This document shows positions 1-64,000 of a stretch of 64,000 bases of DNA, piece by piece. The notes under the pieces are model-generated. The model saw nothing but the letters and a program-made list of their open reading frames with translations, did not search any database and was not told the DNA's origin. How positions within the stretch are numbered: position 1 is the first letter of the stretch; each line of letters opens with the position of its first letter. The translations under genes were made by a program, and so were the position numbers. Source of the DNA: Dysidea avara (lineage: Eukaryota > Porifera > Demospongiae > Dictyoceratida > Dysideidae); assembly GCF_963678975.1 (NCBI RefSeq), contig NC_089272.1, positions 23,605,471 to 23,669,470 on the forward strand. The letters are read 5' to 3'.

Positions 1-3000
1 TCAAACTATTTTATAAAGGTTACAATTTTAACAATGGTGGCACAAGCAACAGCTACCAATTCATTCCAATGTTAATGGTAGTGGCAATCCTAATTCCTAA
101 CAAGCAGGTGGCTATACAATTTCAAACTATTTTATAATAGTTACAATTTTAACAATGGTGGCACAAGCAACAGCTACCAATTCATTCCAATGCTAATGGT
201 AGTGGCAATCCTAATTCCTAACAAGCAGGTGGCTGTACAATTTCATAAAGGTTACAATTTTAACAATGGTGGCACAAGCAACAGCTACCAATTCATTCCA
301 ATGTTAATGGTAGTGGCAATCCTAATTCCTAACAACCAGGTGGCTGTACAATTTCAAACTATTTTATAAAGGTTACAATTTTAACAATGGTGGCACAAGC
401 AACAGCTACCAATTCATTCCAATGTTAATGGTAGTGGCAATCCTAATTCCTAACAAGCAGGTGGCTATACAATTTCAAACTATTTTATAATAGTTACAAT
501 TTTAACAATGGTGGCACAAGCAACAGCTACCAATTCATTCCAATGCTAATGGTAGTGGCAATCCTAATTCCTAACAAGCAGGTGGCTGTACAATTTCAAA
601 CTATTTTATAAAGGTTACAATTTTAACAATGGTGGCACAAGCAACAGCTACCAATTCATTCCAATGTTAATGGTAGTGGCAATCCTAATTCCTAACAAGC
701 AGGTGGCTGTACAATTTCAAACTATTTTATAAAGGCTTACAATTTTAACAGCGGTGGCACAAACAAGAGCTACCAATTTATTCCAATGTTAATGGTAGTG
801 GCAATCCTAATTCCTAACAAGCAGGTGGCTGTACAATTTCAAACTATTTTATAAAGGTTACAATTTTAACAATGGTGGCACAAGCAACAGCTACCAATTC
901 ATTCCAATGCTAATGGTAGTGGCAATCCTAATTCCTAACAAGCAGGTGGCTATACAATTTCAAACTATTTTATAAAGGCTTACAGTTTTAACAATGGTGG
1001 CACAAGCAAGAGCTACCAATTCATTCCAATGCTAATGGTAGTGGCAATCCTAATTCCTAACAAGCAGGTGGCTATACAATTTCAAACCGTTTTATAAAGG
1101 CCTACAATTTTAGCAGTGGTGGCACAAGCAACAGCTACCGATTCATTCCAATGTTAATAGTAGGGGCAATCCTAATTCCTAACAAGCAGGTGGCTATACA
1201 ATTTTATAAAGGCTTGCAATTTTAACAATAGTGGCACAAGCAAGAACTACTGATTCATTCCAATGTTAATGGTAGTGACAATCCTAATTCCTAACAGGCA
1301 GGTGGCTGCACAATTTCGAACTGTTTTATTAAGGCTTACAATTTTAACAATGGTGGCACAAGCAAGAGCTACCGATTCATTCTAATGTTAATGGTAGTGG
1401 CAATCCTAATTCCTAACAAGCAGGTGGCTATACAATTTTATAAAGGCTTGCAATTTTAACAATGGTGGCACAAGCAAGAACCACCGATTCATTCCAATGT
1501 TAATAGTAGAGGCAATCCTAATTCCTAACAAGCAGGTGGCTATACAATTTTATAAAGGCTTGCAATTTTAACAATGGTGGCACAAGCAAGAACTACCGAT
1601 TCATTCCAATGTTAATAGTAGAGGCAATCCTAATTCCTAACAAGCAGGTGGCTATACAATTTTATAAAGGCTTACAATTTTAACAATGGTGGCACAAGCA
1701 ACAGCTACCGATTCATTCCAATGTTAATAGTAGAGGCAATCCTAATTCCTAACAAGCAGGTGGCTATACAATTATAAAGGCTTGCAATTTTAACAATGGT
1801 GGCACAAGCAAGAACTACCGATTCATTCCAATGTTAATGGTAGTGACAATCCTAATTCCTAACAGGCAGGTGGCTGCACAATTTCGAGCTGTTTTATTAA
1901 GGCTTACAATTTTAACAATGGTGGCACAAGCAAGAGCTACAGATTCATTCCAATGTTAATGGTAGTGGCAATCCTAATTCCTAACAAGCAGGTGGCTATA
2001 CAATTTTATAAAGGCTTGCAATTTTAACAATGGTGGCACAAGCAAGAACCACCGATTCATTCCAATGTTAATGGTAGCGGCAATCCTAATTCCTAACAAG
2101 CAGGTGGCTGTACAATTTTATAAAGGCTTACAATTTTAACAATGGTGGCACAAGCAAGAACTACCGATTCATTCCAATGTTAATGGTAGTGACAATCCTA
2201 ATTCCTAACAGGCAGGTGGCTGCACAATTTCGAACTGTTTTATTAAGGCTTACAATTTTAACAATGGTGGCACAAGCAAGAGCTACCGATTCATTCCAAT
2301 GTTAATGGTAGTGGCAATCCTAATTCCTAACAAGCAGGTGGCTGTACAATTTTATAAAGGCTTACAATTTTAATAATGGTGGCACAAGCAACAGCTACCG
2401 ATTCATTCCAATGTTAATAGTAGAGGCAATCCTAATTCCTAACAAGCAGGTGGCTATACAATTTTATAAAGGCTTGCAATTTTAACAATGGTGGCACAAG
2501 CAAGAACCACCGATTCATTCCAATGTTAATGGTAGCGACAATCCTAATTCCTAACAAGCAGGTGGCTATACAATTTTATAAAGGCTTGCAATTTTAACAA
2601 TGGTGGCACAAGCAAGAACCACCGATTCATTCCAATGTTAATGGTAGCGGCAATCCTAATTCCTAACAAGCAGGTGGCTATATAATTTTATAAAGGTACA
2701 ATTTTAACAGTGGTGGCACAAGCAAGACTACCAATTCATTCCAACATTAATGGTAGAGACAATCCTAATTCCTAACAAGCAGGTGGCTATATAATTTTAT
2801 AAAGGCTTACAGTTTTAACATTGGTGGCACAAGCAAGAGCTGCCGATTCGTTCCATTGTTAATGGTAGTGGCAATCTTAATTCCTAACAAGCAGGTGGCT
2901 ATACAATTTCAAACTATTTTATAAAGGCCTACAATTTTAGCAGTGGTGGCACAAGCAAGAGCTGCCGATTCATTCCAATGTTAATGGTAGTGACAATCCT

Positions 3001-3750
3001 AATTCCTAACAAGCAGGTGGCTATACAATTTCAAACTATTTTATAAAGGTTACAATTTTAACAATGGTGGCACAAGCAACAGCTACCAATTCATTCCAAT
3101 GTTAATGGTAGTGGCAATCCTAATTCCTAACAAGCAGGTGGCCATGCAATTTCAAACTATTTTATAAAGGTTACAATTTTAACAATGGTGGCACAAGCAA
3201 CAGCTACCAATTCATTCCAATGTTAATGGTAGTGGCAATCCTAATTCCTAACAAGCAGGTGGCTGTACAATTTCAAACTATTTTATAAAGGTTACAATTT
3301 TAACAATGGTGGCACAAGCAACAGCTACCAATTCATTCCAATGCTAATGGTAGTGGCAATCCTAATTCCTAACAAGCAGGTGGCTATACAATTTCAAACC
3401 GTTTTATAAAGGCCTACAATTTTAGCAGTGGTGGCACAACCAAGAGCTGCCGATTCATTCCAACGTTAATGGTAGCGACAATCCTAATTCCTAACATGCA
3501 GGTGGCTATACAATTTCAAACCGTTTTATAAAGGCTTACAATTTTAGCAGTGGTGGCACAAGCAACAGCTACCGATTCATTCCAATGTTAATAGTAGGGG
3601 CAATCCTAATTCCTAACAAGCAGGTGGCTGTACAATTTTATAAAGGCCTACAATTTTAACAGTTGTGGCACAAGCAAGAACTGCCAATTCATTCCAATGT
3701 TAATGGTAGTGACAATCCTAATTCCTAACAAGCAGGTGGCTATACAATTT

Positions 3751-5160
3751 CAAACCGTTTTATAAAGGCTTACAATTTTAACAATGGTGGCACAAGCAAC
3801 AGCTACCGATTCATTCCAATGTTAATAGTAGGGGCAATCCTAATTCCTAACAAGCAGGTGGCTATACAATTTTATAAAGGCTTGCAATTTTAACAATAGT
3901 GGCACAAGCAAGAACTACTGATTCATTCCAATGTTAATGGTAGTGACAATCCTAATTCCTAACAGGCAGGTGGCTGCACAATTTCGAACTGTTTTATTAA
4001 GGCTTACAATTTTAGCAATGGTGGCACAAGCAAGAGCTACCGATTCATTCTTATGTTAATGGTAGTGGAAATCCTAATTCCTAACAAGAAGGTGGCTATA
4101 CAATTTTATAAAGGCTTGCAATTTTAACAATGGTGGCACAAGCAAGAACCACCGATTCATTCCAATGTTAATGGTAGCGGCAATCCTAATTCCTAACAAG
4201 CAGGTGGCTGTACAATTTTATAAAGGCTTAGAATTTTAACAATGGTGGCACAAGCAAGAACTACCGGTTCATTCCAATGTTAATGGTAGTGACAATCCTA
4301 ATTCCTAACAAGCAGGTGGCTATACAATTTCAAACCGTTTTATAAAGGCTTACAATTTTAACAATGGTGGCACAAGCAACAGCTACCGATTCATTCCAAT
4401 GTTAATAGTAGGGGCAATCCTAATTCCTAACAAGCAGGTGGCTATACAATTTTATAAAGGCTTGCAATTTTAACAATAGTGGCACAAGCAAGAACTACTG
4501 ATTCATTCCAATGTTAATGGTAGTGACAATCCTAATTCCTAACAGGCAGGTGGCTGCACAATTTCGAACTGTTTTATTAAGGCTTACAATTTTAGCAATG
4601 GTGGCACAAGCAAGAGCTACCGATTCATTCTTATGTTAATGGTAGTGGAAATCCTAATTCCTAACAAGAAGGTGGCTATACAATTTTATAAAGGCTTGCA
4701 ATTTTAACAATGGTGGCACAAGCAAAAACCACCGATTCATTCCAATGTTAATGGTAGCGGCAATCCTAATTCCTAACAAGCAGGTGGCTGTACAATTTTA
4801 TAAAGGCTTAGAATTTTAACAATGGTGGCACAAGCAAGAACTACCGGTTCATTCCAATGTTAATGGTAGTGACAATCCTAATTCCTAACAAGCAGGTGGC
4901 TATACAATTTCAAACCGTTTTATAAAGGCTTACAATTTTAACAATGGTGGCACAAGCAACAGCTACCGATTCATTCCAATGTTAATAGTAGGGGCAATCC
5001 TAATTCCTAACAAGCAGGTGGCTATACAATTTTATAAAGGCTTGCAATTTTAACAATAGTGGCACAAGCAAGAACTACTGATTCATTCCAATGTTAATGG
5101 TAGTGACAATCCTAATTCCTAACAGGCAGGTGGCTGCACAATTTCGAACTGTTTTATTAA
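3751..5160. repeat. 580-bp higher-order repeat inside the minisatellite
   Basis: The same five-unit block (112, 122, 112, 112, 122 bp) starts at 3751, 4331 and 4911. The first two copies are complete; I saw one base difference between them (near 4147 versus 4727). The third departs from the pattern near 5160. This indicates recent amplification of a multi-unit block, as in satellite higher-order repeats. Confidence 0.9.
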
Positions 5161-6850
5161 GGCTTACAATTTTAACAATGGTGGCACAAGCAACAGCTAC
5201 CGATTCATTCCAATGTTAATAGTAGAGGCAATCCTAATTCCTAACAAGCAGGTGGCTATACAATTTTATAAAGGCTTGCAATTTTAACAATGGTGGCACA
5301 AGCAAGAACTACCGATTCATTCCAATGTTAATGGTAGTGACAATCCTAATTCCTAACAGGCAGGTGGCTGCACAATTTCGAACTGTTTTATTAAGGCTTA
5401 CAATTTTAACAATGGTGGCACAAGCAAGAGCTACCGATTCATTCCAATGTTAATGGTAGTGGCAATCCTAATTCCTAACAAGCAGGTGGCTATACAATTT
5501 TATAAAGGCTTGCAATTTTAACAATGGTGGCACAAGCAAGAACCACCGATTCATTCCAATGTTAATGGTAGTGACAATCCTAATTCCTAACAAGCAGGTG
5601 GCTGTACAATTTTATAAAGGCTTACAATTTTAACAATGGTGGCACAAGCAAGAACTACCGATTCATTCCAATGTTAATGGTAGTGACAATCCTAATTCCT
5701 AACAAGCAGGTGGCTGTACAATTTTATAAAGGCTTACAATTTTAACAATGGTGGCACAAGCAAGAACTACCGGTTCATTCCAATGTTAATGGTAGTGACA
5801 ATCCTAATTCCTAACAGGCAGGTGGGTGCACAATTTCGAACTCTTTTATTAAGGCTTACAATTTTAACAATGGTGTCACAAGCAAGAGCTACCGATTCAT
5901 TCTAATGTTAATGGTAGTGGCAATCCTAATTCCTAACAAGCAGGTGGCTATACAATTTTATAAAGGCTTGCAATTTTAACAATGGTGGCACAAGCAAGAA
6001 CCACCGATTCATTCCAATGTTAATGGTAGCGGCAATCCTAATTCCTAACAAGCAGGTGGCTGTACAATTTTATAAAGGCTTAGAATTTTAACAATGGTGG
6101 CACAAGCAACAGCTACCGATTCATTCCAATGTTAATAGTAGAGGCAATCCTAATTCCTAACAAGCAGGTGGCTATACAATTTTATAAAGGCTTGCAATTT
6201 TAACAATGGTGGCACAAGCAAGAACTACCGATTCATTCCAATGTTAATGGTAGTGACAATCCTAATTCCTAACAGGCAGGTGGCTGCACAATTTCGAACT
6301 GTTTTATTAAGGCTTACAATTTTAACAATGGTGGCACAAGCAAGAGCTACCGATTCATTCCAATGTTAATGGTAGTGGCAATCCTAATTCCTAACAAGCA
6401 GGTGGCTGTACAATTTTATAAAGGCTTACAATTTTAATAATGGTGGCACAAGCAACAGCTACCGATTCATTCCAATGTTAATGGTAGTGACAATCCTAAT
6501 TCCTAACAAGCAGGTGGCTGTACAATTTTATAAAGGCTTACAATTTAACAATGGTGGCACAAGCAAGAGCTACCGATTCATTCCAATGTTAATGGTAGAG
6601 GCAATCCTAATTCCTAACAAGCAGGTGGCTATACAATTTTATAAAGGCTTGCAATTTTAACAATGGTGGCACAAGCAAGAGCTACCGATTCATTCCAATG
6701 TTAATGGTAGAGGCAATCCTAATTCCTAACAAGCAGGTGGCTATACAATTTTATAAAGGCTTGCAATTTTAACAATGGTGGCACAAGCAAGAACCACCGA
6801 TTCATTCCAATGTTAATGGTAGTGGCAATCCTAATTCCTAACAAGCAGGT

Positions 6851-7206
6851 GGCTATATAATTTTATAAAGGGTACAATTTTAACAGTGGTGGCACAAGCA
6901 AGACTACCAATTCATTCCAACATTAATGGTAGAGACAATCCTAATTCCTAACAAGCAGGTGGCTATATAATTTTATAAAGGCTTACAGTTTTAACATTGG
7001 TGGCACAAGCAAGAGCTGCCGATTCGTTCCATTGTTAATGGTAGTGGCAATCTTAATTCCTAACAAGCAGGTGGCTATACAATTTCAAACTATTTTATAA
7101 AGGCCTACAATTTTAGCAGTGGTGGCACAAGCAAGAGCTGCCGATTCATTCCAATGTTAATGGTAGTGACAATCCTAATTCCTAACAAGCAGGTGGCTAT
7201 ACAATT
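6851..7206. repeat. Second copy of a 355-bp block of variant units
   Basis: This run of unusual units, including a 'CATTAATGGTAGAGAC' variant and a 'GATTCGTTCCATTG' variant, repeats 2676-3030 in the same order about 4.18 kb away. The shared order of rare variants means a block was copied within the array. Confidence 0.85.
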
Positions 7207-7684
7207 AAGGCTTACAATTTTAGCAGTGGTGGCACAAGTAACAGCTACCGATTCACTCCAATGTTAATGGTAGTGGCAATCCTATTTCCTAACAAGCAGG
7301 TGGCTATGCAATTTCAAACTATTTTATAAAGGTTTACAATTTTAACAATGGTGGCACAAGCAACAACTACCGATTCATTCCAATGTTAATGGTAGCGACA
7401 ATCCTAATTCCTAACAGGCAGGTGGTTGCACAATTTTAAACTGTTTTATTAAGGCTTACAATTTTAACAATGGTGGCACAAGCAAGAGCTACCGATTCAT
7501 TCCAATGTTAATGGTAGTGGCAATCCTAATTCCTAACAAGCAGGTGGCTATATAATTTTATAAAGGATTACAATTTTAGCAGTGGTGGCACAAGCAAGAG
7601 TTACCTATTCATTGCAGTGTTCATGGTAGTGACAATCCTAATTCCTAACAAGCAGGTGGCTATACAATTTCAAACTGTTTTATA

Positions 7685-8159
7685 AAGTGCATGTAGTTGT
7701 ATTAGTGTTCCTAACCACACTATACTGTACTATAGGCAACTAGTTACCTTTTGTGATTCGTATATGAGAAGCATAGCAGATAGTGAACTGGATGTCGTAA
7801 AAGAAAGTTTTAAACAGTATTTCCAGATTATTTCACAAGGAAATGTATATACAGTATACAGCTAGCAACATTACTGTTTGTTTATGTTACTTACCCAGCA
7901 AATTATGGCAGACTATCATACAAAGTCTTCAGAGTGAACTAGTGAAAATGATCATCTAAATGTAACTGCTCTAGCAAGACACAATGTTGCTTCAGTAAAT
8001 GAATGGAAAATGGTAACCAAGGAGGTTAATAAATAAAGTATTACTTGAATCATGTCTGATGTGATCTGTGAATGAGGAGGGTATTCTTGACACTTTGTCA
8101 ACAAGGTATTTAGATATTACATACGTACATAGTTACTTTACATATTTGTATACTTTTAG
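7685..8159. other. Unassigned DNA between array and first clear exon
   Basis: No repeat unit or convincing gene is visible. A short open stretch on the plus strand (about 7965-8035) has Trp/Lys-rich content and could be a further upstream exon of the BEACH gene, but it has no clear splice sites and ends at a stop codon, so I do not call it. Confidence 0.4.
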
Positions 8160-8281
8160 TACAAGTGATGCCTCATCAGGATTTTGGAAATTATGTTTAA
8201 CTGAAGATAGTAGCAGATGAAGACTTAAATCAGTTGAAAACTCCCATGGTACTGCCTATTTGCAAGCCTCTAGAAATAAAG
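8160..8281 (+). pseudogene. BEACH gene exon 1: pre-PH segment, in-frame TGA
   Basis: The acceptor AG is at 8158-8159 and the donor GT at 8282. The frame reads through 'SGFWKLCLTEDSS', matching the conserved 'FWKLD..ED' segment before the PH-BEACH domain of neurobeachins. A TGA at 8218-8220 stands where the family has Arg, one C-to-T change from CGA. The exon ends in phase 1, which fits exon 2. Confidence 0.7.
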
Positions 8282-8457
8282 GTATTAACACTGCTGTGCT
8301 TGGTTAGTTCTTCAGCATATGAGGTACTAAGCTGGTTGGTTAAATGTGAAATCAGCATACACTATTAGGAATGTAGCTGCTGGGCTCATCTATATTTAAA
8401 ATTTATGTTGATAGCAATGTAGCAATGTTGGCTGAAATGTTGTGTGTATTTTTGTAG

Positions 8458-8580
8458 TTGTTGCCGACACTTCAGATTCAGGCACAGTTCAAGTACAGCC
8501 AACCAGCTTTCAGTGGAACACATAGAATGAAGATATACAATAAGCGTTAATAGATGATGAGGATACCACTGAAAGCATTG
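8458..8580 (+). pseudogene. BEACH gene exon 2: acidic linker, TAG and TAA
   Basis: The acceptor is AG at 8456-8457 and the donor GT at 8581. The reading frame ends in an acidic run 'ALIDDEDTTESI' like the linker before the neurobeachin PH domain. TAG at 8523-8525 and TAA at 8541-8543 interrupt it; both are one C-to-T change from a Gln codon. Entry phase matches exon 1. Confidence 0.6.
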
Positions 8581-8645
8581 GTACGCAATTTGTGTATCAC
8601 ATTGTACTACATGTATGTGTTACCTTACATTTATATTAACTGTAG

Positions 8646-8769
8646 GTAGTTCATCTTAACTATGAGCTGCTCCATACTTCTAATGGCACATGCTATTCCC
8701 GGTACACTGACATTTGGCAAATCATCTTTTAGCTTCAACCCTAAAGACACAACCGAAGTTTCTAATTAT
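8646..8769 (+). pseudogene. BEACH gene exon 3: start of PH domain, one base missing
   Basis: The main frame contains 'AHAIPGTLTFGKSSFSF', aligning with 'APVVVAKGTLSITTTEIYF' of neurobeachin. Entry from exon 2 in phase 1 reads 'GSS' and then hits a stop; one added base near 8656 restores the frame and gives the phase-0 exit that exon 4 needs. Confidence 0.65.
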
Positions 8770-8879
8770 GTAAGATGTGCAATAGAATATGTATAACTCT
8801 AATATAATGTTATAGGCACCTTTGATTCCTAGCTAACTATGTAGTGTTTACATAATTTATAATTACTTGTCTCCATTAG

Positions 8880-8988
8880 CTGGATACGTCATGTGTTGAG
8901 AAGTGGTGGTATGCTGATGTGACTGCAGTGTTCTTACGGTTGTATCTTCACCAAAGAAGAGCTGCTGAAGTGTTCTTCTGTAATCAAA
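8880..8988 (+). CDS. BEACH gene exon 4: PH domain core
   Basis: Intact exon between AG (8878-8879) and GT (8989). It encodes 'EKWWYADVTAVFLRLYLHQR', matching the 'KW.FSEIRAVFSRRYLLQ' helix/strand segment of PH-BEACH domains. Phase 0 in, phase 1 out. Confidence 0.8.
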
Positions 8989-9708
8989 GTACAAGAAGAT
9001 ATTTGTTGTAGTTTAATGCCTGCTATTGTCCATATATTTAGTACACTATATGCTGCGAAGCATGAAATTAAACTTACATTACTAAGAAACTTTAATGAAT
9101 AAATATCTGATCGACACATGCTGTACACATACATAATTCCTTCCTGGAAAGTATCTCCACATTTCATTATGTGATCCCCATTTCCATTGCCTCCAAATAT
9201 AACTCCATGTTAATTTGAACTGGTTGTGTCTTCATACATGTACGTATATGTGGGATGTGTATCAGGTTGGTTGGCCGCCATGATACAAGAACTTAAGGTT
9301 GCAAAATTAGTGTAGCAGAATCCTATAGTTAGCTTTACAGAGCTATTTCTTATCATACTTTATAAGTTGAATCAAACTGTTAGCTTTGCACTATTTAACT
9401 AGCTTTATTCAGTGACTAATGACAGTGGTTGTGGATGGAGTCCATGGTGTCTTTGGAACTGGCCAGTTGGTCACATATGTTATACAGTACGGGGATCATG
9501 GAGGTTTGGATTGTCTTGCCCAAAAATATAAAAAACCTACCTCATTTTCCCTTCATAATGTGGCAGAATTGGCAATGTAGAACAGCCTCCAAACCCTCCA
9601 ACAAGTTTCTATATATATTTTTATTTAACCAATTCTCTCCTTAGGTTAACTTTGTCTTTTCTTTGTAATTTATTTTGGTGATTTTTACATCTGTGTGTTA
9701 TTATATAG

Positions 9709-9795
9709 TGGCTACTTTCTTTGACAACTTCCAAGCCCTGAAGCAGTTTGTAAAGCATTTGGAGTTGGAAAGTTGTATGGAGTACCTATTACAAG
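9709..9795 (+). pseudogene. BEACH gene exon 5: PH C-terminus, one base missing
   Basis: The first frame gives 'FFDNFQALKQFVK' and the next frame 'AFGVGKLYGVPITR', both collinear with neurobeachin 'FNFPDQATVKKVV..GVGTSYGLPQ'. The shift lies near 9751, where AAGCATTT looks like AAGGCATTT short of one G. Adding one base gives the phase-2 exit required by exon 6. Confidence 0.75.
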
Positions 9796-9945
9796 GTACA
9801 AAACAATGAATTTGTGAATATAATCAGCATTGCTGTAGTGTGTTTACATATGAATTTCCCTAGCAATTGTAGTAACTTTGTGGTGGTATACAGTGTGTGT
9901 ATTGTATTATGCATCTTTTTTTCATGTCAATTTCCATTGCCATAG

Positions 9946-10061
9946 GTCAATTTCCTTAGCTTCTTCATTGCAGCTACTTAAGAAATCTAATATGTCATCA
10001 AGATGGCAAAAAAGAGGAATGACGAATTTTGATTATTTGATGTTTTTAAATACTATATCAG
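9946..10061 (+). CDS. BEACH gene exon 6: BEACH domain start
   Basis: The acceptor is AG at 9944-9945; a later AG near 9988 was rejected because it breaks the phase. The frame gives 'SISLASSLQLLKKSNMSSRW' followed by the hallmark 'NFDYLMFLNTISG'. Donor GT at 10062. Intact. Confidence 0.9.
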
Positions 10062-10264
10062 GTATTTTGTAGCTTGTGTATACATTTTACATACAGTTTG
10101 CAAATTGTACATATCTCATAAATCTAATCAAGTACTGTATGTATAGTTTGTATTGATTTGTGTTTATATTTTTACTTGAGTCCATAGTTGAAAGTTTGGT
10201 TTGTAATTTACGTAACTGTTTACAGTAAATATTGCCAGTTTGTATTTCTATTTTCTGTCACTGA

Positions 10265-10396
<132 letters not shown>

Positions 10397-10537
10397 TGAA
10401 TGGAAATTTGTATCTTATAAAGCTAGATATTGTTAAGAAAAAAAGTAATTGTTTAAATTTAAAGTTAAGTTGCATTACAGTATCTCGTCATCTTTAAAAT
10501 GCAACTGAATGTATGTGCTGCATATCTTGTTTCACAG

Positions 10538-10675
10538 CCTATTGGCTTGTTGAATCCAGACCAACTAGAACAGTTCAAAACACGCTATGATTTTATGGAT
10601 GATGACATGCCAAAATTTCTGTTTGGAACTCATTACTCAACAATGGCATATACCCTACACTGGTTAATCAGAGTG
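10538..10675 (+). CDS. BEACH gene exon 8: BEACH core
   Basis: Intact 46-codon exon. It starts 'PIGLLNPDQLEQFKTRY' and ends 'GTHYSTMAYTLHWLIRV', where the family has 'THYSTATSTLSWLVRI'. Confidence 0.95.
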
Positions 10676-10728
10676 GTACGTTTGTACTATATGTAATTCA
10701 TTCTTACTGATTTTGATATTGTACATAG

Positions 10729-10838
10729 GAACCTTACTCATCCCTCCACATTGAGTTCAATGGAGGCTATTTTGATGATCCTATCAGAGTATTCTCTTCT
10801 ATGGAAGAAACTTGGAAGAAAGTACATCTGATTTTAGA
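10729..10838 (+). pseudogene. BEACH gene exon 9: BEACH core, frame conflict at 3' end
   Basis: It encodes 'EPYSSLHIEFNGGYFDDPIR' then 'VFSSMEETWKK'. The following conserved 'STSDFR' (family 'DTSDVK') is in another frame, and the good donor at 10839 (GTACGTG) leaves the wrong phase; one more base near 10820 would fix both. A weaker donor at 10822 (GTACAT) keeps the frame but drops the conserved segment. Confidence 0.8.
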
Positions 10839-10943
10839 GTACGTGTCCATTGTTTTATCAACTCTGTATTACTAGGGTCAAAATTAAATAACAATAATCA
10901 ATAGATTTACTGCTAGTTGAAAATACTAATGTCTATTTTGTAG

Positions 10944-10997
10944 GAGCTGATACCAGAGTTGTTTTTCTTACCACAGATGTTTGTAAATGATAACAAG
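10944..10997 (+). CDS. BEACH gene exon 10
   Basis: Intact 18-codon exon reading 'ELIPELFFLPQMFVNDNK', a BEACH signature (family 'ELIPEFYYLPEMFVN'). Followed by a GTGAGT donor. Confidence 0.93.
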
Positions 10998-11833
10998 GTG
11001 AGTGTTGTGTACAACACGAGCATGAGGGCTTTGTCTGAAATGTATGCCCGACTGCCTGAGGACTGCAGGCTCGAGGGCGGAGGGCAAATATTTCAGACAA
11101 AACCCGAATGCCCCATGTTAATATGTAACATTTCCCATCAGTATCAGGCTAATGGCCTGCACAGGGTGATCAATCACCCAAGCCAATATGAGTACAGCCA
11201 CTGAATATATTATATATGCATACCTAAAAATTTCGATTATGGGTCAGCAGCTACTGTAGTACATTCTCGGTATGATGATCCGACAGATCCTAGAGGTATC
11301 ATGATGAATTTCAGTTGTGCAAGTTTAGTGTTTTAATCAGTGCTATTGAATCATTTATGGAATAATTGATATATTGTAAGCTTGCTTATAGAGTGGTTAC
11401 TTCATGCAGAGTAGTAACATTGTGATGGGTGTGTGGTCTGTATTCAGAAACATGTGGAAAAGATTGGTGCAAAAGCTATATCACTAGTTCTCACCTTAGC
11501 CCAACATTTTTCAACTCATACGTAGGATAGCGAGAATAACAAAACGCTCTCCATCTGAGTGGTTTTTATGGCAAAACCCATATGACATGAGCATAATCGA
11601 TCCCCACAATTGATTTCAACCTTATCTCACTTCCCAGATGTAGTCTGGGCAGCTCTTTGATCTGAGATGTGAAAGTGTTACATGTGTGTTTATCCATTTT
11701 TACATGTGAACTTTCTAGTAGTCTGTATTTTGGATACACAGACGGATGGTTATGTGCATTTCCCCTCCGTAATCTTCATAATATTTTAATTGCTGCTCAC
11801 TGAACATTACCAGCTGTGTTTGTGTATTTTTAG
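10998..11833. other. Intron of the BEACH gene
   Basis: No coding or clear mobile element seen. Around 11010-11075 a GC-richer stretch ('GCCTGAGGACTGCAGGCTCG') resembles the hairpin found again near 43.1 and 44.75 kb and may be a fragment of that repeat. Confidence 0.4.
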
Positions 11834-12868
<1,035 letters not shown>

Positions 12869-13823
12869 CTAGCTTTTTTGTTTCGAAGATGGTGTATATG
12901 CAAGAGACTTCGACAATCCTGTTAAATCTTGTGGTGACAGTCGAACATAGCATAAGTAGGCATCACTTCTCCACCTGCCCAGTGCTTTTAAGTGTGAGTC
13001 ACTCACACTGGCCCGTTTGGCTGATGTAGCAGCACCAATTCTGATCTATGTGTATTAAACTGGTGGGGGTCCATGTGCAGCTCTTTTAAGGCTTTGTTGA
13101 GGGCTGAGCTAAATGACGCTCTTGTCAATGCCTTGTTGTTAGGCCACACAAATAGTGGTCCTGGGGTGCCGCCTCGCCTGACTAGGTACTGCACCAAGGC
13201 CTGGACTGGACGGATGGCATGGGTCATCTTGCCTAAACATATTTGTGTCCCTTTCCTAAACTGGTCTCCTTTTGACTGTTTAAGTGTGATCTGTACAAGT
13301 GTTGGAGAAGCTCTATTGTCTAAAGCTACATCTGATAAAAGCAAATCGGTTAAAGGGTCAAAATGGTCCGGTGACGATGTGGGTCCGGTGACGATGTGGT
13401 AAATTCATTGGCTCTAAGAAGTCCAAAATAGGCAAGGCAGCAGGCGGCCCAGATCATCACATCTCTGTAGTTGCTCGTGTGTTTTGAAAACACTACATGA
13501 AGATGCACCATAATTGGAAAAGTAATAAGCAACTGTTCCCTTGGTTCATGGGTAATTGCACATGATTTACGTATGCCTTTCAAAATGTAGTGTGATCTTG
13601 GTGTTGTTGGGGGCAATGATTCTCCATTTGTGTAGTGCAACTGTACCTCACAGCAGAGAGGTACACTTGTATAGTAGCATAAGAAAGCCTGTAAGCTAGC
13701 ATCAGAGCAAAAGGTGATGTACTTGCGGAGGCCAGCTGTGCAGGCTTTCTTTGTTGCTGCTGATATTCCTAAGTTGAAGTAGTTTTTTGCTGCTGCATTC
13801 AGTTGGAATAGTGTGGCTGACAA
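12869..13823 (-). pseudogene. DIRS tyrosine recombinase, two frameshifts
   Basis: The product would cut and join the circular element DNA through a catalytic Tyr. The N-terminal part (13823-13350) has the core-binding region and 'WAACCLAYFGLLRANEF', typical of DIRS recombinases. A 17-bp tandem duplication at 13367-13400 shifts the frame. The next part (13344 down) gives 'LVQITLKQSKGDQFRKGT' and 'ICLGK'. A second shift near 13046 falls in the conserved Arg motif; after it the reading continues 'RIGAATSA', 'LKALGRW' and a candidate catalytic Tyr in 'AYLCYV', ending at a TAG (12869-12871). The Arg and Tyr landmarks remain visible but not in one frame, so it is presumably inactive. Confidence 0.85.
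13367..13400. repeat. 17-bp tandem duplication breaking the recombinase frame
   Basis: 'TCCGGTGACGATGTGGG' occurs twice in direct succession (second copy with one change at the end). Seventeen bases is not a multiple of three, so it explains the frame break between the two recombinase parts. Confidence 0.85.
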
Positions 13824-13948
13824 GAGCTCTGTGGGTATAAGAAATCAGTAAAAAAAATTTTTTTTGGTGTAAACATGGCAGCCATGATAACAGTATTAAC
13901 AGTAGTACATGAATACATTAATGGTGTTAACAGCATATACAATTTCAA

Positions 13949-15465
13949 TCAAAATGATTGCCTATAAATGAATGATAAAGTCTTGTGAAAAAGTCGAAGG
14001 AAGTGGGGGGAGATCCAGTCAAGCCTGCAAGGAAAGATTAACTGGAAGGCTGTGTGGGGTATCACTGTAGGTTGATATGACAAGGTGGGAGTAACTTGGA
14101 AGGCCTGATCCAACCGACCACGAGAAAGGTGATCAGCAGTCACAATGATCACCCCCGGTAGGTGAGTAGCAGTAATGTAAATGTCGAAGTGAACAACGAA
14201 AAATGATAGGCAGCGGAGCAGATGCATTACAAACTTATCCTTACTTGAGCCTTTATTAATGGCAATGACTAAATTAGCGTTGTCACAATGGAAGTTAATG
14301 TGGTGTTTGGACAGATAAGGCCCCCATACAATGCAAGTGAAAATGATTGGCACAAGCTCCTTTGCCATTATCCCTATTTTGTACCATTCTGGGGGCCATT
14401 GCCACTGCAACCATTGGAGGTCCAACACTGCTGCACAACCCCATGCTCCTGAGGCATCTGTTTGGGCACAGAAATCCAGATATGAGACAGTTGGGTGTCT
14501 AAGAATACCGAGACCGTTCCACGATTGGAGAAATGTATGCCACCACAACAAATCGGACCTGAATGATGTGTTTAGCCTAGTGATGAAGTGCATCTCGTGG
14601 AGCTTAGCTGCCATTGAATACATTCTTGAGACAAATGCTCTGCCGGGACGCACATCTTTTGTGGCATGTTGGAGAGTGCCTACTAGCGATAAAATCTGCC
14701 TCTTTCTAGCTTTCTTCCTGAGGAGCCATGTCGTCAACAGTTGCTGTATTCTAGTGAGTTTATCTTTTGGTAGCATAATTTCCATTCTTTCAGTGTCTAA
14801 TATGATTCCCAGGAATGACAAGGATGTTGAAGGACCTTCTAGTTTATCGGGTGCTAAGGGGACGCCAAGATAAGAAACACCTGCATTTTCCATGATCCAG
14901 GCTAAAAGGTTATCGAGAACATTAAATAATTTTGGTGTTGAATGAAGACCAAAGGGGATACAATGATCAATATATATACTGCCTCTCTACCTCACCCTTA
15001 GTAAATGTCAGTCTGCTGGGTGTTCAGGTAGTAGGCGAAAGGCACTCTTGATATCAATTTTTGCCAACATTGTATTTTTTCCTGACTCAAGTATATTTAA
15101 TATGGCATCATCTATGGTTACATAGGTCAGGCTGCACAGCTGTGAAGGTATGCCATCATTCACACTACTACCTGCTGGGTAGGACAGGTCTGTAATGAGC
15201 CGCCACTTATCCTGCTGATGGTTCTTCAGGATGACCCCGAATCTTTTTATGTGAACACCCGGACATATTGACAGTGGGTATGGGCCCAACATCCTGCCTA
15301 GTAATAGTTCATTATGAAGATAGTCATCCACAACTGTAGGATGATTTGAAGGTTCCTTTGTGCTGATTGTGTACCACTCCCATTAGAACCCACTCTAAAG
15401 CCAAGGGAGATACTCTGCAGGAAATACTGGACTAGGTTTTGATGTGGGTGATGCCTTAAGTGATA
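13949..15465 (-). pseudogene. DIRS reverse transcriptase/RNase H lacking the YxDD box
   Basis: Minus-strand segments read in order: 'LVQYFLQSISLGFRVG' (about 15440), a frame change near 15340, 'ELLLGRMLGPYPL' and 'WRLITDLSYPAGSSVNDGIP' with 'LAKIDIKSAFRLLP' (15331-15008), a break near 15000, then 'DHCIPFGLHSTPKLFNVL'. From 14893 a 314-codon stretch is open. In it 'AGVSYL' runs straight into 'GVPLAPDKLEGPS', whereas DIRS relatives carry roughly 30 residues there including the catalytic Tyr-x-Asp-Asp. The RNase H part is well kept: 'QTDASGAWGC', 'MAKELVPI', 'FHCDNANLVIAINKG' and 'VTADHLSRG' hold the expected acidic residues. Polymerase activity should be lost. Confidence 0.85.
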
Positions 15466-15787
15466 TAGCCAAGCATTGAGATGAGTGGAGTGTGAATGTA
15501 GCTAACTTCTACAGGAATTTGATGAAAAGTGGGACAGGAGTAAGGTGATTCTGCCATTGCTGTAGCCACTGAGGGTATGGTTCCAGTATGCGAAATAACT
15601 TTTCAAACATGTCCTGACATACTGTCCGGACATTGTGAAAGTTGAGTGGACATTAAACAATTTGACCGTACTTTTTAACTTTTGTTGTTTCTCCTTTCCT
15701 GTGTTTTTACCAAGTTACAGTAGATATGTTTGCTTCTGGGGCCACCCATGTACTGTAGAGCTGATTACTACTCAACCACTCACACTG

Positions 15788-16309
15788 CAGTGTTGGGAGT
15801 AACGCGCTACTTATGTAACGCGTTACGTAATATTATTACTTTTGTGGTAACAAAGTAATATAACGAAATACGCTATGAAAACAGGTAATATAATGCAAGA
15901 TACTTTACTTACAAACGTAACGCGTTACCTAAGTAATATAATTACTGTAACGAGTCTAATATGACGTAATATTATTATTAAAAGTAACGAAGTTACTAAT
16001 CTCGTTAGTAATCCTCTGAGTAACGCCTAACCACAACGAAGTAACGAAGCCTACTGAATGAAGCTTATTCACTAGCTTCTTACTTATAACCAAGGTTTGC
16101 ACATTGTCCAACAACGCAATCATGTCACGTGATAAGGTGGTAGTTTCACACGTGACAGCTTAAGGCTGTGGACACAAAGTAATATAATATGTAATATTAT
16201 TACAGTTACTTTATTTTATGGGTAATATGTAACTGTAACTAAATAGTTCTGTTGCAAGTAATATGTAATATGTAACTAGTTACTTTACAAAGTAACTTGC
16301 CCAACACTG
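15788..16309. mobile_element. Non-autonomous hAT-type element, 522 bp
   Basis: The ends are 'CAGTGTTGGGAGTAACG' on the left and the inverted 'CAGTGTTGGGCAAGTTAC' on the right, classic hAT-type terminal repeats. Flanks share a 7-bp direct repeat 'CACACTG' (15781-15787, 16310-16316); hAT elements normally duplicate 8 bp. The interior is rich in TAATATTA and GTAACG motifs with no reading frame. A second copy in opposite orientation lies at 43635-44162. It is nested in the DIRS remnant and so is younger than it. Confidence 0.88.
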
Positions 16310-16748
16310 CACACTGATACTACAGTATTTTAAAGGGTAACTACTGGTCACATAAAAGAGCTTCTATGGAATCAATTCTATTACAAGGAAAGGAGTCATA
16401 AGGACTTCTGTCAAGGTCTCCTACATAGCTATATGTGGTTAAACTTTGCTTATGCTACCATTGTTTAGAATACATTTGTACTGGCTTTACCCTAATACAG
16501 TGTATGAACATAAGAGATGCACTGATGTCTTGTCCATTCTAGCTTAAAATATAAACTTGTACAAGTGATGATGAAAACCACAAGTAAAAGTACTACTGGA
16601 AATCAGTTTATAAATACATTTTACTACTGCAGTACAGGTCTGAGACAAGTAGGCTGGCACAGCAGTTAACCTCAGAGTACATCTTGGGAATACCTTTGTG
16701 GTCACCACAGACAAATAACTTAATTACATGTCAATACCATCATGTCTG

Positions 16749-16896
16749 GCCTCCCTCCTAGCCCAATAAACTCTGCTACACTTTGAAAGGACACTATTTC
16801 TGAACAAATTCAATTATGGCTTGCCTCCCTCCTAGCCCAATAAATTCTGCTACACTTTGAAAGGACACTATTTCTGAACAAATTCAATTATGGCCT
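16749..16896. repeat. 74-bp tandem duplication
   Basis: A segment beginning 'GCCTCCCTCCTAGCCCAATA' is present twice in a row (starts 16749 and 16823) with about one difference. It lies between DIRS ORF1 and the nested hAT-type element. Nothing else is recognised between 16310 and 17160. Confidence 0.85.
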
Positions 16897-17159
16897 GACA
16901 ACTGATGTAATTGTCTGGTGTCCTGAGGTTATTTCGCACACTGTGGTTCTGATTTTGTATCCCTTCGATGGATTGGCTCTAGGACACCATTTGGAATTAT
17001 AAATAATTATGTATATGAATTATTAAGGTAGAAACCTTATAACAATTACATGTTATTGAACAGCACAGCAAAAAAAATTGATTGTATATTGTACAATATG
17101 AGTACACATACTAGTAGTTAAATGAAATAGTGGCACGCTAAAAGTTTTTTGACCGCAGT

Positions 17160-18560
17160 CTACATCATTGAAACAGTGGTCTAGGCCATTGGTTTGTAGT
17201 CGACTGCTGGGCAGGAGGGTTAGGACAGAACAAAGCCTTATGATGGATGTCCTTCACTGCCGAATTAAAGGAACAGTAATAACACACATGTTCATAACGA
17301 CAGTTTGGGAAAGTGCATCCCTGAGCGTGTTGTTCATTCCATTGATGGCAAATGAATCATCAGTAGCCTGGAGCTTGATGCGTTTGGTCACGTGAGCTGG
17401 AGGTTGAACTTGAGGCAAATTCACAGTCTATGGATTGGTGAAATAAACTAAAGCAATGTTTGCAGCGATTTACTTTGGCTTGGCCTGTAAAAGCTAGGCT
17501 CCAAAGTGTTGAATCTGTGTTAGACCACTTGCAGCTTGGTTAGGAGGCAGCGAGCTGTCGGAATCGTCGATCATATGCCAGCCAGCGATTATTCTGGTAT
17601 TCATTGCTGGCTTCCAGCATTAGGATCTGGTAACCCATCAAGTCCGGAATATGCTTCTTAGAAACGACTGACACATAAATGGTGAATGCTTGTAGCCATT
17701 CGGATATGTTGGTAATTGATCTTTGTTTTGGCTTGGATCCTGCTGTCTCCTCAAAACCGAAGTGGCTTGGAACAGGGTCTCCTATCTCTATGAATTTGCC
17801 AGCTTCAATCTTTTCAACCAGGTTTGATGGGACTGGTGGTATAGTTGAACTTGCTATTAGAGGTGCAGACAGCTGGTTGGTAGGACGAGGGGCCTTCTTC
17901 CGTTATGATGAAAGTACGTTGACATGCTCCTGATCTAGGAAGGTGCAGGAGAGAGGTAACACCATTATAGTAGTAGAGTGCAGAAAGAATGGGGCTCAAT
18001 GGTATGTCCATTTATATATATATATATATTTTTTTTGTTAATTATCTCTTGGCTAGACAGTTGGGCAAGGTAGTCTCGGTGTATGGCTTCATGGTTACCT
18101 AATTGTCTACCTAATGCCCACAACACTGCTACAAATATCCCTACCATAATTACCATCAACACAAACACATTATACTTGTAAGTGTTCGAATCGCATAACG
18201 AAGCGAGATGTGACATACGGCGTAACCGCAAGAAGCTTACTTTGCATTACGCTAATTATCACGCACAGTGCCACGTCGTCACGCCAGCTGACTTTGCATT
18301 ATGCCAATTATCACGCACAGTGCCACGCTGTCACGCCTGATGCCACACGATTCGAACAGATAGGCAAGCTACTCACCTAGGTGGGGATTATCTTGGCTCT
18401 TCTCCTGAGGGTCCTCACTTTCCGGTTACTAATGACTGCGTCAACAATTTTTGGAATATTGGCCTTGGTTAATGGATTGTCATCGAATTCTTCATCATCT
18501 TCACTGGTTGAGGAGTCACTCTCTGGTTCATGGATACAGTGTATTTCAATAGAATTTCAT
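17160..18560 (-). pseudogene. DIRS ORF1 (Gag-like), interrupted
   Basis: The minus strand encodes an acidic N-terminus 'ESDSSTSEDDEEFDDNPLTK' then 'IPKIVDAV' (about 18560-18377). Further down come 'NLVEKIEAGKFIEIGDPVP', 'EWLQAFTIYVSVVSKKHIPD' and 'LMGYQILMLEASNEY' (about 17830-17545), and a Cys/His-rich tail with 'RCKHCFSLFHQSIDC' and 'CTFPNCRYEHVC'. This resembles DIRS ORF1 products of corals and sponges, presumed structural proteins binding element RNA. A TAA in the middle, another after 'FRQLAAS', further stops, and a separate inverted-repeat element at 18183-18358 disrupt it. A GTGAGT sequence after the N-terminal part could be a splice donor, so a host exon cannot be excluded for that piece. 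Confidence 0.65.
18183..18358. mobile_element. Small inverted-repeat element with 52-bp internal duplication
   Basis: 'TGTTCGAATCG' at the left end is mirrored by 'CGATTCGAACA' at the right. Inside, a segment starting 'ACTTTGCATTA' occurs twice (18239 and 18291). No target duplication was recognised. Confidence 0.55.
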
Positions 18561-19140
18561 GGCAAACTATAATTTTGCAAAAACGGCCGGTTTTCACTCA
18601 GTGGGACACATTATTACATGGCACTCAAATAATTGAGCGTTTTAATATTAGCATAATTGTGGGCTTGCCATTGGGACTGCAGCAATCGCACTATAAAGAT
18701 CAGTGATGCTGAATAACTTTTGCTAAAGTAATGTCAAAAATACATTAAGACTGTTCCTAAGACAAGCACAAGAAGAAAGGTAAAGGAGTAGTGCTAGGAG
18801 CAAATTTTGTCGGAACTCCAAAAGGCACATGCCATGGTTGATCATGACTTTGTTGCTGTAGCATAAACTGGTAGTTATATGGTTGTGTGATGCATCATTT
18901 AGCCTGTAGCCATTTGACTATAGCCGTCCTTCTACGTCAGAGTACACTGAGACACATACAAATACACAAGTACAAAACTGAAAAACATACAAGACATGAC
19001 AAATACAAAGCAATACAATTAAATAATAGACAAATTAACTATTATTAGTCATATAGTGAGTCTTCGTTAAAGTAACAAATTCTCCATGCTTGTGGGGCAC
19101 TTCACTATGATCTTAACAATGATTCATGTGTCTGTTGTAG
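18561..19140. other. Intron sequence, nothing recognised
   Basis: The distal part of BEACH-gene intron 12. No coding or repeat signal was identified. Confidence 0.5.
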
Positions 19141-19234
19141 GAAGAGCTGCTGTGGAAGCACAGAATCTATTTATTATTTAACTTACCCTGGATGTATTAA
19201 CTTGGAAACTCTTGATGATGCAAGTTTAAAGAAA
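19141..19234 (+). pseudogene. BEACH gene exon 13: end of BEACH domain, one base missing
   Basis: It joins exon 12 in phase 1 and reads 'GRAAVEAQNLF', then in the next frame 'YYLTYPGCINLETLDDASLK'. The family reads '[23 protein letters not shown]'. One base is missing in TTTATTAT (position about 19181), where the family codes His. Adding one base also yields the phase-0 exit needed by exon 14. Confidence 0.8.
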
Positions 19235-19979
19235 GTATGAAAAGTACTGGTACCTGACTGTGATACAAGGGAAGTAAAGACTATATTGAAAAGAGTGTGG
19301 TATTCGCTTTCTTTTTTTTTTTGAAGAAGAAGAACAGGTTTTGCAGTAGTCCTTACCTACACCATGAGTGGTATTTGGTTTCGTTGATTGTACTGTATTT
19401 ACATAGATTTGAGCTAAAGGGGTTATTTTTATGCATATAAAAATGATAAGGTATTATTATTCTAATAACTCACCATGAGTTCGAACTATGTAATCACAAC
19501 ACATGCGTTTTCAAGCTACATATCTGCACAAGCAATGTAGCCAGTTTATTATAGATAGCATTTTCAAGATATTTTGGGTATGGGAGAGAGACTAATATAG
19601 CTTGAGGCAAAAAGTATATCTTGTACTTACATAAGGGTAGACTAGTGGCTACAAATCATATGGCCCAAATATGGATTTTATAGAGTTTTAATGCTGCCTG
19701 AACAGACAGAAAAGCGTATGTGTGAGTTAGTTGGAAGCCTGTGCCTCCCTCCCCCATGGCGCCAAACTGTTTGTTGTACTGTGACAATGTTAGAAAACTA
19801 TAGCAGCACAGTAACTAAAACATATGTTTTAACATCGGACATATTAGAATCCATAAATCAATGTATTTACTAGTGAAAGAGCAAGTATATAGTAGTAATT
19901 TTTGTGTATGAAAGACCCTATACATGTCACATCCATTAGCCCAACTCTACGCGAGTAACCCAAGTGGAGTTGTTGTATA

Positions 19980-20081
19980 CAGTGAAACCTGTCTAAAGCG
20001 GTCACCTTCGGGCCAGAAATATTTGGCCTTTATAGAGAGGTGGCTGCCTAACTCAGGTGACCATTAAGGGAGGTTCCACTG
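19980..20081. mobile_element. 102-bp pogo/Tigger-like MITE
   Basis: Ends 'CAGTGAAACCTGTC' and 'GGAGGTTCCACTG' are inverted repeats of the common pogo/Tigger type, flanked by TA on both sides (19978-19979, 20082-20083). Confidence 0.75.
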
Positions 20082-20368
20082 TACTATCAACAAAACTGTG
20101 GTCACCAAATACTGATAGTTATAAGTTACGTATTTATGTACAAATTAAAAAATAATTGCCCTAATAGCATTTTTGTCCTACATCTTTCGAGTCTAATTTT
20201 AGAAAAAGCCCCAGATAACTGTATTTCCAATATTATTGTAATTGTAAACATGTACAGTGTGTACATATCAACAACAAAATGCATTTCTGTGCATAGCAAC
20301 GTACATAAATTTTACAGTGTGATAGGGTAGTTAAATTTGTAAAGTTTAAAGTTTAGTACATAAAATAA

Positions 20369-20818
20369 TTATTCTGCAAGTTTTTTTAGCATCCAAACTT
20401 TAGCTTCAGTGTTGGGAATGTTGAACTTCCACTGCACGTAGGCCCATTGTCTGCTATTCATTTTCCATTTAGTGTGTCCTGTTCTAGTCAGCATTTCATT
20501 AAACCAACGAAGAATATCTGTTGAATCAGCCACTCCTTTGTTGCTATCAAAGCACCAATGATCATGAAAGCTTGAAGCTATTAGCTTTTCTGTCTTGTTC
20601 AGTGGTCCTTGCAATCCTTCACAATGCTTTCTACCTGTCACATTTATATCCATTTGTAAGCAAAATTGACGATCAATATATGGAGAATCGTAAAACTTCA
20701 CAGAAACAGTGTCACTAAAAGTAACATGCTTAAGAACCTGTAGAGAAGCTTTAGTTCCACGGTGATCGTCACTTCTCAAGATGCCACATGAGCTATGTTC
20801 TTTGCAAGCCATCTGCAA
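20369..20818 (-). CDS. Uncharacterised 149-residue protein with PP1-docking-like motif
   Basis: A single open frame with ATG and stop lies antisense in the intron between exons 13 and 14 of the BEACH gene. I do not recognise a family. Residues 30-34 (KHVTF) fit the protein-phosphatase-1 docking motif RVxF; a hydrophobic-basic 'VKF' at 40-42 and Arg50 follow at about the spacing of the RVxF-phi-phi-R string in PP1 regulators such as GADD34. The C-terminal half is rich in Trp and Lys ('WAYVQWKFNIP'). No signal peptide or membrane segment is seen. It could be a small intronless gene, a retrocopy or a chance frame; coding potential was not computed. The PP1 link is inference from a short motif. 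Confidence 0.4.
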   Translation of the reverse strand: MQMACKEHSSCGILRSDDHRGTKASLQVLKHVTFSDTVSVKFYDSPYIDRQFCLQMDINVTGRKHCEGLQGPLNKTEKLIASSFHDHWCFDSNKGVADSTDILRWFNEMLTRTGHTKWKMNSRQWAYVQWKFNIPNTEAKVWMLKKLAE

Positions 20819-20869
20819 CTTTCAACCAACTGATGCCTTCCTTCCCAGTTTGAATTAGATATACTGCTG

Positions 20870-21185
20870 AGAGGAGTAATATATAGAAAATTCTTTTCTC
20901 TCAGAAATCTCAGAATCTCTCAGGGCCATGTTAAACCTGTGCATGTAGCATTTACTCAATGAATGTAACTCTGAGAGATTTTATTGTGAGAGATTTTAAG
21001 ATGTTTGTGCTGAAGGTGTTAAAATATCTCACAAAAAAATCTCTCAGCTATGCACAGAGGTGTGAAACTTTCACAGAAATCTCATAGCTACCCAGTGTTT
21101 ATTCAGTAAGCACAATTCTGAGAGATTTTATGTATGCCTTGTACAGGAAATATCAAGATTTTCTCACAAGAATCTGTCAGTTGTG
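20870..21185. repeat. Cluster of inverted GAGAGATTT motifs
   Basis: The motif 'CTGAGAGATTTT' or its complement 'AAATCTCTCAG' occurs at least eight times in both orientations, giving several possible hairpins. An A-run follows near 21305. Possibly a decayed foldback element. Confidence 0.55.
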
Positions 21186-21464
21186 CCCTAATATTTGGTT
21201 TAAAAAGGGAAATACTTGAATCCAGTAGTCCAGCCCAGTGATTGTATACAACCCTAAAGATGCAAAAAATTTTCACCTCAAAGTTTTGGATGGTGGCAAT
21301 CCACAAAAAAAAAAAAAAAAATTGAAAATCCTGCTATACGGTACTTAATTAAGAATGGTCCAGTTTCCATTCCTATAAAATAAACTTTAGTACACTTATT
21401 TTATCAAGACATGGACTACGTGTTAGCTGTGTAATTATTTAATGCATTGTGACTTTGTATTTAG

Positions 21465-21551
21465 TTACTTGAGGAACAGATAAAGAGTTTTGGTCAAATG
21501 CCAAATCAACTGCTGAAAAATCCACACCCACTTAGAAATCCACCAGTAAAG
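21465..21551 (+). CDS. BEACH gene exon 14: linker after BEACH
   Basis: Intact 29-codon exon 'LLEEQIKSFGQMPNQLLKNP' followed by 'HPLRNP'. It matches neurobeachin '[20 protein letters not shown]'. Confidence 0.92.
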
Positions 21552-21730
21552 GTACACTATGTTCTGTATGGAGCCAAAATACTTCACGTAGCTGTAGCAA
21601 ATGTATAATTGCATTTCCATTCAGTAGATACTTGTCAATAATGATGCATTCAACTTTGTGTTGTTGTTTTTTTCTAATAAATTCCAACAACATTTAATAT
21701 TATGATTATTTCCTTTCCACATTATTTCAG

Positions 21731-21890
21731 AGTGTCTTCCAGCTACTAGTTCTTTTGAGCAAGCTTGAAGTCAGTCCTGATGTAGCCATTATTATGTTAC
21801 ATCCTGAGGAGACGTATTCATATCCAAGAACTATTTTGTCTCTGTCAGCAAGTTACGTATACTGTGCAGCTAACTGGAATGTTACTGAAG
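21731..21890 (+). CDS. BEACH gene exon 15: start of WD40 region
   Basis: Intact exon. 'EETYSYPRTILSLSASYVYC' then 'AANWNVT' aligns with 'TIPAVVTVTCSRLFAVNRWHNT' in neurobeachin. Phase 0 in, 1 out. Confidence 0.88.
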
Positions 21891-21943
21891 GTACAATAAT
21901 TGCTTAACCATTTCTTTGTGTTGTGTTTATTACTAATTTACAG

Positions 21944-21988
21944 TGAAGCGGCAGCCAACATGTTTGCTTGAAGTGAATGTCATAAACA
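21944..21988 (+). CDS. BEACH gene exon 16 (45 bp)
   Basis: A small intact exon reading 'VKRQPTCLLEVNVIN' with phase 1 on both sides and a GTAAGT donor. It bridges exons 15 and 17 in frame. Confidence 0.8.
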
Positions 21989-22076
21989 GTAAGTACTAGT
22001 GATGTTTCCTGTATGTTAATGTTATCTGTAGTTCACCAATTCAGTTGTTAAGTTTGTATTTACTTTTCTCTTTTAG

Positions 22077-22211
22077 GCTTGAAGCAACGGGGAATTTTGT
22101 TTACTGAAGCTAGTGATACAAAGTTGTTTTGCACTGCTACAATAGTCAACCACTTTTTGTTCACATGTGGTGCGTCTAAGAACAGCTTTCAGATTTATAA
22201 CACCGAAACAG
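22077..22211 (+). CDS. BEACH gene exon 17: WD40 blade
   Basis: Intact. 'TIVNHFLFTCGASKNSFQIY' and 'NTETG' match neurobeachin 'NRYILICGFWDKSFRVYSTETG'. Donor GT at 22212. Confidence 0.92.
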
Positions 22212-24185
22212 GTACTGTGATATTTGTACTGAGAAGGTTTTGTATTTATTTTAGTAAATACCTCTGTATTTCAGAATACCTCTTTAATGTGATTCACTAT
22301 GAACCTGTAATGTATGCAATACCTGATAGAGATTTTGGTGCAGTAGATGGTTTTTTTTCCAATTCCCTTCCTTTGTATAAAGTTGTCCCACTTAAAGTGC
22401 CCCACATACAAGCTGTAAGGAATATGACGTGCTTTCTTCACTCAGTTATATTTGGTTTGTGTGTATTATATTTTATGTTTGAAGAAACTTTTGGGCACAG
22501 GCTTGAGCCATTTATGCTCTGTGAGGAATGCTCCAATATTTCGTCCCTTGTTCTTAAGATAGTTGGTTGATTGCTCTGTTTACTGTGTTGAAATGAACAC
22601 ATTTAAAAAGTATAGATCAGCTTGACTGTTGTATTACAGTATTTGCTCTATTATTATTAATGTATGCTCTAAAGCTTACTGAGGTCTCAAAATCATACAC
22701 TGTGTGAAATTTCTCTTTCCATGGATACTGTCTGTTATGCTCTTACACCGTTGTACACCTTATTGTACCCCTCGTATTGATGACTGCTCTATTAGAGTAA
22801 TCTCGTGTATATCTTTGGGGTATCAGTGAGTTAATTGATTACTATAATTAATGTGACAAAATTTTTGAAAATCAATTTTTGTTCACAACACTGAAGTTGA
22901 CTTTCACCATCAATAGATAGTCACACCAATACCATAGCCATGCTGCTGATTTACTAGGACTGTTTTTCACAACTGGATTTCTGGAGACATGTGCCAGCCA
23001 CTTGCACCTTGGAATGCCACTGGCCAGATGGAACATGAGGCTAGAGTAATTGGCACCTTTGGACAGTTTCCCAGATGTTTGCTGCATTCATTTCTTTTAC
23101 TTTGAGTGGCACTGCATGGTGGTATTAAGGCTGGAGACTCCAAATGACCTGCTCGGCCACTTTCTGTTGATATACCAGACCACCCCTACCACCATCCATG
23201 GTTGTGTTCTTATAGTGAGTCGCGCGGCCAAGAAACTACAAAGCGCATGCCCAATTAAAAGACGCGCGGCCACTACTGTGAGTTATTTACGTGTAGGGCC
23301 GGTTTCGCAATATTAGTCCTAGATTATGCAACATCTCTCAATAGATTTGTATTGCGTTACATGCTAAAAAAATCTTTAGGAGTCGTCATCATAGTTTTCT
23401 TGCGACCTCGCTAAAATAAAAAAGTAACCATCGCAAAATAAAAAATAGGCGTATTTCACTTTATTTCTCTACCTTATGTTACAACTACTGTCACATTATA
23501 CCAGTCAACATAGTTGTGTTTGTAATGTTTACATAGTCCATCTAGCACTGACATTATCCAATCCTGGTTTGCCTATACGCGTATTTTCTTCAATCAAACC
23601 TCTAATCCCTACAATAACTTTTAAAGACACGACGTGGACACAAACTCTAATGCCTGATAAACAAGTTGTGACAGCGTGCTGAACCTTAAGTTCCCTAGGG
23701 ATGGCGTTTTAAGCAGAAATCTTTTAAATTCCATTTAGTGCCACACCCCATGCGAGCATTTATAAATCTCCAGTTGTCTTATGGTGTGAACAACAAAATC
23801 ACTAGTGAAGGTGCTTTAAGCAAACTCTTCAATTCTCTATTTACATGTAATTTTTAATAGATTAACCACAAAGGGCGGTAATAAGGTGAATACAAAAGGT
23901 AACAAGCCTTTAGGGGTTACCACCTCTATGTAGTGCGTACCATGTAGCTTGTGTTGTGGCTTTCATTAAGTATTATGCACACACAAATGGTGCAACAAAA
24001 TTTTGTAATGGATTGCTCGAATGTAGTTGGTGGTGTTGTGGCTCGAATGTGGTTCGTGGTTTGCCAGTGGCCATGTATGAGTTGGGGTTGTTCCACACAA
24101 CTTTCATGATGGCCATGAAAATTTCTTGCCATATGGTAAACATACAACAATGTGTAACAACGTTAATCAACATCACATCAAGACT
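22212..24185. other. Intron with no clear features
   Basis: First part of the 6.3-kb intron 17. A copy of the dispersed CTCTATTAGAG motif lies at 22780-22804. Near 23218-23280 'GCGCGGCCAAGAAACTACAA' resembles the outer arm of the 27.5-kb palindrome. No gene was recognised. Confidence 0.45.
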
Positions 24186-25127
24186 TGACTAAAAATAGTT
24201 CCAACAATAGTGATGATTTCTTGTATGTCAGCATGACGATACTGAGACCTGTAAAAGAATAAGCAGGCACTGAAGTTAACCTTAAATTAAACACTCATGC
24301 AACTGACCTGGAACATCGGTCGCAACACCAAAAACACTTGTTTCGATATCTGATGACACAATCCAGCAGGCACTGAATTAAAAGAGAATGTACAAAAAAT
24401 CAATATGCCGGGCTGTATCAACAATAGCATGGATAATCAAAATGAACAAAAATTATATCCCAGGCTAAGTGAATGAATAACATAACTGTTGGGTAAGCAT
24501 GTCAAACCTGAACATTAGGACATTAGTCAAACAAAGGTACGCCATCACAACTTGGTCATAATACAATGTTTGTACCACTGGACTTCACACTGGTTGCCCA
24601 AAAATTGTGCCATTCCGGGACAACAGCATAATTATGAAACAAATAGTTACTACAACACAGAAGGCTTACTGTTGCACTGTCTACACTGATATACCATAAT
24701 TTAAAAACATAACAGGTGGGCATTAAATACAATACACTTAACATCTGGGTACTAGGAAAAGATTACTAACATCACAACATGTAAACTGACCTGGAAATTA
24801 ACACCCTTGATGCCACTACAGTCTACACTGGATATTTGTTTGAACCCATCAACACTATGCCTGATACATCTGAATAGACTGACCTGCAAATTCACATCAC
24901 TAGTATACAGTGATAATTGATAACTACAAAAACATCAATTGCAATAATACGATTCTTCTGTACGTCAACTGACCTGAAAATCATGACACTCAATACCAAG
25001 ACCTGTAAAAGAATAAGCAGGCACTGAAGTCAACCTTAAATTAAACATACATGCAAACTGACCTGGAACGTCGGTCGCAGCACCAAAGACACCTGTTTCG
25101 ATATCTGATGAAACAATCCAGCAGGCA
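24186..25127 (-). other. Duplicated short exon-like units
   Basis: On the minus strand a 65-bp block occurs twice (25063-25127 and 24308-24372). It is bounded by 'TTCAG' upstream and 'CCAG|GTCAGT' downstream and reads 'ACWIVSSDIETGVFG' or 'ACWIVSSDIETSVFG' without stops. A 29-bp block (24974-25002) reads 'LGIECHDFQ' and also ends at CAG|GTCAGT. Further sites 'TTCCAG|GTCAGT' and 'TTGCAG|GTCAGT' follow near 24790 and 24890. The final piece (ending at 24248 on the plus strand) reads into a stop. The two halves are a direct duplication about 755 bp apart. This could be part of an unknown minus-strand gene with tiny exons, or a repeat that mimics splice sites. Confidence 0.4.
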
Positions 25128-26740
25128 CTGAATTAAAAAGAGAATGTGCAAAAAATCAATATGCCAAGCTGTACCAATAATAGGATGGATAATCAAAATG
25201 AACTAAAATATATATATATCCCATATGCAGGTTAAGTGAGTAACATAACTGTTGGGTAAGCATGTAAACCAGAACATTAGGTCATTAGTCAAACAAAAGT
25301 ACGCTATCACAAACTGGTCACTGATAATTGATAACTACGAAAAGAACAATTGCAATAATACAATTCCTCTGAACGTTAACTGACCTGAAATTCATGACAC
25401 CTGTATCTTTGTTCTTGCATGGTCTCAACTTACATATGTGTTAAATACAATACACCTGAAGTCTGGAATATGAAAAATATGATATAAGCATTATTCCACA
25501 CTGATATAGTAATAGATTATAGGATGTTGTGGAACTTGCCTAAACGTGTAAACTTAAACATGAGGACAACTGCATAATCTGGACACTTGGAATTGTCCAA
25601 TACCTGATGAACAAGTTGGTACTAATGACATTCACTTCAACATTTTATCCCAGCTTGGTGAATCTCTTGTAACTGGTGTTTATTTTCCACCTGCAACCAA
25701 AGTTCTACATTTCTGTGGCTGAGTGTACATAAACTGACCTAGAAAATCAGTATGCCATAGGGGTATGGAAATGGTTCCTTTCCTTCTGTTGTGACATTAC
25801 TTACAGCTGACTGGTAAATGATCATCGATGTCCCCGTGGACCCCAACAATGAGTATATCAATAACTTCACAAATTGGAATGAATTTCCTTTCAACATGTG
25901 GTGGAATGAATTTCCTTTCAACATCTGGTGGACAGGTCCAAAAACCCTATCGCACAAACACGGTGAATCAGTGTGTGGCGATGTGACACGTTGCACAAAC
26001 TTCACTCCTCATTTCGTTAGCATTCAAGACCGGCATATATCATAGAGTACCTCAGTATTCTTGACTCTTACTTCTTCAAGCGTTGCTCAAGTGATGTAGT
26101 TTCTCACAAGGGGCTCGAGTTTCTCATTAAAGTCGAGCCGATTAAAGTACACCTCACCATCCAGTTACATTCTTAAACCATTCAATTTAAAACCACGTAT
26201 CACGAGTGTCCGCTTAAGGTAATTAGGGACTTTCCATGAGATTTCCCCTAAATAGATCACGTGTTAGTTGTCAATCCGGTGGATTCTGGTGGTATACATG
26301 GTTCAACAATGTGGTAAGTGTACTTTAATATAGTATAAGCTGTCAATAATTGTTTGTGCACTGCTAAACTAAGTTATTTTTGTGTGATAAGCATGCTTGA
26401 GGAAGGGTCTGGGGGACGAGACTAATGTTTTGACAGCAGTTGATGATGGCCAGTCAAAGAACTGCGAGAAGAACTACTGTGATGGTGTGATAGTAGAGAA
26501 AAATTCCCACCTCTATAGCTCTGCCTAGGGGCATTAACTAGCATTATCTACAGCTACTATATTATGTTGCTGATATGTACATCCGGTCCTTGAATAAAGG
26601 TGAAAGTGGTAGTAAGGCTCAATCCTATTATTCTGCTGAACAGGCAAGGGAGTCTGGGACTCTTGGGGCATGCTCCCTCAGGAAAGTATAAGTACTACAA
26701 CTTTTTTTGTTTTAATTGCTTCATCAAGATAAAAATTTCA
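25128..26740. other. Intron sequence with a possible minus-strand exon
   Basis: Minus-strand 26005-25739 is open and contains a 27-bp direct repeat reading 'MLKGNSF' twice; it ends at TAG directly followed by GTCAGT, the same ending as the neighbouring exon-like units. Nothing else was recognised. Confidence 0.3.
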
Positions 26741-27103
26741 GTCAAAAGGTGATGATCAAGGCTCTGGTCTTATGCACTGGTTGGAGTGGTTGTATCAATA
26801 CTGCACTGTGACATCCTTGAGGGGTTAGTGCTGGCATTGTCCATGGCAATACTATTCCATCTCCCCGAGTCTTGATGATTGAGTCCTCCATTCCTTTCTC
26901 TGCTGCTCCAATCCTGAAGTTGTGACCACAGTCAAAAGGGGACGATCAAGGCTCTGGTCTTGCATCTATACTGTACTGCAACACCCTTGAGGGGTTAGTA
27001 CCGGCATTGTCCGTCGCAATACTGTTCCATCTCCCATATACAAGTCTTGATGGTTGAGTCCTCTATTCCTTTCTCTGCCGCTCTAATCCTGAAGTTGTGA
27101 CCA
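26741..27103. repeat. Tandem duplication of about 190 bp
   Basis: Two adjacent copies begin 'GTCAAAAGG..GA.GATCAAGG' (26741 and about 26932). They share 'CCTTGAGGGGTTAGT', 'CTATTCCATCTCC' and 'CCTGAAGTTGTGACCA'. The second is shorter and diverged. Confidence 0.8.
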
Positions 27104-27477
27104 AAATATTAAAAAATGGTTATATCATGATAAATGATTATGGTGATAACAATTACAAATGTATTTATAGCTGTGTAGCAACTGTGAACTAATTAGGCAC
27201 TTGCAAGTTTAATTAGGTGTCTGAAGCATTTAACATGCACAGATATGAGATATATTTGTCACATGCAGGCAGTAAAGATAGATTTACTCTAATAGAACAT
27301 TCATACTACACCGTAAATTCATACTTCTGAATTTATGGTGTTATGAAACAATCATTATTATGTATGGATTTTACTGACTCCAAGATAATATTCTGCATTA
27401 ATGTTAATTGCTCATTTCCAAAAAATTACCTTTTAAACCGGCCAAATGTAGAGTCTATCACTGACAAAAATGAGTGA

Positions 27478-28290
27478 TATCCACCTCAAAAACACCTTCG
27501 CTGTAAAAAAGGCGCGCCCAAGAAACTACAAGTACCTGGAACCCAATGTAAAAAACAAAAAGAAAAAAACAGCTCAGCTGAAGTGAAAAGTAACTGGTAA
27601 CTTAAAGAGCTGATATCTGAAGCGGCCAAGAATATAATTACTAAAGTTTAATCCATGCAAGAACACCTTGGCTATAAAACAGGTGTGTACATGAAAGTAA
27701 CTGGCAACTGAAATGGCTGATATCTGAAGCGGCCAAGAATGAATGGTCATATACAACTAATTCAAAAATTTAACACTGAACCTTTATAATTCAGCTGTGT
27801 TCTATATTCACTCTTGCTGCATTGTAAAGTAATTTCTTTTAACTCTAATTGGCTGGTAATTTGGTCGCCTTTTTTAATAGTATAATAGAGCAAAAAAAGG
27901 TGGCCAAATTACCAGCCAATTAGAGTTAAAAGAAATTACTTTACAATGCAGCAAGAGTGAATATAGAACACAGCTGAATTATAAAGGTTCAGTGTTAAAT
28001 TTTTGAATTAGTTGTATATGACCATTCATTCTTGGCCGCTTCAGATATCAGCCATTTCAGTTGCCAGTTACTTTCATGTACACACCTGTTTTATAGCCAA
28101 GGTGTTCTTGCATGGATTAAACTTTAGTAATTATATTCTTGGCCGCTTCAGATATCAGCTCTTTAAGTTACCAGTTACTTTTCACTTCAGCTGAGCTGTT
28201 TTTTCTTTTTGTTTTTTACATTGGGTTCCAGGTACTTGTAGTTTCTTGGGCGTGCCTTTTTTACAGCGAAGGTGTTTTTTAGGTGGATTA
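27478..28290. repeat. 813-bp near-perfect palindrome (foldback element)
   Basis: Two arms of about 400 bp are reverse complements, joined by a loop of about 20-25 bp near 27885. Outer ends read 'ATCCACCT' inward on both sides with only a few differences. Each arm contains 'TTGGCCGCTTCAGATATCAG' twice, 107 bp apart. There is no coding frame apart from mirror images. It sits in intron 17 of the BEACH gene. Likely a long-TIR foldback transposon; no clean target duplication was seen. Confidence 0.9.
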
Positions 28291-28505
28291 TAGATACTGC
28301 CATGAAAATAGCTACTCAAAATTATGGTTATATCAGTAGCTAGCTTACTATGGTCTAAAGTCTTATACACTATGGTTATAGTTGCATTCATGGTGAAATT
28401 TCAACTCATAGCTTTTGGCATACTGTATTGACATGTTTATAATTGCTCTCTCACAATGTGTACATTGACAGTTTTCCACATTAGATTATATATTTTTGCA
28501 AACAG

Positions 28506-28697
28506 ATCAACTAATTCAGAGTGTATTTGGACACCACAGTACAATGTTATGTTTGGATTATAATCAAGACAGAGGATTATGTTCCAATAATGAAGATGGT
28601 CTGATTGCAAGTGGATCATGTGACTGCACTGTAATGTTGTGGAAATGGAGTGGACAAAAATGCCGAATTATTAGTTCAACGTCAGAGTCTATGAAAA
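28506..28697 (+). CDS. BEACH gene exon 18: WD40 blade
   Basis: Intact 192-bp exon. 'LIQSVFGHHSTMLCLDYNQD' and 'GLIASGSCDCTVMLWKWSG' match neurobeachin 'IVFGHWDVVTCLARSE' and 'YIVSGSRDATLLLWYWSG'. It has a GTAAAT donor and joins exon 17 in phase 1. Confidence 0.94.
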
Positions 28698-29132
28698 GTA
28701 AATTATTGTGTGATTATTTGTGCATTGTCTGTTTATCTGTTTCTATTTAGTAAATTCATACAGATATTGATTATTGGCTTTGTACTGTTTCTATTTAGTA
28801 AATTCATACATATATTGACTATTGGTTTTGTACTGTTAGGAAAGTCTATAGTTTGGCAGTCCTCTTCAGTCCACGTTTATAACATTTCTTAATTTGCTGC
28901 CTGCTAGCATGTTAACTCCACCTGTTTTGTAAAAATGCCTAGAGCTACAGTAACATTTTCTCCACTTATAAACACATTTCAGTATACTTATTCATTGTTC
29001 ATCTGTCCAATACTATGTACAGCAAAATGAAATCTTGTAGCATTCCTCAACACTGCATTTACTCCTCAAAAAGTATTAAGATGTAGCCTGCTGTGTGTAT
29101 GTACATGAATTACATACTTTCCATTATATTAG

Positions 29133-29231
29133 ATACTACTGAACCAATAGCAGTACTAACTGGTCATCATACTCCAGTTGTATCTGTTGCACTGAACTGC
29201 AGTTTGGGAATAGTTGCAAGTAGAGCTCTGT
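29133..29231 (+). CDS. BEACH gene exon 19: WD40 blade
   Basis: Intact. 'EPIAVLTGHHTPVVSVALNC' and 'SLGIVASRA' match 'PRAVLTGHDHEVVCVSVCAE' and 'LGLVISGA'. GTAAGT donor at 29232; phase 1 on both sides. Confidence 0.93.
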
Positions 29232-29750
29232 GTAAGTCATGAAATAAACTAAAACTCTAAACTACAATCTATTAAAATAATTCTGGTAGACTAGATCTAC
29301 CAGAATTATTTTATGTTGTAATGCAGTGTTTGGTGTTTGTACTGTTGTCAGCAGAAATACTGTATTTATCCGCTGAGCTCAATAAACACCAGGTCCTAAA
29401 TGCAGGCCACAGAGGCAATACCTTAATGCAAGATCTTGTCTGAGATTATAATAGTAGGACAAGGCTTACTACAATTAATGAAACTCGTGACTTTTCAAAG
29501 GGATGTCAACAGCTAGATATATACTATAGCTCATAAGGCTAAACATATCTTTGCATAAGCTATAGCTATGGATATGCATTGTGAAATATGTATTGACAGT
29601 GCAATACAACACCATACAATTAAACTATATGATTTTTGACCTCCAGAGATTTCTATTGACATTAATGTTGTGGATTGAGTCAGCAACACTGTTTGTTATT
29701 ATGCTGCTAGAGTATATGGCTACTCTATTGGAGTATCTCAATCTCTAAAA

Positions 29751-30375
29751 TGTGACCGGATCTGTGACAACCCAGCATAATGGCGTATTTTTTTAAATCT
29801 TTATTTTTGAATATTTATAATCTACTTAACCAAGTATATGCTCTCTGGCCAAGTTTCAGCCTCGTATGCCAACAACTTTTGGAGCTAGGGTTACAGTCCT
29901 ACTATAACAACAACAGAAAGATCGATTTGTACAGCAAGTATTAGGAAAATAAATTACTGGTACTTACAAAAATTGTTGTAACTTACGAAAACAATGAAGT
30001 ACAGAGTTGCAACATGCACCATCATGTTTACCATTAATAGGGGAGTCCAGCTTTTCCTTCTACCACCTTTCTTCACTACATACAGAGACAAAATCAGTGA
30101 AGAAAGATCAATCGCATACGATTGCTTCTATGTGACATAAACAAATGCCCATAACTCGTGTATCGTTTAGCCTACTGCAAGGATTTTCGAACTCCCCTTG
30201 AGTAGGTGAGTAAGATTTTATCATTAGACCCTTTCTTCACAATTAAAGAACAAAGCATTTAAAAGTTTTACGGAATTTTTTTAATTACACAAATATTTTA
30301 CCCATTGCAATCAATGGCTTATATTGAAAATTTAGGCTTGTACCATTATGCCAGTTTTTTGCAAATCCGGTCACA
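29751..30375. mobile_element. 625-bp terminal-inverted-repeat element
   Basis: The left end 'TGTGACCGGATCTGTGACAA' and the inverted right end 'TGTGACCGGATTTGCAAAAA' match for about 30 bp with gaps. It has no coding capacity. It is related to the element at 39708-40699, sharing the ends and parts of the interior. The flanks are A/T-rich and the target duplication is unclear. Confidence 0.7.
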
Positions 30376-30846
30376 AATTTAGAGTTCTCATAGTTTTCCA
30401 TGTTCCCCTTGTGCCATATTCCTATATGGTATCAAGAAAAGCTTTCAGTATATCATACACAGACATAATCTTCACTAAGATAATTTGAAATATGTTTCAA
30501 GTGCCTCACAATAATCAAGACTGTGTAACTGGCCCACCTGCTAGAAATACAATTGAGCATAACAAATGCAGGCTTTGTTTGTTAAGTAGCAACACTTGAA
30601 AAAGATAAACATACTCTAATAGAACATTCACCACATTAAAATGTAACATTAGCTAGTGTATCATGTGAACCTACTCGGGACATAATATTGTAGACAAACA
30701 TCTTATAAGCACATAAGCAAGTTTAATACATCACACCTAGAAGTGGTAAAGAATTGATATGAGTATTGTAGAGTACCATATAGTAATTATTCTGTAACTG
30801 TGTTTGTGACTCAATTGATCAGTTAGTATGCTATATCTTTACCTAG

Positions 30847-31061
30847 CTGCTTTTGCCTTACTGCACAACACTAAAGGAGACCTATTATGCAAGCTTTCAA
30901 CTACAAGTGATGATGTTTACAATGTTCTTCCCAAATCCACGATGATCACTAATGATGAAAATGTGATAGTTCAGTATGTCAGTGGAGATGGTGGATTAAT
31001 AATCAGATATTCTTGCAATGGACAAAAATTATCAACGTGGACTCTAAAAGAAAATATTTTG
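30847..31061 (+). CDS. BEACH gene exon 20: WD40 region, last exon found
   Basis: The acceptor AG is at 30845-30846 and phase 1 entry reads 'SAFALLHNTKGDLLCKLS', matching 'CLVHTITGDLLRALEG'. 'VIVQYVSGDGGLIIRYSCNG' and 'QKLSTWTL' match 'CIIYYERGRFSNFSINGKLLAQ'. Donor GTATGT at 31062, phase 0. The family has about 90 more residues; I could not find them in the next 8 kb. Confidence 0.88.
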
Positions 31062-31094
31062 GTATGTAAAGCAAAATAATTATTTTGTGATGCA

Positions 31095-31990
31095 TTGGAA
31101 TTTTCAACTAAAGCAGGGACCATACCACATCGATAAAAAGTACTGAAACAAACTGGAGTATTGCATGATATTAAATCACAGTAAAACAATAAGAAGTGTT
31201 ATACCCCTACTGTGCTCAAGATACCATAAGAAGAGCACAGTAGGGATTAATATCGTGCACTACTCCAGCTTGTTTCAGTACTTTTTATCGATGTACTATG
31301 GTCCTAGTTGAAAATTCCAATTTTTTTTTGCGTAATAAAATAATATTATGACTGGTGAAACCACGCATACTGAATTAGTGCTGCATGCCCCAGCTACCAA
31401 TTATCGTCTGAAAAGCCATTACGTTTCGTTGTAGGCTATGTTCAACCTGTTACACAGCATTACGGATCAAGAACTGTTCAAAAAGCACCACTTCAATCAA
31501 AGTAGCCGCTATGAAAAATACAGACAATTTCCATTACGAAGGGAAGCCATCACATGCTACCACCAAATCAACACCTTTTGCTGTCAGCCAAGATAAATGG
31601 GACACAAAGGAGGACACTGGTAAGTCCATGAAGAATGCATTGTACGTACTGCGGTATGCCAAAAAAGCAACTCTCAGGCTGAAGCGATATTGAACAGTGA
31701 AAAAATCAAACCCATAGCCTTAGTCGTTATCGAGTTATGCTTGTATGAAGGCATCAGTCAGTCAGTCAGTCAGTAGAAAATTCCGTTTAATAATTTTTTT
31801 TAAAAATAAAAATTTCTGGAGCAATTTGTTGAAAGCGTTTCAGGTCAATTGAAAGCTTGCTTGTTGGTTGTAACTAACCAATCCTGTCTCATCATTGTCA
31901 GGGAAAGTTGATGCTGGTTTTTGGGTGATATTTTTTTTGTGGGCTACTATTAGAGTATATTGATCATTTTTGGTTATAAGATTTCAAGCT
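31095..31990. repeat. Composite dispersed repeat, copy 1 (foldback plus body)
   Basis: It begins with an imperfect hairpin (31095-31325; arms share 'ATCGATAAAAAGTACTGAAA') and continues into a 650-bp body. Landmarks are 'ACCACGCATACTG', 'GACACTGGTAAGTCCATGAA', a TCAG run near 31757 and 'TTTTTGGGTGATA'. The same order occurs at 40785-41890, so hairpin and body move as one unit. Short open frames in the body are not conserved enough to call a gene. Confidence 0.75.
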
Positions 31991-32030
31991 TTCAAGTCAT
32001 TGTAACTCACCAAGGGTAGTGAGCTAACTA

Positions 32031-32686
32031 CCGTATAGCTGGTAATTTTCGAAAGATTTTTATTTTCGGATATTTCGAAGAGGCCCTTCTCTTCGAAAAT
32101 AAATTCCCACATCCGGTTGTTTTTCAAAAATAAAGTCCCACAAGTGAAAGCAACCGTCTAACTTTCAGTGATTCGTTCGTGTATTCCTCGAGTTTTAACT
32201 CAGTATTGCTGATGATAATGGGTAAACTGTATCATTACTGTACCAATAACCAGAAAACAGGTCATCCAGAATGGGAATTGATGCCGTCTGCTCTAGAATC
32301 TATGGTGATTAGGATACCATGAGCTAGCTATGATCGAGCATGATTGTGCCAGTGAGTACACTCCACCCGAAACTCCCTCAGTCTTCTCTCCAGTGCACAG
32401 GAATGCTATTAGTAAGTCAGTTTTCGGCAAACATTCACGCATCTTCATAATCTGTGACACGAATTTCCGTAACTCCTTCAGTCTTCTCTCCAGTGCACAG
32501 GAATGCTATTAGTAAGTCAGTTTTCGGCAAACATTCACGCATCTTCATAATTTGTGACACGAATTTCCATTTATTTGAAATCCATCCGGACTTCGAAATA
32601 TGCACTCTTTGAAATTAAAATCTTTTGAAATTCAGATTTTGCATCTTGTACGAAAATTTCTGTTTCGAAAATAACCCGCTATACAG
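32031..32686. mobile_element. 656-bp Tc1/mariner-like MITE with TA target site
   Basis: Ends 'CCGTATAGCTGGTAATTTTC' and inverted 'CTGTATAGCGGGTTATTTTC' are flanked by TA (32029-32030, 32687-32688). The interior has many TTCGAAA motifs and a 100-bp tandem duplication (32371-32470, 32471-32570). Confidence 0.8.
32371..32570. repeat. 100-bp tandem duplication inside the MITE
   Basis: Two adjacent copies start 'AACTCCCTCAGTC' and 'AACTCCTTCAGTC' and share 'GCACAGGAATGCTATTAGTA'. I saw only a few differences. Confidence 0.88.
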
Positions 32687-33592
32687 TATGACTTTATTTT
32701 TCAAAGATGTATCAATTCATTACCTTTCAAAGCATTTCTTTATAGAGTGTAGTGTTGTGAGTGCTCATATAGTGGTGGTGGTACAGGCACCAGCTAGATT
32801 TTAAAATGGACGGGACAATAGTTGAAAGCTAATGGTGAAATTACAGAGTTGGCCACATCACAGTAAAACCAACACAGAAAGCATTTGGTCAATAGATAGA
32901 ATGATGGTTATGGAAGACAGATGTTATAATTGTATTGCATTGCATACTATATTGGGTAAGTAGAATTCAAGGAAAATGGAACGGAAAGCGGAAATGGGAA
33001 GGTCATCATGCAATATGCAAGTTGGACAGGTTTGATTTTGTAGCACAATGTTTCTTTGCAGCGTTGTTTAGATCCTTTCAATAAAACGATTGAAACACTC
33101 TAATAGAGCAGTCATCTGCATTAATAATACTCTAATAGAACAGTCAAGAATTGACAAGCATACCAATGCTGCATGTATACCAGGGGCAGAGAAATGGGGG
33201 TTGGGAGGGGAGTTGCCCCCCACTTTTACAAGTGGAGAGGCAGTGCCCCCTCAATGCCCAGTTGCTAAAGTAAAACAACTGTTGTAGTCATTGTTTACCT
33301 TGATGTACTAGAGTTTGTGCTAAAAGTAATTCAATAATTTAAAAAAAAATTATTTTATTCCAGTTATGCAAAAATGGAATACTGCCCCTTTCCCCCACTT
33401 TTGAGTACTGTTCATGTATATTCCCATCATATGACTTCTAAATTACCTGGAAGCATTAAGTGAATAGGCACTGTCAGTTAACTAGAGTACTTTTGGGATT
33501 TGGGAATCTCAGTAGTAATTTCAAGTTATAATGATGTTTAATGTTATGGTTTCAGAGAAGTAGAGAACTTTCAATATTGATGACTCAGTTAC

Positions 33593-33904
33593 AGGTGCGG
33601 ATCCAGACTTACAGAAGGGGGGGGTCAAAATGAACTGAAGCACTACATTGTCTGGTGAGACCAAAATAAAAATAAAAAGGTCACAACCAACTGAAAATAG
33701 CTGCCCACCTCACCAACTATGCATTTACAGCTGATAAAGTACATATAAATCCTTACATAGCCCACTACACACTGCTCTAATACTGTGACTGCTTTATTAG
33801 AGTGACTGCTCTATTACAGTATCTCGCTCTTGGTATACAAAAATTTTGGAGGTGGGGTCAGAGTCTCCTATGCCCCCCCCCCCCCCCCCTGTATCCACCC
33901 TTGC
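33593..33904. mobile_element. Possible G-rich-ended TIR element
   Basis: The left end 'CAGGTGCGGATCCAGA' precedes a G run and the right end, inverted, reads 'CAAGGGTGGATACAGG' with a matching C run. The terminal match is imperfect and no target duplication was found. Confidence 0.4.
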
Positions 33905-34084
33905 TTAGCTATTATTTAATGTATGTTAGGCTATCAGTGTAGGTCACTGGTAGACCCTCAGAATTATTATTCTGTAAAACATTATTATTATTATTATTAT
34001 ATGCTTATCAAAATATACCAAAGGCAAAGGTTTTTTCTTAAGCGAACTAGAAACGTTTCTGCGAAAAAATTAGGGTTGTAGCTG

Positions 34085-34345
34085 TAACCACTTTTCCGCT
34101 ACGCTTGACTGAAGGCGTCAGGCAGGCAGCAGAAAATTCTGTTGAATAATTTTTTTTCAAAATCAGTCTGTAGCAACTTGACACAAACGTTTCGGGTTGA
34201 TCTGAAGACACTTTTGGGCTTGGTTTTACCCAACCAATACTGTCATGTCGTGAGGAAAAATCGTGGCAGGTTTTTGGGTTATATTATATCATGGATTGCT
34301 CCCACACCTTTGATGTCTCTAAGGCCCCTATTTGGTGATTATTAG
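34085..34345. repeat. Fragment of the composite dispersed repeat
   Basis: 'AAGGCGTCAGGCAGGCAG', 'GAAAATTCTGTTGAATAA', 'GGGCTTGGTTTTACCCAACC' and 'TTTTTGGGTTATA' align with the 3' part of the repeat at 31095-31990 and 40785-41890. The hairpin part is missing. Confidence 0.65.
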
Positions 34346-34876
34346 TTTCTCATCCATCGCCCGCATCCTTCTTAAGCTACTGCATGGTAAGCCATTATTT
34401 ACTCTGTGCATATGCATGCTTAGAAGAACATGTGATACCAAACTGTTATAATTTTTTGTTGATGAACGCTACAATGCGCTATATATCGCCAGGAGAACTG
34501 TTTTTAAACCAGCCTGGTTTACTGAAATTGCTTTCGTAAAAGTGTGTGTGTGTAGCTATCATCTACCTATGTTTGTCCGTACGCACCCATGTGAGCAAAA
34601 TCGTTTAATAATGGTAAAAGCAGCTTTTACGTAAGAAATAAAAGTGAAATGAAGTCTGTACAGGTGAACTTTGTTCTGAGATGGTTTCTTTTCGGCGGAC
34701 TGAAATACGGGTGGTGTGTGGCGACTTTCCTCAGACTACCTTCCCCTTGAGGTTTTCAGGTGTTTAGCAACTGAAAAACAATGGTGCAGGCCTCGTACAC
34801 TACCAGGAATAGCCTATCGCTTCGAGTTGAAAGGGGGCATATCCCTTACGTACGCGAACGAAAATGAAGAGCAACT

Positions 34877-35290
34877 TAGTCTCGCGGCGCCCGACCCTAA
34901 AAAGAGGGTCTGGTGAAACTGTGTACAAAAAGTTTGGCGCTGCCGGAATGTTGGAAGCTCCAATCAGATCGCTCCATTTCAAATTGATTATGTAATGCGT
35001 ACATTTCAAAAGATTCGCGGCTTACGGTTAATTACATCCGGTGACTCTGCCACTTAAACTCATTAAGAAAACAGCCATGCAATTCTGCAGGGTTCGTTTT
35101 AACGTTGAATAAATAAAGTAGCGCTATTAGTTTGCTGATGCTGTAAGCGGATCTGGTTGAATGGATGTTGTGATGTAAACAGTGCACTTACGTAACAGGT
35201 AAAACGTCATCCAATAAACATTCCAGAGCTCAAACTTATTGTACACAGTTTCACCAGACCCTCTTTTTAGGGTCGGGCGCCGCGAGACTA
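34877..35290. mobile_element. 414-bp TIR element with 9-bp target duplication (Mutator-like)
   Basis: The ends are inverted repeats of about 60 bp with about one mismatch, starting 'TAGTCTCGCGGCGCCCGACC'. 'AGAGCAACT' flanks it on both sides (34868-34876 and 35291-35299). Nine-base duplications are typical of Mutator-like elements. The terminal repeat contains a small hairpin (GACCCT..AGGGTC). There is no transposase inside, so it is non-autonomous. Confidence 0.85.
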
Positions 35291-35589
35291 AGAGCAACTC
35301 TGAGGTTTTGTCGAGAGAATTTGTGGGAAAAAACACGTTAGTCACACTATAAAACAGTTTAGAAGATACTTCTGTGCGTAACATGTTGGTAAAAGCGGTT
35401 TGTTTAACAAACGCTTCCTTAGCAGTGCATAGCAACGTAATTGAACGAATTACGAATATTTCATGAACTACAAAATACGAGAATTAGCTAATAATATTAT
35501 TGTACAACCCAAAACTACCCTATTGTAAAGTAGTAATACATAGTTGGTTAATTCAGAGTAGAGTTAGCTAGCTGCATGGCGCCTGGTTT

Positions 35590-37861
35590 TTAGAAGCATT
35601 GTATTGTATTGTGTACTGTGCAGGAATCATGTATGATTATAATGCACAGGTGTAATTATAAAAGTGTCCAATTCATTATAAAACTCAGTGTATGTGGGAG
35701 CATTAGCAATGTTCTGGGGTAGATTATTCCATAGTTTAATCACTGAAAGGAAGAAGGAAAATCATTAAAACTGTCCACTCTAGTATTTAGTTGATTAAAA
35801 TAGTCACTACATAAAAGGAGGAAACGGGAGTTAAACAATCATCTGGAATATCAGCTAAACAATGAATGATTTTATACAGCATTTGTAATTTAAATTTTTT
35901 CCTTCTGCTCTGCAGGGTGGGTAGATCGAGATCAGTTAACATTGTGGAAACACTGGAGAATCTAGTAAGTCTTTATAGCACATTCTTGCGGCAGATCTCT
36001 GTACAGCTTCTGATTGATTAATGTTAACACATGTATGTGGGTCCCAGACTGAGGAAGCATACTCCATAATAGGGCGAACCATTGCTTTATAAATATTACA
36101 TTTAACTGTGGGAGGGCATTGATAAAGATTACGATGTAAGAATGCATTAATTCTGGTGGCTTTACTAGCAACTTGTTTTGTGTGTTCATTCCAGTTAAGG
36201 TGTTGATCAATGACTACACCTAGATATTTAGCACGAGTGACTTCTCGGATTGTAGAGTTGTCAATGTGGTAAGTAAATGGTATGATGTTTATCTTGTTTG
36301 TTATTCGTAGGAATTCACATTTAATTGGATTAAAGGTCATAAGCCACTTGTGTGCCCACTGTGTTAAGGAGTCAAGATCATGTTGTAATTGATGGCAGTC
36401 CTCCACTGAGTAGATATTTGAGTAAAGTATAACGTCATCAGCATAAAGTCGAACTTTACTTGAGACATGTAAAGGAAGATCATTGATGTAAATCAAAAAT
36501 AATAATGGAGCCAGAACTGTTCCTTGTGGTACACCAGATAGCATGTTACATGAGTCACTTTGTTTATTATCTAATATTACTTGTTGCGATCTATCAGAAA
36601 GGAAATTCTTTATCCAAGACAAAAGAGGTCCTTTAATACCATAAAATTGTAACTTGTGGAAGAAACGGGAGTGGGGGACCTTGTCAAAGCTTTACAGAAG
36701 TCAAGCAGAAACACATCACATTGCCCTCGTTGGTTTAGCATTGTGCAAAATCATGTACTGTTGTAATTAGTTGCGTCTCACAACTCCTATGCTGCTGGAA
36801 GCCATGTTGTTCATCTCTTAAAGCTTGATGATGATTCAAGTGTTCAAACATGCTAGAGTAGATAACGTGTTCCATGATTTTTGAACGTATACATGTTAGT
36901 GATACAGGACGGTAGTTGACAGGGTCCTTCTTACTGCCTTTCTTATATACTGGAACTATCAGAGCAGATTTCCATATGTCAGGTATGGCTCCTTGGTTCA
37001 GTGACGCTTGAAAAATTATAGAAAGGGCATGGGAAATTTCATTTGCTACCTCTTTGAGAAAGTAAGATGGAAGATTGTCTGGGCCTGCAGCTTTGTGGGG
37101 CTTTAAGTTGTGAAGCAATTGAGATACCCCATCAGAGTGTATGTGAATTGGTGGAATTTCAGGGAGAGGGTTACCTTCTAATACTGGTACATTAATTAGT
37201 AGTGTCTTCTTATGTAAAAACTGATGAGAAATATTCAGCTAGAACATTTGCTTTAGACAAAGAGTCGGTGTAAGTTGTTCCTTGGTGTTCGAGTGTACTA
37301 ATACCAGTGCGATCTTGTTTTCTATTTTTAATACAGTTAAAGACCAAAGTTTCTTTGTAACATTATTATTTTCATCAATAAAACTTGATACATAATTGTT
37401 AAATGCTGAACGACATTCCCGTTGAGAAAGTCTTTTGAGGTCTTGATAAGTAGCCCAGTCACTTGGACTGTTGGTTAAACTAGCACGTTTGTATGCTCGT
37501 TGCTTCTTGCGAGTTAGTTGTTTGATTTGTCTGGTTATCCAAGGTTGCTTTTGTTTGGTTGTGCTCCACTTAGTTGGTATCAGATTTAAACATTGTGTAC
37601 AGATATCAGAGAACTTATTCCATAAGATGTTAATCGGAGTAGTGGGTGGGTAAGTGACGACAAAATCTTCGCAAAGTGACTGAATGGATTGTCTAATATG
37701 ATTGAAATCAGCTTTGGACCATAAGTAAATACGTCTCCTAGCAGGGGGACATAGTTGAGCTAATATCATGAACTTTGTAAGTACAACTTCATGGTCACTG
37801 ATACCACCAATGCTTTTGCAAGATTCAACCAAGGAAGGTCTGTTTGTGACTGAATAGATAA
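35590..37861 (-). pseudogene. 5'-truncated CR1/Jockey-type LINE with frameshifts
   Basis: The minus strand starts at the very end of the endonuclease domain ('GGISDHEVVL' at about 37800) and runs through the linker (37832-37239), the fingers ('KAAGPDNLPSYFLKE', 'NYRPVSLTCI', 37118-36735), 'FDKVPHSRFFHKLQ' in another frame, and the catalytic palm 'GVPQGTVLAPLLFLIYINDL' and 'RLYADDVILYS' (36622-35936). A frameshift near 35938 precedes a C-terminal part with 'KLWNNLPQNIANAPTY'. The 3' end carries CAATA repeats (about 35600). The reverse transcriptase would copy its own RNA at a nicked target. At least three frame breaks and the missing endonuclease make it dead. Confidence 0.88.
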
Positions 37862-38225
37862 TTCATGAGACTGGTTTCTGGACGTCATGGACAAAACAAG
37901 TATCATTTATATGTGCCACAAATCCTTTCATCAATTGGGAAGAATAGTTTTTACTATAGTGGAGTACTTATTTGGAACAACTTACCCCCAGTTTGTATGT
38001 CATTGATCACTTACCAAATTTTAAGACATCGTTTAAAATACTGTATTGTTAGCACTGTGTTATTGTTGTTTATTTTGTTTGTAATCTTCATTTTGCTTTG
38101 TGTCATATTGAGTGTTTGTATTCATGCATATGTATTGTTACTTTTGCATAGGGCACTGCTGAAAAGCAGCTTTTTTGAATTGATGCAGTCTCCCTTTAAT
38201 CATAAATCATAAATCAAATAAAAGA
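37862..38225 (+). pseudogene. 3' end of a second LINE, opposite orientation
   Basis: The plus strand encodes 'KNSFYYSGVLIWNNLPP', the usual C-terminal sequence of CR1/Jockey-type polyproteins (W-N-x-L-P). It ends in a repeated AATCATA tail, a typical LINE 3' end. It abuts the 5' end of the minus-strand LINE head to head. Its C-terminus differs from the neighbour's, so it is a separate element. Confidence 0.7.
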
Positions 38226-38511
38226 TAATGATTCACTCATGATCACTTATAATTGCAGCCTTCTCCAGCAACGTGGCTCAATTTAAAGACGAGTTATACC
38301 TCTATAATTACTTTATTAAATATCTTGAGAAGAGTCACTTATGACATAGATAATAATATACCAGGTAAGGTACTATGCTTGCGATTACTCTATGGCCCTC
38401 TATAATCTATGACTCTAATGCCATTTAGACAATCACTCTATAGCGTCACTTATGAAACTCAAACAAGTTAAAGGCTGTGGCACGTGCAAGTTGTTGTACA
38501 CCTCTTCGTGA

Positions 38512-38796
<285 letters not shown>

Positions 38797-38904
38797 TTAT
38801 ATTGCCAGAGCTCCAGCTGCTGTAAAGCTTCTTGGTACCCCTGCGTCTATTAGGCCCCTTATTTATTTCTTGTACATTAATTTTGTGTTAAACCATAAGA
38901 CGTA

Positions 38905-39045
38905 CAGTGGAACCTGTTAATCAGGACACTTGAAAATGAGGACACCTGTATAATCTGGACACATGGTAATGGCCCCAAAATGTCCGTTAGCATGCAATCT
39001 AATCTGGAGAATCAGGACACCTTGATAATCAGGACACGTAATTTT
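38905..39045. mobile_element. Fragment of a pogo/Tigger-like repeat
   Basis: It starts 'CAGTGGAACCTGTTAATCAG' after a TA and continues with 'AGGACAC' repeats. The matching right end was not found. A related stretch ('AATCTGGACAC') lies near 25575. It sits about 110 bp upstream of the Death-domain gene start. Confidence 0.5.
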
Positions 39046-39058
39046 GTGGCTGTGTATA

Positions 39059-39086
39059 CGTGACGTAAGATTAATCACGTGCGCAT
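39059..39086 (+). promoter_or_regulatory. CRE-like and E-box motifs upstream of Death-domain gene
   Basis: 'TGACGTAA' (39061-39068, CRE/ATF-like) and the palindrome 'CACGTG' (39076-39081, E-box) lie 75-95 bp before the candidate ATG at 39156. Short motifs occur by chance; position is the main support. Confidence 0.3.
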
Positions 39087-39155
39087 CTTTATTTTTTGTT
39101 TGGTTCGGTGTGTGAAGCTCTACGCTGTAAAATCTATAGCTACGCCCAAAAGAAG

Positions 39156-39171
39156 ATGGCCTTTTCTATTG
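39156..39171 (+). CDS. Death-domain gene exon 1 (start codon, five codons)
   Basis: ATG at 39156 opens 'MAFSI' and is followed by G|GTGAGT (donor at 39172). It leaves in phase 1, which fits exon 2. The start was chosen because the Death-domain exon has no ATG before its conserved region and this is the nearest ATG with a strong donor. The first exon is very small, so the start could still be wrong. Confidence 0.55.
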
Positions 39172-39300
39172 GTGAGTAGGTCTACTTTAGCGCAGTCATA
39201 GATCGCATATTCTTCGTACGAGGAATATACGACCTATGCGCAGTACGAACTACTGACATATATGGCCATGTCGCATGGGCGTATATTTTTATCACAATAG

Positions 39301-39585
39301 GTGGAGCCCGACCTACAATGAAGGATTTAAGCAAACACATAATACCAGCAGTTGCTACTAAGTGGTACGAACTAGGTCTAGAATTACTGGACTCCAGCCA
39401 CGAAAAGGTATTAGAGAATATCGAAAGAGACGGCAGCAGATTCGATGTGCAGTGGTGTTGTAGAAAGATGTTGACTAAATGGCTGGAAGTGTCTGATGAT
39501 GCAACCTGGGGCCAGGTCATAGATGCTGTTAAGAGTATCAACATGAATGATCTGGCTAGTAGTCTTGAATCACTGCTACCACAAA
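39301..39585 (+). CDS. Death-domain gene exon 2: Death domain
   Basis: The acceptor AG is at 39299-39300. The exon encodes one Death-fold domain of about 85 residues: 'TMKDLSKHIIPAVATKWYEL', 'GLELLDSSHEKVLENIERDG', 'DVQWCCRKMLTKWLEVSDDA', 'TWGQVIDAVKSINMNDLASS'. The order W-x-x-L/G, 'L..IE', 'C..ML..WL' and 'TW..L..A' is the Death-domain pattern common in sponge and coral proteins. Death domains pair with one another in apoptotic and innate-immune adaptors in the cytosol. The frame stays open past 39586 (GTGAGC) to 39767, but that tail runs into a repeat element, so I end the exon at the donor, in phase 1. That is the phase needed to join the exon at 58290. The partner protein is unknown. Confidence 0.8.
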
Positions 39586-39707
39586 GTGAGCAAATTAGCT
39601 GTGGGCAGGGCTGGGGATGCAGAGCACTCAAATTTGTGTCTTGTATGAACGGTTGCCTGGCCTACATGGGTCACATTTTGTGTAAGCATCATCCTGTTTA
39701 TACAATG

Positions 39708-40699
39708 TGTGACCGGATCTGTGCAAACCCAACACAATCGTGCAGGCCTAAATTTATGTTTTTATAATAAAGCACTGAATACAATGGGTGAAGTACTTGC
39801 ATATTGTTAAAGAATTCCGTAATTTTTTGATCTTTGTGAAGAAAGGGTCTAACAAATAAAAATCTTGATATCATCTTATTTGTCTACTGAAGAAGAGGAG
39901 CTCATAAATCTTTGTATCATTGCAGTAGACCCAAGTTATGAGCATTTGTTTACGTCATGTCAAAACGGTAGTATGCGATCAATCTTTCTTCAATGATTTT
40001 GCCTTTGTATGTAATAAAGAAAGATGATACAAGGAAAAACTTACCTATAGTATATACAAGTTGAACCGAATCCTGAAAAACAGCTAAAAATCAAAAGTGG
40101 ATTTTTTTCCAAGTGAGTTGCCAACCAGATGATTAGTGGTGACAGCAAAGGCGTCAACAACAGACACGTATGATTTGGCTCCATTACAATTTCGGGAAAG
40201 GGCTGTAATGGACACTGCATTTTATAGCTTTTCCATAGAAAATGTATGGTGAAAATTTTTATTGGACATAAATATTGTGTCAGACATTTGAACGAAAAGA
40301 TTTTTGAAATATTTTTAGTGGGTCAAACAGTACTGCAAATGAGCCGAATTTCAAGATCATGTGTAATAGCATCCATGAGTTATTAAATGATTTTAAGGAT
40401 CCAGCTCAACACGTACATACTATAGTAATCGATTTCCCCTTTTCATGGTGAACATGATAGTGAAAATTTCAAATCCATATGGCATTCTCTTTGTATGTTA
40501 CAATGGTTTTAGTAGGCACCTGTAATTTATTTTCTATATATACTTGCTATACAGATCGATCTTTTGTAGGCTGTAACTCCCAAAGTTATTGGAATATGAG
40601 GCTGAAACTTTGCCAGAACATACATTTGGCTAAATAGATTTTGACTGTTTAATAAACAGGAATTTGAAAAATGTGCAGGTTTTCACAGACCTAGTCACA
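39708..40699. mobile_element. 992-bp TIR element related to 29751-30375
   Basis: The left end 'TGTGACCGGATCTGTGCAAA' and the inverted right end 'TGTGACTAGGTCTGTGAAAA' match. The interior shares segments with the 625-bp element, partly in inverted order. It supplies the 3' part of the open frame that follows the Death-domain exon. Confidence 0.7.
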
Positions 40700-40784
40700 T
40701 ATTCCAATTTGCTTCAAAAGATGTGGCTTCACTACTAATGTCTCCAGCAAAGTGGTGCTCAACATAAAGGTACACAGAAAAATT

Positions 40785-41890
40785 TGGAATTTTCAACTAG
40801 AATAGGGACCATAGCACATTGATAAAAAGTACTGATACAAGCTGAAGTAGTGCATGATATTAATCACAGTAAAACAATAAGAAGTGTCGTATCTTGAGCA
40901 CAGTAGAGATATAACACTTCTTATTGTTTTACTGTGATTTAATATCGTGCACTACTCCAACTTGTTTCAGTACTTTTTATCAATGTGCTATAGTCCCTAC
41001 TTTAGTTGAAAACTCCAAATTTTTCTGTGTAGTTGTTTGTTAACTTTTTTTGTAACTAATTATTATGACTGGTGAATCCACGCATACTGCATCTGAAATG
41101 GTGCCACACGCCCCAGTTTTATCAGCGTCTGAAATGTGAAGTATCCATTATGCTTTGTTGTCAGTTATGCTCAACCCATTACACAGTATTTAGGATCTAG
41201 AACTGTTCAAAAAGTACCTCTGTAATCCACGCATACTGAAAGAAATGGTGCAGCGCGCCCCAGTTATATCAATTATCATCTGAAAAGTGAAGTATCCATT
41301 ATACTTTGTTGTTGGCTATGTTCAACCTGTTACACAACAGTACGAATCGAGAACTGTTTGAAAAGCACCTATGCAATCAAAATAGCCACTATGAAAAATA
41401 CAGACGATTTCTGTTATGCGAAGGGAAGCCATCATGTGCTACCGCCAAATCGGAACTTTTCGCTGTCAGCAAAGATGAATTGGACACAAAGTAGGACACT
41501 GGTAAGTCCATGAAGAATGAATTGTACGTACTGTGGTATGCCAAAAGGCACCTCTTGGACTGAAGCGACATTGAACAATGAAAAAGGTAAGCCCGTACGT
41601 AGCCTTAGCTGCTGTCAAGTTACACTTGCCTGAAGGCATCAGTTAGTCAGTCAGTTAGTCAGTCAGTTAGTCAGTCAGTAGAAAATTCTGTTAAATAATA
41701 ATAATAATAAAAATTCTGTAGCAACATGTTGAAAGCGTTTTGGGTCAATCTGAAAGCTTGTTTGGGCTTAGTTTTACCTTACTAATACTGCCTCATCATC
41801 GTCAGGGAAAACTGAGGCTGTTTTTGGGTGATGCTATTTCGTGGGCCACACCTACTCATTTGTGGTCCCTACTATACAGTACTATTGTAC
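40785..41890. repeat. Composite dispersed repeat, copy 2
   Basis: The hairpin part (40785-41022) has arms of about 110 bp with 'CACAGTAAAACAATAAGAAG' and its complement. The body repeats the order of copy 1, with an internal duplication of 'AATCCACGCATACTG' (41073 and 41225), a longer TCAG-rich run (41640-41685) and the same 3' part. It lies in the large intron of the Death-domain gene. Confidence 0.75.
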
Positions 41891-42257
41891 TGTATGATTA
41901 TATCTATGTTGTATTAAATTGAGTCAAGTCATCTGGATTGTCCAGGTTGGCTTTATCCAGTTTACCCTAATCACATTTATTATGGGTTATGTGGGTCTTA
42001 TCTTGTTGATACAATATATCCATCTCAGGCCCAAGTGTGATGATGAATTTAAATAAGGTTGATCATGTTTGATGATATTGATGGCAATTTATGTGTGCTT
42101 ATTCATGAGGTACAAAGTGGGCTATTGCTGGTGAGATGGTTTATGCAATAAGCTATAGAGCATAGATAGTCTTCCAGCCCCTTTCACCAGAGTGGCACTT
42201 CATTAATATGATGACTTCCTCATAAAGATTAAACAGAATTTAACTCTTTAAACTACG
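41891..42257. other. Intron sequence, nothing recognised
   Basis: No coding or repeat feature was identified between the composite repeat and the next MITE. Confidence 0.4.
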
Positions 42258-42259
42258 TA

Positions 42260-42466
42260 TAGTACTGCTCAAACACAATGTTGTCTTGTGAGAGCGTGAG
42301 CAATTTAAGAACTTACTAATTGAGGGGCATGGCACCTGTTTCACTTGCGAGTGTTCATCCAAAATGAAATGGCAGGAATACTCGCAAGCAAAACAGGTGC
42401 CATGCCTTTTAATTAGCAAGTTTTTAAATCACTTGCACTCTACGACGTTTCATTTGAGCAGTACTG
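42260..42466. mobile_element. 207-bp hairpin MITE, TA target site, copy 2
   Basis: Inverted ends 'TAGTACTGCTCAAAC' and 'CAGTACTGCTCAAAT' are flanked by TA (42258-42259, 42467-42468). The sequence folds on itself along most of its length, around 'GGCATGGCACC'. Same family as 43197-43428. Confidence 0.82.
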
Positions 42467-43196
42467 TAAACTTTATACGCAATGTGTGCACTGTATTGAT
42501 ATTCATTGTTTGAAAATTCCTATATAGAAGGTCACAAGGACTTGCAATTAAGATTTTTGGAATGCTAATGTCATAAAGAACAAACTGGTGTATAAGTGTT
42601 ACTAGTTGCAATGTTCCTTCACCATGCTATAATGGCTTAAACGCAGGGGCTTAACTTGCATAATGTTTTAAAGAAAAGGATATCCTTGAGGTCGGTGAAT
42701 TCTAGTTGTGTGGAAAGATTTTTGTTAATTGCTGAGTGCCTTAGCGGGAGACAAATAATTGTGTAGTTTTGAAGTGTCTGTATATAATTATTTATTTATG
42801 TGTCATTTTGTCTGTAATGGAAGTAGATGATGGGTGTAGCTGCATTGTGATGCAATGTGCTCGTGGTAAAAGTTGTTGTGCAATCAAATACGTGATGAGC
42901 CATGAATACTGTGACTAAATAACTCTCAGAACAGCCTTACAAGCAGTGTTATTTGTTTATGATTTGTGGTACTCACAACACTAAACTTCAGATTTTGAGG
43001 TGTCACACTAGCCTACTTGTGCTTACCAGATAAGAAAATGCAAAATGTATTTATTATATAGTTATACAACGGGCATGAGTGCACTGCCTGATATAAATGC
43101 ACGAGCCTGAGGACCTGATGGCCCTCAGGCTCGTGCGTTTATACAGGCAGAGCACGAGTGCACATTGTATAACTGTTATGCACCACTCACCTAATA

Positions 43197-43428
43197 TGGT
43201 ACCGCTCAAACGTAGCGTTGCACTTACTCGCACTGCTCGATTGTGAGTGATGAAAAACTCACTAATTAAAGGGCATGGCACCCGTTTTCTTCGTAAGTAT
43301 TCATCCCATATGAAACGGGATGAATACTCGCAAAGGAAATGGGTGCCACGCCCTTTAATTAGCAGGTTTTTTAATCACTCACAATCGAGCAGTGCGAGCG
43401 AGTGTGACGTTACGTTTGAGCAGTACCG
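43197..43428. mobile_element. 232-bp hairpin MITE inserted at TA, copy 1
   Basis: Ends 'TGGTACCGCTCAAACG' and inverted 'CGGTACTGCTCAAACG' are flanked by TA (43195-43196, 43429-43430). In copy B the corresponding site reads 'CACCTAATAGGTGGGG' with a single TA (44852-44853) and no insert. That is a filled/empty pair proving a TA duplication, as for Tc1/mariner-like elements. Confidence 0.92.
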
Positions 43429-43634
43429 TAGGTGGGGAGAGTCTCACAAGATAGCTGCAACTCTTATAGAGGCCAGGTTTCAACCATCGATTGTGGGTGA
43501 CATAGCCGATCATTGTGATGACGTTCCCTCTTCAGTACCGCAGCCACCTGAGATATTGAAAGCTAGTACACTATGGGCCATATCACTAACCTGCATTTGC
43601 TGTTCGACTCTCATCATGTAGTGCTGAGCATTCA

Positions 43635-44162
43635 CAGTGTTGGGCAAGTTACTTTGTAAAAGTAACTAGTTACATAATTTATTATATATTACTTGCAACT
43701 GAACTATTTAGTTACAGTTACATATTACCCATAAAATAAAGTAACTATAATAATATTACATATTATATTACTTTGTGTCCACAGCCTTAAGCTGTCACGT
43801 GTGAAACTACCACTTTATCACGTGACATGATTGCGTTGTTGGACAAAGTGCAAATCTTGGTTATAAGTAAGAAGCTGGTGAATAAGCTTCATTCAGTAGA
43901 CTTCGTTACTTCGTTGTGGCTAGGCGTTACTCAGAGGATAACTAACGAGATTAGTAATTTTGTTACTTGTAGTAATAATATTATGTAATATTAGACTCGT
44001 TACAGTAACTATATTACTTAGGTAATGCGTTACATTTGTAAGTAAAGTAACTTGAGTTATATTACCCGTTTTTATAGCGTATTTCGTTATAATACTTAGT
44101 TACCACAAAAGTAACAATATTACGTAACGCTTTACTTATGTAACACGTTACTCCCAACACTG
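43635..44162. mobile_element. 528-bp non-autonomous hAT-type element
   Basis: Ends 'CAGTGTTGGGCAAGTTAC' and inverted 'CAGTGTTGGGAGTAACG' are flanked by the 8-bp duplication 'AGCATTCA' (43627-43634, 44163-44170). Copy B lacks it and reads 'GTGCTCAGCATGCC' there. It is the same family as 15788-16309, in opposite orientation. No transposase inside. Confidence 0.93.
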
Positions 44163-44715
44163 AGCATTCATGATTACTTAATTGCCCGTAGTGATTCTCT
44201 CGAGTGAAAAAAAGCAGCTAGTAGATGGTTTCAGTAAACAAAACCTAACTACTAAACAATACTGTCTAATTCTTACTATCCATACTGGCTAAACTCAAAT
44301 CTGGTAGCATAACAAAAATTGGTTGCCACAATCGAACGTAATGGTGAGTAATGTTTAGAATATAATAGTTTTATTGAGTCATTGTCAAGTGGACTATGGT
44401 TTTATCTGGGTTCAGATGGCACCAGACTAGTAAGGTGCATAAGTATTTATATGTAGACTAGAGTTGTGGCCACCGTGTTGGCTTTTTCAATCACTGTTGG
44501 CTGCTTGGTAAACATTATACGTATTGGTGACATTATGGCCCACAATCGACTTTTACATGTCAGGCTATAAAAGAATTAAAGTGAGCTGCGAGGTGTCTTT
44601 CCACCTATTAGGTGAAGTATCGTAGTGGTCTCGGTTGCCGGCACTTGTGCAATGCTGCACAAAACCGCAGCCAGTGCAATATCTGTATATTGCACTACGG
44701 TTGGTGCATTATATA

Positions 44716-45618
44716 TAGTTATGCAGCGGCCACGAGTGCTCTACCTGATATAAACGCACGAGCCTGAGGGCCATCTGGTCCGAAGGCAAGTGCGTTTATA
44801 CAGGCAGAGCACGAGTGCACGTTGTATAACTGTTATGTACCACTCACCTAATAGGTGGGGAGAGTCTCACAAGACAGCTGTAACACTTATAAAGACCAGG
44901 TTTCTAACATCGATTGTGGGTAACCAAGCCGGACGTTGCGATGACGTTCCCCCTACAGTACTGCAGCCACCTGAGATATTAAAAGCTAGTACGCTATGGG
45001 TTATATCACTAACCTGCATTTGCTGTTCGACTCTCATCATGTAGTGCTCAGCATGCCAGCGTGCCATATAGACTAAGCACCAGACTAATCGCCATAGTGA
45101 TTCTCTCAAGCGAAAAAAAGCAGCTAAATAGACGGTTTAAGTAAACAAAACTTAACTACTAAATGATACTAGTCTAATTCTTACTATTCACACTGGCTAA
45201 ACTCGAATCTGGTGGCATGACAAAACTGGTTACCACAATCGAACGTAAAAGTTAGAATATATTTGTTTTATTGAGTCATTGTCGAAGTGGACTACAGTTT
45301 AATCTGGGCTAAGATGGCACCAGACTAGTAAGGTGTATAAGTACGTTTATATATATGTAGACTAGAGTTGTGGCCACCCGCGTTGGCTTTTTCAATCGCC
45401 ATTGGCTGCTTGTAAACATTATACGTATCGGTGACGTTATGGCCCACAATCGACGTTTACATGTCAGGCTGTTAAAGAATTCGAGTGATCTGTGAAGTGT
45501 CTTTCCACCTATTAGGTGAGGTGTCGTAGTGGTCTTCGCCACCGGCACTTGTGCTATGCTGCACAAAACCGCAGCCAGTGCAATATCTATATATTGCACT
45601 GCAGTTGGTGCATTATAA
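44716..45618. repeat. Segmental duplication copy B (empty sites)
   Basis: The uninterrupted copy of the unit described at 43058-44715. It keeps the hairpin (44720-44840), the shared middle part ('CCACCTGAGATATTAAAAGC') and the end 'GGTGCATTATA', where short palindromes begin. Confidence 0.85.
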
Positions 45619-45886
45619 CTTATAATGCACTCATTGTGGTCTACAAAACCGCAACCAGTGCGTTATAAGTTATAATTCACTCGCTGTGGTCTGCAGCAGT
45701 GCAATATACAAATTATGGCACTGACGGTGCCTTTGAACTGCCCACACAGAGTGGTACATCAACTTATAATGCACTCGTTGTGGTCTGCAAAACCACAACC
45801 AGTGCATTATAAGTTATAATGCACTCGCTGTGGTCTGCAACAGTGCCATATACAAATTACAGTACTGGTGGCGCCTTTGAACAGTG
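45589..45886. repeat. Cluster of short AT-rich palindromes
   Basis: Variants of 'GTGCATTATAAGTTATAATG' and its complement occur at about 45609, 45658, 45764 and 45796, and 'CAGTGCAATAT' pairs with 'ATATTGCACTG'. An internal segment 'CTCGCTGTGGTCTGCA' is repeated. It looks like a decayed tandem of the preceding repeat's end. Confidence 0.65.
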
Positions 45887-45894
45887 GTACATAA

Positions 45895-46595
45895 CAGCGT
45901 TGAAACTGGGTCACTACTGCTGACCCAGATGACCCACTGACCCGGATAGCAATCCGGTTCAGATCCAGATTTGACCTGGATTAATCAAATCCGAGGCGTG
46001 CAATAAGAGCTATGTTTTGGGGAGTCTCGAGCGAGCGAGACTACATTTTGAACGTTTGATTTGTGTTGAGTAAACGAGTAGTTATGTGATAACTAAGCCG
46101 GTAAGTTTATAATTTAAAATCCATCAGTGGGTTTTGGTTCCACCTAGCTACTGTGAGTTAACAGACAGCAATTGGGTGTGGCTTTGTGCATACCTAGTAT
46201 TACAATTTCCCGATATATTGAAGTGGGTGTGGCTCACAAAAGCACTTATCCTGCTGCAAGACTAGACTATATACAACTCGTACAATAATTGATTAGTGGG
46301 CGTGGCTTCACGTAAGCTTGCATATAGCAATGGACACTGTTTCGTGCTACAGACTGCACTTACTAATAAATGGGCATGGTTAATGCATGTTTGTAACGCG
46401 GTAAGTGGGCGTGGCTCAGGAAAGAGCTACGCGACTAGCATTCATAAGTTTCCACATCGTCAAACGAACAATTCCATTTCTCACGTGATTCAATCCAGGT
46501 CAGACCCGGATAATTTGTAAACTGGGTTGGACCTGGATGACCCGGAAAAAATGTGACCCAGTTGACCCGGATGACCCGACCTGGTTTCAACATTG
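45895..46595. mobile_element. 701-bp hAT-type element with 8-bp target duplication
   Basis: Ends 'CAGCGTTGAAACTGGGTC' and inverted 'CAATGTTGAAACCAGGTC' are flanked by 'GTACATAA' on both sides (45887-45894, 46596-46603). Subterminal 'GACCCGGATGACCC' repeats are present at both ends. The interior has five spaced copies of 'GTGGGCGTGGCT' or close variants (46155-46425). No transposase. Confidence 0.92.
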
Positions 46596-46929
46596 GTACA
46601 TAACCTTATTTATCAGTGTTACTTTGACTTGTGGGGGTGCAAAAAGCATCATAGTTTTAATATAATAGTAGTGCCTTCCTGGTCCCTCTATGAAATCCTG
46701 AAAGTCCAGAAATGTAGTGATTTGGAGAACTTTGTGGCTGGCCAGAGTGTGCTCCATAAGGAAGTAACCACGCAATAACAGTAGTCTCGTGTGGCCAACC
46801 CTACTCTTCGCGTGGCGCTTATTGATTGATATGTATAAGTGCCAGCTGTGAGAGGTGATGATAGCTGGTGCTATTCACCATGAATTAACCAGAGTTTTGA
46901 CGAGGTAATGATGTGTATCAACAATAGTA

Positions 46930-48600
46930 GACTGACAATTTAGTTATTGCATCCATTTCATACAACACTTTATACTGTTCATATATCTTTGCTTTGTTCT
47001 GTAGTTTTGTGTGTGTTTTATGCACTGCTGTTTCATTGGTCTTGTAAGGCTTCACATACTGTTGACAGTTTGTACATTACTTTGTTGCACTACTTTTGGC
47101 ACCTTCCCATGTATTACCTTGGTATATGGGTCAGAATAGAAACATTTCCTATTAGGTGGCTGAGCAACATATTCAAAAATATTTCAGAAATGTTACTTAA
47201 ACTTTTTTCTATTTACTCAAAATTACCTAAAAGAAGCCGTGAGCTTTTTGAAATTGCACATGATTTAAAAGAACTTTTCAGTATTCTTAAAGGTGGGGAC
47301 CTTCTGGTTAGATCTCAAGGGACAAGATGTATATCCTGGCTATGCAGAGAGTAGTTGATAGGCTTGGTGGGTATATACACGTCATCTTAGCACGCTTTCA
47401 AAGGATAAGCCTATCAATAGCAGGGACAGAGCATGTATTATTGGCTATCTGCGAAAATGGCAGCATTCAGATATGTTTATTGGTTGTGCATTATTATGTG
47501 GATATACTCAAGTCTCCTTAATTTGAGCTTAATTAAAGCAAGACTGTATTAGCTCTTCTAATCGTACTGAAATCTGTCAAACATCTTAAAAGACTATCTG
47601 AAAACAGCCCTGATCAGTGGCCAACAGTAAAGCTGGTGCTCAGTAAAATTGTTAACAATGATGATGAGAGCAGTACATACCAAGGTGCCCATTTGCAGTC
47701 GTACAACAAAAGTACTTTGGAATTTTGCCAGAGTCAAGCTGTAACTGACTTGCTACAACTTGACCAAAAACTGTGACACAGACTTGAGTGGTTTGATGTA
47801 AAACTGTTACGATCTATACTTGTGTTTGTTGATACATAGGGTTGGACAAGTGCAGATGCTTGTGAAAGTAGCAGTAGTTCCCTGGTTGATCTTGATGCTG
47901 ATGAGCAGGAACCATTACCCCAAGATACAACTCTGGCAAGCATTCTTGAAGCTGCAGATTACATATTCACTTGGTTCAGAGAGCCACTAGAAAAGCTGGG
48001 TTTTGGCCTACTTGTAAGAAGAGCTAGAGGACATTGTTCTATATTCAAGAAACTACATGAATTTACAAAAGGAATCTTATTCAAAAGTGTGGTATAAAAT
48101 CCACACATCTCCTGCTGCCAAAGAATAGCCTAATGTTTTGCTGCTATGTGAATAATTGTTTTTACTTTGCCATTTTCTAATGGTGTTGTTGAAAGAATAT
48201 TTTCTAATGTTAAAATTGTCAAGAGTGAAAAGTGAACAAGCCTTTTAGTGGAAACACTAAGGGATCTTTTGGAAATCGAAGTTGAAGGGCCTTCTTTTAA
48301 TGAATTTAAGGCTAGGCCAGCTGTAGAGCTATGGTGGAGAGACTGCAGGACCACTAGGAGAGTTCATCAACAACTTCCTAGAAAAGATTATTAGCCATGT
48401 GAAGGACATTCATCAACTGCTTAAGAGCCTGAAACTGACTTTGAAGATGTTACATTTTCCTTAAATGAATGGGATCTGTGGTTTTCAGATAGTACGACAC
48501 AGGAAAGTAGTGAGTCTCCATCTAGTGATGATGAACATAGTGACAATGAATGTGAGGCAATTGATGTAACATCACGTGATGCTCCTATTATTTGTAATTG
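46930..48600 (+). pseudogene. hAT-superfamily transposase remnant
   Basis: Plus-strand pieces in three frames line up in order with hAT transposases. 'FPIRWLSNIFKNISEML' (about 47140) carries the RW motif. 'KELFSILKGGDLLVRSQGTR' then 'RAMQRVVDRLGGYI' (47260-47380) follow. 'AADYIFTWFREPLEKLGFGL' lies at 47950-48010. The C-terminal dimerisation block is at about 48150-48350: 'LPFSNGVVERIFSNVKI', 'ETLRDLLEIEVEGPSFNEF', 'RPAVELWWRDC'. An acidic tail (48425-48600) is open. The transposase would cut and paste hAT DNA. Several stops (one TAG where Trp is expected at about 48126) and frameshifts make it inactive. No terminal repeats were assigned; whether it ever drove the short hAT-type elements nearby is unknown. 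Confidence 0.8.
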
Positions 48601-48640
48601 TAGTGTGAGTGTCTTTCGATTGCCTTACTACTGTAACTAA

Positions 48641-49601
48641 ATTATGTAGTATTGTAATATTTCATTGTACAATGTGGTATGTTTAATCAGTGTTTTACTT
48701 CTCATCCCCTCAATCCACTCCTTCTGCTTGTACACCTATTAAATAACAGAAAACAACATAATTAGTTATGTACAGTACTTACAATAATTGTATTGTGTAC
48801 TTAAAATGATTGCATTTATAATAAAATTTTACTCCCCAGAAGGCTCATGTTCACATTTCAGAGTGTGTTCCTACTATAACATCATCCTTCAGTATATAAC
48901 TTTATATCCTGTGCATGCAGTGCTCAAGTTTGTAGTGCTGCCATGTCCGACCACCTCCAGCTCATGTCCGATCTACCAACGGTTGGCTTCGACATATGTC
49001 CATGCAGTCAGTAACAGTTATAATCCGCTCTGCTCCCAACATTTAGTTTCTCGAATGAAGAGGTAAGTGATGTGTCTTATCTTCAGGTTTGGGCTCTAGT
49101 GACCATGTCTGCATATGATTCAATTTAAACTGCTACAGTGAGCGTACTAATACCACCAGTACTAAATTTAATCTACACAAAACTGACTATACTAAAATAT
49201 GAGAATTAATTAATATTGTAGATTGGCAAGAAGCCATTGGTCTTCTGCAGATCAGTCATGCCTGGAATCTTTTTTCCTCCATCCTAGAAAATGTCATTGA
49301 GAGTTGCATGTTATTTCTAGTTGAATGCTGAAATTTTAGATACATATACTGTACCTAAAATTTCAACCTTCAACTATATGACAAGAGAAGCCTTACACCT
49401 ACAAATGTTAAAAACCAGTTGTGGCATACAGTGCTGCTCATGAACAACATCACGTGTGGTCGTGTGTGGCCTCTGTGACATGCATGTGTAACATGCGTAC
49501 TACATACTCGTGTGTGTATGTACAGTATAGCTACGTACATACTTGTTACTTATTGCATATATATCTTCTTTTTCCTGCAGGTTTATTTCTAATGATACCT
49601 T
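48641..49601. other. Intron sequence, nothing recognised
   Basis: No coding segment or clear repeat was identified between the transposase remnant and the palindrome. Confidence 0.45.
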
Positions 49602-50093
49602 AAATCAAAAGTTGGAGACTATAGCTATAGCTAGCTACGTGGGTGCCCATTGCGTACACTGGATTCAATAAGTGATTGTACTTTACAACCAGGGAATTCC
49701 TTGGATTTGTATAGAATTACTACCACTCTTACTGATTAAGTGGAAGTCTAGTATACTTATGCTCGTAATAACAATAAGTATAATACCACTCTTACTGATT
49801 AAGTGGAAGTCTAGTATACTTATGCTCGTAATAACAATAAGTATAATATTATACTTATTGTTATTACGAGCATAAGTATACTAGACTTCCACTTAATCAG
49901 TAAGAGTGGTATTATACTTATTGTTATTACGAGCATAAGTATACTAGACTTCCACTTAATCAGTAAGAGTGGTAGTAATTCTATACAAATCCAAGGAATT
50001 CCCTGGTTGTAAAGTACAATCACTTATTGAATCCAGTGTACGCAATGGGCACCCACGTAGCTAGCTATAGCTATAGTCTCCAACTTTTGATTT
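49602..50093. repeat. Perfect 492-bp palindrome
   Basis: Two 246-bp arms are exact reverse complements with no spacer; the axis lies between 49847 and 49848 ('GTATAATATTATAC'). Each arm contains a 63-bp segment twice in tandem (starts 49723 and 49786 in the left arm; it includes 'CCACTCTTACTGATTAAGTG'). It ends 33 bp before the BEL element. Both strands encode the same short frame, which is only a result of symmetry. Confidence 0.95.
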
Positions 50094-50126
50094 TAGAGTC
50101 GTAACTAATTGCGAACACTTGCATGG

Positions 50127-50362
50127 TGTAGGGGGCGGCGTGATAGTAGGGAAGGTTCGGGAGTGCTTCTAGGAAGGATTACTTCGTCTTCTGCCGATAC
50201 AGTCGGATACAGCCCAGACCGCGAGGAACACGCTACGACTCCATCTTATTGTATTGTACGCACGTGACAACAATTACATCACACATTCTAAATAGTGCCT
50301 AAGTTACTTATATTACTACTATACATTACTGTTAGCTGTAACTATACAGTCAGTCCATGACA
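50127..50362 (-). repeat. 3' LTR of the BEL element
   Basis: 236 bp, starting 'TGTAGGGGGCGGCG' and ending 'CAGTCAGTCCATGACA' on the plus strand. It overlaps the last codons and TGA of the Gag-Pol frame (stop at 50350-50352), so the protein ends inside the LTR. The purine-rich run 'GGAAGA' (minus strand, 50363-50368) just before it is a candidate polypurine tract. Confidence 0.95.
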
Positions 50363-53300
50363 TCTTCCGGGGGGGCACCAAGCTGTTTCACCCAATTCGC
50401 AACTCTCTCTCTGCCCCTGTGAGCGGCTGCCCTTCTCGGTCGTTTATCAGCTGTGTTCTTCACTGTGGGCTTGTTGATTGTATCCTTCTGGCAACCATTG
50501 GTAGATCCTTCAGTTTCGGTAACTGTTGGAGATGAGACTTCCAACGGTATCAACTTGGCAATGGGGCGGTTTGTTCTTCCTTGTGATGTCTTGATGTAGG
50601 CAGCACGCACCAGTCCGTCTTTCCCAATCATCAGTTTTTCAACAATCGCCAATCTCCAAGTGCTCCGTGGAGCTTCATCCCACATCAGGACAACACCTCC
50701 CTGCTTAATCTGCTGATTGTTGCTTCCTGTGGTTCTATGATACTCTCTGAGGGAGGTCAAGTATTCAAATTTCCAGCGTGACTGAAACTGGTTGAAGAGA
50801 AAGGCTTGCAGTTTTGCTCTCTGGGAAACATCAGTTATACTACCATATGTGGGATCAGTCAAGTCCTGCCCTTCCACTACTTCATGAGGAAGTGGTGTTA
50901 TGCGATGACCATGTAAAAGATGGGATGGTGTGAGTGGCTCGGCATCACTGAGGTCTGAGGATACGTGTGTCAGAGGTCTGTCATTGAGTGTGGCCTCTAC
51001 TTCTACTATTAGTGTCTGCAACACAACTAAGCTGATCTTTGATCTCCCCAGTACCTTCTTCAAGCACATCTTTGTTAAGCCGATAAGGCGCTCCCACCAC
51101 CCACCATACCAGGGGGCACGTTTTGGGATGAACTTCCACTGTACACCTTTCCTCCCAAGTGTTTCTGTGAGACGTTCTGATTGTAGAAGCTGTTGCAGTT
51201 CATCTGCAGCTGCCAGATAGGTAGAAGCATTATCTGACACGAGAATTTGTGGGAGTGACCTGCGGCTGGCAAATCTCCTGAATGCTAGAAGGAAAGTCTC
51301 CACTGTTAAATCTGTAACAATCTCTAGGTGAATGGCACGACTCGTGGCACATGTGAACAAACAGATGTAGACTTTCTCCTCAGTGTGATTACTGCGTACA
51401 TAGAGTGCCCCAGTAAAGTCGATGCCTGTGATGGTGAAGGGAACTGAAGCACAAGTGCGAATCTGTGGCAGTGGTGGAGGGTCAGGTATCTGGTATGGCT
51501 TTCCGCTATGTTTACGGCAAATAACACATCGGCGTAGTTGTGACTTTATACGTTGTCTGGCAGTTGGTATCCAAAATTTCTGTCTTATGGCTGTTAGGGT
51601 AGCATTGGTTCCAGCATGAAATAACTGTACATGTATACTATGGATGATCAGAGATGTTAGCCAATGTTTGGGTGGTAGCAGAAGCGGAAACTTTGCTGTC
51701 TCGCTTAGGGGGGCGTTGTGGATTCTTCCACCACAGCGGAGCAGGTGGTCTTTGTCAACAAATAAACGTAATTGGCGAACAAGTGGTAGTCTCTTGGCGG
51801 GATTGGTGGTAAGGTTCACGAGTTCTCTGGAGTAAACCTCTTCTTGGCACTGCTTCACCCAAATTATTGAAGCGTGGTGTTGCTCAGATGGTGTCAATGA
51901 TCCAGTTTCTCGTTCCTGCTGTGGCTTCTTACAATTGGAGATGAATCTATACATGTATGCAGTAACTGCCAGAAGTCTGGACAGTGTGCTATAATTGGAG
52001 ATGTCAATAATACAGTTAATATGTAAAGTACCTGCATACTGTGGAGTAGTTGAAGGACTAAAACTGGTTGCGGTAACAGCCAGTGCCTGCAATTCGATAG
52101 TCGGTGAGAAGCTCCAAGTGGGCCAACTGTTCTCGGATGGGAGCCATTGAGGTCCATGCTTCCACAACGTTGACAACTTCAGTTGAGATGAAGTGATGCC
52201 CCTAGTGAGCAGGTCCGCTGGGTTGTCCTGTGTTGGACAGTATCGCCATTGATCTGGTTTTGAGTGGTTGAGGATTTCGACAACACGATGAGTGACAAAT
52301 GTATTGACATGTTTCTCTCCTTTGATCCAATGAAGGGTGATCTGGCTGTCTGACCAAAAGTGAGTAGACAGACTGAGAGGGTGTAGAGCTTGAACAATGA
52401 AGTCACATAGCCTTGCTGCTGTCAGTGCACCCATCAGTTCCAGTTTTGGTAAGGTCAGTGGTTTGAGGGGTGCGACTCTGGACTTTGCCATAACGAATGA
52501 TGTGCTGTTGCCACTGCAAAGGAAGGCTACAGCTCCATAAGCAGTGAGACTGGCATCAGCAAAGACGTGTAGCCTGTCAGGTTGTTCTAAAACCCTAACT
52601 GTTGGGAAGTATCGTCTTGGAATCTGTAAACTTCTAGCCTCCTGGATATTCCCTGCAATTGTAAGCCATTTTTGCTGGTCCTCATCTGATAGTGGTTCGT
52701 CCCAGTCTATGTTTCTCTGCCATAATGACTGCATGAAGATCTTTGCTCTAACAGTTACTGGGGATAGTAGACCCAGGGGGTCGAACACCTTGGATGATTC
52801 CTTCAAGACATCTCTCTTGGTGATAAGTGAGTTGATACTGGGGATGGAACACTTGGATGTGAGTGCTAATGTATCTGTCTGGGTGTTCCACTGTAGTCCT
52901 AAAACATTGACTGGATTGTTGGTGTCCGCAACCTTGTCTCTATTTGCTTGGTCCATAAGTCGGGAGCTGTTAGAGGCCCAACTTCTAAGGTTGAGGTGAG
53001 CATCATTCATTATGGATCGAGCTTTGTTGTAAAAACTGATAGCTTCTGATTCTGTTGGGCATCCAGATACAATATTGTCTACATACAAGTCATCAAGCAT
53101 GTTCTCTGCAGTTGGTGATTTGTACTGAGTTAAATGACAATGTAGGACAGCGTTTAACATGAACGGTGAACACACTGCACCAAACAAGACAACTCTAAAT
53201 CTATATGTAACAAACTCACTGTCTGGATCTTGTGGATCACTTAGCCAAAGGAATCTAGTCCAGTCCCTATCATCTTTGTGAAGTTGTATGTGTAGAAAAG

Positions 53301-56151
53301 CTTTCTCAATATCTGTGCAAATTCCTACAGGGTGGAGTCTGAATCTTAAAATGATACAGCAGAGATCATTAAGCTTGGGTTGGCCGGTAAGTAAACAATC
53401 ATTAAGACTAGGTTGGTTCCTTGTTTGGTGACAACTGCAGTCGTACACTATACGTACTGGAGTAGTGGATGAGTCCTTGCGTACAGCATGGTGTGGTATG
53501 TAATGGCATCTTGTGGTACTGGTTGGATCTGTCATTCTCTCAATGAAACCACGGCGTTCCTGATCTGTTAAGATGTCACTGTACTTGGTCAACAATGAAG
53601 GGTTCAGTGCCAGTTTGCGAGCCAGTGATCTAGTGCGGTGAGCAGAAGTTGAGAAATTCGTGGGTAAGGGAGGATGACTGTCCTTCCACGGAAAACGGGC
53701 GCAGTAAGAACCATCATTCAAGCATTCGACACTATTGGTGATATAAGAGTCCAGAAAATTGTTTGGTGACTCATCCTTGGGTGAAATTCCTACTGACTCC
53801 ACATTCCAGAACTGTTCTAAATCAGGGGTTGCAGTGGGTTGAGTTGCCACATGGAATGCATTGGTGACTAACTGTCCTGAAGCGGCTGTGTCTAGTGGAC
53901 CTGAAAGTAGGTAACCAAGTTTGGATCCTACAGCCGTTGGACCATTGCCTCTGATCACATGATCCTCTACTATCTTCCAGTACTGATCTGCTCCAATTAA
54001 CAGGGTAATGTAGAATTGTTCCCCTGAAGAAATTGGATGTGCCAGACGTAATCCATTGAGATAAGGAAGGTTAGCAATTGACTTCTGATTCACTGTGTGT
54101 ATCGGTGCTGCAATGGTTAGCACAATCAAGACAGTTAATGGTATCAAATGTCCGGAGATACTATGCAGATTGATTGTGGCGACATCAAACTTGCCCGTGC
54201 GACTGGTACCAGTGCCAAAGGTAGAGAGAGATAGTTCCACTGTGTCATGTGGCTGCACTTGTAAGCAGTCTGCCAGTCCTTTGGCTAGGAAGGAGCGTTG
54301 CGATCCCTCATCAAAGAGAATGTTGGATTCCACACAAACACCTCCAGTTGAAATAGTGGCTACTGCAGTCTTCAGTAAACAGGTCTGGTTACTAGCCAGG
54401 TGAAGTGAAGTTGTTACTGGTTGAGAGACCACTGTACTAAAGGACCCTTCCTTGGTGACTGAGGTTGTCTTGGCGACTGGAGTTGTCTCAGTGTTTTCCT
54501 CTTTCTTGGCAGTGATCACTTCAGTGCAAAGACTGGTGTGGTGCTTACGATGGCACTTGCGGCAGCGATGTTTTGATGAGCAAGTGCTGACCTTGTGTTT
54601 CCCTAAACAGTTAAAGCATAGGTTATTCTGCTTGACAATGTCTAGTCTTCTATGATGATCAGTTGTAGTACACTGGTTGGCTGTATGAGGTCCCTTGCAG
54701 AACACACAAGCTGGTGGTCCCTTGTCCTGAGGTTTGGTGCTTCGAGGTGGCTTGGAATTCACCATAAACGCAGCTGTAAATGGGGAACTGTGAGGGTTGG
54801 CGTTACCAGTTTCTAAGATTTCTATCTCCCTGAGAATGGCTAACATGAGCTGAGAAAATTTCCACTCTGTACTTGTGGAGTTTCTTGCCAAGTTCTGCTT
54901 GATATCCTTGGGTAGTTTGCCCAGAATAATTGGCACCAACAAGTCACCATAGCTTTGTTCAGATTTCCCAAGGGACGATAGGCCACGGGAGTGGCTCTCA
55001 ATTGTGTCATGAAATGTGCGCAAACTACTTAACGTGTTCGTTGGGTTTGGCACCTGTAGCAAGGCTTGCATGTGAGCAGAAACCAACTTGTGAGTTTGCC
55101 CAAAACGGTTTTGAAGTAGGGTGACTGCGTGAAGATAGTTCTGATCACAGAGAGGTATTCCGTCAATCGTTCGTGCTGCATCTCCTTGAAGTTGAGCCTT
55201 CAGATAATTAAACTTCTGGACCCCACTGAGATTGGGGTTCAAGTGAATGGCAGCCTGAAATGAATCCCAGAAAGTAAGCCAGGCTAGGGGGTTTCCAGAG
55301 AATGTCGGTAAGGTCAACTTGGGTAGCCTACTTGCAGCAAATTGTTGAGAGTGGTCACGGTGATCTACTGCAGTGATTGTGGTCCTGACACCCATCAAAT
55401 CTGGATTTACTCTAGATGTTACTACCGGTACTGTTGCAGCGGTGGATGAGGTACTGCTCCCAAAGTTAAGGGTTGACAAGGGTGGTAACGGTAGTGAGCT
55501 ATAAGCAGAGGTTGACAATGGTTCATGTTGAGTCATGTTTGCTGGTATCAGTAGAGGCGGTCCTGCATTCTGTACATGGCTCACAAGTGGGTGGGAAACT
55601 GATGTCACTGAAATTGGATGTGGGATTGATTCAAGTGATGTAACCACGGGTGGTGTACTAGAAATGGTTGACTCAAGTGTTAATGATGTGGTTGCAATGG
55701 TATCGCTAGCTGCACTAACTGCAGGTGTGTCATTGATAATGGTGTTAATTGACTGAGGTGTGTTATTTGTGTTACTCACATTCTCATGGATGGCTTCTTG
55801 GGTTACTTTGCCGCTTGATGACACTGCAGGGACAACGTGAGTCGGTCTTGATTGCATCTCCACCCGTTGATTCAGTTCATTGATTTTCTCCATAATCAGA
55901 TCTTGTAGTTCCTCTGCATCTAAGATGGCTATTTCCAGTTCATCTGGGTTCTGTATAAGGTCAATGATTCGTTGATCAAGGGCAGTGATTTGCTCTTTCT
56001 TTTTCTCTAGCTGAGTGATGGCAGTTCTCAAATAAGTCTGAGCTAGTTCGTCGAGGTCATTGGCCAGTGTGTCATCCACTTTGTTCAGGATTCTGGTGAC
56101 GTGCGCGCGGTATGCTTTCCGCGAGGTTCGTAGACGGGCAGGTTCTTCCAT
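50350..56151 (-). CDS. BEL/Pao Gag-Pol polyprotein, intact
   Basis: One frame encodes all functions for copying element RNA into DNA and integrating it. The frame is open from 56187 (1945 codons); I prefer the second Met at 56151 ('MEEPARL'), which starts the Gag-like coiled region. By residue of the longer frame: Gag with 'KLTLPTFSGNPLAWLTFWDS' (about 288-310); Cys/His knuckles 'CVFCKGPHTANQC', 'CFNCLGKHKVSTC' and 'CRKCHRKHHTSLC' (490-552); aspartic protease 'LFDEGSQ' (about 622); reverse transcriptase 'TDIEKAFLHIQL' (about 956) and 'YVDN' (about 1034); RNase H 'FADASLTAYGA' (about 1208); integrase zinc-binding 'CVICRKH' and DDE core 'GIDFTGA', 'VSDNAS', 'GGWWERL' (about 1589, 1650, 1698); BEL-type C-terminal domain (1790-1890). 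No stops or shifts. The palm box is YVDN, not YVDD. Confidence 0.96.
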   Translation of the reverse strand: MEEPARLRTSRKAYRAHVTRILNKVDDTLANDLDELAQTYLRTAITQLEKKKEQITALDQRIIDLIQNPDELEIAILDAEELQDLIMEKINELNQRVEMQSRPTHVVPAVSSSGKVTQEAIHENVSNTNNTPQSINTIINDTPAVSAASDTIATTSLTLESTISSTPPVVTSLESIPHPISVTSVSHPLVSHVQNAGPPLLIPANMTQHEPLSTSAYSSLPLPPLSTLNFGSSTSSTAATVPVVTSRVNPDLMGVRTTITAVDHRDHSQQFAASRLPKLTLPTFSGNPLAWLTFWDSFQAAIHLNPNLSGVQKFNYLKAQLQGDAARTIDGIPLCDQNYLHAVTLLQNRFGQTHKLVSAHMQALLQVPNPTNTLSSLRTFHDTIESHSRGLSSLGKSEQSYGDLLVPIILGKLPKDIKQNLARNSTSTEWKFSQLMLAILREIEILETGNANPHSSPFTAAFMVNSKPPRSTKPQDKGPPACVFCKGPHTANQCTTTDHHRRLDIVKQNNLCFNCLGKHKVSTCSSKHRCRKCHRKHHTSLCTEVITAKKEENTETTPVAKTTSVTKEGSFSTVVSQPVTTSLHLASNQTCLLKTAVATISTGGVCVESNILFDEGSQRSFLAKGLADCLQVQPHDTVELSLSTFGTGTSRTGKFDVATINLHSISGHLIPLTVLIVLTIAAPIHTVNQKSIANLPYLNGLRLAHPISSGEQFYITLLIGADQYWKIVEDHVIRGNGPTAVGSKLGYLLSGPLDTAASGQLVTNAFHVATQPTATPDLEQFWNVESVGISPKDESPNNFLDSYITNSVECLNDGSYCARFPWKDSHPPLPTNFSTSAHRTRSLARKLALNPSLLTKYSDILTDQERRGFIERMTDPTSTTRCHYIPHHAVRKDSSTTPVRIVYDCSCHQTRNQPSLNDCLLTGQPKLNDLCCIILRFRLHPVGICTDIEKAFLHIQLHKDDRDWTRFLWLSDPQDPDSEFVTYRFRVVLFGAVCSPFMLNAVLHCHLTQYKSPTAENMLDDLYVDNIVSGCPTESEAISFYNKARSIMNDAHLNLRSWASNSSRLMDQANRDKVADTNNPVNVLGLQWNTQTDTLALTSKCSIPSINSLITKRDVLKESSKVFDPLGLLSPVTVRAKIFMQSLWQRNIDWDEPLSDEDQQKWLTIAGNIQEARSLQIPRRYFPTVRVLEQPDRLHVFADASLTAYGAVAFLCSGNSTSFVMAKSRVAPLKPLTLPKLELMGALTAARLCDFIVQALHPLSLSTHFWSDSQITLHWIKGEKHVNTFVTHRVVEILNHSKPDQWRYCPTQDNPADLLTRGITSSQLKLSTLWKHGPQWLPSENSWPTWSFSPTIELQALAVTATSFSPSTTPQYAGTLHINCIIDISNYSTLSRLLAVTAYMYRFISNCKKPQQERETGSLTPSEQHHASIIWVKQCQEEVYSRELVNLTTNPAKRLPLVRQLRLFVDKDHLLRCGGRIHNAPLSETAKFPLLLPPKHWLTSLIIHSIHVQLFHAGTNATLTAIRQKFWIPTARQRIKSQLRRCVICRKHSGKPYQIPDPPPLPQIRTCASVPFTITGIDFTGALYVRSNHTEEKVYICLFTCATSRAIHLEIVTDLTVETFLLAFRRFASRRSLPQILVSDNASTYLAAADELQQLLQSERLTETLGRKGVQWKFIPKRAPWYGGWWERLIGLTKMCLKKVLGRSKISLVVLQTLIVEVEATLNDRPLTHVSSDLSDAEPLTPSHLLHGHRITPLPHEVVEGQDLTDPTYGSITDVSQRAKLQAFLFNQFQSRWKFEYLTSLREYHRTTGSNNQQIKQGGVVLMWDEAPRSTWRLAIVEKLMIGKDGLVRAAYIKTSQGRTNRPIAKLIPLEVSSPTVTETEGSTNGCQKDTINKPTVKNTADKRPRRAAAHRGRERVANWVKQLGAPPEDVMD

Positions 56152-56391
56152 CGTAGTATTCAGTCCGCTAAAAAACACAAACAGCAAACAATTGTCTTAG
56201 CTACGCGGATGCTTGCCTCTCTGGGTGCCGTTAGTAGAACATCCAATGCCACGGCACAACAGCGTTTGCGTCTGGGGTTACAACTTGGAAGTGTCGTTGA
56301 GGCGGACAGTCTCTGGACTGAGTAGCGAATCGTCGTAGCACCAGCAATGGAGGATCGTCTCAGCAATGAAGCACTGTCACAGCACCAGCAA

Positions 56392-56627
56392 TGTAGGGGG
56401 CGGCGTGATAGTAGGGAAGGTTCGGGAGTGCTTCTAGGAAGGATTACTTCGTCTTCTGCCGATACAGTCGGATACAGCCCAGACCGCGAGGAACACGCTA
56501 CGACTCCATCTTATTGTATTGTACGCACGTGACAACAATTACATCACACATTCTAAATAGTGCCTAAGTTACTTATATTACTACTATACATTACTGTTAG
56601 CTGTAACTATACAGTCAGTCCATGACA
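56392..56627 (-). repeat. 5' LTR of the BEL element
   Basis: 236 bp, matching the other LTR at every base I compared. On the minus strand it runs from 56627 to 56392. Transcription should start here. A candidate primer-binding site beginning TGG lies four bases downstream ('TGGTGCTGTGACAG', minus strand, about 56387); the priming tRNA was not identified. Confidence 0.95.
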
Positions 56628-56632
56628 CATGG

Positions 56633-57397
56633 TGCTAGGTACCAACAAATGGTTTACAATGTAATGATGAAGTAGACAATGACTTAGCAAAGGAGTGACT
56701 TCTTCTACCAGCCTGCATTCACAAGAGAAGCTGTGAATGCAGGATGGCTCCCTACACACCGAATGACATTTACTCAATTGTCATGCCGCTTTCACATCCC
56801 ATACTCAAAACAAAAATCAGTTATATAGGTTAAACACAAATTTAGTCTTTTGATGCTTACCACATTCATCTTTGCTATAATGTCCACGATTACAAGTTTG
56901 AATCTCACACACACACAAACACACACACATGATGTAACAATGCTGTATATAGTGTGTACTTGTACACATGTATGTAGTGTATTTGGGATGCGTCAATAAG
57001 AATATTATAAGTAAGAACCGCGTGGTGTAAGGTTCCAGCCCTTGTGCTGTAACGGGGCACCCCAGCCTGTTACATTGGAGGTCCTTACATTGGAGGTCCT
57101 ACTGAGACAGGAACAGAGTAGAAATCAGGTGACAGTCAGGTCTCTACATCATTCCCTCCCTCATCAAGCTCATCCCGAGTGTTGTCAGATAAGTAGTGGA
57201 CCCTTTAGGTTGTCTTCTCCTTAGGTTGTAGGGACAATGGATGTTTGTAGTCTTACTGGTAGCAGTCTTGCTCCTCCTAGGCTTTCACTTCTTACTGGTA
57301 GATATCAAATTATGTTGAGCATTGTGTGTGCCTTGGTCTTCATTACCATCTAACTCATTTCCATTGGAGCATCTCTTAATACAGGTGGTCTTCCTGG
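56633..57397. other. Mostly unassigned; possible LTR-element trace
   Basis: A short CA-rich stretch lies at 56906-56930. Near 57050-57105 'CAGCCTGTTACATTGGAGGT' resembles an LTR end followed by a TGG primer site, and 'TTACATTGGAGGTCCT' is repeated. No LTR pair or coding sequence supports it. Confidence 0.3.
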
Positions 57398-57860
57398 CTA
57401 AGATTGTTTTCCTAATGATCTCTTTGCCAAAGGTGTAGCTGAAAACTTTGCCGGCACAGTTCCTACAATCTTAACACCAGGTCTCTTACTATTTTCTCCA
57501 GTTTGCTTCTTCCCTTCTGTTGTCTTAACCTCAGATTCAGATACAGCTGTATCATAAATGGTCAGTGCCTGGATAGCATTAGGCTGGTTCACTCCGTGGA
57601 ACTGTCCTGTTGTACCTGTTATAGACCTCACTGGTAGTACCACTGCAGAAGTTGGTTGAAATGGGTAAGCGACATCTCTATGTATTTTCCGCTCATTACC
57701 AACTCACACTTCTAGTCTAGGTTGCCCTATTCTTGTTGGTAATAACAAATTATCTGAGATTCCACTAGGATCAGGTAGGATTAATTCCTTAGCCTTCAAT
57801 GTGGCTAGTTCTATTTCCACTCTATGTAGTTTATCAGTTAAGAGCTTCTTGATGTTTAGT
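57398..57860 (-). pseudogene. Degenerate minus-strand coding remnant, unknown product
   Basis: About 150 codons are readable with one in-frame TGA near 57705. The upstream part is helical and charged ('LHRVEIELATLKAKELILPD'). The downstream part includes 'NERKIHRDVAYPFQPTSAVV' and a Lys/Glu-rich stretch before the stop at 57398. I do not recognise the family. It might be part of a retroelement Gag or a host exon. Confidence 0.3.
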
Positions 57861-58289
57861 CAATTTTTTACTATATTATATAACAATAAATGAAAGTGAG
57901 CACTGAAACTATGCTCATTAGGTGTCCAAAGGTCATCACATATCTTCATAACTGATGATTAATATTGAAATGTTTGTCTTTTGTCATGATCACTACAGGT
58001 GTAATTTGTATCAAGACACTATTATTTACTGTAGGAATTTTGGTTAATGTAAAATTGAAAGTGTATAACATTGCCCTGCACTTAGGGTAGGCAGTCTAGG
58101 TACCATAATGTACATATATGTAGTGCATTACAAGAATGTACTCTTTCTATATAGAGTTGTACATGCATTTGTATTAAACATAAGTTAGGTTCGCATGGTG
58201 TAGAAACGTTATTTTGCAAATGACATAGCAATTTAAATTTCTTTGTGCATGTTATTTTGTTGTACTTTGATTTATGGTACTTTGCTTAG

Positions 58290-59011
58290 GAATATCTGCG
58301 CTTACAACCACTCAACAAGATATACTTGAAGGTTTGGATATTGCCAACTGCTCAATTGACACTGCTTTTACACGCGTCTGTGGCAAATTACTTGATTGGC
58401 TGGAAGACAAGATCACAGTGAACAGGATACGTATTGCTTGTTTTGCAAATGCTAATACTGAGCTGGGTATTGGATACCCAGAAGTTCTAATGCAACAAAT
58501 GGTAGCAGCAAAATCAGTGACAGGATTGTTTGAAATCTTGGTGCTGCATCCCACCCACTGGAGCTGGTTAAACATTCAGGTTATGGAAAAAATAGCTTCT
58601 GTAGATGATCAAGCTGTTAAACTGGTTGATCATTACAAAAAGATAATTTCTAGTAAGAAAATACATGAAATATTTCAAGAAATTCCTAGCATTAAAATTG
58701 ATGATGGCTTCTATGCGACGGTTAAGGAAAAATGGAATAAATCACTGAGTGATATAACATTTGAAGACATTCAAAATCATCGATCAACAGTTGGGAAGCT
58801 TTTTGGCATTAACAAAACAGCAATTATACTTGCAAGTATTGTTAAAGGATGTGTTGAGATTCATTGGTTGATCCCAAGGACTTTCATTCACACTGTAAAG
58901 AGTAATATCCTAAAGAAGATAAGGATACTGCAGGAATTTGATATAGTCTCATTTGATGATATAGTAGTATCAGAAACCCTTCATTCACCAACACGTGCAG
59001 AAGGTACATAT
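58290..59011 (+). CDS. Exon of Death-domain gene: uncharacterised C-terminal region
   Basis: The acceptor AG is at 58288-58289 and the donor GTAAGT at 59012. About 240 codons are open. The sequence follows the pattern of an uncharacterised region that comes after Death domains in many sponge and coral proteins: a helical part ('VTGLFEILVLHPTHWSWLNI' then a 'KLVDHYKK' helix), a middle with 'STVGKLFGINKTAIILASIV', and the strand 'KGCVEIHWLIP' that in relatives reads like 'GSFIVTWFIP'. No catalytic motif is seen. It enters in phase 1, the exit phase of the Death-domain exon at 39585, so I assign both to one gene across an 18.7-kb intron. The join is inference: other exons may lie between, or this may be a separate gene. 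It leaves in phase 0 and joins 59560. Confidence 0.7.
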
Positions 59012-59559
59012 GTAAGTGTATGCTTATTCCTAAAGTTAAGTAGCTCTATTGTAACCATTCTGAGTATACGGTCATGGAAGGTTTATCACTGTATAACGAT
59101 TTTGTCATTTTAACAAATTGTTTGTTACCACCGTTTCGTAATTTCTTGTTTGGCAGTTCTTTGCATATATGTTAAGTTTCATTCAATGCCATTCTGTTTC
59201 CTTTTGCATTCCCTACTGTTTCAATTCTCAATAATCAGATGCATTGGTGAATTATCGTTGCCAAGGCAAGTGTGTGTTGTGTGAGCTAAGATTGAAAACT
59301 GGCTGTGATCAGGTAGTCGCTAGCTAGACTTAAGCGACAAACTTTAATGAAATCATTCACTTTGTGATAAAAGCACCAAATTTTCTGTGGAAGTTGTGTA
59401 AGGTATACTAAATAATTTGAGATAGGATGCCATGTCAAAATCATTGCCTTAGTGCATGTTTGGAAATTACGTTATAGTGAAGATGATGACATGTGGTAAT
59501 TGAAATAATTACAGTATATTGGAAACTGTACTCTGAAAGAGAAATCTGTGCCTCTTCAG

Positions 59560-59618
59560 GTAGAACCAGTTGTTAGTATGGAAACCCTCTCCAAAATAAG
59601 TGGAGCATTCAGTAAAAG
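59560..59618 (+). CDS. Next exon of the Death-domain gene
   Basis: 'CCTCTTCAG' acceptor and AAAAG|GTATGT donor bound 59 bp reading 'VEPVVSMETLSKISGAFSKR' in phase 0, in frame with the previous exon. It leaves in phase 2. No later exon was recognised before the window ends. Confidence 0.6.
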
Positions 59619-59656
59619 GTATGTAGATGATGCACTTTAACTTTTTCCAGCAACTT

Positions 59657-60402
59657 TGGTAGGGTCCGCAATGAAAAAATCACTAATCATGAAATTACTC
59701 CACTACTATTTCAACCTGTAGGGTACATCGAAGTATTTTTGTACATACCACTAAACCTTATTTATCTTTCTCCATATGACAGAAATCATGATTGATTTGT
59801 GCTGGAAATCATGAAAAATTGTGTGCTCTCTGGATGAAGCATGGGTTCCTTCCCATACTTGGCATATATAGTCCAGGTCTATACCTGATTATAACCCACA
59901 GTAGAAATAAATTGATTTGCTACTGTGGATTTGGTATGGAGCTACTCTTTACCGAAAATTGGCCGAAAATCACGTATTTTTGGATTTGGAGCAACCTAGC
60001 AATCAACAAAAGAAAAGCCAACAAACCTTCACTATATGGCAATATAGTTTGGTTATCACTTCATGCACAGTGCAAGTTTCAGATGGATCTGAGCTTTCCT
60101 TTCTTTGAACTAAGTGACATGAAATTTCTTTTTTAGACTTCAAAATTATGTTGTGACCACCTAATGGTATTAGTTTCCAACTAGTAATGGATCACGTGAT
60201 TATTGATAGATTTTTCGGGCACATTATAGCTACATGGTTGGCTATGTAGTGGTATAATCCAGGCAAAATTTCACTAGTATTTTTATCAATATTTGACTGC
60301 GACACCACTGACAAAGCTACTAGAGTAAGGCATAGTAAAACTTGGGGCCTACCAAAGATGGCAGGGTTGTTTATATGCAAGATCGAGATACTCTAATAGA
60401 AT
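59657..60402. repeat. Left arm of a 750-bp inverted repeat
   Basis: It begins 'TAGGGTCCGCAATGAAAAA', contains 'GGGTTCCTTCCCATACTTGG' and ends in 'AGATCGAGATACTCTAATAG'. The right arm (61612-62397) is its diverged reverse complement. Each arm has an open stretch of about 100 codons with similar sequence ('IYSPGLYLIITHS'), but starts and ends are not conserved. Confidence 0.85.
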
Positions 60403-61611
60403 AGTCATATAAACAGTTGTGGTATTTTAACGGATTCATAGATGACAGCTGACAAAAGAGTATTTAATTTTAAATTTTTTAAAACCAACAAAAATCATTT
60501 ACATCAGTGGTATATAAGTTTAGCTAGTTTGTACTTAATTTTGCTTCTTAAAAGTTAGGGAGGTATGTCCTCAATCCTATTTTTTTACAGCAGGCTGCAG
60601 GCAGTTGCTCTGTGCTATGTATATGAGCCTTTAACAAACAAGAAATTTTAGGTTTTTCACCCATAGCTGAAGGGTATTACTTATTTTTGGCTTTATCATG
60701 AGAAACACCAAGGCCTGTTGGATAACTGTTATACCAACAGTCACAATGTACTGAGTGTTTTATAATATAATATACTATGTATAACACTTTGTAGAGCTGT
60801 CTGTGCATCATTCCTGAATTTATGTGAGGTTTACTAGTCATTGAAGCAAATCACATGTTCTTTAGAAATCACATTTTAAGTCACATTTAAGGTAAGAGAT
60901 CCATAGTGGGAAAACACAGGCCATTGAAACTGTTATATCAAGTATCATAAGTCCTTAAATTTATGACTCATACTAAAAGGATATCTATAGTATATTTCTA
61001 CACCTCACATGTACACATGCATATGCTACCAAATATGTACCATACACACTCTAGCTCAACATTAAATTGTGCATCATACAAGCAAAAGAGAAATTTAAAA
61101 GCTTGCAAAATTAAAATAGTTATGCATTTGTATCATTAAAATTTGACAGTCAGTTTGTGTGATGAATTTTTGCTTAGCAGTATGCTAGAAGGACCTATAC
61201 ACATCATTACAATTATTGAATGTACAAAACTCACAGTTACAGTTTAGTATGAAGGTATAGCTGACTAATCAAAAGTGTGTGTTGTGTCATTTAGTAGTGC
61301 AAGGTGGCCACCATATTTATTTTTGAAATGCCCTGCAACTGTATAGAATTATTATTGTAGTAAATTGAAACTCTAACAGCATAATTATTCTTAGTAGCTA
61401 TTCTTGTCTCTATATATTGCCTCTAGGTGTAGCCATGCACTCATTGTGTGAAATCATTTATGGTGTGCCCCCAACCAGCAATCTGATACTCTTGAGGTTT
61501 CTTTCCAATTGCACTTTTACCCTGATATTTAATTCTTTCTGTTTTTGGATTCCACTTTCTTACTGAAGAGAACAGAATAGTAGAGAGATTGGAGACTGTT
61601 TGCATGACTGC
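60403..61611. other. Spacer between inverted repeat arms, nothing recognised
   Basis: About 1.2 kb of AT-rich DNA without coding or repeat signals that I can identify. Confidence 0.45.
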
Positions 61612-62397
61612 TCTATTAGAGTATCTCGATCTTGCATACAAACAACCCTGCCATTATTGAAGTTTTACTATGCCTAACTCTATGCTTCGTCAGTGGTGTC
61701 TCAGTCAAATGTTGATAAAATACTAGTGAAATTTTACCTGGATTATACCACTACGTAGCTAACCATGTAGCTAAAATGTGCACGAAAAATCAATTAATAA
61801 TCACCTAATCCATTTCTGGTTGGAAACTAATACCATTAGGTGGTCACAACATAATATTGAAACCTAAATAACTCGCTGGAGAAACCAAAACATGGACTTA
61901 TTGCAGCCACGCCTCCTGTTTTAGTCTCAGACATGCTAGGAAGAAATTTCATGCCACTTAGGAAAGCTCAGATCCATATGAAACTTGCGCTGTGCATGAA
62001 GTGATAGCCAAACTATATTGCTGTATGATGAAGGTTTGTTGACTTTCCTTTTGTTGAAAGCTGGGCTGCTCTGAATCCAAAAATACATGATTTTCAGCCA
62101 ATTTTTAGCAAAGAGTAGCTCCGCAGCAAATCCACAGTAGCAAATCGATTTATTTTTGCTGTGGGTTATAATCAGGTATAGACCTGGACTATATATGCCA
62201 AGTATGGGAAGGAACCCATGCTTCATCCGGAGAGCATGCAGTTTGTCACAATTTCCAGCACAAATTAATCGTGATTCCCGTCGTATGGAGAAAGATAGAT
62301 AAAGTTTATTGGTACGTACAAAAATACTTTGATATGCCCAGGTTGAAATAGTAGGGGAGTAATTTTGTGATTATTGAGTTTTTCATTGCGGACCCTA
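61612..62397. repeat. Right arm of the 750-bp inverted repeat
   Basis: Reverse complement of 59657-60402 with scattered substitutions. Its outer end reads 'CATTGCGGACCCTAACTTTG'. Confidence 0.85.
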
Positions 62398-62744
62398 ACT
62401 TTGATGCTGTTCTTCAATCAGTTGACCAAAGAGCACATGAACTGGATCTGTCTTTAAAACCCTTGAAGTGTATACCTTACTGATTTAATGGGTCTAATGT
62501 TTATGGAAAGGAATAACCTTGTCAAAAGGTGCTACAAGATCAATTAATGGAGGGAACAAAATTTTTATTGATATTTCATTGAATAAATGTATTATTACCC
62601 ATCCCACAGAACTGCTAGCAGCTACTGATACTCTGCACATGCATGGAGAGTACAAACTCTGGATCTATTGAAACTATCAGGACACGTGATGGTGTGTTGT
62701 GCAGCTAGTGTGGACAAGCGACAGACAAGTGTGTATTTTACAGG

Positions 62745-62930
62745 AATCAAGAAAATGCTGTTTTCATGCATTCATAGCTCAGTGCCTGAACAGAAATTAA
62801 CCAGTTTTGTGGCAGAAACTCCTTAGGGTAGGGCACCTCCTATTCCAAATTTGAGTTGAATCTGCCCAGCCATCACTGAGATATGTGCCTTCAAGGTTTG
62901 TCTTATTTTCTTTGTATTTTTCTTCATCTT
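62745..62930. repeat. Diverged direct repeat with 63597-63770
   Basis: Both copies contain 'AGAAAATGCTGTTTT' (first) or 'CCAAGAAAATGCTGTTTTTA' (second), 'GAGTTGAATCTGCCCAGC' and 'TCTTATTT', in the same order, about 850 bp apart. Confidence 0.7.
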
Positions 62931-63261
62931 CTGCTGCTTTTCTCTTCTGTTTGCTCTACTTGCTATAACTTGCGCATGCTTCAGTTAATTGACTTTAAAT
63001 TTGGAAGGCAGTAAGAGCATAGTGCAGCATATTTACAGCCCAATTTTTGTAGAGATCAAACTAAGAACAACAGAATTATGTGCGATTTTGAAAATTGTAA
63101 AACAATTTGTTGTCATGCCTACGGGGTAATCCGTTTGATGGAATAACTTGAAAATCGGTCTGTATATAAAGTTACTCATAGTGCAAACCTATTGTGGTTT
63201 GAAAGCACTGAGTGTATTAGCTAAGGAGATATAAAGCAAAACCAAACCTGTAAAAAAAAAG

Positions 63262-63412
63262 TGTGATCAAGATACTCTAATAGAACAGTCACTGAAAAGT
63301 AAAAAAGAAATGTTGGGAAAATTTCTCCAAGTTTCAAACCAGGGACATCCACACCTATGCACCCAAGCCCTTTACCACTCTGCCACTGCTGTCAGTTGCT
63401 CACCTCACTTAA
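63262..63412 (-). mobile_element. tRNA-derived SINE
   Basis: On the minus strand, 'AGTGGCAGAGTGGTAAAGGG' resembles a tRNA A box and 'TGGTTTGAAACTTGG' a B box, spaced as in a Leu/Ser-type tRNA. The tRNA-like head is followed by a body and the tail motif 'GACTGTTCTATTAGAGTATC' and a T-run (A-run on the plus strand). Changes in the B box argue against a functional tRNA gene. Confidence 0.65.
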
Positions 63413-64000
63413 TTTCTACATTAGTATACTAGAATGATAACTCTTAGACTAGTAGAAATTCTATAGCATTCTATATGTGTTGTATTGAAGTACTCAGAAA
63501 AAATGTGTGCTCTATTAGAAAATTATGAAAATAGCCTATATCAAGTGTGTCATGTGGATAAGTACAGTCGGTGTGGGTGGGTGACACTCGTTATACTGAA
63601 CCAAGAAAATGCTGTTTTTATGTATCCTTAGCTTAATAGTGCTTTAATGGTAATGCTGTGGAAACTTCCTCAAGGTAGGGTATTTCCCATGAGTTGAATC
63701 TGCCCAGCTATCTTCATAACTTCAAAATTCGTCTTATTTCAGTTCTTTGTAAATACATATACTGTAGCCATGCAGTCTTCATTGATTCCTGTAGTAAAGG
63801 AAAAAGTTCAAAGGCAAGTTAAAAAGAAGTGACAAGGCCAACCATAGACTGGCTTTGTAACTTGCAATTGCAAAAAGAAGTGCTATCCACACAAAAACAG
63901 CCAAGCTGTGGAAAAGGTGTGGCCTTAAAACACCTGGGTGAAAAAAGTTGTGAAATCAAAAGTGGCTGCCAAGAAATGGCTGCAATGATGTTAATGGTAA
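63413..64000. other. Window end, repeats only
   Basis: Besides the second copy of the diverged direct repeat (63597-63770) and a partial CTCTATTAG motif at 63504-63520, nothing is recognised to the end. Confidence 0.4.

Follow-up and report, generated by a model that had tools for sequence, protein, structure and literature searches.

A probable disabled copy of an LRBA/neurobeachin-type BEACH gene in the sponge Dysidea avara

A 20-exon gene that by its sequence is of the LRBA/neurobeachin type, with PH-BEACH, BEACH and a partial WD40 propeller, was identified in a 64,000-nucleotide stretch of the D. avara genome (hereafter the window). Its reading frame is disabled in the assembled sequence, as judged from the breaks in its exons, the phases of its introns and a search for frame-keeping splice paths. 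I consider it probable that this BEACH locus is a pseudogene or null copy, unprocessed (its introns are still present) and fairly young, which would mean that the breaks exist in the living genome.

The original prediction of a BEACH-WD40 chain at 8160-31061 was confirmed. All 20 exons could be rebuilt, every one bounded by AG acceptor and GT donor sites, and together they amount to 2295 nt, of which exons 1-13 make up 1362 nt and exons 14-20 933 nt (Table 1). For domain scoring the chain was translated straight through, with X placed at the breaks. In Pfam, the whole chain matches BEACH (PF02138) at 367.2 bits, preceded by PH-BEACH (PF14844) at 35.1 bits (cut-off 27.5). The neurobeachin propeller (PF20426, cut-off 50) scores 47.8 bits in the whole chain and 51.1 bits alone, covering profile positions 85-270 of 350, and exon 1 carries a DUF1088 match (profile positions 98-129 of 170) that at 18.3 bits falls below its cut-off. 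The best solved structures are those of LRBA (396 bits) and neurobeachin (NBEA, 390 bits), entries 1t77 and 1mi1, and the end of DUF1088, PH-BEACH, BEACH and WD40 follow one another here in the same order as in these proteins. The locus differs from them in its broken frame and in BEACH sequence, which is 54% identical to LRBA and 53% to NBEA. Of 228 columns compared in BEACH in which LRBA and NBEA agree, 139 are identical in this copy, so any decay is young or slight.

Table 1. Exons of the LRBA/neurobeachin-type gene, in positions of the window
Feature	Position	Strand	Content
Exon 1	8160..8281	+	DUF1088 end; in-frame TGA 8218
Exon 2	8458..8580	+	linker, phase 1-1; TAG 8523, TAA 8541; without Pfam match
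Exon 3	8646..8769	+	PH-BEACH; frame change ~8656, avoidable with acceptor 8650 and altered exon 2
Exon 4	8880..8988	+	PH-BEACH
Exon 5	9709..9795	+	frame change ~9751 (robust)
Exon 6	9946..10061	+	BEACH start
Exon 7	10281..10393	+	BEACH
Exon 8	10538..10675	+	BEACH
Exon 9	10729..10838	+	BEACH; frame change ~10820, avoidable with donor 10821
Exon 10	10944..10997	+	BEACH
Exon 11	11834..11932	+	BEACH
Exon 12	11982..12054	+	BEACH
Exon 13	19141..19234	+	BEACH; frame change ~19181 (robust)
Exon 14	21465..21551	+	BEACH end
Exon 15	21731..21890	+	after BEACH, before the propeller match
Exon 16	21944..21988	+	part of the AG/GT chain
Exon 17	22077..22211	+	WD40 propeller
Exon 18	28506..28697	+	WD40 propeller
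Exon 19	29133..29231	+	WD40 propeller
Exon 20	30847..31061	+	WD40 propeller; last exon found

A further difference from LRBA and NBEA is that neither the domains upstream nor the propeller's C-terminal end were found in the window, a weak absence. Pfam scans of the three plus-strand frames detected no upstream family domain in 1-8160, and the window may not reach these domains; nor did they detect a propeller end or downstream exons in 31000-40500, 40500-50300 and 56200-64000, the BEL retroelement interval (50300-56200) being left out. These absences are weak because a control scan of 24000-33500 recovered just one of the three known WD40 exons (18-20). A truncated gene copy is possible. Most of the first 8160 nt is filled by a tandem array (1-7690) of dozens of head-to-tail units of 112 or 122 nt with a higher-order pattern, and a candidate extra exon picked out by eye at about 7735-7844 gave no Pfam match. 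At the other end of the gene, intron 17 contains a large foldback (27479-28288) with arms of 325 and 90 nt, the 325-nt arms being 98% complementary, and a second inverted repeat starts 55 nt past exon 20. To find close relatives for a dN/dS comparison, viral_contigs and genome_contigs were searched with the BEACH protein and with an alignment of three sequences; this returned 1, 25, 99 and 48 pattern matches, none of which was confirmed by tblastn.

The three in-frame stops that had been proposed, one in exon 1 and two in exon 2, are all present in the claimed frames. Each of the four frame changes (exons 3, 5, 9 and 13) amounts to the absence of a single base; beyond it the reading returns to the family-like frame, and the phase of the following exon agrees only when the missing base is allowed for. 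Exons 14-20 are, as predicted, clean, with zero breaks in 933 nt. Thus all seven breaks stand in the assembled sequence, but two of the frame changes depend on the choice of splice sites. The change in exon 9 is removed, along with a short and weakly conserved loop, by an alternative donor at 10821 that scores similarly (donor score -1.0 versus 0.0 for the modelled donor), and the frame of exon 3 is kept by using acceptor 8650 together with an altered exon 2; both solutions were found at all three settings of the path search described below. The robust breaks number three: the TGA of exon 1 and the frame changes within exons 5 and 13.

Although open to doubt, exon 2 is probably real. It has no match in Pfam, and when it is joined to exon 1 the DUF1088 score stays at 18.3 bits. 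Of 3000 intronic stretches drawn, 1.3% attain its codon score in the model frame, against 1.4% for exon 1. The claim that all three stops lie one C-to-T change from the codon expected in the family holds in part for exon 1, where DUF1088 prefers arginine in this column (21.9 bits versus 18.3 for X), but DUF4800 prefers methionine (18.6 versus 13.9 for X), and a single step separates TGA from two different arginine codons. It does not extend to the stops of exon 2, for which no residue can be called expected because the exon has no family match.

Could the locus still be read through other splice sites, yielding a shortened in-frame protein? Besides the avoidable changes in exons 3 and 9, exon 2 can be skipped with the frame preserved, since it is 123 nt long and in phase 1-1. 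However, when the best stop-free, frame-keeping route across exons 1-14 was sought at three settings, the paths scored 355, 376.5 and 386.5, versus 474 codons in the model, and required 8, 7 and 9 splice sites, respectively, from outside the model. The exon 1 stop was escaped only by excising part of the exon, exon 5 was retained only if its first part was dropped, and exon 13 was retained either by losing its first part (two settings) or via a 4-nt exon within a retroelement (one setting); what exons 5 and 13 lose in this way is conserved. Expression through other sites is accordingly improbable, and because even the best frame-keeping paths need 7 to 9 alternative sites, it is unlikely that the assembled locus makes a full protein. 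A broken retroelement lies in intron 12; its RNase H-like match, at 19.3 bits, falls below the cut-off of 24.8.

Are the breaks then a product of the assembly? A uniformly poor assembly is unlikely, as the original prediction argued from a nearby BEL-type element (50127-56627, minus strand). The BEL frame is indeed open over 1948 aa (5.8 kb), its two 236-nt LTRs are identical, and the bound on the break rate in the window predicts fewer breaks than are observed. This bound, which presumes an even error rate and that the frames at 39180-39767 and 58271-59113 are genes, was taken from 8208 nt of unbroken open frame, summed over BEL, exons 14-20, 39180-39767 and 58271-59113 (no Pfam match). The upper 95% rate is 0.365 per kb, at which the 1362 nt of exons 1-13 should contain 0.5 breaks, whereas 3-7 are seen; at this rate the probability of three or more breaks is 0.014 and that of seven or more is 1e-6. 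The sequence of the BEL element thus looks accurate, but since identical LTRs point to a recent insertion, the element is young and its intactness is no yardstick for relative decay. Directly before its LTR lies a perfect palindrome (49599-50096) of two 249-nt arms, 100% complementary and with no spacer, which may be a mobile element of recent origin or an artefact of assembly. The frame at 39180-39767 weakly matches a death domain (21.4 bits, under the 22.6-bit cut-off), and other features of this part of the window are a minus-strand reverse transcriptase split across at least two frames (35936-37238; 78.9 and 26.5 bits) and a long GT/CA dinucleotide run (38450-38840) that appears as open frames on both strands.

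A local cluster of errors is possible, and the main rival to a pseudogene is an intact gene whose apparent breaks stem from local errors of the assembly consensus, for example in a stretch with poor read support. I regard this as rather unlikely. Single-base losses would account for all four frame changes, and read-consensus error produces changes of this kind too; the BEACH residues are well conserved; and errors of homopolymer length make up most of those left over in long-read bacterial assemblies, according to one published account (PMC8812927). Set against these points are the bound of 0.365 per kb, the identical 236-nt LTRs in the same window, and the nature of the breaks, three of the seven being stops rather than losses. 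Furthermore, homopolymers of 11 T, 17 A and 17 C persist in the window, so long runs have not all been collapsed.

All breaks fall within the 5' 57% of the exon sequence, the last at 1309 of 2295 nt. If breaks fell at random, a clean end this long on either side would have a probability of 0.040 for all seven breaks, 0.12 for five (without the exon 2 stops), 0.37 for the three robust ones and 0.63 for two, and the 5'/3' split was itself picked post hoc, after the data had been seen. The crowding of breaks in the first half is thus weak evidence of anything special. Nor did the codon score or the domain matches give any sign of better 3' preservation: the score per codon, a weak measure, is 0.074 in exons 1-13 and 0.005 in exons 14-20, and the propeller tail was not found. 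I call the codon score weak because it partly reflects composition, because several exons score higher in another frame, and because training on one half and testing on the other yields values just below zero in both directions (-0.021 and -0.043). Poor scores in the model frame are seen in exon 3 (-0.29) and exon 17 (-0.15), and another frame outscores the model in 8 of 22 segments, including exons 1, 3, 8, 9, 14 and 17 and the segment 5a. Across the halves of exons 5 and 13, the model frame is favoured in three of four, the exception being 5a (-0.01 versus 0.08 in another frame).

The original prediction also proposed that the WD40 half has decayed less or is still used, and this found no positive support. 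In one version, the BEACH half would be dead and exons 14-20 would have been kept, while the 5' half decayed, as an independent propeller gene driven by a promoter of its own in the region of exons 13-14. The 933 nt without breaks and the clean-end probability at seven breaks speak for such a gene, but that probability is no longer small for the robust breaks, the codon score is lower in the 3' half, and the propeller match does not reach past position 270 of 350. I therefore consider a separate WD40 gene very improbable.

At this point, a pseudogene fits best, as the original prediction had it. It is supported by the exon breaks and their phases, the path search, the accuracy bound for the window, the broken retroelement frames in intron 12 and the lack of an upstream family domain on the plus strand of 1-8160; against it stand the well-kept BEACH and the frame changes, all of them equivalent to single losses. 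Like other unprocessed pseudogenes, whether duplicated or unitary, the locus retains its introns and has stops and frame changes in its exons; it differs from them in that its frame changes are solely equivalents of single-base loss. Larger indels are usual in old pseudogenes, and there are none among the four frame changes here. On the pseudogene reading, constraint would have been lost across the whole gene copy, and chance would have put the breaks into the 5' part. A transcript spliced as modelled would meet a stop in exon 1, ahead of both PH-BEACH and BEACH, so that its degradation is to be expected.

The locus thus gives the impression of an ordinary gene copy that has been disabled, belonging to the LRBA/neurobeachin family of animal membrane-traffic genes. 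It also serves as a caution that breaks crowded in one half of a gene may stem from chance, from the choice of splice sites or from assembly. Finally, should the breaks prove real and this be the animal's sole LRBA/NBEA gene, it would be noteworthy that a trafficking gene so widely kept had been lost.
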